Part shown: positions 1 to 64,000 of the stretch, piece after piece
Layout of the letters: each line of letters starts with the position of its first letter
How positions within the stretch are numbered: position 1 is the first letter of the stretch
Source of the DNA: Lytechinus variegatus
Lineage: Eukaryota; Echinodermata; Echinoidea; Temnopleuroida; Toxopneustidae
Assembly: GCF_018143015.1 (NCBI RefSeq)
Contig: NC_054749.1
Coordinates: 34,967,000-35,030,999 of the forward strand
Length of the DNA: 64,000 nucleotides
Direction: 5' to 3'
The notes under the pieces: model-generated
The model's input: the letters and a program-made list of their open reading frames with translations, nothing else
Told to the model about the DNA's origin: nothing
Database searches by the model: none
Position numbers and translations under genes: made by a program

Positions 1-605
1 AGGACCTCACCATCTGGTGTTGGAGTTACACTGCCACTGGTGTTAAGATTACCAACATTTAGGATGTTAAAATATATCAACACCAGTCTTGGTGTTCAAT
101 TTGAACACGAGTCGGAGAATGTTAGGAAGTTGACACCATTTGGTGTTCATTTGACACCCTCGAACACCTGCAGAAACGAACATTTAAACGCCAGTTTAAA
201 TCACCCATTGGTGTAAAAAAAAAATACCAACACCACTTACACCAGCTTTGGTGTTGTTTCACGGTTCGGATTCACACCATTAGTGGTGTTCAAGTTCTTC
301 AACACCTGCAGCCTGACGGTGTAACTTAACACTAGGGTATTTTTTATACCCCAACAACAGACAGTGTTGAGTTACTCCAGTGAAGTGTAACTTCAACAAT
401 AATTTTTGTTAAAATATTTCTATCCAACACCTGTCACGGTGTTGTTTCAACACTTCTGAGTATTTGGTGTTTATTTTACACTCTAAGTGTTGTTTCAATA
501 CAGTATATTGCTTGAACACTGAGTGTCAAATGAGCACCAAATCAAGAGAACATATGAACACTCTAAAGTGTTAAGTTGACCTTATCTGACACCCTTGTCA
601 CGGTA
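1..605. repeat. GGTGTT/ACACC-rich MITE-like repeat, cut by window edge
   Basis: The stretch is dense in GGTGTT and its complement AACACC/ACACC, spaced a few tens of bases apart in both orientations. The same style recurs at 6350-6540, 31520-31753, 39973-40211 and 48045-48283, where clear terminal inverted repeats are visible. The left end lies outside the window, so ends and size cannot be set. Confidence 0.6.
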
Positions 606-1366
606 TATGCTATATGATAGCTAATATATTGAATAACTACTAGTACTCAGTCGACCTCGTCGTTTTCCCCCGTTTTCTGGATGTTCAGTCCATCTCCTTT
701 ATAAAATATGCATGGTTATCATATATTTTAACATAAAAATGTTTTGCCTTGTGATTTTAACGTTGCATACAGCATTAAATTGAAAATATAATGTAAAAAA
801 GTGAAATATGTGATATTCTCCCATAGAGCCGTGTGTTATAAATCCGCGCTCTTGCCCTCTTTAAGATGGCGGCTGCGCAATACATGGAATCACAGCCGCA
901 TTACGCGCGCGTCAATGCGAGCGATTACTCTAGTGTCAATATACATCTCTATGTCAACCACTGATCTCTCCCCTAACTGGATATGCGGGGAGGGTCCTTT
1001 GTTTGAAGCCAGCGAGTTCTATTGTCCGCCATACCAGTTCCCCCAAAAAGAACGCGATCGCGCCATTAGCATATGCATTGTGAGCGATACGCTAGCTGTC
1101 TGCACACTGAAGCGCTTGCTTTTTAAACAAAACTTCATATATTTAAGGTGCCAGAATTCGCATTTTTCTTGAAACCATGGTACTTTCCCAGTACATTTCG
1201 GAAACATAATTTTGAAGGGATTGGTGTTTTTCTCACCTAAGGAAGAATGGATGAAATCTTTGACTTGTCTAGGGGTATTTTGGAGGTTTGCCAAATAACC
1301 TCTTAGGATCGATAGGGCGACGATTTTCTAGGTTATGCAGGCTTATAACACTGGGCTTGAAACCCC
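606..1366. other. intergenic, no gene seen
   Basis: Open frames here (for example 801-1172) have no recognisable protein features, no convincing splice signals and amino-acid composition like translated AT-rich noncoding DNA. Nothing else stands out. Confidence 0.5.
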
Positions 1367-2015
1367 CTTTAATTTAAGTCCACCCCCCAAAAAAGTGTAA
1401 CACCGAAAATCTCATCGCTTAAGTAAAACTTTAAAAATATAACTTTCATATTTTACTTCTGATTTTGATTAATTTTGAGCATTATTGTGTGGTTTTTCTC
1501 TCTATTCAAATAATCGTTTCCGTGAGGTGGACTCGCCCTTTAAAGGACAAGTCCACCCCAACAAAAACTTGATTTGAATAAAAAGAGAAAAATTCAACAA
1601 GCATAACACTGAAAATTTCATCAAAATCGGATGTAATATGAAAGTTATGGCATTTTAAAGTTTCGCTTCATTTCACTTAACAGTTATATGCACATCTCGG
1701 TTGGTATTCCATTATTCTAACATTTTGTGCTTCAGGCAAGGAGGTCCTATAATCGTCAAATTCGTAAAATTGAAAAATTGTATAGTTCAAACTATAAAAA
1801 ACAAAAGAAATAGGGTGAGTGAGTGATATCATCGACTCTCTCAATTTGAATGTAACTGGCTTGTTCATATCACAATTTTTTTTAAATAAGCGAAACTTTG
1901 AAATGTCATAACTTTCTTATTTTACATCCGATTTTAATGAAATTTTCAGCATTGTGCTTGTCTGATTTTTCTCTATTGATTCAAATCAATATTTTTCTGA
2001 GTTGGACTTGACCTT
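1367..2015. mobile_element. two adjoining MITEs of the TTTAAAGG(A/T)CAAGTCCACC family
   Basis: A partial copy (about 1367-1543) abuts a fuller copy (about 1539-2015). The fuller copy starts AAAGGACAAGTCCACC and ends with the inverted version GTTGGACTTGACC. Its inner arms carry an AAAATTTCATCAAAATCGG-type block and its complement, so the whole can fold back on itself. The family recurs at 9879-10426, 10479-11066 and 40275-40645. No coding capacity is seen. Confidence 0.75.
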
Positions 2016-4689
2016 CTCTCTCTCTCTCTCCTTCTATCACATCGATCGACCCTCTTCAATTATCCTCTACCCAGGGAGTTTGTTCATATAGGCAGCGGAA
2101 GCGGGGGGGGGGGGGGGGGTCCTGTCCCCCTATATTTTAGGTAGGGGATAGACCCCCAAAATTTATGTTGACAACTTTTTTTGTTCTTTTTGCTTGTCAA
2201 TTTTTTTCCTGCATCCCCCCTAAATTCAGGTGGACCCCCCTAAAATCATTGTGGTCCGCCCTAAAATTCTGGTTGATATCCTTTTTTCGATGCTTGTCAG
2301 ATTATTTCTTTTGTTTTGCATCCCCCTAAATTTTGGGTTGATAACCTTTTTTTTTTGCTTGTCAGGTTATTTTTCTTGCGTCACCCCCTAAATTTCTGGT
2401 TGATAACCCCCCTTTTTTTTGCTCCACCGAGACATATTTTTCTTTGAAGACATTCGGCATCTCAAAATAAGTTCTGTGAAATTTCTGAAGTCTGTAAATC
2501 CGTCTCTGTAGCTTAATGTCTTTTTTTACATACTTTTGTTTAAAAAATGAGTTCTTGGAAAAAATTATTCGATCTATTGTTGACAGAGAAATATCACAAA
2601 TTCACATGCCACAAGTTACATAACCCCCTAAAGTCCTAGTCCTACCGTACATGTACCTCTAGCTTGTAAATTTTATTGTCCTTTCACAAATAAAAGATAA
2701 AATAATTTTCAGAATACCTTGTAGATCCAGTCCTTGTCCAAAAAATCAGTCTATTTCGGTCAGGATCTATGCTTCGCAATTTTTTTTTTAACTCCTCCGA
2801 CTGAAACGGCAGATTTTCAGTTTTAACTTAAATCAAATTTCAGAATACAGGCTACACGGTCAGTATTTTCGTGTCTCGTGATATTCTTCTGTCCAAACAT
2901 GACTGATAAACTCATAAAACTTGGTGACATTTGTGAATATTAATAAACTGAATATTTATTAGAATCATGGTTTAAATTCATCACGCTTCCAGATAAATCA
3001 CAACAATCGATTACCCCCCCCCCTGGAGTTTTAAAGTTTTGGAAACTTGCTCTGGTAATTTAGAATTATTTATATATAATTTAGAATTACCAATTTGAGC
3101 ACATGGGACTACATTAAGTCTACAACTATGCAGTTCACCAGCTTGTCTTATCTGTGAAAAGTAATCCCCTTTTCTCTGTTTCCACGGTCGTCACGATAAG
3201 TGCAATTATACGTGGCACAGGACGACATCTTAAACTTTGTATTAGGTATAAATTCACATTGAAAAGTGCTGTTATAAGAGTTGATCTGGTAAGTATAATT
3301 AAGATTGATACTATTGTCGTGAACCAGACTCTACTTCGATTTTGGCTCTTTTGGGGGAACTCGGCGTGCGGAGGTACCAACTTCCGGTGCTTCAACACGG
3401 AATAGGCCAATCAGCGTTATTGTTCCCATCCAGATAAGGGAGAGATCAGTGAGGTCAACACAAAATGAAAACAAGAATTTGTGAGTTCCAATATTGATCG
3501 ATTACCCTGGGTCGACAATGCTTGTACACCCCGTGCGTTAGAGAAATGAAAGGTCTCATATCTTTTCATCTACCTGATTTTCATACAATTTCGTTTATGG
3601 TCGATTATTTTGTTGCTCGTAATAAAACGTCAAAGTTAGTTATATTACTCGAGAAAAAAAAATAAATGTGTGTTCTTCTGATATAGAATCAAACAATTGC
3701 CGGCCAAAACCTTAAAAAATACAAACAAACAAACAAACAAAATCCCCAAAACACAAAAGAAAAAGAAAGAGAAACTCAAACATACAAATTTTAAAAAAGA
3801 AACATCTTAAACGTTCTTCACAAAAGTCAAGACGGTACACTGTATTCTACTGCTATTAAGCATTTTTATTCTAAAACATTGGCGTGTCTATATTACTTTT
3901 GTAACTTATCACATAACAATGACTGGTACTAATATGGGTGCAGTTGTGCTAAAATGGAGTCCTTGGGGCGCTTCCCCAAAAAATCACAACAAAGAAAAAA
4001 GAAAGAGAGAAGTGCAAAATCTATTATTTCTGAGTATTTTGTCAAAAGCCATCACAAAATTGGATTTTCGTAATAAAAAATGCGATTTTCTATATTGCTC
4101 ACTCGTTTCGCTGGCAAGTTTTAAGATACTTTGCCCAATTGGCCATAATTGACCCCTTCAAATTGTTGGCTGATCGCGCTTCTGCCCGGGTGACACCTAG
4201 TTGGTTACCAAGGTAACAAGACGTGACCCATAGTCCTTGACTGTAAAAGGGTAATTAACAAGCCCCCCCCCATTATAATAATTAGATTTCAAGCCTGTTA
4301 CCTATACGGCTATACACCAACCACACGTTAAAAAAACATTAAAATCAATGCAAGTCAGTATATACATTTCAACGAAAACAGATTAAATCAGGTTACGACA
4401 AAAATAATTTTATCACAATCAGTTTATCAATGTTCGTGGCAATGACGTACAAAAAATATGCAATATTGAGAAATCATTAGCTCACACTTTCTTTTGTTTT
4501 TATGCATAGATTGAGAGTAACCGATAACCCGGCAAAAGATAAACATTAATAATTATCACTTATTTCAAAATAAGTCACTCTTTCCGCCAATCATTTAAAC
4601 AAATAAAATGAACAAAGGTTCACAGATCAAGCAGTAGGGACCAATCTACATTACCTCGGTCTACATATTGCTAAAAAAATAATGCAGAT
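2016..4689. other. intergenic with G/C-homopolymer repeat (about 2090-2440)
   Basis: At 2090-2440 there are long G and C runs alternating with blocks reading TTTTTGCTTGTCA, a composition shared with 36460-36760. The rest (2441-4689) has only short frames without splice support. The pair of frames overlapping on both strands at 3135-3410 has no recognisable features. I see no gene. Confidence 0.5.
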
Positions 4690-5705
4690 CAGGGCGGATA
4701 TAGCCTTCCCCAATGAGGGGGGGGGGCGATTTTTTCAGGCATATTTTCCCCCGATCGGCCGCTCGAAGATGATTTTTGTTTGTTTCTTTGAAGGGGGTAG
4801 TCCTATAAGTCACTTCTTAGCTTTATTCTTTGAATCAACATAATAATGCGAGCGCGAAGCGCGAGGAATTTTTTCGTTAAATTGTATGTATTTTTTTTCC
4901 TAAAATTTGAACATTCTGAAAAAAGGTGTGCCTGCAATAACTACTACGAACGCGAAGCGCGAGCAGAAATTTTTGATACACGTTTTGAACTGATCAGAAA
5001 GGTAGGCCTACCTGTTAAAGACTGCTTTCAGTTATAGCAATGAAGACGTTGCAAATTTCAACAATCAAATAATGCGAGCGCGAAGCGCATGCTTAAAAAT
5101 TGACATTTCTACATAAAGAATGGAAAACTTTAATCAATTTTTGTAATCATAAACAGGATAACTAAACAAATGATACGAGCGCGGTCGAAGCACGAGCGGA
5201 AAATTCAATTTTTAGACCTAAAACGGGACACTATTCATGTTTTGTAAAACATGAAAAGGATGAGTAAGAGGGGATTTATGGAATACATGAAAACAATAGG
5301 TATCTGATGAATAAAAATTCGCGAGCGCGCAGCGCGAATGGAAAATGTTAATATTCAGACCATAAAACTGACATTTTTACAGAACACTTTTTAAAAATTA
5401 ATTTGTAAATCACACAAGTTAATGAAACTTTCATTTAAGCCCCATATTGAACAAGATGTGTGAATCTTTTAACAGGCAATGCGAGCGCGAAGCGCGAGCG
5501 AAAACTTTATATAGTGACATCAATTATTTTGTCCAAGTCTTCCTCTCATCGTATATTATTTACTCGTCTTTCTCCTCTTCTTTTTTTTCTCCTTTCTTTT
5601 CCTTCCTTTTTTCTTTCTTTCCTTTTTTTCTTTTTTTTGCTCCGCCAATGGGGGGGGGGGGGGGGGTCGGCCCCTCGGGCACCCACCTGGATCCGCCTAT
5701 GCAGA
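4690..5705. repeat. element with six GAGCGCGAAGCGCGAG motifs
   Basis: Variants of GCGAGCGCGAAGCGCGAGC occur at about 4846, 4946, 5072, 5172, 5320 and 5480, spaced 100-160 bp and separated by AT-rich sequence with partly shared text (GACATTTTT, AAAATT). The block starts near GGGCGGAT and finishes near ATCCGCCTAT, which may be its inverted ends. A reverse-orientation relative of the core sits near 43930-43950. I read it as an interspersed repeat of unknown class, not a gene. Confidence 0.6.
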
Positions 5706-6795
5706 TAATAGCTCCGTCTTGACCGTACAAAAACGATGAAAGCGCCAACAGTACACTAACAGAGGCCCTGTTACAACCGGTGATGTGGCAGTGGTTAACA
5801 TTGAAAGAAATGACTATGATAAATGATATGACTGAGCTTGCTGTTGGCGCTCTGTTAGGCTAACAACGTTTCTGTGTGGTCGGCATTGACCTACAGTAAC
5901 ACTTATATTGCCTTAAAATAAATCAGTATCAAAATGTACCAAAAAAGTAAATATATCATATAAACAAATATTATACAAACTACATTTCATGTTATGCCGG
6001 ATAAATTCCACCTCTATAAGAATCAAGTGTGTACATGGTGTTGTACATGCTTGTCGACAAAAGAGTTGTTTTGTTCACGTCATATTCTTATCGTTGATAG
6101 TGGGATGGCATCACATGTGTCCCTTATGATTTCCAAAGTAGTTAAAAAGGGGAGGGGGATAAACAAGAAGAGTATAAAATGTGAGGTCTAAATCATGTAT
6201 AACTCTATATTCCCTGTTTTATTCAACTGGGAAAAAGTGTGACGTCACCATGGTCACAGCTCTTCTTGGTATCTGAACATCTAATAGGCCCAGCCCACGG
6301 CATTGGTCAATCAACAATGAGCTACAAACACTTGAAGAAAGTGTATCTGAAAGTATTGATATGGTGTACACACCGGGACCACACCAGTAATTTTAATCCA
6401 GTGTTATAGGGTCAAAATACATTGGTGTTGATGTTGCAACACCTACGGTTGTTACTTAAAACTTGTTGGTCTTATTATGTTAACACCCTATAAGGAGTTA
6501 ATATAATATCTTACGGTGTGGTCCTGTACAAAGTAAAAAAAATAGCAGATTGTTAAACCTGCTCTCTAGCAACAAGTTTTTGTTACAAAGAATTGTAATT
6601 CTTTAAAAACAAATTGCAATTATTTTATCTTGTTAGTAATTGTTTAAACTTTTTAAACAGCTTGTTTAAAAAGTGGTCTTAAAAAGTTTAAATAGTTGTT
6701 TAAAAAGTTTAAACAACAGCTGTAAGAGTGTCCGGCTTAAACTTCTTGTTTAAACATTTCAAACAGCGTTTTTACAGTGTAGGGGCACCATCTGT
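5706..6795. other. intergenic with partial GGTGTT-type repeat (about 6350-6540)
   Basis: The 6350-6540 part carries ACACC/GGTGTT half-sites around a GGACCACACC block like the 39973 and 48045 elements. After it comes a stretch of degenerate TTTAAAC inverted motifs (6590-6780). No gene is seen. Confidence 0.5.
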
Positions 6796-6950
6796 GGCCT
6801 GTTGCATAAAAGTTTTTACCTGAGAAAACTCTGGTAAAAACTGAAAACTAAGGTTAGTTTGATTTCTGCCATTGACTTTAACACAGGGCAAAAACTCCGG
6901 TAAAAACAACCTGAGTTTTCTCGGGTAAAAAGTTTTATGCAACGGGCCCC
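6796..6950. mobile_element. hairpin MITE, GTTGCATAAAA family, copy 1
   Basis: The left end GGCCTGTTGCATAAAAG and the right end GTTTTATGCAACGGGCCCC are inverted repeats. Inner arms TTTTTACCTGAGAAAACTC and CTGAGTTTTCTCGGGTAAAA also pair. A second copy in the opposite orientation lies at 51708-51864. There is no coding capacity. Confidence 0.8.
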
Positions 6951-7420
6951 TGATTTTAGTTATACCAGCCCAGTCCTTTCAATAAAATTTCCCATTTCTG
7001 TAGATTTTTTTTCTATGAGAACTGCCGTATAAAAAAAATATGGAATTACGATCAAAACACAATCAGTTAATAATTACCAAAGCCACGTTGCACATATTGT
7101 AATGTAAGACATTGTTTCTAAATCACAAACTTGATATAAAAATAAAACAATTTACACTAAATATCAAAACATATAAGCACCATATATTTTCACACTCTAT
7201 ATATGCACTTCTCCGATCCACACACAGTCACACAAACATGAATAATAATAATAAAACAGCCCCAAAACAGTGGTGGCGAAACGCTATATCAGACGTAGAA
7301 ATAGGTGGCTATAGTTTTGTCATTCTCTCCTTCGTTTGCCAAAAGGGAGGGATGTATCTTTCAAAGATTTTATTTGAGTAGTTCTCCTTAGTCATTTCAG
7401 CCTTTAAAAAGGTTCAACCA

Positions 7421-7562
7421 GGGGTGCGTTTCATGAAAGGACTTGTCGGACGTTCTATCCGACAGTTACCATATAGGAACAGTGCCTCTCAGCCAATCAA
7501 AATCATGGAAAGATGTCCGATCTGATCCAACTTGTCGGATGAAAATATTGATGAAACGCTCC
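7421..7562. mobile_element. hairpin MITE (GCGTTTCATGAAA family)
   Basis: The left arm GGGGTGCGTTTCATGAAAGG and the right arm GATGAAACGCTCC are imperfect inverted repeats. ACTTGTCGGA and TCCGACAG boxes recur in both halves. It is about 140 bp and non-coding, and lies just 3' of gene A. Confidence 0.65.
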
Positions 7563-7602
7563 TTCTCTTTTGAGTAGTTATTATTAAGGCGTTTAGTCTT
7601 TG

Positions 7603-7608
7603 TTTATT
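7603..7608 (-). promoter_or_regulatory. poly(A) signal AATAAA of gene A
   Basis: On the minus strand AATAAA lies about 75 nt past the gene A stop codon, a normal place for a cleavage signal. Confidence 0.5.
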
Positions 7609-7683
7609 TTTGTAGCCTTTTTTAATTGCTAACACTTTTAGTCTTTGTTTTTTATCGATTTCCCTTTGAAACGAGAGATATGT

Positions 7684-7892
7684 TTAACGAATCCCCGTGA
7701 TAAAGTTTTTCAGTTGTTCAATCTCTTCTTTACTGATCTGTAGTTCTCCATCAGCAAGCTTTCCCGCGAGAATAATGAGACCGGCCATTTTGAAAGTCAT
7801 CGGTTGTCTTGTTTGTAGTATCGCCCTACTCCCCTTTAATGCTCCTGAATTGAACTCAAAATCATGCACGATAACACACACGTGACCTTTCC
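7684..7892 (-). CDS. Gene A terminal exon: second half of module
   Basis: Acceptor CATTTTCAG|GG, then KGHVCVIVHDF through the last helix IEQLKNFITGI and a TAA stop. The exon has no tail beyond the domain, unlike the other copies. The intron to the previous exon is about 1.3 kb and contains a TAA microsatellite. Confidence 0.78.
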
Positions 7893-8764
7893 CTGAAAAT
7901 GAAGAAAAGGAAAGTTAGAACTTCTAGCACTTATATTCATTCAGAGCTTCCGAAAATGTGGTGATTAGAAAGGGGATCTTTTATCCCCGCTTTTATCATA
8001 GGCCAGGAGAAATTATGAATGATTTGGACAAAATGATATTCCAAAATGAAACACAATGAGTCACATGAAGACCTCTTTAATCGATGAGATGTTTCCAATT
8101 TACATCTCAATATCGGGATGGATAGGCTGTGTATCTCATCGTTTAACCTATTTTTAAACACGTAAAACATTTAATGGCCCGTATTTTGAAATCTGGTTTA
8201 ACTTAAACCCAGGTTTAAAGTTGTGGTTTAAGTATGGGAAGCCAAAAGTGTCAAAATTGTTATTAAGTTGCATGTTTCCTATGTTTACTGTGCTCTTTCC
8301 TGATTCATCGATGGAGAAGAAAATAATCTATTTATACTTCCTACCCAATGATTGAGCTGAGAGCTGAATGAGCTGAAGTATGATATCTCTTATGTTAGTG
8401 ATTATGTATCACTTGGCTGTCCATACTCAAACCACAACTTTAAACCCGACTTCAGTATACGGGCCATCGCTTTCAATTCCTATCATAATACCTATCCCTT
8501 TTTCAACAAAGTATAGAGGACCATTATGTTTGTTTGTTTTATTTAATTATATGACAATACGTATACCATGAAATGAGGTAAAGGTTAGCATACAGTAATA
8601 AATGGTTAAGGATAAAAAAGTAAAATACACTGCTAGTAGTCAGCTGCAATATCGTACTGCTGCAGGTCTTTCATCAAGCCAGTTTACTTGAATAATAATA
8701 ATTAAGTTGACCATCGAAAATAATAATAATAATAATAATGATAATAATAATAATAATAATAATG

Positions 8765-8798
<34 letters not shown>

Positions 8799-9636
8799 CA
8801 ATGTATGACCCACACCGCCCCTTTCCTGGTACAAATCAGCGATTTGGTTTCAATTGGCCCAGATGTACTTGAAATATTGAAAATAATTGAAAGTGGTGAC
8901 ATTCACATTCATTTCACACCGGGGTCTTTTTTAAGGGGTCTACTGGGGTCTTTAAGGGGTTGACCAAGGGGTCTTGCCCTTGGACCTTCTTTTTTTGTTT
9001 TGCTACAGTGTCAATTCTTTTTTTATATATATTTATTAGGCATAAAGTAATACAGAACTCATTTGTATGTAAAGTGTTTCCTGCAATGCTCGTATCCTTT
9101 GCCCCCCCCTCTCTCTTTACTTAATGGAACATTTTAACATGTGCACCACAGGGACTGCCTCCACCTATTTTCCAACCTGGTTCAATAATTACCAAAGACC
9201 GCATTGCAGTGCTTGAGGAACTCCTCGTAGATTGAGTTCTCGACATCAGTGATGGCCAATCCTCGGTTCTGCACAGAATGGCAGAGAATAACCGCATCCC
9301 TTCTGCTTGCCTCTGGTGGCAACCTGAACTCATCCAGTCCACCGTGAGGGAGTTCCTGCTCTTGGAGGATGCTCCTGCATGGATCACATTTCGGCTTCAA
9401 ATGCTCCTTGAGTCCTGAGATGGTACTGGGATCCATGGAGGTACAAAGATAGATGTGTGGCTTCCGGCGTGAGAAAGACCACAACCGACCAAACAACCAA
9501 GAAAGTGTTGTGCTCTCTTTATTTTGGACCTCGTGTGACTTTTCACTCTTTCCATCCGTGGGAGATTTTTTGGTACTCGTCTCGCAGGACGTGGGAAATT
9601 CTTCATCCCTCGGTGACAGCGATGGATGCATCGAAT
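7684..9636 (-). CDS. Gene A: single-module protein of an unrecognised alpha/beta domain family
   Basis: Two coding exons (9193-9636, then 7684-7892) encode one complete copy of the module also found twice each in genes B and C. Visible motifs are LCTS (strand 1), LPHGGLDEF, DAVILCHSVQNRGLAITDV, then after the intron VIVHDF, QPMTF and a final helix. Intron GT-AG signals are good and phase 1 (G|GG), identical in place to the other four copies. It is the most diverged copy: LPHGG replaces LPYNxID and a Ser/Lys-rich leader precedes the domain. The start is unsettled. An in-frame ATG lies at 9629-9631 beside the acceptor, or translation begins in an upstream exon such as 11590-11899. It is head-to-head with gene B. 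The role is unknown; the predicted product is cytosolic, with no signal peptide or membrane helix. Confidence 0.75.
8719..8796. repeat. (TAA)n microsatellite in gene A intron
   Basis: Near-perfect TAA repeats with occasional TGA units. Open frames through it are low-complexity artefacts. Confidence 0.9.
9193..9636 (-). CDS. Gene A exon: leader plus first half of module
   Basis: The minus-strand acceptor TTCTTTAG and donor TTTG|GTAATT bound 148 codons, phase 1 at both ends. The first 55 or so residues are a polar leader; the rest holds strand 1 (IYLCTS) to the helix after ITDV (YEEFLKHCNAVFG). Confidence 0.75.
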
Positions 9637-9878
9637 CTAAAGAATGACCGGATAAAATCACGTTGGCGTAACCAATTTATTAATCGTGAAAAGGCCGCCT
9701 ACAGTTCCACAAAAACTTCAATTGGCCCTCATAGTTTGCAGTCAAAACACATATACATGACCGGGTAAAACGGTACAACGGGTATTACGGATTGTAATAT
9801 CTAATTCTAATCAATGAACGAAAATAATTATAGTGAAATGAGAGTATAGTGTAGGTCTACAAGACTATCACTGGAGAG

Positions 9879-10426
9879 TTTAAAGGTCAAGTCCACCACA
9901 GAAAAATGTTGATTTGAATAAATCAAACTAGCATAACGCTGAAAATTTCATCAAAATCGGATGTAAAATAAAAAAAGTTATGGAACTTTAAAGTTTCGAT
10001 TATTTTTTCACAAAACAGTGATGTGCACAACTCAGTGACATGCAAATTTGCTTGAATTGTACAATATTTCATATTTTACAGATTTGACAATAAGGACCAA
10101 CTTCATTGAATCATATAATATTAAACAATGCCATCTATACTTGTTCAGGGAGGAATTAATCAGTTTCATTTGACAATGATGAGAAAATTATAATATTTCA
10201 TATTTCATGTAATGAAATATAAAAGAAATAGAGAGTGGATGACGTCATCATTCTCCTCATTTGCAGGATGTAAATAGAACTGTTTGTGAAATTAAGCGAA
10301 ACTTTAAAATGTCCTAACTTTCTTATTTTACATCCGATTTAGATGATTTTTTTAGCATTATGTTTTTTTTTATTTTTCTCTTTTTGTTCAAGTCAACTTT
10401 ATGTTGAGTTGGACTTGTCCTTTAAA
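9879..10426. mobile_element. MITE, TTTAAAGGTCAAGTCCACC family
   Basis: Starts TTTAAAGGTCAAGTCCACC and ends GAGTTGGACTTGTCCTTTAAA, an inverted pair. Inner arms carry AAAATTTCATCAAAATCGG and its complement-like TTTTACATCCGATTT. About 550 bp, non-coding, upstream of the gene A exon 9193-9636 and probably intronic. Confidence 0.85.
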
Positions 10427-10478
10427 TACGTCTAGAGAGATCAATGTCGGAAGTGATAATTAGTGTTCCGATACACTA

Positions 10479-11066
10479 TTAAAGGTTAAGTCCACCTCAA
10501 AAAAAATATTGATATGAATCAAGAGAGAAAAATCAAACAAGCATAATGCTGAAAATTTCATCAAAATCGCATGTAAGTTAAGAAATTTATGATGTTTTTA
10601 GGTTTCGCTTAATTTTCACAAAATAGATAGGGCCTATGCATATTCAAGTCGCATGCAAATGAGAGAATCGATGATGTCCCTCACTATTTCTTTTGTTTTC
10701 TTTAGTTTGAATTATGCAATATTTCAATTTTTACAGATTTGACTATAAGGACCAACTTGACCGAACAATAAAATGTTAAACAATGGTAATACCACATGTT
10801 TAGGGAGGAATAAAACTTTTTTTTTCACAGGACAATGAGGAGAGAAAATTATCATATTTCATATAATAAAGCATAAAGAATAGCGTTTGATATCATCAGT
10901 TACCTCGTTTGCATATACCGTCCGACGTGTGCATATAACTATGTTTTAAAAATAATTTAAACTTAAAAGAATTTTCTTATTTCACATCCGATTTTGATGA
11001 ATTTTTTATGGATTTTTCTCTTTTTATGCAAATAAACTTTTTGTTGGGGTGGACTTGTCCTTTAAA
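10479..11066. mobile_element. MITE, same family, second copy in the same interval
   Basis: Starts TTAAAGGTTAAGTCCACCTC and ends GGGGTGGACTTGTCCTTTAAA. It lies only about 50 bp from the previous copy in the same orientation. Together they fill most of the presumed first intron of gene A. Confidence 0.85.
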
Positions 11067-11169
11067 CAACACTTCTTTTATTTTACAAATGAAATCGTGT
11101 TTCTTTATGCTTCAATATTCATCCTATGCATTGTGAAACAGAGGTAAGTTGATGATCAAGCATATTTTG

Positions 11170-11320
11170 ATATGCTCCTCTCTTAGTAATAATAATAGCA
11201 GTGCATGCCTTTTTAAAGCGCCATGAGCACCGCAAGGTGGACCTGTGCGCAATGTAATTAAGTAGCCACCATTAATATCATTATCATTATTGTTAGTTAG
11301 ATAATAGTTATTCCAGAAAC
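11170..11320. mobile_element. possible SINE remnant
   Basis: Contains TTTTTAAAGCGCCATGAGCACC next to ATT/TAA-rich tracts, a layout seen at the 3' ends of the SINEs in this window (CAGCGCTTAGAAAC plus ATT tail at 14250-14403). The ends are unclear. Confidence 0.3.
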
Positions 11321-11589
11321 ACACATGCTCTTAAAAATTCTCGTAAATAATGGGTAATTGGTAAATAGATTTTTGGTTAGAATTTGACATAGCTGTTTAA
11401 ATCTTGTCGAAATCGATTATCAGCCTTACTTGCTCAAATGACAAAAGAGAAGGGGGGGGGGGTTAATCCCTAGGTATTATGTGATTCCCCTGACAAACAG
11501 GCAGAGGTTAACCTCCAATAAAAAATATATATATATATAAATAAATAAAAGGGAATAAGAGAAAAGAGAAGAAAAGACAAAAAAAAAAC

Positions 11590-11899
11590 CATGTACTGGT
11601 CTATCATCTTCCATTGATAGAGTGTGAAGGTCGAAATCTTCCTGTTGCAACATCGTTGATTTAAGCATGTTAAGACTTGGAAAAACTGGCGAGGAAGACT
11701 TTAAATGTGTACAAGATAAAGTTTCTAGTCCTTGTGGGTAGCTTTCTTGGACAGCAGACATCTTTGAAGAGCTTGAGAGAGTGTCATCAGTAAGAATTTC
11801 TTTCTTGGTAGGGTGACCGTCAGTTTTGTCCTCGGAACATTTCTGAGACCCAATATGCTTTTTAAAATGACGCTTCAATTGCTGCAGTTTCCGAGACAT
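11590..11899 (-). CDS. candidate 5' coding exon of gene A
   Basis: On the minus strand an ATG (11897-11899) opens about 100 codons of polar, Lys/Ser/Asp-rich sequence starting MSRKLQQLKRHFKKHIG. This fits the disordered leaders that precede the modules in gene B. An acceptor-like CCTTACAG lies about 80 nt upstream, so it could be a second exon carrying the start. The 3' splice site is not settled: GTACAT after CCA is phase 0, whereas the next gene A exon needs phase 1. It is either a real first coding exon with a donor I have not placed, or a chance frame. Confidence 0.35.
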
Positions 11900-11977
11900 G
11901 GAGTTGATAGCTCTTCAGCCACATAGAGGAAATTATGAGAGATGAAAATGATCGGCGTATAGCTGTGGTCAGTCTGT

Positions 11978-13435
11978 AAGGAACTGAATAACAAAGTCAG
12001 TTGTTTTTTCCTTCAAAATCTTTTTTTTATTTTTTTTTAAGCAAAATCAATGAATATTCGTACTTTCACCTTTCCTTTTATCGGTATATTTTGTTATTTA
12101 TTTTATCACATTTCCATATTCATATCCATATTGGTGCTCATACAATGTTTAATTCCTCTCTATGAATTTCATCAAACATTTATTTACTATTTTTTTTCAA
12201 ATATTTTTGTTAATCGCGAGTATTAAAAGCTAAAAATTGGACTCTAATTCCCAAGTATTTCTGTATCTCCCATTTTTAAATCTGGTATAACCTATAGCGA
12301 CTTTTAATTTGTCTGGAAAAAATGCCTGTGTTGAATGATACATTGGATATTATGCTCAACTTGAAATGAATTATTTGGGGGTCTTCAGAATGTAATTGAA
12401 ATAATATGGGGGCTCCTCAAAAGTCACATATTTTTTTCTTCACATATCAATTTCAGGGAGTATCATGACATTGATTTATAAGATCTTTAAGATTTTTATT
12501 CTGCAAGTCATAGTATAGAGATACTATTCATAAAGTTATGCATTTTACAACAGCAATAATCATGACATTAGCGCACTCCGCCTTATCGCGCACATCAAGT
12601 ACTAACACAAATTCCTACGAAAACTAATAAACATTATAAAACAATTCTGTCAGAAGTACAGAACCTGTTAATATGTAGTAAACTTAATAACTACTGTGTT
12701 AGCAAAAAGTGATGGCTTGTGCAGTTACGGTGAATTGGATAATGAAACTACTTACAGTCGTGCAGTCGTCAATGTTTAGCATTCCAAAATAAACGAGTTG
12801 CATGATGAATAGGCGACATGTTATGAACGAATATAATGCTGCTCGTTGATGATGATGATGTTGTTTTTGCTTATTCGACACGTATCATTCATCAGTAAAT
12901 ATTTCCTGACAATATTGGTCTCTTCCCAGGCGTTCGTTTATTATTAATGGTTATGTTAATTTCTGAATATTATTAAAAATCTATCACAGAATTGGATTTT
13001 GTAATAAACGATTTCGAAATTTTGGCTCTCTAGCTTTGCTCGCTCGAAATTTTTTGTAAATATTGATGTACCATATCTGGCTCCCTCATTTTTTTGCCGG
13101 GGGGGGGTCATCATGCCAATTGGATATCGGCCGGGTAGCCTAGTGTTTTTTTTTCTCAATTCTATGATTTTCAAAATTACTGAGAAGGAAAAACAATTAA
13201 ATGCGGATGAGTGAAAATATAAATCCAAACAGATTGCATAAACATATAATCATAAATCAATGCAATATAGACTTTGATGGACACGGGAGAGCATATGTAT
13301 CAAATGTTGATAGACTGATTTTTATATAGACAAATGTTCCTTTAATTGTTTCTGATTTTATTCATTTATTCATTCTTTTTACAATAATGATTGACTAACT
13401 TGATTGATCCTTTCACTGCTCACTTCGCAAGACGT
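11978..13435. other. A-B intergenic, no gene seen
   Basis: AT-rich sequence with short homopolymers and a GATGATGATG microsatellite near 12850. Open frames are short and unsupported. It would hold the 5' region of gene A. Confidence 0.45.
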
Positions 13436-13503
13436 TATAAAATCACTGCAGACTGGACAAAGACTAAGGCGCAATGGGTATTCCCACGTGACCTTTCATC
13501 TTC

Positions 13504-13514
13504 GGGGAATTCCC
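13504..13514. promoter_or_regulatory. perfect palindromic kappaB-type site between genes A and B
   Basis: The sequence is GGGGAATTCCC, containing the decamer GGGAATTCCC, the palindromic Rel/NF-kappaB consensus. It lies about 2 kb upstream of the first coding exon of gene B. It is about 60 bp from TTATAAAA (13435-13442), which reads TTTTATAA on the minus strand, so it could serve gene A, gene B or both. An identical decamer lies upstream of gene C. The binding role is inferred from the motif. Confidence 0.45.
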
Positions 13515-14110
13515 TTTATGTCATAGCTGTACGTCCAAACTGCGCAGAACACGACTGTGTTCGGCTATAGCTACACGTAAGCATAATACATCTACCGCAA
13601 TATTCCCGATTCTTCATGGAGATTGATGTGCGACAAAACACCGGTAGACGACGAAAATAATAGACTTCGATACTCAGCTGACCGAAGGTAATTGAACGGT
13701 GAGTTTTAAAAGATACACACTAAAAAAACAGGTTACATTAAATTTTTTTTGTTGTATGGCTATTTAAAAAAAAACCTTTAGTTAGGGCAGCCCAGGGAAT
13801 GTTAATGTATGCAAAATTTATTGCAGGAACTTCTCGGAATGTGATATTCAGAAAATAGTTTCAGATAAAAGAAATTGTTAATCGCTATTATAAGCATGTA
13901 TAGAAATAAGATTTGGCATATAATTTCTAAAAGATCCTTTCAGCAGCTTAACATGTCTGATGGTCCATACCCAGTTAAAGCTAATCCTTACAGCTTTAGG
14001 CATATGGTATCGTACGGTCACAGTCAAGGTTAAACTTCAGGCATATTGGTGAAATAGCAGGGGCACCTGATCATGAAAATAAAACAACACACAAAGTTCA
14101 TCTCACCGCA

Positions 14111-14405
14111 ACGCTAGCGTCCTTTGGCAATAAGGCGTTTATCTACATTTGGCATTCTCGACCCAGGCTTCGGGTTCCCGTCGAAAGGATTATGCTCGAT
14201 GCGCCCGCGATTAGGGTAGCCGTGCATAAGCGGGGGTAATAGTATGCAGCGCTTAGAAACATGTGTATTGCGCTATGTGAATGTTGCATCACATTATCAT
14301 TATTATTTATTATCATCACTATTATAATTATCATAATTATCGTTATTATTATCATTATTATTATTATTGTTGTTGTTGTTGTTATCATTATCATCATTAT
14401 TATAC
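14111..14405 (+). mobile_element. SINE with (ATT/ATC/GTT)n tail, copy 1
   Basis: The body begins CTAGCGTCCTTTGGCAATAAGG and includes CCCAGGCTTCGGGTTCCC, followed by CAGCGCTTAGAAACATGTG and a long ATT/ATC/GTT tail from about 14290. The copy at 51139-51515 shares TAGCGTCCTTTGGCAA, ACCCAGG, AGCGCTTAGA and a trinucleotide tail. Two dispersed copies with variable 3' trinucleotide tails indicate a SINE. Confidence 0.65.
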
Positions 14406-15551
14406 AGTCAGGTGTATTGAAAGAAAAAGAGGGGGAGTGGGCGAAGCTCCCCTGCCTTTCCGGTTTATGAGGCCCCTGTTAAACCTTTGCCAATTTCTGT
14501 TATATGTGATGTATATTCTAAAGTCAATGAAGATTCCTTGGTAAAACATGCGTTACCTGTTATTATAAAATGGCCATTGTAAGATATCTTAGTAACACAT
14601 GTAAGATGTTTGGCTATATATGCATGTATACAGAAAAATGTACGGGAATGACCTTTCAGGTAATAGGCCTATGGATAAAATAATAATGAACATGATTCAT
14701 GCACTATAAAAAAATATTCACTTTTATGCAAGTGTTAGAAAAAGAAGGTTATCACCCCAAATTCAAGGACAGTTTCGACGAGGGCAAAAAAAAGGTTGTC
14801 ATCCCCAAAGTAAGGTCATCTCGCCCTAAAATACACGTTTTATTCCGATTTAGATTGATATATTCAATTCAATTCAATTCAAATTTATTTTCATTCTTCA
14901 AAATGATACAAATAAGTACAAAATAGATTGATTCAATTTAAATAAACAATAGCATGAACAAAATTCAATATTGGAAGAATTATAATTTCTTACCATCATA
15001 AAAGACCAAAAATAGTAGGGGGCATTTGATATTGTGTCCCCCCCTTCTATTTTGAGAAGGGGGACACATCCCCCTGCCCCCCTGGGATTTCCGCCTATGG
15101 TGACATGCATGCTCTTGTTGCACTTACCACCTGTACATGATTCTTGTCAAGTCCTTCATCGCGTCTTTCGGATTGTGACGTTAAAGGTCGGTCCTTAGAC
15201 TGAAAAATCAGATCGATATACATTTACATGTCTTTTTAAATCCAAACAAAGCCCTAAACACCAACTGATTAATTTATATTTTTTTTAAAGCACATGTATA
15301 ACAACACAAATTTGGATATCGACAGTTTTTTAATGTGTTTTATTTTATCAAACACAAAGTCATGATCCATTTTGTTTGTGTTGCTTTGCTCTACAAGTCT
15401 CAATATGTGTTCGTGATCTATTTCATTATTCACGATTTGAAATTAGGGTATACATGTTATTCAACATGTTCAATGTAAATCTAATGTAAAGTAAAACACT
15501 ATAAATGAATAAACTATGCCTGAAAAGGTTATCTTTATTGTTGAGTTTCAG
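14406..15551. other. upstream of gene B: repeat debris, no gene seen
   Basis: Contains C/G-run repeat text at 15010-15110 and, at about 15136-15200, a SINE-like 3' block (CGTCTTTCGGATTGTGACGTTAAAGGTCGGTCC) that matches the minus strand of the SINE at 56372-56565. The frame at 14699-14926 has no recognisable features. Confidence 0.45.
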
Positions 15552-15585
15552 AACTCAAAACTCATGGTTGATAACTTCGGTTGGC

Positions 15586-15766
15586 ATGGAAGGAAGTAAT
15601 GAGGAAGGGCAGAAGAAAGGAGAAAATGGCACGGAGGATAGAGAAAGTAGGTCCGCCATAGGCAGTTGTCACAAGGAGAAGAACAAAGTAGTAGCCCGGT
15701 CAGAGAGTAAGAACAGTGACGTGCCCAAAAATGTCTATAACAAGACAAATCCAGAGAGTTATGAAG
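15586..15766 (+). CDS. Gene B coding exon 1 (leader)
   Basis: Begins MEGSNEEGQKKGENG, a highly charged leader, and ends TATGAAG|GTAAGC (phase 1). An acceptor-like TTGAGTTTCAG at 15541-15551 suggests the exon starts at 15552 with about 34 nt of 5' UTR, so a noncoding exon should lie upstream. An out-of-frame ATG at 15573 opens only a short frame. Confidence 0.65.
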
Positions 15767-18700
15767 GTAAGCAAATTTGATAGCTTTCAATCCATTTTGT
15801 TCATGTTATTCTGATATCATCTGTATAATTGACATCTATTTTACATGTAGTAATATCATTTTTGCAGCATCGGTAGTAGTAGTATAGTCAAGTGATATTA
15901 CTAGTAATAACGGTAGTACCACTTATAGTCATGAAAGTAGTAGTATGCTGGTGGTGGTAAATTTAGTAAATAATATTATCATTACCCCGAGTAAAATAGC
16001 TTTATTAAACAAGTTAAAGGTGATATGTATTATATTGTTATGATATCAACCTAGCATCATCAACATGTAGGAAGTCATATCACCATTTATTGATTGATTC
16101 TATCATATTCGTCATAATCCGTTTCATAAAGCTGTTCGTAAGTTAAGAGCGACTTTATATTAAGAACGACTGGTGATCCTTTTCTTATGCGCTAAATCAT
16201 CGCCAATGAGTACACCATTTACAACAAGAAGGGATCGATCACCAGTCGTTCTTAAAGTCGCTCTTAACTTACGAACAGCTAAGTGAGTTCATGCGAAGCA
16301 ACAACATCAATGAACCCTGCTTTTTATAACTTAATTTTCAGATTTGAAATTACTGTAAAATATCATTACTCCATAGCACTCTCATCGCTTTATTCTATAC
16401 CCCCTTTATTTTCCCAAAATTCTAGAATTAATTTAAGACAATGTTTAATAATAATAACTTAACTCGTGGTATTTTACTGGCCTATATCTGGGTGTGTTTT
16501 TAATTTGACTACATTTTTTTAAGCTGAAAAAAATGTCACTGGCCCCAAGAATCTTGAGCTTATTCAGCAATATTTTAATTTTGCCCTGTTTTATCTTCAT
16601 TGATCAAAGGACCAGTTAATCAGCTTAAAGTCGAACCAATATCTCAATCTATCAAACGAGAGACTTCAGCATCTAATAGTATGACTCAAACACATTTACC
16701 CAGTCCGGGTGAGTTGCATCCAATCATAAATCCATTGGCAAGCTTCCACAGTATCTCTTATCTAGAATAATGAAATGTAATTTTAGTAGTCCTTCATTTT
16801 ATCAAAATCTTAAATTATTTGATGAAGATAATGACAGTGATGAATAATCATTCTGATTTTTTTTTATATTTTCAACGGCATATTTGCATGGCAATTGAAA
16901 TCAAAACAGGAAATATAATATGACACATAATAATCACTTTTTCATAAAAAACACACTTCTTTTTATTTGAGCTTTGTACCTAAAGTCATAACAACCATTT
17001 ATATCGGTCTCCTAGTAGGGTTGTAGACATTGAAAGTGGACCTGACAGAAAGTTAACTTTAACATTCAATATATTTTCTTTTCAGGGAATACAAAATCAG
17101 GATATACTTCTGGTCATGAAGGCGCTTGTGTTAAAGAATCCCTAGAAAAAGTTGGAGATGTTTCTGTGGATCACCGAAGAGTTAAATATTCGACTTCTGG
17201 ATCCCTTGTTGGTCCTGGTGAAGGGTCTCAGAAGATAGAAGAAGAGGAAAGTGGACATCAGCAGGAAGCAGAATCTGCCACTAATCCCGGTGTAGGATCT
17301 GAAGAGACTGATGGGAAGGAAAGTGAAACGTCACTGAGTACTGGATCAGCAGCCACTTCCGGTGAAAGCCCTCAACCCACAGATCCACCGGAAGATGAGC
17401 ACAGACAGAAAACTGAACCCAACGAGAGTTTCCGACAGACAAAAACAGAGGAAACGGGGCACTCACAGGAAATCAATACTGAGGAATATGGGACACACCT
17501 TAAATCCGAAACTTCCACCAATCCCGATGAGAGTACCCAACAGACTGGGACAGCTGGAAGTGCGACAAAACATAAATCTGGAACTTCTACCAATCCCGAT
17601 GAGAGTACCCAACAGACTGGGACAGCTGGAAGTGCGACAAAACATAAATCTGGAACTTCTACTAATCCCGATGAGAGTACCCAACAGACTGGGACAGCTG
17701 GAAGTGCGACAAAACATAAATCTGGAACTTCTACTAATCCCGATGAGAGTACCCAACAGACTGGGACAGCTGGAAGTGCGACAAAACATAAATCTGGAAC
17801 TTCTACCAATCCCCATGAGAGTACCCAACAGACTGGGACAGCTGGAAGTGCGACAAAACATAAATCTGGAACTTCTACTAATCCCGATGAGAGTACCCAA
17901 CAGACTGGGGCAGCTGGAAGTGCGACAAAACATAAATCTGGAACTTCTACTAATCCCGATGAGAGTACCCAACAGACTGGGACAGCTGGAAGTGCGACAA
18001 AACATAAATCTGGAACTTCTACCAATCCCGATGAGAGTACCCAACAGATTGGGACAGCTGGAAGTGCGACAAAACATAAATCTGGAACTTCTACCAATCC
18101 CGATGAGAGTACCCAACAGACTGGGACAGCTGGAAGTGCGACAAAACATAAATCTGGAACTTCTACTAATCCCGATGAGAGTACCCTACAGACTGGGGCA
18201 GCTGGAAGTGCGACAAAACATAAATCTGGAACTTCTACTAATCCCGATGAGAGTACCCAACAGATTGGGACAGCTGGAAGTGCGAAAAAACATAAATCTG
18301 GAACTTCTACCAATCCCGATGAGAGTACCCAACAGACTGGGACAGCTGGAAGTGCGACAAAACATAAATCTGGAACTTCTACCAATCCCGATGAGAGTAC
18401 CCAACAGACTGGGACAGCTGGAAGTGCGACAAAACATAAATCTGGAACTTCTACTAATCCCCATGAGAGTACCCAACAGACTGGGACAGCTGGAAGTGCG
18501 ACAAAACATAAATCTGGAACTTCTACTAATCCCGATGAGAGTACCCTACAGACTGGGGCAGCTGGAAGTGCGACAAAACATAAATCTGGAACTTCTACTA
18601 ATCCCGATGAGAGTACCCAACAGACTGGGACAGCTGGAAGTGCGACAAAACATAAATCTGGAACTTCTACCAATCCCGATGAGAGTACCCAACAGACTGG

Positions 18701-21700
18701 GACAGCTGGAAGTGCGACAAAACATAAATCTGGAACTTCTACTAATCCCGATGAGAGTACCCAACAGACTGGGACAGCTGGAAGTGCGACAAAACATAAA
18801 TCTGGAACTTCTACTAATCCCGATGAGAGTACCCAACAGACTGGGACAGCTGGAAGTGCGACAAAACATAAATCTGGAACTTCTACTAATCCCGATGAGA
18901 GTACCCAACAGACTGGGACAGCTGGAAGTGCGACAAAACATAAATCTGGAACTTCTACCAATCCCGATGAGAGTACCCAACAGACTGGGACAGCTGGAAG
19001 TGCGACAAAACATAAATCTGGAACTTCTACCAATCCCGATGAGAGTACCCAACAGACTGGGACAGGGGGAATTGGGTCCCAACAGAAACCAGAAACGCCT
19101 AGCAATCAGGGTAAGATCTTCATACAGGAAGCTTTGACCTGTCTCGTTAAGAGACCATGTGCATTATGCATGCAAACATGAAAGAATAACAGATTTTCCG
19201 TTTAATGTCTCAAAACTTGCAGTTTCCTGTTTTTTCATTTACCCACATATTAGTACGAATTTTTAGTCAGTTATAAGCACCAATACAGCGTTTTTGGTAT
19301 CTAGATATTTATTTAGGACTATGGTCAGTGAATTCAAGAGTGGTAACTTCACGCAAATTTTTACAAAATTCAGAGGTATCTGACTCATTCTGTCTTTGTT
19401 ATACTATTCAGTAGTGATTGATTTTGGGTTGTTTTAATAACCAATGCTCATCGTTTCAACAAAGACTTTGGCCAGAACAATAAAAAAATCTCTGATTCCT
19501 CAAAACCTTGTGTATGAATTGTGATTTTCTTGCAGTCTCGAAGAATCCATATACGAACCAATCTAGAGAACCAAGTTCAGGATCACCAGTCCATAGGGAC
19601 GGACGTATGACTACGTCTGAAGAAAAAATGAGAGAAGAAAACAGAGCCAATGAAGAAAAGATGAAAAATGAGGGCGCTGCTGCTAGTGAAGCCGGTGCTG
19701 CAAACGGTGCTATACAGCCTCACCAAGATCCAACAACGAAGGACACCGAACGTCCCGTATCTATCTCTATTTGTACATCGGCATATGAGAGCAATGTCCG
19801 AGGTCTGTTGACATTCTTGGAAGATATGAAAGATGTTATGCTCAAGGATGGTCATAACCTGATTAAAAACGTAAAGATCCATGAACTTCCATACAACAAC
19901 CTTGATGATTATGAATTCCCAGCAAACAAGCCGGTGGATGTTATGATACTTTGTCACTCTATCAACAATCGAAGGTTCGCCATCACAGATGTAATGGACG
20001 CCCTCTACGATAAATACCTTCCATACTGCCAACGGGTCATAGGTGATTACAGTCCAGTTATAGGGTACTGATAATTTTGTTAAAGAAAGAGAAATCCAAG
20101 TAATGGCTTAGGTCTTGCTAAAGATGTTCACATCCTATAAATTAACCTATGGTAAAATTATTCATTAACGACCATATTAATCAAATCCATATTAAGACTG
20201 CTAGTGATACCACCTGCTCTCGACAAATTTCAGATTAATGCCACCTCTCATGAAGAGAGTTTTTTTTAGTGTTTTATGAAGGGAATAATATTCACAGATC
20301 TTTTCATAAAAAACTACCAGATCTTTTGAAGGACATTTTCATGGAGGATGAGGGTTTGATACGGCCTCCAAATAAAACCCAACATTCTTTATTTGTCATG
20401 TTTGTAGCAATATTCGTTTCTTTCCATGACATGTATGCAATTAAGTGGTTAATATCCCTGAACGGTTTAAAGATGCCATTGTTGACAATGAAATTGCTTG
20501 AATGCGCTTGTATGCTTATTTGGCTGAATTAATAAACTCCGAAGTTTAATAATTTGAATATTTCATTGTGCTTTCATGAAATTCATAATCGGAATATACA
20601 GGAAAGGAGAAAATGGGAGTCATCGTCCATGACTTTGATAACATGAGAGAATCAGTTCAATCATCTCGAATGGGGTCATTTGAATACAAACAACCGACTG
20701 CCTTCAAGACTACTAGCCTTCAGATAACATGTGGACATATCGAGACGAATGAGCAGGTCAAGAAACAAATGCAACCAGCGGACCGGGACAAGCTGATTAA
20801 CTTCATCAAGGATGCGTCAAAATGGCCAGAAGACATGAAAACTGAACAACTTGATGACAGTCGATTTAATGCAAGGGGTAAAATTTCTAGCAAGTTATCA
20901 TGGTCATGTAAGTAAGCGATGCAGACAGCAAACTCAGATTGTTGTTTGATGTGCTAATTATTAGAATTCTGTATAATTAACATGTATTTGCCTATCAGCA
21001 CCCCTTTCATCGGATGACAAGTCAGATCAAAACATCAGAAGTATTCATATCTCTAGTAATTTTACCTCTTTTTATATCCCTAGTAATTTTTATCTCGTTT
21101 CATATCCCTAGTAATTTCATATCCTTTTTAAAATGTTTAATATTTATTTTTAGTTCTTCTGTCCTTCATCGCAGCTACAACATTCTTTTCTGTGCTTATA
21201 AATATTGCCAATTAATCTATTATCAAAACTTCAATTCCCCTTGATCATAATGTACATCTCATATCTCTCTTTTAAGCTTTTATGCGATCCATTTCGTCAG
21301 CAATGGGCAGTAAGGAGAGCACAGGGGAAGGATCCAGTGTGGACCCAATTAAAGACGAGGGATGGATTGATCTTGGTAAAGATCAGAATGGAAAGACGAA
21401 ACGTCCGGCAGATGATAACCATTCTCAAAGTTATGACGCTAAGCGTTCATGTGGGCCTCCTCGTAAGTAATTGTAATTTTCATGCTGCATCGGCTTTTTT
21501 GGTTGCGTGTAAACGCGATTAACTTGCATCGGCTCTCGGTGCAGAATCGGCAATTTTGCACCACCAAAGTAGTAGGTTCAGAACTGCGAGAAGATGCAGA
21601 ATCGGCTTTTTTCTACGTGTAAACAGAAAGCCGACTCTGCATCGGCAATTGATGTGCATTTCATTTACTTTACCATTATGACGTACCTGTAAGCACAAGG

Positions 21701-23665
21701 AGCCAGCGTTGACGTATATGGTTGGTGCGCGGATCATTCAGGTTTTTGCCACGCGAGCCAATTCTGCACCGCGAGCTGTGACAGCGTGTAAACGCGCTGT
21801 GCAAGTTAAACCAAAAGCCGATTCTGCATCGGCTTTTTGGTTCTGAACCAAAAGCCGATCTGTAAACACGGTAAAAGTTGAGTAAACCTTGTTCCATTGC
21901 AACGGCAAAATAACATCTGAGTGTTTAGGAAATAAGCTTATCGCCTGAGTGGAATTATATCAACTTTGTAAATAATTGTTTGTACCCATCAGTATACATT
22001 CAGCTGTTTAATTACAGAATTAAAAGAATACATTAATTCAGTTCTTGAAGACGAAAAAATAATGACAATATCGTTCCATGAAGTATTCAAGGGTTGGCGA
22101 ATATAAACCGTATTTCTCTATTTATAAAAAATCGTTAGATCAGATGCAACTGAATTTATTCACTGTATTTGATGCTCGCTTCCAGAGAGTAATCGAATTT
22201 CATAAAAAAATGTATGAATATTATTCTTTTCCTCTAGAAGTAGGCAGCAAATATGAAATTAATATCGATTTTACTTTCAATCGTGGACGATATGGTCTTT
22301 TTGGTCTGTCCTTTCACCGATTGAATTGAGCTCCGAATGTATCCGTCAATAAAACGTGAAATATTGAGCACTTTAATTCAAATATATATTGGTACTATAT
22401 ATCTCATTAGTTTGATCGCTCATACTCGATTAATTTCCTATTAGAAGGTGTGTCGAAGACAGGCACTTCCAGTGGTTCTCACCAGCCTGCTCAGACCAGA
22501 CCAGATAAAAGGAAGATTGCATCCACCAAAGGACAAATGCAAGACACAAGCAACGCATTGGCAAAGACACATGCTCAAGGTTCACAGCCGAAGGCACAAC
22601 AATCAGGCGGAGCAGCGCCCCGTCCTATCTCAATTTCGGTCTGTTCATCCGCCTACGAGCACAACGTTCAAGGATTCATCACCAAGCTCAATGAATTGAA
22701 AACAAGTCAGCCTCATATTATTTCTGATGTCCGTTTTCGCCCACTACCATACAACATCATCGATGAGTTCAGGTTTCCTCCAGAAGACCCTGTTGATGTG
22801 ATGGTCCTCTGCCATTCAGTTAATAACAGAGGATTTTCAATCACCGATGTCGTGAATGCTCTCTACGAAAAATATCTTCAGTATTGCCATGATGTGATTG
22901 GTAAGCTTTGAGGTTGGGGAATAGGCCTTACGATTATACTTGCTTCTAAACTAATGTTCATGCTTACTCGGCCCGGATAATGATTCGGACTAACACATGG
23001 GATCCCGACCAATTCTGTCGGAGGACCCGATTTTAGGGCCTAAAATTGCTGCACCAATGAAAAAGTAAATTTCAACAATCTTGGATGGTTTAAGTACTAG
23101 AATCACCTGTAAAATGTTCCACCAGCCCCGATTCTTGATATAAGCAATTACGCTTTAATTTCATATTTGTACTAGGTACTTATTTCATTTCCATACGATT
23201 ATGAAAATGGTATATGGGGATACCTTTCCTTCGTCAATGGTAAAGGAAAATGCAGGAATCTGATACAACTTCTGCAAAATATCGGGTCATACGTCCCTCG
23301 TATATAACTCTATCCCCTTAATTCATGCCTGCTTTCGGGATATAATGATAAGTCACAATCTTTTTTTATTCTTCATCACTCCAGGTAAAAGGAAGGTGGC
23401 AGTAGTTGTTCATGACTTTAGTGACTGCAAGCCAACGATCCTTGAGACAAGGATGAACGCATTCAAGAGGTCACAACCTTTAACATTTGACCTTGCTGAC
23501 ACAGTAATGGTATGTGGTAAACTGGATGACAAAGGCAATGTGGAAATCAGAGATGAGGATTGGACAAAACTAATAAGATTCTTGGAACAGGCAAGGTTTG
23601 AACCAAAAGAGAACAATGCCGAAACACAAGGAACTGCAAAAAGCTGGTTGGGTTCATTCTGGTAA
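15586..23665 (+). CDS. Gene B: repeat-stalk protein with two alpha/beta modules (about 1346 aa)
   Basis: Eight coding exons join in frame, every intron phase 1 with GT-AG ends: 15586-15766, 16610-16708, 17086-19110, 19536-20042, 20602-20907, 21277-21462, 22445-22900 and 23385-23665. Order: a polar Lys/Glu-rich leader (about aa 1-235); a 22-copy 24-residue Ser/Thr-rich repeat (about 236-752); a Glu/Ala-rich linker; module 1 (about 842-1010; ICTSAYE, LPYNNLD, VDVMILCHSINNRRFAITDV, VIVHDF, QPTAF); a linker (exon 6 and the start of exon 7); module 2 (about 1162-1330; VCSSAYE, LPYNIID, VMVLCHSVNNRGFSITDV, VVVHDF, QPLTF); and a short tail ending SWLGSFW. No signal peptide, membrane helix or coiled coil is obvious. 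Function is unknown. The module may bind a nucleotide or be a signalling domain, but that is inference from predicted fold only. The start was chosen as the first in-frame ATG after an acceptor at 15550-15551. Confidence 0.85.
16130..16280. mobile_element. hairpin MITE in gene B intron 1
   Basis: The left arm AGCTGTTCGTAAGTTAAGAG and right arm CTCTTAACTTACGAACAGCT are perfect inverted repeats. Pairing continues inward (GAACGACTGGTGATC with GATCACCAGTCGTTC) for more than 50 bp with a loop of about 40 bp. Confidence 0.85.
16610..16708 (+). CDS. Gene B coding exon 2
   Basis: A 33-codon exon (GPVNQLKVEPISQS onward) between ATCAAAG and CCGG|GTGAGT, phase 1 at both ends. It joins its neighbours in frame. 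It is short and polar, with no motif. Confidence 0.6.
17086..19110 (+). CDS. Gene B coding exon 3 (repeat array exon)
   Basis: Acceptor CTTTTCAG|GG and donor CAATCAGG|GTAAG bound 675 codons, phase 1 at both ends. About 140 residues of Glu/Ser/Thr-rich sequence lead into the 22-unit array. After the last degenerate unit the exon ends within PETPSNQG. All three codon positions of the array stay open in other frames because the unit is 72 nt, which explains the long antisense and shifted frames here. Confidence 0.9.
17511..19062 (+). repeat. 72-bp coding tandem repeat, 22 units
   Basis: Unit TSTNPDESTQQTGTAGSATKHKSG in pieces of 24 residues: 21 full units plus a last one that drifts to GTGGIGSQQKPE. 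Variation is sparse: PHES in units 5 and 14; GAAG in 6, 10 and 15; QQIG in 8 and 11; TLQTGAAG in 10 and 15; AKKH in 11. ACC/ACT codon variants are also seen. Such homogeneity points to recent expansion or gene conversion and predicts length polymorphism. Confidence 0.95.
19536..20042 (+). CDS. Gene B coding exon 4: first half of module 1
   Basis: Acceptor TTTTCTTGCAG, donor CATAG|GTGATT, phase 1 at both ends. About 73 residues of Glu/Lys- then Ala/Gly-rich linker precede PVSISICTSAYE. The half ends with the helix YDKYLPYCQRVIG. Confidence 0.88.
20602..20907 (+). CDS. Gene B coding exon 5: second half of module 1
   Basis: Acceptor ATATACAG|GA gives GKEKMGVIVHDF. The exon continues through QPTAFK, a strand LQITCG and the helix DKLINFIKDAS, then a short tail to donor TCAT|GTAAGT (phase 1). 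Confidence 0.85.
21277..21462 (+). CDS. Gene B coding exon 6 (linker)
   Basis: 62 codons, phase 1 at both ends (TTTTAAG|CT to CCTC|GTAAGT). The sequence is polar (GSKESTGEG, GWIDLGKD, KTKRPADD) with no domain. The counterpart in gene C is absent or merged into the next exon. Confidence 0.75.
21487..21870. mobile_element. inverted-repeat element in gene B intron
   Basis: Blocks reading GCATCGGCTTTTTGGTT, GTGTAAACGCG and AAAAGCCGATTCTGC recur in both orientations across about 385 bp. Right-hand CCAAAAGCCGAT pairs with left-hand ATCGGCTTTTTTGG. It is non-coding and most likely a MITE within intron 6. Confidence 0.65.
22445..22900 (+). CDS. Gene B coding exon 7: linker plus first half of module 2
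   Basis: Acceptor TTCCTATTAG, donor GATTG|GTAAGC, phase 1 at both ends. About 60 polar Gln/Ser/Lys-rich residues, then RPISISVCSSAYE, LPYNIIDEF, VDVMVLCHSVNNRGFSITDV and YEKYLQYCHDVIG. Confidence 0.88.
23385..23665 (+). CDS. Gene B terminal exon: second half of module 2
   Basis: Acceptor CATCACTCCAG|GT gives GKRKVAVVVHDF, QPLTFD, TVMVCGKLDDKG and the helix LIRFLEQARFEP, then a short tail and TAA stop. Confidence 0.88.
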
Positions 23666-23838
23666 TATCAGCAAATACTACTAAGATACCAAGTGGAGCA
23701 GTTCTAAAAGAAAAAAAGGGAAGGATACATAGATGAAAATGAGATTAATGAATATAATATAAATGTGTATTTCACATATGATGATTACATTAACTCCAAG
23801 GTAAAGCGAATCTATACGCTGTATGTTTAGGATTGCAT

Positions 23839-23844
23839 AATAAA
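23839..23844 (+). promoter_or_regulatory. poly(A) signal AATAAA of gene B
   Basis: AATAAA about 175 nt after the stop codon; it is the first clear signal downstream. Confidence 0.5.
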
Positions 23845-25102
23845 CATGATAAAGAACATATTATACTTTTTTCCGAATTGCGCCAAGATTTCTTTTCCAA
23901 CACTTCACAGATAGTTCTTTAGTAAGTTCTTTAGTAAGTTGCATTACCTGACTCCATAAATGTAGTATAGTATTATGTAATCGAAATGAGTGTAAACCAT
24001 GGAACCTAGAAAAGGTTATGGTCAGAGTTTAAGGAAGTTAAGTGATTAACAAGGCGCCAGAAGATTTTGTTTGATATTAATTTCTCCTTAACATGGGAAA
24101 TATACATAAACGACTCACGCATCACCATTTTAGACTCTTCTTTCGTTCTTTTTTCCCCTTTAAACTCGACCCCCTCTTTTCATTACTTGAAACATCATAA
24201 CTTTGACCATCGTTGTAGTTACAATAATGGTAACTATTTACTTACCATTATTATAACTACAATGGTAGCCTTGATTGGCTGCAATTGGCAGCTGAGCCTG
24301 TTTAATACCATGTTAGTTACCATGCTGGCAAAGTTTCAATAGTTGTAAATCCTTATACGAAACGGACCACTTAACATGTTAACTGGAATCAAATCCACAT
24401 TTAGGCTTATTCACCGATAATGATAAAACAAAATAATCAAATTAAGCTTCATGTCTCTCTTTTTTGTATTGTGTGAAGGCTATAGCTTGATCTTGTAAAG
24501 ATGAGCTCGTATATTTACATGTACATAACTTTGTAAATAACTGGTTGAATGTGATTGTTAAAAGCATTACGTGATCGTGATTCAGACAATACTAGACTAT
24601 GAAATGTGAACTTATCTCACCATTTACAAATCAGAGCCGAATCAACGGGGGTGAAGGGGGAGTGGGGGGGGGGGGCGTCGCTCAAGCGCCCCCTGAACAA
24701 AAGGAAATATATATATATATATATACCTTTTAGCTTGTCGGAGTCCTGCAGCAAAGGAAAGTCCCCAACGTTTATTGTACATATTTTGCTCGTCAGATTG
24801 TTTCGGGGAGGAAAATCATTACCCCTTTTCTCGAATAGAACCATGATTGGACGAAGTGGAGACCCCTCACCCCTTTAATTTTTTAAGAGTTTGTCATTAC
24901 ATTTTCATTTTTTTTCATCGGTAGCATGTGTTGTGTTCGTTTCAAAATTATGGATCATTATAGAATTAATCACAAGTTTTATGATAACACGCTAGCTCTT
25001 ATTCTACGATGTTGATCGAAAGGATGTAGATTTGGTATTATAAGCCCCGCCCATGTAGAAAAGAATACAATATTTGATGCTTGCTGTATTATTAGTTTTT
25101 GT
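23845..25102. other. B-C intergenic, no gene seen
   Basis: Holds an inverted ATAATGGTAACTATT pair around 24225-24260 and a G-run/(AT)n repeat patch at 24650-24870. No coding or RNA feature is supported. Confidence 0.45.
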
Positions 25103-25984
25103 CTCACCTGCGAAGCAGAGTGAGACTATAGGCGCCGCTTTTCCGACGGCGGCGGCGGCGTCAACATCAAATCTTAACCTGGGGTTAAGTTTTTGAAATG
25201 ACGTCATAACTTAGAAAGTATATGGACCTAGTTAATAAAACTTGGCCATAAGGTTAATCAAGTATTACTGAACATCCTATTAGAGTTTCACGTCACATGA
25301 CCAAGGTCAAAGGTCATTTAGGGTCAATGAACTTTGGCCGAATTGGGGATATCTGTTGAATTCCCATCATAACTTTGAAAGTTTATGGATCTGATTCATG
25401 AAACTTGGACATAATAGTAATCAAGCATCACTGAACATTTTGTGCAAGTTTCAGGTCTCATGATTAAGGTCAAAGGTCATTTAGGGTCAATGAACTTTGG
25501 CCGAATCGGGGGTATCTGTTGAATTACCATCATAACTTTGAAAGTTTATTGGTCTAGTTCATTAAACTTGGACATTAGAGTAATTAAGTATCACTGAACA
25601 TCCTGTGCGCGTTTCAGGTCATATGACCAAGGTCAAAGGTCAATGAACTTTGGCCGAACTGGGTGTATCTGTTGAATTACCATCATAACTTTGAAAGTTT
25701 ATGGATCTGATTCATGAAACTTGTACATAAGAGTAATCAAGTATCACTGAACATCCTGTTCGAGTTTTAGGTCACATGATCAAGGTCAAAGGTCATGTAA
25801 GGTCAATGAACTTTGGCCATGTTGGGGTTTATTGTTGAATAACCATCATATCTCTGTAAGTTGATTGGTCTAGTTCATAAAAAGTGGACATAAGAGTAAC
25901 CATGTATCACTGAACATCTTGTGCGAGTTAGAGTAGTATTCAAAGTCAGCACTGCTGCTATATTGAACCGCGTGATGCAGGTGA
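25103..25984. mobile_element. element with TCTCACCTGC inverted ends and internal 163-bp tandem repeats
   Basis: Left end TCTCACCTGCGAAGCAGAG; right end GTGATGCAGGTGAGA, so the ten terminal bases are inverted repeats. Inside are about five tandem units of roughly 163 bp (CATCATAACTTTGAAAGTTTATGG to GGGTCAATGAACTTTGGCCG). Four units carry AGGTCAAAGGTCA. It is probably a non-autonomous DNA element with internal satellite-like repeats. Confidence 0.7.
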
Positions 25985-26429
25985 GACGGCCAGAGGCATT
26001 CCACTTGTTAAAAAATAAATGTAAACAAGAATGTTTTCTTTGCATTTGATGTACTGCTTCCATGAGCTCTACCTATTTTGTATTTAAACAATTCATTTTA
26101 TATCAGAATAAAATTTATTGCAGGGGGTTACAACTCTGTTTATGAATGACAGATTTTGCTTTCAGAAAAGACATTTCATTGTTGATAACTATCATGCAAA
26201 GACGTGTTACCAATGTTATTACTTAAAATTTGAATATCCTGAATGTTCCACTCTATGCTTGGAGGCCTCAGTATGGACAACTTTTCATTTAAAGCACAAA
26301 ATAATTATGGTCTATTTTGAAGTTATCATGAATATCCAGCCACGAGTACGTTCAACACCTATGAAGTCCATGCACCATGCCTCACCTCATGCATCATCTG
26401 TGATATTCCCCTCTCTAGTTCTCTCCTTG

Positions 26430-27215
26430 AAAGGGATCGAAGTTCACCCTGACAAAACTTGGGAAACCTAAAAATAATGGTGAAGCACTGAAGAAATTCC
26501 ACCAGAGATTTGAAATGTTATAATAATAATAATAATAATATAGAATATTTATATTGCGCACATTTCCACTTTGTTAGGTGCTCAAGGCGCTCTTATCATG
26601 CCTATATTACCCGGCTAAGCTAGGCGTTCATAGCGCACACAGCTTCTTAAGGAATTACTTCCTACCGGTACCCATTTACCTCACCTGGGTCGAGTGCAGC
26701 ACATCGTGGATCAGTTTCTTGCTGAAGAAAATTACTCCATGGCTGGGATTCGAACCCACGACCCTCTGTTTCAAAGTCAGAAGATTAATTTACTGGGCCA
26801 CAACGCTCCACACAATTTTATTCTAATTAATTTGTAATGTCATATCCGAGCAGCTTCCTATGTATCGTTAATTAAAAAACACAAATAAAAGAAGTGTTCT
26901 TTCGTATACAAAAAATAAAAAATGGGCTTTATTGTACTTTCAGTATATTAACAGACAAAATACTTTACTCCCGCTCAAGAATTAAGACAATTTTCATTCA
27001 TTATGAACCATTAAAAAATGTAAATATATGTATTGTATATTACATGACATACGGAAAAGCTGATCGTATATGACGCCACCAATCAATAAAATTAAGAACA
27101 TATTAACTTTGTGAATCTTTGATGGATTTTCCTCAAACCTTCACCAATATTTTTCATTACATTTTCTGGTATTTTTTTTACAAAATCTTTTCGTCAGGGA
27201 GAACTTCTCCTTTAA
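26430..27215. mobile_element. MITE of the AAGGGGAAGTTCACCCTGAC family, split by a SINE
   Basis: The left piece (26430-26518) starts GAAAGGGATCGAAGTTCACCCTGAC. The right piece (26815-27215) resumes with TAATTTGTAATGTCATATCCGAGCAGC and ends TCAGGGAGAACTTCTCCTTTAA. The undisrupted sister at 27241-27745 shows the same order without the insert. Confidence 0.75.
26519..26812 (-). mobile_element. tRNA-derived SINE inserted in the MITE
   Basis: On the minus strand the 5' end near 26812 reads GTGGAGCGTTGTGGCCCAGT, with an A-box-like TGGCCCAGTAA. It is followed by a perfect B box GGTTCGAATCC (complement of 26746-26756) and the body, and ends in a (TTA)n tail at 26519-26542. The internal Pol III boxes, body and microsatellite tail make it a SINE rather than a functional tRNA gene. 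Confidence 0.8.
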
Positions 27216-27240
27216 TTCCTACCGATACTTTCTCATGGTA

Positions 27241-27745
27241 TTAAAGGGGAAGTTCACCCTGACAAAAACTTTATTGTAAAAATAGCAGAAAAAATAATAA
27301 AAAATATTGCCGAAGGTTTGAGAAAAATTCATCAAGTAATTAAAAAGTTATTAGAATTTCAATTATTTGATTTGTGACGTCATATGCGAGCAGCATTCCT
27401 ACATAGCGAATGGTAAAAAATCAATGAAATGCCATTTTCTAAGAAAATTGAAAATGGTTTACACTGTACCTTTTGTATATCAATAGACAAATCATTTCAC
27501 ATCCAATCATGAATAGAAAACAAAATTAAGTCATCAGGAACCATGCAAAATGTGAAATTCATGCATTTTATATTACATAACACATGGGGCAGCTGCTCGT
27601 TTATGACGTCACAAATCCAAAACTTTGAGCTCTAATAACTTTCTTACTCTTTAACGGATTTTCCTCAAACCTTCACCAATATTTTTTACTATTTTTTCTG
27701 CTATTTTTGCAACAAAGTTTTCTTCAGGGTGAACTTCCCCTTTAA
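27241..27745. mobile_element. intact MITE, AAGGGGAAGTTCACCCTGAC family
   Basis: Starts TTAAAGGGGAAGTTCACCCTGA and ends TCAGGGTGAACTTCCCCTTTAA as inverted repeats. Inner arms TTTGTGACGTCATATGCGAGCAGC and GCAGCTGCTCGTTTATGACGTCACAAA also pair. About 505 bp, flanked by the TTAA/TTTAA ends typical of the family. Confidence 0.85.
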
Positions 27746-28324
27746 TGCGGTGATCAAGGTAATGCTCATCTGTATGTATACCTACATTAAATCTAATTCG
27801 CGGCAAGTATTTTAAGGACTAAGACCATATTCATGTAAAATAATTATTCACTATGCACGTTATGTGAAGTGTATTATATAGACCCTAACACTTTAAGGTT
27901 TTAATTTTTTCTTGATATGTGTTATCAGTTTATCATGTCATATTTTCATCGGTAAGCAGCATGAAAAAGCGTACTGCCGTATTTTAAACTGATTTCCGTA
28001 TGAAATACGGAAAATCGTACTACTCGGCAGCTCTGTAAGCTGTATTTTTTTGTGGTGATAAAATGATGGAATAAAAGTGCTAATTGGTCCTGAATGTATT
28101 GTTGAATAGTAGTCACTTGTTGCTGTGTTGAATCTGGTGGTGTCACGTGCAGACTCATGATTTTTTTTTCAAGTAGGCCTATAGTGGAGGGGGGGGGGTT
28201 GAGGTGAGGGGAAAAAAGAAGAAGGGGAGGAGGAAGAAATCCCCAAAGAGAGGGCAGGGTTATGTAACATTTTACTACCCTGTTATCTAGGATACTGGAG
28301 TATGGTTGCTCTAGGGGTTTATTT

Positions 28325-28628
28325 CCAATTCGTCTGATGCCAGTTCGTCCAATTGCCAACTCGTCTACTACCATTTGGTCTATCATTAGTTCGTCTACTC
28401 ACCACATGGTCTACTTTCATTTAGTCTAATGCCATTCCTCCTGATAACCAGTTGGTCCACCATCTGGTTATTAGATGTAATGGTAATAGACGAAATTAGA
28501 CAAAGTGATGATTGGACCAAATGGTTATTGGACCAAATGGTTGTTAGACGAAACGTTGATGGACGGAATTGGCATAAGACTAAATGAAGGTAGACTATAT
28601 GCGGTGAGTGGACGAATTGGCAATTTAC
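28325..28628. repeat. GTCTA/GTCCAA-type inverted repeat block
   Basis: About 300 bp made of short reiterated phrases (TTCGTCCAATTGCCA, TTCGTCTACT, TGGTCTA) in the left half and their complements (GGACGAATTGGCAA, AGTAGACGAA-like, TAGACGAAA) in the right half. The whole block is an imperfect palindrome of internally repeated words. It is flanked by G runs. Confidence 0.65.
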
Positions 28629-28631
28629 CGC

Positions 28632-29281
28632 TCGGGGGGGGGGGGGGGATTTGGGGCATGTGCGAACAATTTCGGTTGGATGTTGGAGGAGCAGGTACGA
28701 AATTCTCGGCTTCCTCTATAGGGCCGTAAGCATGAATTTCCCAGGAAATCTTTTTTTTTTTTAAGAAACAAGAAAGCGAGGGAGCAAGCAAGGAACCGAT
28801 TTACAACCGAGGTGACAAATAAAATTCACAACAAAAAGTGGAAGCTTCCGTATTTTCTCCTTCATTTTTTCCTTCTTCCTCTTTTTTTTGAGGAGGGGTG
28901 GGGCGAAATGCATTCAGCAGGGGAGACCACCATAGCTCGTCTCCAGACCTGCTTTCGGCATTCTTGATACAGTGATAGGCCTCTAGCCCTTTTGTACTTA
29001 CCAAATGTGGGCGAGATGGTCAAACTGTATTCGAAATTCTTGATTTTCCTCATTTATATTAATTTTCATATTCAAGAAGGAAATTGGACATTCTGGAGCT
29101 TGACCTTCATGACTTTATATAGCTTGAAACACATTCTTTCCTTTGCCACCTAACACGCACGATGTACAAAAAAAATAAATAACCAAACTCAATATTTAAA
29201 CAGCATCGTTCATTAAGTACAACGTTTACGTCGATAACATATTTAGCCTGATTTATAGACTATGGTTTTGTTTGTGACACT
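28632..29281. other. intergenic, no gene seen
   Basis: G run, homopolymer T and pyrimidine-rich text; open frames are low complexity. Confidence 0.45.
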
Positions 29282-29292
29282 GGGAATTCCCC
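29282..29292. promoter_or_regulatory. perfect palindromic kappaB-type site upstream of gene C
   Basis: GGGAATTCCCC, containing the same decamer as at 13505-13514. It sits about 45 bp 5' of the TATA box at 29336. This is a plausible Rel/NF-kappaB site by motif and position, not by data. Confidence 0.55.
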
Positions 29293-29335
29293 GTTTCATG
29301 AAACTCGTCCATTTTCATGTGACACGTATACATGG

Positions 29336-29392
29336 TATATAAAGACCATAATCTTCTAGAATTTATACACGTAGTTCCGTTGCAGTTAGCAG
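29336..29392 (+). promoter_or_regulatory. putative TATA box and short first noncoding exon of gene C
   Basis: TATATAAAG at 29336-29344 is a strong TATA box. A start about 30 bp on (near 29367) would give a short leader ending AGCAG|GTGAAT at 29392, a good splice donor. The next strong acceptor before the gene C ATG is TTTTTTGTTTCAG at 30636. This promoter assignment is inference. Confidence 0.4.
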
Positions 29393-30046
29393 GTGAATAT
29401 GAATTATTTCATTATTATTAATATTTAAAGACATGATAAGCAGATACAAACATGACGAATGCTTACTAAAGTTTTACGTTGCCATGGCTTGAAATGAGTT
29501 TTAGTTAAGACATGATAAATTTCTTTCAATTCGCACTCGATTATGGTATGACTTAATATGTAGGACCTTATTTTATATTTTATTGTTGATGGTGCAATGT
29601 TTTATTATGTTATTGGATAAAAACACAAAACGCTTTCTTCATTGTTTATGGGTCTATACTGCAGTTAATGCTATCTCAAGTGATATTCATGTCAATAGAA
29701 CTAGAATCTATACAATTTATACAAAGGTCGATATCAAATCTTCCTCCTTGTGGGACTGTAATCCTACTTTCCGTTTATCTTTGACCTTTATTCTCTTTGC
29801 AACTTATGAACCATATTTTTTATATTCATTGACAATCTTACCTAAGAATTGCATGCCTGTGGTTTAAAAATGAGCATGTCCACTTGTCAATATGGGGGGG
29901 GGGTAATTGTGCTCAGTGGCTACGCCTTAAATTTACACGAGAGTTAACTGATAAGGAAATATTATCTTTCTAAAGCGATCTATATACCTGCAAAACTTTG
30001 ATTCAATCCGGAATAAAGAGTGTAGAAAGAGAAGGCTTGCATCTAA

Positions 30047-30654
30047 TTAAAGGGATACTCCGGGCTGAAAATGTTCATCTTTTAATTAAATAGAATGATA
30101 TTCACAGAACAAAATACTGAAAATTTCATCAAAATCGGATAACAAATAACGAAGTTATCGAATTTTAAAGTTTAGCATTATTTTGTGAAAATAGTATGCA
30201 CGTCATCATGAATATTCATTAGGTGGGCTTATGATGTCACATCCCCACTTTCCCTTTTCTTATGTTATTACATGAAATCATTATAGTTTCATTTGTCATA
30301 CATGAGTGAATAATGTGTTTCCTCTATTGTAATAATCTATGCAGCAATTAATATCCAATGCACTAATCAATTGTCAATCCAGTTTTTTTTCAGTTCTTGG
30401 TATGAAATAATGAATTCACCCAATTATATATAATAAAATATAAAAAGAACGAGTGGGTGTGACATCATCAATTTGCTCATTGAATCATCATGAAGACTTG
30501 CCTAGAACTGTTTCACGGGAACACTGCAAATCTTTAAAATGCCATAACTTTTCTAATCGTTGTCCGATTTTGATCAAATTTTCAGTGTTTGTTTATCTGT
30601 TTTTTCTACATCTGTTTATACCATTTTTTGTTTCAGCTTGGAGCATCTCTTTAA
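30047..30654. mobile_element. MITE just upstream of gene C
   Basis: Left end TTAAAGGGATACTCC and right end GGAGCATCTCTTTAA are inverted repeats (13 of 15 matching). Inner text carries AAAATTTCATCAAAATCGG and TCCGATTTTGATCAAATTTTC in opposite arms. About 608 bp with TTAA at both ends. It ends 85 bp before the gene C start codon. Confidence 0.8.
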
Positions 30655-30739
30655 CCAAAAAACAAGATCAATCACGTTAGGTCATTACTCCGAAGCAGAA
30701 TATCAGCAACCTTAACCTGAACTCCAAGGGAGAGACATC

Positions 30740-31040
30740 ATGGCAGGATCTAATAACCAACGTCAAGTCTCCGTCACTGTCTGTACATCCTCATACGAGT
30801 ATAACATCAAAGGTCTCATGGATCAACTGAAGAATCTCCAGACGCACCCACACCAGGTCATCAAGAAGGTGTCCTATCATCAGCTCCCATACAACAACAT
30901 AGACAAGCATAAATTCATCAAGGAACAACACGTCGACGTGATGATCCTTTGTCACTCTATCACGAATAGAAGGCTTGCCATCACCGACGTACCTGATGCT
31001 TGCTATGATAAGTTCCTCCCGAATTGCACGGAGCTTCTAG
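30740..31040 (+). CDS. Gene C coding exon 1: first half of module 1
   Basis: MAGSNNQRQVSVTVCTSSYE onward; the domain starts almost at the initiator Met. Ends with the helix YDKFLPNCTELLG at CTAG|GTGAGT, phase 1. Confidence 0.88.
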
Positions 31041-34000
31041 GTGAGTCATGTCATGGACATTTTCGTGTTTAACTCGTTGCCTACTGGAACCAGGAATAGT
31101 CCCTGTACTAAGAAGAAAGGAGTTACATAATTCAGCACTCGATAATAAAATTCATTACTTGAACCCAGTGGTCCCTGTACAGAATGTAGAAGAAAATTCT
31201 GTCAATTATATGTTATCATAACGATATAGGATGAATTTGGTAGTATACTTTGATTAGTCTATTTTTGTGTAACCACTTTAAAGAAGCATGTGAAGTATTT
31301 TAACTGATTTGATCTGGGGTTTTCGCTTTTGACATGTATTACCTGTTTTGCTGGTATCCTCTTTTAAAGATAATCGACTGGTTAACTGCACAATATCCTG
31401 GCAAACATGGCAAAGGACAGAACTTAAGATTAATGGAAATGTTTATGATCCGAAAATTTTGACCAACATCACACGGCGACACAAAATGTAATCCGACAAA
31501 TGCTATTACCTTATTCCCACACTGCAAAAACTCCGGTGTTGATTTAACACCAGCCGGGAATCTATGTATGTCCACACCAGAGAAGTATTGAAACAACATC
31601 AGTTTAGAATCAAACCGATGCTGTTTTGATACTAATTGGTGTTGTATAAACACCTATCCGGTGTTAGACCAAAACGAAACTGGGGTTGTTTAACACTTCT
31701 CTGGTGTGGACATTCGAGGCTGGTGTTAAATCAACACCAGAGTTTTTGCAGTGCAAATGACCTATTCTAACATTGGTTGTTTATTCGGTTTGTCGGTGTG
31801 ACTCTAGTGACTGTAGCATCTTTTCAATCATTTATCATTCTCTTAACATTTTCTTTCAGGAAAAGAGAAGATTGTGGTGATTGCTCATGACTTCATGGAT
31901 ATGAGTGAGAAAGAATATCAGGCGCGGATGGTGACTCTTCGACATCAACAACCAAAGACGTTTAGAAACTCAGGTCTCGTCATGATATCTGGAAAGCTAG
32001 ATGAAGGGAAAAGACTCCGAGGCCAAGATGAAGCACAACTACTCGAGTTCTTGAAGATGGCGACCCAACAGCCTGAGAAAAGAGAGCAAGGCTTCATTTC
32101 AAGCATTAAAAGTATGTTTAAAAATACATGTATGAAAAGATGTTTCCATTTGCGAAAAAAATAAACATTAATGGTTTGCTAAGATCATGAAGATTCGGGA
32201 ACGGGAAGTATTATTTTTGATGTTTTTAATTACTTTCTTTGAATTATAAATGATATTCTATGAATTATAACCATGAAATTTCGTGATGATTGAATGGAAA
32301 GAATCAATCTTTTCCGGAGCTTTGTGGCTGTATATATGGTTAAATATATTTTATTGAAAAGGAGTTGATGTTTCATACAATGAATATTATTTGGTCAAAA
32401 ACACAATAAAGGTTTCACATCAGAGCCCAAAGTAGAAGGAGTTTCATGTCCACGTACTCAAGATCAACATTTAAAAACTGTTTCGAAATCACACTATATG
32501 CAGTGGTGTAAGGGCTATACCCCCCGCGTCTTTTCGGAACTTGTGAGATAACATTTCTTTTCTTCGAGGTAATTGGACAACCAAAATTATAACATTTGAT
32601 ATAACCGATTTTGGTTATGTTTCAGAAAATCTTTCATCGATGGATTCCTCTCACCTATGTCGTAAACGCCCTGCCCAACCAGGAGTTGTGCAATATCGGG
32701 GACAGGAACATCCTGTCACAATCAATCAACCCGCCAAACTTCCCCCACGTAGTCACGGACAAGGCGAGCAAAGTCCCTATCCTATGCAACAGTCCCAGCG
32801 ACATCCATCACCAAGTTCTGTGCAGCAACCGGGACATCTCACACAATATTCCAAGCAACCAGTACAACAGCCTGTAGGAAAGCATAATGTTGGGCAGCAT
32901 CATGGTCAGACTGCAGAACATGATCATGGTCAGATTGCAGGACCACGTCTGCCACAAACTCCTGCACAGCAAACTGGAATAAATCCTGCCCAACTGTCCG
33001 GAAAACAAGAACAAAATCCTGCAGAATGTTCGCCACACCAACATGGGAAAACCATTGGACAGCGCTCTTCACAGCTTCCTTCGGGACATCAACCACACGA
33101 TCCACCACAATACACTCCTCAGCAACCGCCTCAATATCATCCACAGCAACATGCAGCATCATCACACCAGAGACCAGTGCCACAATCCCGTCAAATCAAT
33201 GTTTCAATCTGTACTTCTTCGGATGAGTTCAACATCGGGGGATTGGTTGCCCGGTTAAACGAGCTGAAAACCGATAGTGCACCCTTTATTGCCGACATCC
33301 GATTCCGGAGACTACCATACAACGATATCGATTCGTTCAAGTTTCCTTCCAACGACCCTGTTGATGTGATGGTACTCTGTCATTCAGTTAACAACAGAGG
33401 ATTTGAAATCACAGACGTCACGAATTCCATCTACGACAAGTTTCTGAAGTACTGCAACAAAGAGATTGGTAAGTCCCTTCTGGAAAGAATACAGTATCCC
33501 ACAGTGGCAGTATATTTACAGTGTGGAACGCAATGTGAAAGACTTTCACACTGTTAAATTTGAGCATTTCAACATATTCAAATTATCGACTATGTAGATT
33601 TAGATTTATTTCCGTTCAACATTTTTTTTCAAAATATAATCAAAGTAACAATACATGTTCAATAATCGATAATACAGACATGACAGACAAATCTTTGAAA
33701 TTTCGTAACAAATGTTGAATATAAATTAAACAAAACTACAATTTGTTGCAGAAATTTTATCAATGAAAAGAAAGTAGAAATGAACGGAGTAACTTGCCAA
33801 GAAAAGCAAAAGCCTGTAGAGAAGGCAAGCCCCTAAACTTAGTTTCAATACTGATTATAAACAAACTATATATACAACTATATACAAAACTCGAGACAAA
33901 CACAGAAGACAAACTTAAAACAAGTAATCCACAAATATCAAAATAAAACGAATAAGCGAAAAAAACAAGATAAAGTAGAATGTAGACACGCTGTGAACAG

Positions 34001-35120
34001 TCACACTGTCGAGGTGTCCACAGTAGTGTGAAAATATCTTCACATTGTTAAATTTTAACATTTCAACGGTTTGAATAATATTTCCACTATGTAAACGCAG
34101 TGTGATCACAACTGTGTGACCGTGTGTTCTTTTCAGCAGGGGTAAACTGACTGGACTCGTATCAAATATTCAACTCTAAATATCTTGAATATTAAACATT
34201 CAAATCTATGTATCAGAATAGGCCTATTTTGAAGGGGAGGGGGCACAAAACTATCTAACCATGACGATATGTATTTTATAAATTGAATTTAAATGAATTA
34301 TACTAGGTGTATTATAGTTACAAGGCCCAGAATTCTCAATCTTGCTCCTTTCTTACCCCTCATTACCCCCCAATACTTGACTCATATAGGTGGTCCCCCA
34401 CCCCATGGGGCGCTTATGGTTTAGACAAATAGTTATTAAAGTCCGAATTGGGGGTAACTTGCAGTGGGGACAGTCGATTCCATGCATATTGGTTTCATTA
34501 TATGATCTTTCACAGTAATTTTAGAAAAGCAATGTTCAAGATAAGGTTACCCAGGGTAAACCTAAATTAAAAAATACATTTATTTTCTGTAATGTTTCGA
34601 ACGACTTTGTAGATACAGGCGGTATAAAAAGGTTGCTATTACTATTGTGTTTGGTGTCACCTAGTAGGTGAAGAGCACCTGATAAATCTTTTTTTTTTTC
34701 ATCAACGAAGACAAAAATATTTATTTCGTCAGAAGCATAGCTAGATTTATTTCACTCATGATTATTTTCGTTGGGTGTAGACCCGAAAATCAAGCATGTC
34801 CCCGGTGTTTTGTCTATGTTTTCTCTTGTTCTCTAGGGAAGGAGAAGTTGGCTTTAATCGTCCATGACATTAGTGGATGGAGTCCAGGAGTCGCTCGTAA
34901 CAGGATGGACTACTTTCAGGAAACGCAACCTTCAACGTTCAAGTTTGCCCATACCGTACTCATCTGCGGAAATCTTCAAAAGTCCGAAGATTTGGAGATT
35001 TCAAACGTGGACATGATAAAACTGCTCTCCTTCTTTGAAACTGCAAGTTTAGAACCAAGAAAGAAGGCTTCAACTTTTGACATCATTAAAAGAAAATGCC
35101 TCTCTCCTAAAGAATGCTAG
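30740..35120 (+). CDS. Gene C: two alpha/beta modules joined by a Gln/His/Pro linker (about 559 aa)
   Basis: Four coding exons (30740-31040, 31860-32111, 32626-33468, 34837-35120) join in frame with phase-1 GT-AG introns. Start ATG in good context (ACATCATGG). Module 1 spans about aa 9-170: VCTSSYE, LPYNNID, VDVMILCHSITNRRLAITDV, VIAHDF, QPKTF. Linker about 175-370, rich in Gln, His and Pro. Module 2 about 373-545: ICTSSDE, LPYNDID, VMVLCHSVNNRGFEITDV, LIVHDI, QPSTF. It lacks the leader and repeat array of gene B but shares its module order. Module 1 is closest to B module 1 and module 2 to B module 2. No signal peptide or membrane helix. Function unknown; a TATA/kappaB promoter upstream suggests inducible expression. 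Confidence 0.87.
31520..31753. mobile_element. GGTGTT-rich MITE in gene C intron 1
   Basis: Left end CACTGCAAAAACTCCGGTGTT and right end AACACCAGAGTTTTTGCAGTG are inverted repeats; many GGTGTT/AACACC half-sites lie inside. It is related in end sequence (CACTG.AAAAACT) to the 239-bp elements at 39973 and 48045. Confidence 0.8.
31860..32111 (+). CDS. Gene C coding exon 2: second half of module 1
   Basis: Acceptor TTTTCTTTCAG|GA gives GKEKIVVIAHDF, QPKTFR, LVMISGKLDEG and the helix LLEFLKMATQ. Donor AAAA|GTATGT, phase 1. Confidence 0.83.
32626..33468 (+). CDS. Gene C coding exon 3: linker plus first half of module 2
   Basis: Acceptor TTATGTTTCAG, donor GATTG|GTAAGT, phase 1 at both ends, 281 codons. 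The first 188 or so residues are a low-complexity linker with HHGQTAEHDHGQIAG and QYTPQQPPQYHPQQHA. Then INVSICTSSDE to YDKFLKYCNKEIG. Confidence 0.87.
34837..35120 (+). CDS. Gene C terminal exon: second half of module 2
   Basis: Acceptor TTGTTCTCTAG|GG gives GKEKLALIVHDI, QPSTFK, TVLICGNLQ and the helix LLSFFETASLEP, then a basic tail and TAG. The VHDF motif reads VHDI here. Confidence 0.86.
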
Positions 35121-35459
35121 AAACTAACATTATCCCGGATGACACATTTCTGATTCGTGGAAGATGAACGTTTGATTTAGTTCGTTTAAAGTGGTGTAGG
35201 AATTATTGTAATTTCAAGTTGTGATAATTAAAAAAACAAGAGTTGGAAACATTATATACACATGGCACAGAACATAAGCATATTTGATCAATGGATGAGT
35301 AATACTGTAGGTAATCATCTTGATTTAATAATTCCAAGTATTAGAAGATAGTCTTTAATAATATATACGAACATGACGGAGGAGAACAGGATTTTCCCGG
35401 ATCACCAGTATGCCAAGATTCATTTTCTCTGCCAAATTATCCTGAAGATAATGTATTAA

Positions 35460-35465
35460 AATAAA
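35460..35465 (+). promoter_or_regulatory. possible poly(A) signal AATAAA of gene C
   Basis: AATAAA about 340 nt after the stop; an ATTAAA nearer the stop (about 35227) is an alternative. Confidence 0.35.
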
Positions 35466-35916
35466 TTACTCGTTACAACATCACCCTACTCGGAGTTGGA
35501 GAGGGTTTGACTGAGAAATTTGACAAGAAAAAAAAGGCTCCACTACAAAATAAGTTATTTTGGTACTGATAAATTTGAGTTGAAGAAAAGCGTTTCTCTA
35601 CCAAATGAAGAAGAAAAAGTTAGCTCTGAAGCAAAAATAATACGGGATTGGCTCCGAAATGTAGGTCATTTCTTTTTTTTTACTTTGGCAAACAGGGGGG
35701 GGGGGTAAACCCCCTACCTTCCCCCGTAGATCTGCCAGCTTAATGCTGAAAAATTATTAGAAATTTGATTTGGTAAGCTATACATTTTTAAATGATTTTA
35801 TGCATTTAATCACGGATATTATAGAATTCATGATTTGACAAATCAAATTTATGCTCAACACGACAGGACATCGAACTTATCGTTTTCTGCTCTGTTTATT
35901 TTATTGTTTGTTTCTC

Positions 35917-36391
35917 CATTGTAAATATGTTCATTTTTATACGCATATTCATTATTGTATTATGTTCATTTTTATATGCATATTCATTACTGTAAACATG
36001 TTCGTCTTCATACGCAAATTCATTATTGTAAATATGTTCATTTTTCTACGCAAATTAATAATCGTAAATAATGTTCATTTTTATATGCATATTCATTATT
36101 GTAAATATATTCATTTTTATACAGAAACTCATTATTGTAAATATATTCATTTTTATATGCATATTCATTATTGTAAATGTATTCATTTTAATATGCATAT
36201 TTATTATTGTAAATATATCCATTTTAATATGCATATTCATTATTGTAGATATATTCATTTTTATATGCATATTCATTATTGTAAATATATTCATTTTATA
36301 TGCATATTCATTAATGTAAATATATCCATTTTTATATGCATATTCATTATTGTAAATATATTCATTTTTATATGCACATGATTGTAAATTT
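35917..36391. repeat. 36-bp AT-rich minisatellite, about 13 units
   Basis: Unit TATTCATTATTGTAAATA plus TATTCATTTTTATATGCA. The left units (35917-36070) are more diverged than the right ones. The unit is a multiple of three, so frames stay open on both strands; these are artefacts. Confidence 0.93.
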
Positions 36392-36459
36392 GTTTTTGTT
36401 GAGACTCTCATGCTCCCGATCGGGGGTCGATAGAGTTTTAAAAAATCTTATCTATCCAC

Positions 36460-36760
36460 ACCAGCGTACCTACGGGGAGGGGGGAGTCTGTCCCCCTGAC
36501 GAGTCGCAACCCATGCAAAGGGCGTATCCCTGCCCCCCCCCACTGACGAGCATGAATACCCCCCCCCTCCCCTGACGAGCTTGAAGCCCTGTTTTATTTT
36601 ATTTTATTTTATTTGTTTATTTCTTGCTTGTCACTTTTTTTCTGGTACAATATCCTTTATTTGCGATTGAAGACCTTTTTTTTGCTTGTCAAATTTTTTG
36701 GCGGACGGTTTTGCCCCCCCCCCCTGTGGAAAATCCTAGGTACCCCACTGTCTATCCAGT
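36460..36760. repeat. C/G-run dispersed repeat
   Basis: C and G homopolymer blocks separated by CTGACGAG phrases and TTTTTTGCTTGTCA, ending CCTAGGTACCCC. It shares the TTTGCTTGTCA phrase with 2160-2420. The nature of the element is unknown. Confidence 0.5.
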
Positions 36761-39300
36761 AAAGAATCGTAGCATTTAACTGGTTAATATTCATCTTTCA
36801 TAATCATCCTTGATATGTAATGTCTTCTTTAATTACCTGTAGATTTTTTTTGTGTGTGTGTCTTGTGTATTATAATTTTGTTAAAGAGCATGGTGTAGAT
36901 ACATTCCTTTCTTTTCTTGTCAATAAAGAATCAAGGATACCTGATTGAATGGGTTATGTTGTTTTTTAATGAGTAGTGGTACGAAATTGTAAAAATTAAT
37001 AACAAAAAGGAAACGTGGAGTTATCTTAATTCTCCATGTTCTCGTAGCAGATGGACACTTGCCCCACATTGTATGTTATAAGACAGGAAATCAGTATCAT
37101 ACCCTGATATATTTCAAAGTTTCTCTCCTTAGTATCGCACGATCGTTTAGCCTTGTTTTACACTACAAAAACAGTGGGTTTGCGAACCATTGGTTTGCAC
37201 AAATTACATATGTAACAAATGAATATTGTCAGATTTTTTCAGATATATTTCCATTAGAAATGACATTAATATTGTTACAGATCATTATTCATACATCATA
37301 ACAAATATTTACAATACATTCATGATAATCATGATCATTAACATATAAAGATAATACAAAACATTTTGTAGGCAAATCATAATATTTAGTTTAGATAGAA
37401 GAAAGGTATCTGTGGAAATTGTCTGAGGGTAATCGGTTGAAGATTCACGTATCATGCAGATTTTCAAATGCCATGAATTTTAAACAGTCAATATAAGCGA
37501 AGCATTTATGTAGCAATACGCCATCTCTCGGTGGATATTTAAGAATACGTTGAGTCGGATCGCTCCCTTCGAACATGTCGAACCCCTCTTCAAATTATCC
37601 TTCATTTCTTTTCTGTCCATCGTCTTTATGATTACAATCTTCACAAAACGACCTAAGAGTGACGTCATATATTCTCAATGAGGATTAAAGAATTATACAG
37701 TCCAAGACTCTCCTACTGCATATATTCCGTCTACCATGTCTACATCCCCTTCTCAGTCATTTTTATTATGTGGTCGCCCCTGCACCCCTTTTGTTTCACT
37801 TGCCAATTTTTGAGGGGGGGGGTAGGGGGCAATTGTTTCTAGGTCGGTGTGTCTTTGAATTTTGGCTTGGCCCTAACCCCCATTGGCCAATCGTGGACTC
37901 CACCACTACATGCAATGATCTAAACTGGTGCTACGTTATTTGATAACCACGACACGTTTTCATCCACTCGACTTTAATCAACTAGACCTTCAGAGATTGG
38001 ACTTTGCTCATGATCATGATGATGAGAAAACCAAGCATATCAGGTTATAATAGCTAACCCTAAGACCCATGCATGGGTTGGTATAAGGACAGTAGCTATA
38101 GTACTAACTTGATAATTCTTGTTTACAGGTTGGGTATGAAAACAAAGCAGGGTATAGTGACTTCCAGGCTTACCCGCCGTGTCCTCAAAAAGGAACACCG
38201 TTTCACAAAAAGCATGTTGCTGGAATCTTGTCATCTGATTGGATGGGCAATCGTTGAACTTGTATAATCACTAAAGAAATGATGAAGAGTAACCAATACG
38301 GATCATCAAAGATGCCATCTCATCTAGTCTTCGGATTCACCACCTGACACTGTTCATCTGAGGTCAACATATCTTGATCTTGTATAATCCATGGAGCTAT
38401 AGCTCTATGCATAGTCCAAGAAGCTCTCCGAAACAACACGCCTTTTTCCTTAAAAGAAATATTAAAAAAATTTAGACGTTGATATTATTCTAGGAATTTA
38501 CGCTGTGATCACAATCGTCGAACATACAGAGGTAAACTTATCGTTTTTTGGACAATTTGCGAAATTTTGACAAAGGGCCGATACACTAATCAAGGATCCA
38601 AACTCTATTTTTGTTGCGATTTTTAGTTTTTTTTCATCTATAAACATTCAGAAACGGCATCGCGGTTAAATATCATCTTTATGTAATATACACGCTCTAT
38701 ATCTCGCGTCCGACAGTATTTGATATTCTTTTAGCCGTCAAGGTCATTGCAACCTGTTAATATTTAGGAACAATATACTTCACTGACGTCACGCCACCTA
38801 CACCTTCACCCACAATAATCTGCGATCAACCGTACACACCAAATTTGTTCTTAAATGATGTTTAATTTGTGGTGGTTCTTCCCGACCAGTCCATTGTGAT
38901 AACGGGATGCATTCTAAAATGTAGATTGGATTAAGCAGTGCCAAATCTGTCTCTTGTGCGGTCTGGAGAAATCTCTGAAAGAAGTGTTGATATTGATTTT
39001 GTTCGTGAGGCAGGGCTCGCAACGTGAATGATTGTATCAAGGATTACAATTGAATTGAATTGACTTTCCTGTTCTCCTTTCATTGAGGAAAACCAACATA
39101 ATCTGTCAAAGAAGAGAAGAAAAAAAACCCAGCCCGCTCACTTTTTCTTCTCCTGGTCCTAAAACTGTGATAAGGCTACACGACAAAATTATTTCCTCCA
39201 AAGTACTTGGATTTTAATTGTCGTGGGCAGTTACTGAAGGAAATTGCCTTTGTGAGGTTTCACCAGTGTTTTGTTCAGAGGAAGGTGAACAACCATTGCA
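36761..39300. other. intergenic, no gene seen
   Basis: Open frames such as 37059-37301 and 38073-38267 show no recognisable domain or splice-site support. No RNA gene or repeat structure is evident apart from a G run near 37815. Confidence 0.45.
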
Positions 39301-39501
39301 GGGGGGTGTTTCACAAAGATTTAAGTATGACTTAGAGTCGCACTTAAATGTCTAGTTGCGCGCCGTATAAAAGGCATGACAGCATTGGTCAGATCATGCC
39401 AAGAGGACGCGCACTACTGCGTATTGATCAATAAGATTAATGTACGCGTCGACATTTAAGTGCGACCTAAGTCGTACTTAAATCTTTGTGAAACACCCCC
39501 C
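39301..39501. mobile_element. hairpin MITE (GGGGGGTGTTTCACAAAG family)
   Basis: Left end GGGGGGTGTTTCACAAAGAT and right end ATCTTTGTGAAACACCCCCC are perfect inverted repeats. Second arms TAAGTATGACTTAG and CTAAGTCGTACTTA and CACTTAAATGTC/GACATTTAAGTG also pair. Confidence 0.88.
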
Positions 39502-39972
39502 AGAACTCTTATGTCTGCATCTTAATGAACGTTGGACAAGGAAATTGTTATTCAGTGTTACTGACAAGCATGAGGAGGAAGTGTACAGGTTTACATTTCG
39601 GCAACAATAAAAATCTAAAACAAGGCGCACTGATTCGGGAAAAAGTACGGGACCAACATGCAAACACAGAGGAATAATGTATGAATTGGTTGGTAGTCAG
39701 TCTGGAATCTCGCCGGGTGATGCCGGAGAGTGAGCCACCTCTATTATGCATGGGACACATATGAAAAATACCAACCCGAAATTTCATTTACTTTCTTTTT
39801 TTTCGAGAAATTAATGCATTCATCTTGTTTCTATCTGGGAATTATTATTAGGAATACATCGTCATGGAAACCATACCGGGAGCTCCGAGGAAGACATCAA
39901 CAGGTACATGATTACTTCATGATTTATTGCATTTAGCTTATTTTTTCATCCGTTTATCTCATGCATGGTATA

Positions 39973-40211
39973 CACTGTAAAAACTGTGGTGTTAAAACTT
40001 ACACCAATTGGTGTTAATAGAGGACCACACCCTGAGGTGTTAGATTTACACCCTAGAGATTGAACATAACACCAACGAGTGTAAATGTAACAAACAAAGG
40101 TGTTGTAATAATACCTATAGGTGTAAAACTAACACCACCTATTCAACACCGGTGTAAAATAACTGGTGTGGTCCTCTATGTACACCGGTTAACACCACAG
40201 TTTTTGCTGTG
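39973..40211. mobile_element. 239-bp GGTGTT-rich MITE, copy 1
   Basis: Ends CACTGTAAAAACTGTGGTGTTAA and TTAACACCACAGTTTTTGCTGTG, flanked by TA on each side, as for Tc1/mariner-type targets. Same length as and about 94% identical (my count, about 14 differences) to the copy at 48045-48283. Confidence 0.9.
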
Positions 40212-40274
40212 TATACCATTCAAATTGTTTTCATTGCTGCTAGGCCTATACTTTTTTTCATCCGATTGCGTTTC

Positions 40275-40645
40275 TTTTGAGGTCAAGCTCACCCTAGAAA
40301 AAAAAGATGATTTGAATGAAGAGAGATAAATCAAACAAGCATAATGCTGAAAATTTCATCAGAATCAGATGTAAAATAAGAAAGTTATGACCATGATGAC
40401 GTTCTAAATTAAAGTTTTGTGCACAAATCTGTGGCATGCAAATGAGACGGTCGATAAAATATGTCCCTCACTATCTTTTTTACAGATTTGACAAAAAGGC
40501 CAACTTAACTGAACCATTAATTCTTAAAAGATAGTACTTCCAGATGTTCAGGGAGGAGTAGAAACATTGTGCAATGCACAGGACGAGAAGAAAATTTAAT
40601 ATTTCATGTAATATAAAATAATAGAGAGTGATATCAACAGACCCC
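40275..40645. mobile_element. truncated MITE, TTTAAAGG..AAGTCCACC family
   Basis: The left arm is recognisable (GAGGTCAAGCTCACCC, CAAGCATAATGCTGAAAATTTCATC), but the right terminal repeat is missing after about 40645, where a poly-G/poly-C patch follows. Confidence 0.6.
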
Positions 40646-41384
40646 CAAAGCGGTTATATTAATAGTTGCAGTGCATTCAGCCATGTAACGAGAGTCGGGG
40701 GGGGGGGATCCATGATTAGCCAGGGGCAGATTGGAATTAGAACCCCCCCCCCCTCTCCATCTGACCGTGATGGGTGTTATAGCAAAATAATTATTATCCA
40801 ACTCCAGACAATTCATTCAAAGTAGTAGTATACTATAAAAATATTATGGTGCACGTGTGGTGTTCTTTGGATCGCCGTAAGATTATGAAACACTTCGGGT
40901 GTTATGGTATCATTCAGAGAATAATTCTCTGGTATCATCTTCATGATATCTTACAATCTGAAATAAACACAAATTGGAGTAGGCCTACGTCACGCCAGAA
41001 CGATCGAGTCTGATCATCACACGACTTGTTTTCTATATTATATATCGAATATTTACATACTACAGGGCTGTTTTAGAAAAATTACGTCAGCTACTTTTAC
41101 AATTTTGGTATGGGTTCCTGTTACGAATAGATAGACAGATAGAGGATGGTAGTCGCCCCTACCCCCTTGTCGCCGCCCTTGCTGATAATATATAAAATAT
41201 CATTTCTGTTAAGAAAGGGCCATTGGGAATGTCAAGCGTCCAGTTTCATTCAAACAGCTGCTTTTCTTCCTTCCTTTCTTTAATTGAACAATAACAACTG
41301 AATATTTCTCTGTTAATGTATATCTTTAAAAATAAAATGAAGTTACAGCTAGACCATTGACTTTTATTTGACGTGCAGACTGAG

Positions 41385-42052
41385 ACTAGCAAATAATGTC
41401 CGGTAAGTCATGCTCCAAGGAAACCAAAGCTGCCTGTTACAACACACTTGTTCGACCTATCGTGGAGTACGCAAGTTGTGTGTGGGATCCCCACACCAGC
41501 AAAGCCATTTCAAAGGCAGAATCTGTGCAACGGAGTGCAGCTCGCTATGTGATGAACAATTACTCAAGACGATGTAGCGTCACAACCATGATTGATGCGC
41601 TTCAGTGGAAGACCCTGCAACATCGTAGAGCAGTGTCAAAGCTTACTATGATGTACCGAATCACCAACCATCTGATTGACATCCCCGACGACCAGTTGGT
41701 ACCGCTCAACACTCCAACCAGAGGCCACAGCAAGAGATTTCTAATCCCACGATCACGCACATCACTACTGAAGGATACGTTCTTCCCAAACACCATCCGT
41801 TTGTGGAACGGTCTACCTGAAAATGTGGTCATCTCACCATCGATCGACATCTTCAAGACACGAGTCAGAGATGTCGTCTTAAACTAACTCAAAATATGAG
41901 AACAATTTGTATATAGTGTATATGCGTTCGTTTTTGGACTTATTTTCATCGAGCTTTGCTACGAGCAACACGTTTAATTAGCCGATAGACAACCAACTGT
42001 TGTGCGACGATACTCCGTGGAGGTTTATGCACACTACTGGAAGAAGAAGAAA
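41385..42052 (+). mobile_element. 5'-truncated LINE: C-terminal reverse transcriptase end and 3' UTR
   Basis: An open frame to 41887 (163 codons from the ATG at 41396) encodes the tail of a non-LTR retrotransposon ORF2: YNTLVRPIVEYASCVWDP, ESVQRSAARYV, LIPRSRTS and FPNTIRLWNGLP are typical of CR1/L2/jockey-like RT C-termini. The catalytic RT and endonuclease parts are absent. After the stop comes about 165 bp of 3' UTR ending GGAAGAAGAAGAAA, a short simple tail. The absence of internal stops suggests a fairly recent insertion. Clade assignment is uncertain. Confidence 0.85.
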
Positions 42053-44939
42053 TATGTTATGATTAACTGAATACATAGTGACGTCACCAAACATTAAGGT
42101 GTCAAGTATCGTTTTCTCGTTTTTTTTTGTTATTTTTTCTATCGTTATGACGACGGTTATGGCACCATGACACTGTCAATCATCCCGTTTGTATAAATCA
42201 TGCTCCATCATTTACACTTATCGTCAGATCAGAAAATTATTTTTGGAATGAACGATTGTTATTCAGGATTAACAAGATACATCATTAGAATGAGAGTAAA
42301 GCTTTCTGATATGAAATAAATATAGTTTAGTGTTGACAAACTTATAAATAATGTACAGTCGAACCGGTTAAGAGTGACCGGGTATAATGAATCAGATTTA
42401 ATTATTTGCTATTTTAGTTGGGTAAATTCACATGATTATTGTCCACTAAATTCATAATGTCCCTTATTCAAATTTGCTTGTTTAAGAATATTCTGATTGT
42501 GATCAACATTTGGTGAGCCTTGCTTGTCCTACTTGTGCGTTTTCAGTGAAGTAGAGGAAAATTACATTTGGGATCTGATGATGCAGTGTTTGGGGTGCAT
42601 GGGGGAGAGAGGCTACAAACTATTTAAATTTATTAGATCAGATGCATCTTAGGTTTAAATGATATATCTGTCTAGCCTTAACAAAGAAATAGTTTCCTTG
42701 TGAAATACACACCTAAATCGGCCAAAGGAAAATTATATATATTTTTTAAGAATATACAAAAAAATTGTTTCAAAATATCAAGATACCCTTTCGCGAATAA
42801 GGAAATCTACCCTCTTAGTCCGCACATACACACATCATTATAGCAAAGCTGACAGAGGGAATATATTGCAGTTAATTTGACTATTAAAGATGGATAAATG
42901 ATCATCATTCTAAAAGCGTGCACCCGTTAAATTTTTGGATTCTGAATATCATTTTTTCACAGACTTTGTCCAGATTTTGTGCTTGTATTCCGTAAGCGTT
43001 CCTTATCTAGACTTATATACCCTTCGAAAATATTTGATTGAGATTAGTTCCCTGTTTGATAAGAAAAAGAACAATACTTTCTTGTTCTTTTATGAATAGA
43101 AAATCAACTTCAAATGAACTGAATGAATAATTTTGAATTACGGAATACCTAATGAATAAAAAAACTCGATCTTGCTGTGTTTCTTGAACGGAATCAATGC
43201 AACCCCCTTGTTCAGTTGACCTATGTAAGGTCGAAATAATTTCCCTCGCTTTTTTGTCTAGATTTGACTATTATCATTGAAGAAATCTCTTCATAAAGAT
43301 TATATGCATTTGAGTTCCATCGTGAATTATGAGTTGGAACAAAACATAAATGATGTCTCAATAGTATGACTCCCATGAATTACGTTATGTTTACAATCGA
43401 ATGAGGAAGTCTCGTAATAGTGCAAACATATACCTGGGAGTCTGGATACATACGAATTAAAGGTCGATACGACCGTTTGATATTCGTTTTCCTCAGGCGT
43501 GATACGTTGGGCATATATCTTACGACAATAAACTGAAATGTATTTTGTTCATAACGAATTGTTTGGTCATGTTGGTAGAATAAAAATGATTAGCAAAAAT
43601 GGCAAGTTGATCCTTGCCATGCATGTTCATGTGTAAGCATGATCCTTCTTATACATGTATAAGTGCATGATGTAAGTGATCCGAAGTTTATGCAGTAGCG
43701 GCACGGGGGGGGGCAAGGCCGGCATTTGTCCCCCACTTTACCCCCCCCCCCCCGAAAATGTTGATAGCTGAAATAAATGTATAGTAAATGCTGTCATAAA
43801 CATTTTACTCAAGCTGTGAAGAGCTCCAAAACAGCATTTTCCACTTGTTGAATTTTGCGAAGTAGCTCCCAACAATACTAGTCACTAACATTTTTTTTTT
43901 TTTTCAGGTCATTGTTGATAATTCAAAATTACGCTTGCGCTTCGCGCTAGCAGTGGCTGCTGATTGAGATAAATAAATTATCTGTTCAATAGGATAACAT
44001 GGGGGTTAAACATCCTCTGTTCAGTCAAATATGCACAAATTGTTTTTCTCATGATTCGAGTTTTCATTATTTGTATAGCGATACGCATCCTGCATGTTCA
44101 TAATTTAAACATGTTAAAAAGAAAACTGCTGAATATAAAACATGTTAATTGTTAGTTAGATACCCATCCTGTTCATTGTTACAAAAAGTGCTTTAGACGT
44201 CCAGCGATCATCTCAAGATAAAAACGTATTCATTTTTTCTTGTTTTAATACTGACATTTTGAACATTATATAGGCCTCACTACATAGACTCACGACATGT
44301 CCACATAATTGATTGGTTTGAATTCATTAGACTAGGTAATATATAACCTTTGTAATTCTCGTCTTTAGCATTAGATATATATTAATTATATCAAGCCTTT
44401 GTCATAGTTGTGAGGTGCATGTTATATTTTCGGTTAGATCAAATACTTATCTTTTAATACGTTTAAGGTTAATACATAGGTTAGATGAAACACTATATTA
44501 GCCCCTTAATGTTGACTCATTATACTATGTATACATTATCTAGAAATAATGAAAACAAAATAATATTCTCTAGGGGTTTTAAAATACCATAAATACCTTA
44601 ATATTTAGCCAACGCAGTACCTCGTTCAGTCCATTAGAGTGAAACATTAGAATACAAAAAGTTATACAACATGGTAATTGTCATAAAATAGGGATGTGAA
44701 AAATAGGGGTGTGAATAAAAAGAAATTGTTGAAGCAATAGACCAACATCTACTTTATCAAATCCATTAAACATTAAATAAATTTTAAATGAATCCGTACT
44801 TGTCAGGATCAAAATATCTTTGACTTTCCTTTTGCCCTTGTCCTGGTAAGACTTTGGGATTGGGAGTTAAAAAAACAAATATATTAGTTTAGATATCAAT
44901 AACATATTTTCTTTTTAGTTCTTTTCATTTTCTCTACCC
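42053..44939. other. intergenic, no gene seen; G/C-run repeat near 43700-43950
   Basis: A gene-free AT-rich span. Around 43700-43755 G and C runs occur, and at 43930-43950 TTGCGCTTCGCGCTAGC resembles the inverted core of the 4846-5500 repeat. Confidence 0.45.
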
Positions 44940-44954
44940 GAGGAAGGACGAGCG

Positions 44955-45061
44955 ATGGGAAGGCTTAGAAATCATACAGATTTTGCAAGTGCTACGACGA
45001 CGGATTCTAGAACAATTCATAGTAATTGCATTGAAAACGCCCTTCATCTCTCAATGGACCG
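44955..45061 (+). CDS. weak candidate exon (MGRLRNHTDF...)
   Basis: An ATG in good context (AGCGATGG) opens 35 codons ending GACCG|GTGAGA, a good donor (phase 2). No partner exon was found and no homology is recognised. It may be chance. Confidence 0.15.
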
Positions 45062-46090
45062 GTGAGACGTCTTTGTCGAAAATTTGTAAAACGGGACAGC
45101 AGATTATCCTAAGATCCTTAATTAACGATAAATTGTAAATATGTACTTTTTCCAGAGTAACAGACGACACTGCTGATTTTTATTCACCATTTTATTTAAT
45201 AAAGGGCTTTTGACAATGCATACTCTACGTCCCAGAAACCGTTTGCGTAGTAGTTGAGAAAACTCTGACCCTAATATTGCCCTATCATGCTCATGGAACA
45301 AGCCTCATACTACCATTATGACGTAAATAAACTGATACATGAAAAGAAGTTTGCTATCGCCGACTTATGCTATATTTAGACCCGAGTCATTAGGCATGTT
45401 AGGTGCACGGTGACCCAGAGTTGCCAGGCAAACCTTATTGCGAAAGCTGAATATGGGTTTAATATGATGTGTTATTAAAAAAAAACAAGGTCAGTATAGA
45501 AAACCCGGTTTGATTAAAAAAAAACATTACCGCGCTCCGTCGGTGGTTAGTTACTTACTAAATTTATTCTTTTCGATATTTTATGAATTTGATCATACAC
45601 CAAATTTGTTTCATTCTGTTTAGGCTAAAATACTGAATTAATATGTTTCGTCACTTGAAATTATTGTCAAAAACGACCAAATTGATTATGGACAGGCCAT
45701 AGCTGCCAATAGTGTTATATGATCCATTTAAATTACCTTACATACCTTCATATAAATTTTCCTAAAGTTTGGAAGAATCAATTTATTATCACTCTGATAA
45801 AAGTATTATATTCGATTTTTTTTAAGAATCCAACATGTTAATCAAGCGTAAATGTTAGTCACAAAGCAACATCTTTTCAGGATTAGGCCTACGTATTATT
45901 TTGTAAAAAGAATTTCAGTGTTATCGTGTCATTAACTAACAATCTCTGGAGAGATTTCAACATATCCGAATAGACGCCAAAACTCTACTTTTGTAGACCT
46001 ACGCATTGTATTTGCTTTTCTTATCGGTCTACTCAAGTACCTATTTGGAATTTATGCCCAAGTGACCCATGCTATCATACGCATATACAT

Positions 46091-46405
46091 TCGTAATTCC
46101 GAGGCTTCGTTTTTCCGAAGGTTCGTTATTCCGAAGGTTCGTTAGTCCGAAAGCGAAATGATTAACGAACCTTCGGAACAACGAACCTTATTTCGTTTTC
46201 TGATTAACGAATCTTCGGAATAACGAACCTTCGGAATATCGAACCTTATTTCGTTTCGGATTATCGAACCTTTGGAATAACGCCACAAATGTTCGGATTA
46301 ACGAACCCTTTTACGTTTTCGGATCAACGAGAATCGAGGTATAGGCAATTTACGTGTTTCGGAATTACGAACCTTTGGAATAAAGAACCTTCGGGATTAC
46401 GAAGT
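46091..46405. repeat. TTCGGAATAACGAACC reiterated inverted-word repeat
   Basis: About a dozen near-copies of CGAACCTTCGGAATAA or its complement TTATTCCGAAGGTTCG within 315 bp. The left part is in one orientation and the right in the other, so the block is an imperfect palindrome of short repeats. Confidence 0.8.
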
Positions 46406-46432
46406 GTAACCCTATCACATCACTCTCAAAAT

Positions 46433-46880
46433 CAGCGCTTCTCAACCGGTGGGCCGCGAGAAGCTCCAGAGGGAGAAAAAATAGGGGGAAACTATAGTAT
46501 ACAATATTTGCACAGACCTGCCGGGTCGTTCTACGTGGGTCTAACAAAGCGAACGCATCCTTAGGTATCATGCATGTTGCACAGCTTGCACATGCACACT
46601 ATGATGGTTTCGATCTGACTTTGATGTGAACCTCTTGTGGATGCATATTTTGTATGACTTGTAGTTTTTGTCGCCCATTTACCAGACATTTGCGAATGCA
46701 GATTAGTTCTCAAACTCTTTGTTTCGAAAGTTCTTCAGAGCTTTGTGTTCAATATTCACAAAGCATTTTTCATCAAAATTGACGTTCCCCTAAAATGTTG
46801 GTAAGTGGGTCTCGAAAACAAATCTGAGAGTCAAACCGAGTCAAAGCGGTCCTCGAGTAAAAAAAAGTATAGAAGCGCTG
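46433..46880. mobile_element. hAT-like non-autonomous element
   Basis: Starts CAGCGCTTCTCAACCGGTGG and ends AGAAGCGCTG, a perfect 10-bp terminal inverted repeat. The CAG-start and TTCTCAACC text are typical hAT ends. Flanking 8-mers CTCAAAAT and CTCTACAT match at six of eight positions, consistent with an aged 8-bp target duplication. 448 bp, no transposase seen. Confidence 0.75.
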
Positions 46881-47924
46881 CTCTACATGTTATTATGCAC
46901 TTTAGGTATTCCACCATAGATGCCCTAGACACTAACAAATTCCAAAGTATTTCAGTTAATTTTCAACGTTACTTTCGTATAGATATGGCAACTATGATGA
47001 TGAAACTAATTAAAACAAAATGCGTCTGTGTTGTTTTTTTTCTCCTCCCACACCGGTGAAACCTTGAACGTCTGTACATTTTGCTCGCTCGTTTCAGCCA
47101 TTGGTTCAACGTATTGAACATTTGAGATTTAGTAGAAATATGAGAGACAGATAACACGGATCCTTGCTTGCTCGGGCGCAATATGTGCACTTTATCCACT
47201 CCATTGGGGAGCAATTAAGAAAGAGATTCCAGCTTTTATTAATTGGTCTTCATATTATTTTTAGAAAACAATGGCGTGTTCTATGCCATCCTTGCAATAC
47301 ATAATTTTCACAGCATGATATTAGGTATATTATTAGTGTATTGATTGTAAGATTTTTTACACTTGAATCTGTGAATAGCGATTTCTGTCTGAGAAACACA
47401 GCATATATGGCTGTGTAATATATATTTGGATATATGCTTGTTTTATTCGTCATCATAGCGTTTTCTGACAAAAATATTATTTCATCATTTTAGGATAAAA
47501 TTCACAATTTTAAAGGTAAACATTGCGGTGTTATGCTAGATAATGCGGTATATAGGGATGAGGATTGTACCTCGTTATGATGTTCGTTTTGACATACAGT
47601 AGGCCTAATGGTCATGATCTTCAATATACAACTATAAAGTAGAGGATCACTCTTTGAGGCAACTCCTTTTGCTAAGGCATGAAGCAAACAATAATTTGAT
47701 AAGCATACATGCACAAAATGGGAATTTTTCTTCATGAACATGATGAATAAAAATTTGGTCGACAGAATATCATGGGTCATGATGATAAAAGCGGTAAAAC
47801 TTTTAAATGAAAAAAAAATCCGACTACAAAGATAGAAAAGAAAACAGAGACAGACAGTACGACATATAGGTGGATAGATATAAGGGGGGTAGCTATCTAG
47901 ACAGGTAGAGAAAGAGGTAGAGGG
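46881..47924. other. intergenic, no gene seen
   Basis: Short frames only; the long minus-strand frame reaching 47502 is open because of the adjoining GATA tract. Confidence 0.45.
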
Positions 47925-47938
47925 ATAGACAGACAGAC

Positions 47939-47969
<31 letters not shown>

Positions 47970-48372
47970 CAGATAGATAGATACATGTAGATAGATAGAA
48001 AGATAGCTATAAAATAGATAGATGGATAGATAAATAGACAGATACACTGTAAAAACTGTGGTGTTAAAACTGACACCAATTGGTGTTAATAGAGGACCAC
48101 ACCCTGAGGTGTTAAAATTACACACTAAAGATTGAACATTACACCAAAGAGTGTAAATGTAACAACCAAGGGTGTTGTAATAACACCTATAGGTGTAAGA
48201 CTAACACCACCAATTTAACACCGGTGTAAAATAACTGGTGTGGTCCTCTATGTACACCGGTTAACACAACAGTTTTTGCTGTGTAGATAGATAGATAGAT
48301 AGATAGATATATAATAGATAGAAAGATAGATGGATGAATGAATGGATGGATGGAAAGATAGATAGATAGATA
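47925..48372. repeat. (GATA)n/(GACA)n microsatellite interrupted by a MITE
   Basis: GATA/GACA units at 47925-48044 and 48284-48372 flank the 239-bp element exactly. Before insertion this was one array of roughly 200 bp. Confidence 0.9.
48045..48283. mobile_element. 239-bp GGTGTT-rich MITE, copy 2, inside GATA array
   Basis: Ends CACTGTAAAAACTGTGGTGTTAA and TTAACACAACAGTTTTTGCTGTG, flanked by TA on both sides within GATA text. Same length as the 39973 copy. Confidence 0.92.
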
Positions 48373-51060
48373 AATACATGGGTAGAGAGAGACAGATAGA
48401 AAGGAGAGAGAGAGAGGGAGATGGAGAAGGGACACACACCTCTGTAATTGATGTTTTCAATTCCCGTTTCGCTTCTCACGCTCTGAGGCAAAATAATGGT
48501 ATATGACATGGTAATGGTATCATATCAAAACAGACTTGCATAATCTAGTATAGCTCTATTCTTTCCATCACCTGTCAACATGGAAATGAATACACAGAAT
48601 ATATTACCGTTTCTGGCTGCCGTCTACCAATATAGTACATATCAGGTCCTTTTTCTAACCCAGTCTCCATCATCAAACACAATCAGTGATTTTGATGGCT
48701 TCAGGAGTATTTACTTTCATCTCATTTTCATTTTCCACGCCAGCGCTCACCCTGGATACCCGTGAGATCGGTGTATAGGTCATCCTCTTTTGCGAATTAA
48801 TCCTAGAACCAAGAGCAAAAGATCGCGCATTTCTATGGGTTCATCAGGAACGCCCATATGAAAAAGGGGGAATATTGACAACAATGGAAATGAACATATG
48901 TCGATCTTATATATTCGGTATGATACAACGTTCGTTTGGCCGTGCAGGTGACAATTATTCTGAATCAGATGTTATCAGTGTATTGTGCACACGATTACAT
49001 GGTATCACCGTGGATGGTATCCTTTTGATGCGTTTTGAAGCAGAGACAACAGCGAATACCAGAAAAAACGCGGGAAAATATTCACCAATCTCATGTATTT
49101 TCTAATCGGCCGATTTCAGAGCGTGTGGATACTTGGTCTTTATCATTAGATGTTGATGTTCGTGACTTGACAGATTAGTTAAGATGAAAGCACATTAGAA
49201 GCGTTCTAACAAATCCCCTAGTCCTGTTAATTAATCACGATAATGGATGAGTATTTTATCGAATCGGTTTCTGCAACCAGTCAACCTTCAAGTTTACGAG
49301 GTAATGCGGCGGTGAAGAGAACGTGGATATACTAGCTGGAGTTATCAATTATTATAAGGTGGATTTAATTATTTCTTTGGATATCATCATAGAACAGCAA
49401 GATGACTCAAGTAGGCGATACCTACCAATTCAGATGTAAGTATTTATGATCCTAGCTCCATGATCAGATCATCATGATATCTGATATCGGATGTCATCAG
49501 TTACATACATGTGCATGGATTTTCAGAAATACATGCCGTAGTTGTTAGGTTGTTCTCATTCTTTTATTACTATTATTATCATTTTAGAGCACAGTTCTTC
49601 TATTTTTGGTGGTGATTGTGTTGCTAATGGTGAATTTGTATTGCAAAAAGCAACACTTATGTTTGAAGGTAAAAACTATCAGAGGACTGCTGGCCTCGAT
49701 GATGAGGAGTAGCCTCCTATCAAAGTACACTAGCAAATCTACGAAGTTTCGAGCTTGAGATAACTTTTGTGTATCTTCTGGTGATGGACCTGTGGTCATG
49801 ATGATGTGTTGTTGAAATGATGATGGTAACGATAAGGATGAGGAGTAGCAGGAGGAATAGAAACAGGGGGGGGGGGTGAGGATGGCAATGATGAAGGTTA
49901 TGAGCATTAGGACGATTATTTTGCCGATATCAGTTAATTCAAAGGAAATAGCGAAACAAATGGTGATGATGTTGTTGATGTCATGATATTCAATAAAAGT
50001 AATAAACATTATGCTGACTATTTTTTTTAATGAGACACCTTGACATGACCTCCGTAACGCGTCGTTAAAGCTCATAACATTGCAGATAATTAAAATACAA
50101 CTTTAGATATACTTCCTCCTAACACCCAACTTCATGTTTTTTTTTATCCATCTAATTTTTACATTACCTTTACCTGACCATTTAAACGTTATTCAAGAAT
50201 CAAAGACATTCACGTGCAATACTCTAAACATAAATTCTAGTAATCATGCCTTGTTTTGAACAGCGCTTTGTTGTTCTCTGGATAGGGAGTTTTATCATTC
50301 CAGTTTATTTTGATCATGATCAACAACCCTTTTTTTATTTCATGTAACAATAAAACCAAAATTTGCAATAATCCGTGTAACATGTTAACATGATTATGGA
50401 AGCTTAATTTTCAATTATCTCACATAGGCCTATGTATTTTGTATTCGAATCATTTATAAGGTATACTGTACATTAGCATGAAGGAGTATGATATAAAGCA
50501 TAATTCTATTGAAATCAGTATTAAAAGACCAGCTGCAGTCCTACCGTCGAGCCTATCGATCGATTGTCCTTACCCCCTACAGTACTAATTATCAAAACTA
50601 TATAAAAGAGCCTTCATGAAATAATAGTGTTTAAATGTACAAGTATAACTCCCTTATGAATCTAAACAAAAATTTGATTTTCATTATTCAGATGAGCTGT
50701 GGCAGATTCGAAAAATAAACATTCTTAACTTGCAAAAGGAAACACAAGGTTTGGCTGATTTCAGTCATAATAATGCTAAACAATTGCCCATGCACGAATT
50801 ATATACTGGGACTGTCTGTAATGAAGGCTAGATTCCCGGAAGATAATGAACTTGATCAATATCGTTTCGATTTGTGTTGCTAGCTAGGGAATGTACTTTA
50901 TGCAAATTGGTGATGATTGTATGAGTGGGAACGTTACTCAACGCGTATGATGGTACTAACAATAAAAACAATTATGATAATTATACTAATATATTACCAT
51001 GTATTGTAGTCATGATTATCATCATGACAATAAAACATCAATGATACTATTAACAATTTC
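48373..51060. other. intergenic, no gene seen
   Basis: Frames at 48580-48765, 48875-49105 and 49584-50075 lack splice support and recognisable motifs. No structured RNA or repeat is evident apart from GAT-rich text around 49800-49990. Confidence 0.4.
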
Positions 51061-51138
51061 AATAAAAATTGCGAAAATTATAATGATGAAGGTGATGATG
51101 ATGATGATCACCACCACCACCACCACAACATCATCATC

Positions 51139-51426
51139 ACCGTGGCCTAGCGTCCTTTGGCAAGACGTCAATCCACAATTTCCCACTCTTCACCCAGGTG
51201 TTAAATGGGTACCCGGTAGGATGTGAAAGCCTATGTAGTATGCCCACCAACTGAGTCTTGGAACTCTTGTTGGAATGCTCCCCAGGGAGTGGAGAAGGTG
51301 CATGCATTGTATGCGGGAATGGAAGGATCCGATGACAGGGGAATACCATGTAAAGCGCTTAGAGACGTCGCGACGCGTCGTTCCGATGTGTTAAGCACTA
51401 AATAAATGCGGAATATTATCAATTTT

Positions 51427-51457
<31 letters not shown>

Positions 51458-51515
51458 CCATCATCATCTTCATCATCACCATCATCATCATGCATCATCA
51501 TCATCATCATTATCA
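51139..51515 (+). mobile_element. SINE with (ATC)n tail, copy 2
   Basis: Body starts GGCCTAGCGTCCTTTGGCAAG, includes CACCCAGGTG and GGGTACCCGG, then AAAGCGCTTAGAGACG and TAAATGCGGAATATTATC, and ends in (ATC)n from about 51424. Same family as 14111-14405. It sits between simple repeats on both sides. Confidence 0.7.
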
Positions 51516-51535
51516 TCAAAATGTTATTACTATAT

Positions 51536-51695
51536 TACTTCTACTGCTACTACAATACCGCGGCATCCACTACTACCTACTATTGCTCCTACTTCTACTA
51601 CTCCTACTACTACTACTACTACTACTCCTACTCCTCCTACTACTACTACTACTACTACTACTGTTACCTCTTCTGCTGATGCCACTGCTAATACT
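51536..51695. repeat. (CTA)n-rich microsatellite
   Basis: Imperfect CTA/CTC trinucleotide repeats immediately after the SINE tail. Confidence 0.85.
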
Positions 51696-51707
51696 ACATC
51701 TGTGACT

Positions 51708-51864
51708 GGGGCCCGTTGCATAAAACTTTTTACCTGAGAAAACTCAGGTTGTTTTTACCAGAGTTTTTGCCCTGTGTTAAAGTCAATGGGAGAAATCAGA
51801 CTAACCTTAGTTTCCAGTTTTTACCAGAGTTTTCTCAGGTAAAAAGTTTTATGCAACAGGCCCC
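51708..51864. mobile_element. hairpin MITE, GTTGCATAAAA family, copy 2
   Basis: GGGGCCCGTTGCATAAAAC and GTTTTATGCAACAGGCCCC form the ends. It is the reverse-orientation relative of 6796-6950, sharing the loop text CCCTGTGTTAAAGTCAATGG. Confidence 0.88.
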
Positions 51865-53950
<2,086 letters not shown>

Positions 53951-55190
53951 TTCCTCTTCTTCTTTTTCTATATCTTTTATGTTTCTCTTTATGGAATTAC
54001 ATGTTTTGAAGGTATACTTATAGGTATATTTTTTGAGAGACGGCATGCAAAACCCAAGTTTTACACACTGTCCCTTTAGAATGATGTAGCGGCTTTTAAG
54101 GTTATTGAGACAGCAAATCTCTAACCATTCTGATTGCCCTCAAACTAATCCGATTTTAACCATTCACTTGTAACAATACAAGTCATGTAACAATATATTA
54201 TTGCTCGACGACGAATGCGTCTGGAAAATATTCGAAAGTGTACCTAAAATCGGCGCGCCCTTCTTTCTCTCTCACTCTTTCTCCCTCCCTCTTTACATGT
54301 ATGTACATGTATATATTTCACTATCTCTATCTCACACTTCCCTCTGTTTATATTCATATAGGCCCTATATTTATCCACCCCCCCCCCCTCCCACGACATG
54401 CAGGTGACACTATCTCTACCCCACACTCTCTCTACCTGTTTCTCCCTCTCTCTCTCCCTCTCCCTTTCACTCAATTACCGGTCTCCTTATTCTATTCCCT
54501 GTTTTATACTATACATATATCACATTGGCTCGCGACACTATACAAACTGTTTAATGAGGCATACTCCAGTCAATCTAATGCTTAAAAAAGGCATGTGAAA
54601 ATAGATCCAGCGCGTGAATTGTTTGTTTACCTCTTCCCCTTTTAAAAAGTCTCTATTTTCATTGTGCATGGATTCAAGTGCCTTCGACCATATGTACATG
54701 CAACCTACTGGAAAAAGGCAGTGAATTCAACCGATCTGAGCATGTGATATGACTGTTGACTTACATTGTGGTGAACAAGTAGTATGGACGTTACTTCATG
54801 CACGGTATTGACGTATATCTCCTGTGATAAATGTTTTTTGGGAGGAAATAGAAGGACAAATTCTTTGGTAAATGTTGAATTAGCACATGGTTCATCGGTT
54901 TTTACCTCGGATAGATCATCGTGTGTCTTCAAAACTTTGCTGTCGGCAAGAGTATGAGGTAATTATATGTAGAATACGAGTACACCGTGTGCGACAGGTG
55001 TTTGATGGACAGGTGTAATCGAGGCGCCACAGATACTACGCTACAATATGCAGTAAGACGTCCGTGTGTAAAATCGTATAGCAACGGTCACTTGCTATCT
55101 TCTATAGTCGAAATCTAGGCTTGAAATCATTAATGCTTCGAATCAGAGGGAGAAAGAGTGAGGTGATAAGAGGGGAGGGGGGGGGGGGGT
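53951..55190. other. intergenic with pyrimidine-rich tract (54255-54475)
   Basis: A C/T-rich low-complexity stretch with CTCTCTC blocks lies at 54255-54475. No gene seen. Confidence 0.5.
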
Positions 55191-55918
<728 letters not shown>

Positions 55919-56344
55919 TTGCACTCCAAAATGTTTTGGGTGGCTAATCAAGGCGACCTCTTTGGGCTAATAAGGCCTCACCCACAAACAGGGAAATATC
56001 TCAATTATAAAAAGATGATTGCGGTCCTAACACCAAATCTAAAACAAAAATTGAAGTTCCCTGAAGGATTTAATGAAGGAATTTTCATAGAATGATAATC
56101 ATTTTCTTTCTGTTGACTATTCAAAATCAAGGAGTAATCTCTCTTATTGATTCGTTATTTTCCCCTTTCATTGATTTATTATGTGTTATCTTTTTTTTAT
56201 TCAACAGATATACGGCCGCAACCCAGGCCAGAGATTATAGAGCGACGGTTTACACGCCTGAAGGTAAATTGATAAATATCTGACATTATGTATCCATGTA
56301 GACTCTATAGAAATGTATACTTTTTAACTTTTAACTGAATGTTT
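55919..56344. other. intergenic, no gene seen
   Basis: The frame at 55910-56095 (FWVANQGDLFGLIRP) was considered as an exon, but it starts inside the duplicated repeat and has no clear splice sites. Confidence 0.35.
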
Positions 56345-56994
56345 TAAAAGGGATGTTCACCCTGTGTTTGTGTGTGTGTGATGGTGTGTGTGTGTATTTG
56401 AGTTTTGTCAGACGTGTGTCAATCAGATATGATTATTTACGTCTGGACCGACCTTTTACGTCACCATCCGAAAGACGTGACCAGGGCTCGAACCTCGAAC
56501 CTCTGCATCAATGTGTAAGCTCCCCACATTTTGGATTACAGGCGCACGCCCCAACGCCCTGCATGGCAATAAGTCGGTTTTAATAAAAGCAGAAAAATAA
56601 TTGAATATATTAGTGAAAATTTGATGAATATCCATCAACGAATATAAGAAAGTTATGATTTTTTGTTTGATTTTTATTTTTTTTTTTATTTCAGACGTCA
56701 TAATGTGATGAATACAAATATCTTTCTTATAGTCGAGGGTAAGAAATGATATGTCTGATGATAACTCCATCGCACGATAAAATCACTCTTCAGTGTTTTG
56801 AAAGAAGGGCAGTTTTGGGAATAAACATCACATGGTATACGAAGGAGCTGCTCCTCTGTGACGTCATTTATATATATATTTTTTTAATCCAAAACTCCGT
56901 TATTCTGTGATAGGTTTTTATTTAAACCCCCATAAACTTTTTCTCCTATTTTTCTTTTTTTTTTAAAAAGATAATCAGGGGACTTCCCTCTTTG
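56345..56994. mobile_element. MITE of the AAGGGGAAGTTCACCC family, split by a SINE
   Basis: Left end AAAAGGGATGTTCACCCTG. The right part resumes near 56580 with AATAAAAGCAGAAAAATAATTG, carries GGAGCTGCTCCTCTGTGACGTCA and ends near GGGGACTTCCC at 56978-56990. The layout matches the intact copy at 27241-27745. Confidence 0.6.
56372..56565 (-). mobile_element. tRNA-like SINE inserted in the MITE
   Basis: On the minus strand GGGGCGTGCGCCTGTAATCC is followed by a B-box match GGTTCGAGCCC (complement of 56484-56494), then GTCACGTCTTTCGGATGGTGACGT and GGTCGGTCC, ending in a CA-rich tail. The 3' block recurs on the plus strand at 15150-15195. Confidence 0.6.
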
Positions 56995-58012
56995 ATGTAA
57001 AATGGAAACAAAGCCGACCTGGCATATTCCGCAGATGTAATGAGAAAACATTAGTAATGATTTTACGACTTGAGACAAGGTATCTGATAAAGCACGTGCA
57101 GTGCAACAACAGAGCCAGAGGTGAAAGAACGTGAAAGAGGAAAAAATGAGATAAAGTTAAGTATCAGGGTTTTTTGGTGGGGGTTTAAAAGCATACAAAA
57201 GGGAAAGCGCATTTGCAGAAGGGAAGGTGGAATATTATTTTGTACCTTTGTTTAGCTAAACAGCTTGGGATGATCGAAAACTCGCGCATTTGTTTTTATC
57301 CGATAACAGCTCCACAGGTGTGGGGGGGGGGTCGACCGTCGACCGCCCCTGAGACTTTTCACGTAAGGGCAAAGAAGAAAGAAGAGCATAAAAATAGAGC
57401 TTATTAATCTTCATGGTCTTGCAACTCTATTAAATCCCTGTTATTCAATTGAGAAGAAAAATACCCTGTCACCATATAGGTCATCATGTCGGTAATCAAA
57501 ACCCACTCGCCGCCCTTGCTATTATGTATTCTTAGATATCATACGATGACAAGCAAAAATATTGAGCCGCTTTCGACGTTTAATCCAGAGATAGGAAAAC
57601 GAAGGTTACTTTGTATTTACATGCTTCTTTGCACGCTGGGAGACTCCCTTACAATTCTGTGTATACATTCTTATCTTTAGGGCAGATGTTTGTGAAGGGA
57701 GAAAGGGAATTGGGGATGCATTGTTTACATCAGAGGTTAAGCAATAAGCACTGGGGTGCTCTCCAAATATAGAGCCAGTTCTCAATCAAATATCACATTG
57801 GTATATAACTCACATTTCCATGGTATATCCGTGCACGGAGGTAGATATATACCTCAATTAAGTGTGATGCACATCGTTCATTTTGATAACGTAATTCGTT
57901 TATCCGGACTTTGTATTCTTGCTGTTGGTCCACCCAAACCATCCCAATCTGAAATTCTGAATCATACCGTTTATGAAAATATACTGTGATGATAATGGAT
58001 GTCTCATTGTAC
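56995..58012. other. intergenic, no gene seen
   Basis: Short unsupported frames; one G run near 57325. Confidence 0.45.
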
Positions 58013-59055
58013 AGTGCGTATCAAAAAAAGTTTACACTTTGACAAAATCCTGTAAAATTATGCATTTGTAATATCCTGAAGATTTTTCCACATTTTAACA
58101 TTGGTACAGATCCATTAAAGCAAATGACGTTATAACTGTCGAAAAATATTTCCGCTTGAGTGAGCACCACTAACTTTTGAAAAGTTAGTGAAAATGATTT
58201 GCGCAGAACTTTGAAATAGTTATGCGAATAAAAGTAGACCTTAATCATGAAGAACACATGGAATTTAGCTAGTAAAATTGATTTGAAGATATCTTCTACC
58301 TTGTTTGACTGTTTCCTTGCCCAAAACACTTCGAAGAGTGCATTTCGTCCCACCCCACTCCCCCACACACCGAGGCCATCGTGACGAAATTTGCTTTACA
58401 CTGAGCTGTGATTTACATGGAATGGCTTAAGCTTGATTTTTTATTTTGTTAATCATTGCTAAGCTTGGGAAAAATGTGAAGAAACAAGTACTAAATTAAA
58501 AATGAAATGTAAACCCACTTTCAATGATAAAAAATCAGTGGAAAAAATGCTGGAGATGTCTGATATAAACTTTTGTCCAGATTCAGTTATGTCCTCAGAT
58601 CCAGCTGGCATAAATAGGGTAAAGGTTGTGCATACTAATTGTTGAAATTTCAATTTGGGTGGCAAATTGTTACAAAAATGCTTGACTATATCCGTTTTAT
58701 TTCAATTGACTGAAAGTGCAAAGGAAATGTATGATAAATCTTTCGTAGGGTAAGTTTGATTTTGCCCTTTCCCCTTGACACAGCATGAAAGCGAGCATTT
58801 CTGCGCAAACAGATTTCTGCAAGCTTTACAAAAATGGACAGTGCTCACTCATTCCGACAAAACTTTTACTTTCATTGGATAGATGAGACCCAAACCCAAG
58901 ATTATATGTGAAAAAATTACCCACATGTTCAGGAGGCAGACACATCACAGAAAACTTTCTATCCCCGATGTTTGATTTCCAAGAGCTAGTTAAGTTCTGG
59001 AGGATACCCCTTCTTACAGTTCTGTCTAAAATAGTAATAACAAACACATTTTGCT
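58013..59055. repeat. possible mariner-type repeat, left end only
   Basis: TACAGTGCGTATCAAAAAAAGT near 58011 resembles the terminal repeat of Tc1/mariner-type elements, but I do not find the matching right end. The following 1 kb is AT-rich with phrases such as ACAAAACTTTTACTTTC but no transposase. Confidence 0.3.
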
Positions 59056-59519
59056 TTTAATATACTATACTGAAAATAAAAATAACATTCGGTGCATGAA
59101 TAAATCGGTAAATCATTTCAATCTTTATCACTTTGGAAAGAAAAAAAATATTGTTATTCACTGTGTGTTCATGAACTCTTCACATATCGTCTGTTATTAA
59201 CCTCGCCCATTATACTTCCTTATTAATTGGTAATAACATGACCTTGGTCAGTGGAATCTATTGATTAGTGGTTTGATTCAATGCGCATGATGCGTGTCTT
59301 TGTTTTCATGAAGATCGATGACGGATTTGTATTCGTTTATCATCCTAAAATGCTAACACCTATTTCGATTTATGCATGATAGATCTACAAGCACATGAAT
59401 ATATATCGGCGTTTGTGTTACTCTCTTTTTTGTCTTCTAATATAAAAAAATGTCCGGCTAACACTACGCATGACGAAAGAAATGTAATCCCACATTGCCA
59501 TACGCCCCATTAACGCCGC

Positions 59520-60790
<1,271 letters not shown>

Positions 60791-60950
60791 TACCTTGGTC
60801 ACATTTGCTCTACGGCGGCCGTACGGCGAGTCGAAAACAGTCGTTTTATTCATTTTTATACAAACCATTTATGTGTAGCTGGTCAAAAAAGTTAAAACGG
60901 CTGTTTTCGACTCGCCTTACGACCGCCTTAGAACAAATGTGACCAAGGTA
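60791..60950. mobile_element. hairpin MITE (TACCTTGGTCACATTTG family)
   Basis: TACCTTGGTCACATTTG and CAAATGTGACCAAGGTA are perfect inverted ends. Inner arms GCGAGTCGAAAACAG and CTGTTTTCGACTCGC also pair. The loop is about 60 bp. Confidence 0.9.
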
Positions 60951-63216
60951 TAAGTTAGAGTTGTTATCATCACAATGCTATTAAAATATGGTTTCTTCCA
61001 ACCCCCACGGTCTGATGGGCCTACTGCTTAGGTGTGTAGATGTATTACCCATGACTAAATTTCCATGACAAATACGTGAGCGGAGGTGTATTGAATCAAT
61101 TTACACGCATATACATTCTGTTTATTTTCTTGATTGTTTGACAGGTGACGTCACAATACTCTGCGGTGAGGAAATACCCATACTATGACTATAACAATAA
61201 AGAGTGGGCGTGTCTCGCTACCATGTTATGGGAGGGGCAGATTAAGGGAGTTATTAAACTGGTAGTGGTAGTGGTGGTGGTCGATTTGGGGTTATGGGCG
61301 TGGCTTGATGACAAATAGTAAATAGAACAAACTTTATAGACCAGTTATTATTTACATCACATTGACCTGATTTCTCGGAGCAGTCTGACTCATTTATTTG
61401 TTTTATTCTGCTATTGAAGTGCGATTTCCACCTTGTAATTCACTTTCGCGTTGTGTCCGAAGACAAACTATTATAATGATGGCTGTAATGATTCGAATAG
61501 ACGTTAGCATTCATGAACTTTGAAATCAAACATCCAATGTGTGTGCTTGAATCGGGGCAGAAAGAAGAATCTAAAAAAATAAGACCGGAAAGGTTAAACA
61601 AAAATGGAAGAAAGGTGAGAGTAAATCCCACAGGATAGGTAAACAGAGAAATCAAAGGATTTATGTCAACAAACTCATATTGACTAGACAAATTAAATCA
61701 GCTCCCTCTCACGTCGACACTGATATGTCGTAGTTAGCACCAAGTGCACACTCACAACCTCAACTCATGCCAAAAAGCAAATCTCGCGGCGTATTCTTGG
61801 TTATTACATTTTCTCGGATATGTTTTGTCTCTTTCCTTTATAAAAGTGGCGGCTTTGTGGGTGTTCGGCATATAGATAGGATTTTTTTTTGCGACTTGAG
61901 CCCGGAAATGTAATATAGTCAGAGAGTGGTTATATCATTTTATGGTTATATCATTTTGATTCAGTGGATATTGGTCGATGTTGTATTTCAATGTAGGTTA
62001 ATGTATTTCAGCGGCAAACAATCTCACAACATTATGTGAGAAATCTTGAAGGTGGTCTAGTAAGTGCTGATAATACTCTTTGCTTGGCGTCCAAGCAAAT
62101 CAAGGCGATACCTTTACACCGGAACATGTTCCATTTTAATGGATGGCCTGATTTTCATGACTTCTTTTTCTGTCACAAATCATTTGTCAAAAAATGTGTC
62201 ATCTTTAATTGTCATCAACAAGGGAATGTCTCTTTAATCGGATTGAGCAATACAACATCACGATAGATTTTTCATCTCCGTCCTCGGACGTACGACATTG
62301 CATAGTTACAAATAGGTGACTTAATAGTCTTAAAATGGTAAATAGGAAGATATGGACGGGATTACAACGTGAATCATTGATCACGTCTTGTAGAAATGCA
62401 ACGTGTGAAGATTATGTGACTTCATTGTGAACAAATCAAGAGTCCTCGAATGTACTCTTACACGATCAAATCACAGTGGATGAACTATCGAAAGTATCGA
62501 TACGTCACGTACGCAGTCAATAGCATGACTATCACACGACTTTATTTCGTTTTAAAATGTACTTAATATGTCCATGCTTAGACGAAAGTATGGCGGAAAG
62601 CAGCAGATTCGCCAAGATAGAAAACGCTCATAAGTTTTGCCCGCATTCTGTTCACAGGTCGAAATCTCAGAAAGTGTTAATCCTGAATTGTTTGTAATGA
62701 TTAATATTGTACAAGGCTTAAGAAAAAAGGTACCAACATTATTTTGTCAAGACAGCAGGTGCACCGTTGGCTTTCTGTAGTACCGTCTTCATAATTTATA
62801 AAGGTGAAATTAGTGCTTACGAATAAAACTTAACGGATTATTATATTTAAAACAATTATTCTAAAGTAGTTATTTTAACATAAAAAATAGAACATTGAAA
62901 AAACATTAATAACTAATGAATGAAAATGTAATATGTTTCTGTCTCCTTATTCCAAATCAAGAACGTGTTCAACTAACTTGCATGACGCGCTATTATTCCG
63001 AAGTTAACTTCTGACAATCTATTAATATTAAATAAAAGACGATGGACAGAAGTTTATACTCAGTGCAATAGTGATATGATAATGAAATTAAATTGCCAAA
63101 TCGGCACGCAGTATAGAGAGCTCCCTTCACCGTCAAAATTAATTTGTGAATTCAATGTCAATTAACGAGAGTACTTCAAACCAATAATTATCTTCATTGA
63201 TATGTGATTAGAATAT
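60951..63216. other. intergenic, no gene seen
   Basis: The frame at 62036-62266 has no convincing start context, splice sites or motif. Nothing else supportable. Confidence 0.4.
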
Positions 63217-63543
63217 TTAACGGTTATAGTTTAACACTAGTCTTCTGAGCCTATAATTGCCCACTGTGGCATTAACAATGAATAGTTTTCTCTCCCGACT
63301 ATGTCCTTTAGAGCATGCATAACCACGCATCATTTCTTGAAACGGAGTGACCACGGACTGTTCAATCTCCTGCATTTTGGTCGAGTAAAAACTCTGATGT
63401 TTCAAAAAGGATATCTTATACGACGGACGCACATTATCGCGGAGCGGTGCACTGTCTTTTATCATATTAGATCCCATCAAATCAGGTAGCAAAGGAGAAA
63501 GCATCTCAGTATCTGCCATGAGTACAACGACATCGCAATACAT
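63217..63543 (-). CDS. candidate exon of unknown gene
   Basis: A minus-strand frame of 108 codons whose middle, from MADTEMLSPLLPDLMGS through FQEMMRGYACSK, looks more protein-like and GC-richer than surrounding DNA. No donor could be placed with confidence, and I recognise no family. It is either an exon of a gene running left or a chance frame. Confidence 0.25.
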   Translation of the reverse strand: MYCDVVVLMADTEMLSPLLPDLMGSNMIKDSAPLRDNVRPSYKISFLKHQSFYSTKMQEIEQSVVTPFQEMMRGYACSKGHSRERKLFIVNATVGNYRLRRLVLNYNR

Positions 63544-63885
63544 ATAAGTCCTGTAACGATTTTCTCGGCTATGATGCTATGCTATCTCGAGAAGATAAGA
63601 TGAAGGACCTAAATTACAAGGAGTTGCTTTACTATCATTTTGAGCGCAAATGTGTCATATTTTGAGAATAAAGGTATCGCTGTTCTGCAGTACAGCACGG
63701 ACCATCCTGAACTATTTTGTGGAGAAAAACATATGACATTGTAGAAGTTTGTTCTCTGCATAGTCTCCTCTAGCTATCACTATATTATATTGACCTGTCT
63801 TGATATTGTGATGTGCCACTCTAGGAAGTTATTTTCTGATTATCACTTTTGATCAACCTGATTTAGAATCGAAGTAAAAGGCGCC

Positions 63886-63906
63886 ATGTTTAAATCTAGA
63901 AGCAGA
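63886..63906 (+). CDS. weak candidate first coding exon (MFKSRSR)
   Basis: ATG in good context (GCGCCATG) opens seven codons, MFKSRSR, followed directly by a strong donor AGA|GTAAGT. If real, the gene continues beyond the right edge. Too short to identify. Confidence 0.2.
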
Positions 63907-64000
63907 GTAAGTATATGCTTATTTTATTGTACTTTGTAAGATGGACTGCCGTTATAATCCTCAATATCCCATAATAACAGAGCAAAAAGCAAAATTGCAA

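What the first reader, a model, noticed from the sequence alone, without database searches (positions are those of the whole stretch)
7684..35120. Cluster of genes built from an unrecognised ~165-residue alpha/beta module
Seen: five copies of one module in three adjacent genes, with shared motifs CTS/CSS after strand 1, LPYNxID, VDVMxLCHSxNNR, ITDV, VHDF and QPxTF. Hydrophobic strands alternate with amphipathic helices in the pattern of a five-strand doubly wound fold. Inference: a lineage-expanded Rossmann/flavodoxin-like domain. The nearly invariant CHSxNNR and HD residues sit at predicted strand ends, where such folds put ligand or catalytic residues. I cannot match it to TIR, caspase, STING or any named family from memory.
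Basis: partly seen in the sequence, partly recalled or inferred. Interest (0 to 1): 0.9.

Follow-up and report, generated by a model that had tools for sequence, protein, structure and literature searches.

The report
New sea-urchin protein domain family
A stretch of sea-urchin chromosome carries three genes built from an uncatalogued protein building block that was found in several sea urchins and, surprisingly, in one bacterium that lives in marine animals, which hints at a signalling or defence role.

Summary
Five copies of one ~165-residue module lie in three genes at 7684-35120, each split by a phase-1 intron at the same glycine. The window is Lytechinus variegatus. Pfam, NCBIfam and PDB sequence searches give no family. 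Every named protein hit is a sea urchin except one bacterial protein, in Endozoicomonas elysicola; 1 of 37 genomes of its family has it. AlphaFold2 models of an urchin and the bacterial protein are five-strand alpha/beta domains. TIR, response-regulator and Rag-GTPase folds tie as nearest; no tested family matches by profile. CHS and HD stand at the ends of predicted strands 3 and 4. Some relatives carry a PAP2 lipid phosphatase or hydrophobic segments. Function is inferred: an intracellular ligand-binding or enzymatic signalling domain, perhaps in host-microbe conflict. The tree does not resolve the direction of transfer, and two protein searches missed the known bacterial member, so absence elsewhere is weak evidence.

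The parts
7684..7892 (-). m1, 3' exon: second half of module 1 with stop (LOC121422902)
   Evidence: splice join; 100% to P0004
9193..9637 (-). m1, middle exon: first half of module 1
11591..11653 (-). m1 gene, first coding exon
   Evidence: tblastn of P0004, 100% over residues 1-21
17501..19065 (+). 72-base tandem repeat, 21.7 copies, in an open frame (17046-19181) upstream of m2; possible low-complexity N-terminal exon of the m2-m3 gene
   Evidence: a phase-1 donor (GT at 19111) and acceptors (exon start 17086 or 17101) would fit; not confirmed by a transcript
19536..20042 (+). m2, exon with first half of module 2
20602..20907 (+). m2, exon with second half of module 2
21277..21462 (+). linker exon between modules 2 and 3
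   Evidence: P0043 residues 345-407 match here at 38%, E 2.6e-4; in-frame join
22448..22900 (+). m3, exon with first half of module 3
   Evidence: 85% to L. pictus P0001
23385..23665 (+). m3, exon with second half of module 3 and stop
   Evidence: 88% to P0001
30740..31040 (+). m4, start codon and first half of module 4 (LOC121423376)
   Evidence: 99% to P0048
31860..32111 (+). m4, second half of module 4
   Evidence: P0048; donor read by eye
32626..33468 (+). m5, Q/P/H-rich linker and first half of module 5
   Evidence: P0048; acceptor read by eye
34837..35120 (+). m5, second half of module 5 and stop
   Evidence: 99% to P0048

Best explanation
The module is an uncatalogued intracellular alpha/beta domain family of sea urchins. 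It folds as a five-stranded, doubly wound sheet in the TIR / response-regulator / flavodoxin class (predicted). The loops after the strands (CTS, LPYND, LCHSxxNR, HDF, CGxL) form a polar cleft that binds, and probably turns over, a small ligand (inferred). Urchins use it in at least three settings: soluble two-module proteins with long low-complexity linkers, as in this window; module plus one or more hydrophobic segments; and module on a PAP2 lipid phosphatase (shown by sequence). By analogy with TIR domains I propose that it is a signalling domain acting at or near membranes in response to microbes or stress (inferred). E. elysicola carries an intronless copy with a hydrophobic C-terminal helix (shown and predicted), most simply captured from an animal and used on its host (inferred; direction not shown).
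For: Family: 32 of 952 candidates, E down to 2.8e-77; 11 of 109; 59 of 3306, none weaker than E 1.5e-19 at a limit of 0.1; no Pfam/NCBIfam/PDB family. Fold: pLDDT 85.9, pTM 0.80; pLDDT 80.5, pTM 0.66, with a helix between strands 2 and 3. Cleft: strand C-terminal zones are more conserved (2.86 bits) than N-terminal zones (1.71) or the rest (2.02); 6 of 164 circular shifts reach this; the zones (35 of 165 positions) hold 18 of the 45 most conserved positions. C85, H86, S87, N90, R91, T96, D97, Y103, H124, D125, F126 and Q145 (P0001 numbering) are kept in the bacterial protein, whose highest identity to an urchin module is 42-44%. Architectures. Bacterial copy; gene GC 38% against 51% for a nearby 598-codon gene.
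Against: No biochemical, expression or localisation data were found (0 papers hold any of six locus names). Best structural matches are ties among unrelated functions. The conservation signal is moderate, and the run ITDV-Y-FL in the following helix, outside the strand-end zones, is as conserved as the loops. The bacterial protein lacks two residues conserved above 90% (C29 to A, G159 to N), and one Diadema module, the second of P0050, lacks HD, so the site is not absolutely fixed. D97 is N in some urchin copies (ITNV). The immune role rests on the restricted distribution, the number of paralogues and the bacterial copy alone.
Confidence: 0.45

Rival explanations
1. A non-catalytic interaction or scaffold domain (a TIR-adaptor-like or pseudo-GTPase-like module) whose conserved loops hold partners together; two-module proteins act as linkers.
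Against: Polar residues (C, H, S, N, R, H, D) are kept in a bacterial protein of at most 42-44% identity, more typical of a ligand or active site than of a binding face.
Confidence: 0.3
2. A divergent member of the TIR superfamily, acting on NAD or as a TIR adaptor.
Confidence: 0.12
3. A membrane-lipid enzyme that works in series with PAP2-type lipid phosphatases.
For: Three proteins (L. variegatus, L. pictus, S. purpuratus) join PAP2 to the module (E 3e-13, 1.1e-12, 1.1e-13); 37 of 60 proteins have a hydrophobic segment outside the module, these three included.
Against: P0004 and P0048, the window's m1 and m4+m5 proteins, have no such segment; only 3 of the hits carry a PAP2 label; no lipase or phosphatase family matches the module itself.
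Confidence: 0.1
4. A caspase-like (peptidase C14) domain, active or dead, suggested by the run hhLCHS...GKxKhxVIVHDF.
For: His at the end of strand 3 and a GK-K motif before strand 4 recall caspases (motif recalled, not from a call); caspase-1 appears at Foldseek rank 43, prob 0.21.
Against: No conserved Cys at the strand-4 end (HDF there); profile comparison with 30 C14 domains gives probability 0.4%.
Confidence: 0.03

Closest known systems
TIR domain (bacterial TIR-STING, plant RRS1/RPS4, BCAP cryptic TIR)
   Different: No sequence or profile relation found; no conserved Glu; LPYND in place of the TIR BB-loop motif (motif recalled).
Response-regulator receiver domain (CheY, CpaE)
   Different: C-H-S stands at the end of strand 3 where receivers have the phospho-acceptor Asp (Asp position recalled); profile probability 0.2%.
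Flavodoxin-like fold
   Same: Five-strand doubly wound sheet; 6puq is the top Foldseek row for the urchin model (E 1.0e-3, prob 1.00, TMt 0.48).
   Different: Profile probability 0.5% against 16 Flavodoxin_1 domains; no Pfam flavodoxin hit.
Host-derived genes in Endozoicomonadaceae (IAPs of Ca. Endonucleobacter; PMC11521996, passages read)
   Same: An animal-type protein in an animal-associated member of the same bacterial family.
   Different: There the direction was argued from a tree; here the tree does not place the bacterial copy, and no sea-slug or fish relative was among the named hits.

Membership tests
TIR domain superfamily | Match to a TIR sequence profile | tested here: not met
   Pfam scans of the 5 window modules, of 5 module proteins and of the 30 members of A4: no TIR; hhalign probability 4.8% over 20 columns
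TIR domain superfamily | Five-strand TIR-like fold | tested here: inconclusive
TIR domain superfamily | Catalytic Glu in the helix after strand 3 (enzymatic TIRs; recalled) | tested here: not met
   No Glu among the 45 most conserved positions of 74 modules
Response-regulator receiver | Phospho-acceptor Asp at the end of strand 3 (recalled) | tested here: not met
   C85-H86-S87 there, each at weighted frequency 1.00 in 74 modules; profile probability 0.2%
Flavodoxin | Flavodoxin profile match | tested here: not met
   hhalign 0.5%
Flavodoxin | FMN binding | not testable with these tools
   needs protein
Caspase (peptidase C14) | Catalytic His after strand 3 and Cys after strand 4 (recalled) | tested here: not met
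   His present, conserved Cys absent: HDF at the strand-4 end; hhalign 0.4%
New echinoid domain family (this report) | Shared module with LPYN, LCHSxxNR, ITDV, HDF and Q motifs across paralogues and genera | tested here: met
   m1 and a few members vary in single motifs
New echinoid domain family (this report) | Intron at the same G|K in all urchin members | tested here: inconclusive
   5 of 5 window copies; of 8 proteins with only partial matches, 7 (taken to be unspliced) lose the match at module position 94-100 and one, P0026, has an insertion; P0070-P0075 not examined; gene structures of other loci not read

The most novel reading that the evidence does not exclude
A previously undescribed animal innate-immune signalling domain, working like a TIR domain but of separate sequence ancestry, diversified in sea urchins as soluble tandem, membrane-tethered and lipid-phosphatase-fused forms, and captured by an animal-associated Endozoicomonas as a membrane-inserted protein that interferes with the host pathway.
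Probability: 0.22. Interest if true: 0.85.

Novelty: new variant of a known kind. Interest (0 to 1): 0.62.

Why it matters
Sea urchins are a standard model with a large innate immune repertoire (recalled), yet this domain family has no Pfam or NCBIfam model and nearly all its records are called 'uncharacterized'. It has clear candidate active-site residues, so its chemistry can be tested directly. A related gene in an animal-associated bacterium would, if acquired from an animal, add to the few reported animal-to-bacterium transfers (described as rarely observed in PMC11521996) and point to a host process worth interfering with.

Tried and rejected
Caspase idea: dropped (no conserved Cys at strand 4; hhalign 0.4%). 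TIR, receiver and flavodoxin membership: not supported at sequence level; fold matches are ties. Foldseek against predicted viral proteins gave two rows under 1e-3, one unnamed (H9NBS1) and one uncharacterised protein of Pseudomonas phage PaBG (prob 1.00, TMt 0.53); not followed up. PDB sequence search: only rows at E 0.71-0.9. Weak Pfam rows (DNA_pol_B_thumb 19.9 bits against cut-off 25, DUFs, BatA) are below cut-offs. NCBIfam: one row for the bacterial protein, far below cut-off. PADLOC: PD-T4-6 matches 2 of 30 members, best E 8.2e-5; not followed up. No confirmed relatives in viral contigs (73 and 82 pattern hits, none confirmed), and none in plasmids (query P0033) or phages (query P0012).

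Donor question: the 39-row tree puts the bacterial copy beside P0035 (90/56), but the 72-row tree does not, and AU tests reject neither of two placements tried (p 0.446 and 0.452). So the tree says nothing on direction.

Sensitivity caveat: the protein searches did not list P0033, a true member that should lie within their length ranges, so members in other phyla could have been missed too. The prokaryote scan used two peptide patterns; 11 stretches matched and 1 was confirmed. Paper searches showed no description of the family in their listings; only open-licence papers are held.

The whole-genome census of L. variegatus could not be run (tool busy, 14 times).
Full report
WHERE THE WINDOW IS FROM. 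The window lies in an 869.6-Mb assembly of 33 contigs, at C10:34967000-35030999. A database protein, P0004 = LOC121422902 of Lytechinus variegatus, matches the window at 100% over three exons, and P0048 = LOC121423376 of the same species matches m4+m5. So it is sea-urchin DNA.

THE OBSERVATION. Each is coded by two exons, split by a phase-1 GT-AG intron at the same glycine, just before predicted strand 4. Pairwise identity is 33-52% over 153-175 columns (85-194 bits), against 23.1 bits for the best of 200 shuffled comparisons. The copies form three genes: m1 (minus strand, one module); m2+m3 (577-residue open frame after in-frame joining; two-module S. purpuratus counterpart P0043); and m4+m5 (559 aa, P0048; S. 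purpuratus P0049 and L. pictus P0047 have the same two-module layout). Upstream of m2 an open frame contains a 72-base repeat of 21.7 copies; splice sites would allow it to be an N-terminal exon, which is not proved. Diadema two-module proteins P0045 and P0046 also start with a different serine/threonine-rich repeat.

WHO ELSE HAS IT. Three protein searches: (query: the five modules) 32 of 952 candidates, 24 named, all echinoids, 8 unnamed; (query: the bacterial protein) 11 of 109, being the bacterial protein itself and 10 echinoid proteins; (query: 20 diverse members) 59 of 3306, 50 named, all echinoids, 9 unnamed, with no hit weaker than 1.5e-19. The genera are Lytechinus, Strongylocentrotus and Diadema. 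Eight named L. variegatus loci appear among the hits, besides the m2-m3 gene, for which no record was listed. These searches depend on shared five-letter words; both failed to list the bacterial member, so absence elsewhere is weak evidence.

THE BACTERIAL COPY. A scan of one genome for each of 84,980 prokaryote species, with two peptide patterns, gave 11 matching stretches, of which one encodes a relative: Endozoicomonas elysicola DSM 22380, in a 5.57-Mb contig, 41% identity, E 1e-25. The gene is one uninterrupted 259-codon frame between other long bacterial frames; 1 of 37 genomes of the family has it, and this is that genome. Its GC is 38%, against 51% for a nearby 598-codon gene (a transporter by my reading) and 40-42% for two neighbouring large frames without a Pfam match. 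It has a C-terminal predicted 27-residue helix (228-254), hydrophobic but under my 1.6 cut-off (KD 1.39). According to PMC12491435 (passages read) E. [quoted passage not shown] PMC9966300 (passages read) reports Endozoicomonas among the spine bacteria of Caribbean sea urchins, chiefly Tripneustes and Echinometra. PMC11521996 (passages read) argues that Ca. Endonucleobacter took apoptosis inhibitors from its host. Direction here is open: the bacterial sequence has a long branch, sits beside P0035 in the 39-row tree (90/56) but at an unresolved base in the 72-row tree, and AU tests reject neither of two placements tried. That urchins hold many diverged paralogues, with introns in the five seen here, while one bacterium holds one copy makes animal-to-bacterium transfer the simpler reading; an unsampled third source is not excluded.

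CANDIDATE SITE. In 74 aligned modules (Henikoff weights) the residues from one before to five after each strand end average 2.86 bits, N-terminal zones 1.71, the rest 2.02; 6 of 164 circular shifts do as well, and these zones (35 of 165 positions) hold 18 of the 45 most conserved positions. This is moderate evidence: the ITDV-Y-FL run in the next helix is as conserved. C85, H86, S87, V98 and Y103 are at about 100%, T96 99%, R91 95%, D125 94%, N90 92%, H124 90% (P0001 numbering). The bacterial protein keeps all of these but has A for C29 and N for G159. One Diadema second module has lost HD, which suggests occasional decay of the site.

ARCHITECTURES. Of 60 proteins with a full module (75 held), 37 have a hydrophobic 19-residue segment (KD 1.6 or more) outside it, the three PAP2 proteins included. 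Some are a module followed by one terminal segment (P0007, P0012), some continue into threonine/proline-rich tails (P0009, P0010, P0014). Three (L. variegatus, L. pictus, S. purpuratus) have PAP2 before the module. m1 of the window groups with these PAP2-borne modules (100/91). The two-module proteins of the window type (P0043, P0045-P0049) have no such segment, nor has m1's P0004.

MECHANISM. Shown: family, modular use, shared intron in the window copies, kept polar residues. Predicted: the alpha/beta fold. Inferred: a ligand-binding or catalytic cleft; cytosolic placement (the C terminus of PAP2 lipid phosphatases faces the cytosol, recalled); a role in signalling against microbes. The scaffold rival is close behind.

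NOVELTY. A new domain family of a common fold class, with no described relative in the libraries searched and none evident in the listings of open-licence papers (passages were read in three papers only).

Noticed in passing
17501-19065: A 72-base tandem repeat (21.7 copies, 97% matches) keeps a frame open in an exon-like stretch before m2; Diadema relatives P0045 and P0046 carry a different repeat in the same place.
   Followed up: partly
41405-41605: A stretch that matches one of the fetched proteins outside the module cluster; probably the part of Diadema protein P0042 between its two modules, which reads like a retrotransposon remnant (both by my reading, not checked).
   Followed up: no
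L001:5935-9606 and L001:21-1529: Two large E. elysicola reading frames (1223 and 502 aa) near the module gene have no Pfam or NCBIfam match and a GC of 40-42%; possibly an accessory island.
   Followed up: partly
window m1 (7684-9637): m1 groups with modules joined to PAP2 lipid phosphatase (100/91), apart from m2-m5, so the window holds two old branches of the family.
   Followed up: partly
P0050 residues 193-357: A Diadema second module has lost the HD pair and the N of the NR motif while keeping the module length, as a decayed or pseudo-active copy would.
   Followed up: no
55206-55817: An open frame with a sub-threshold BatA match (23.4 bits, cut-off 25.9), probably a hydrophobic stretch.
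   Followed up: no
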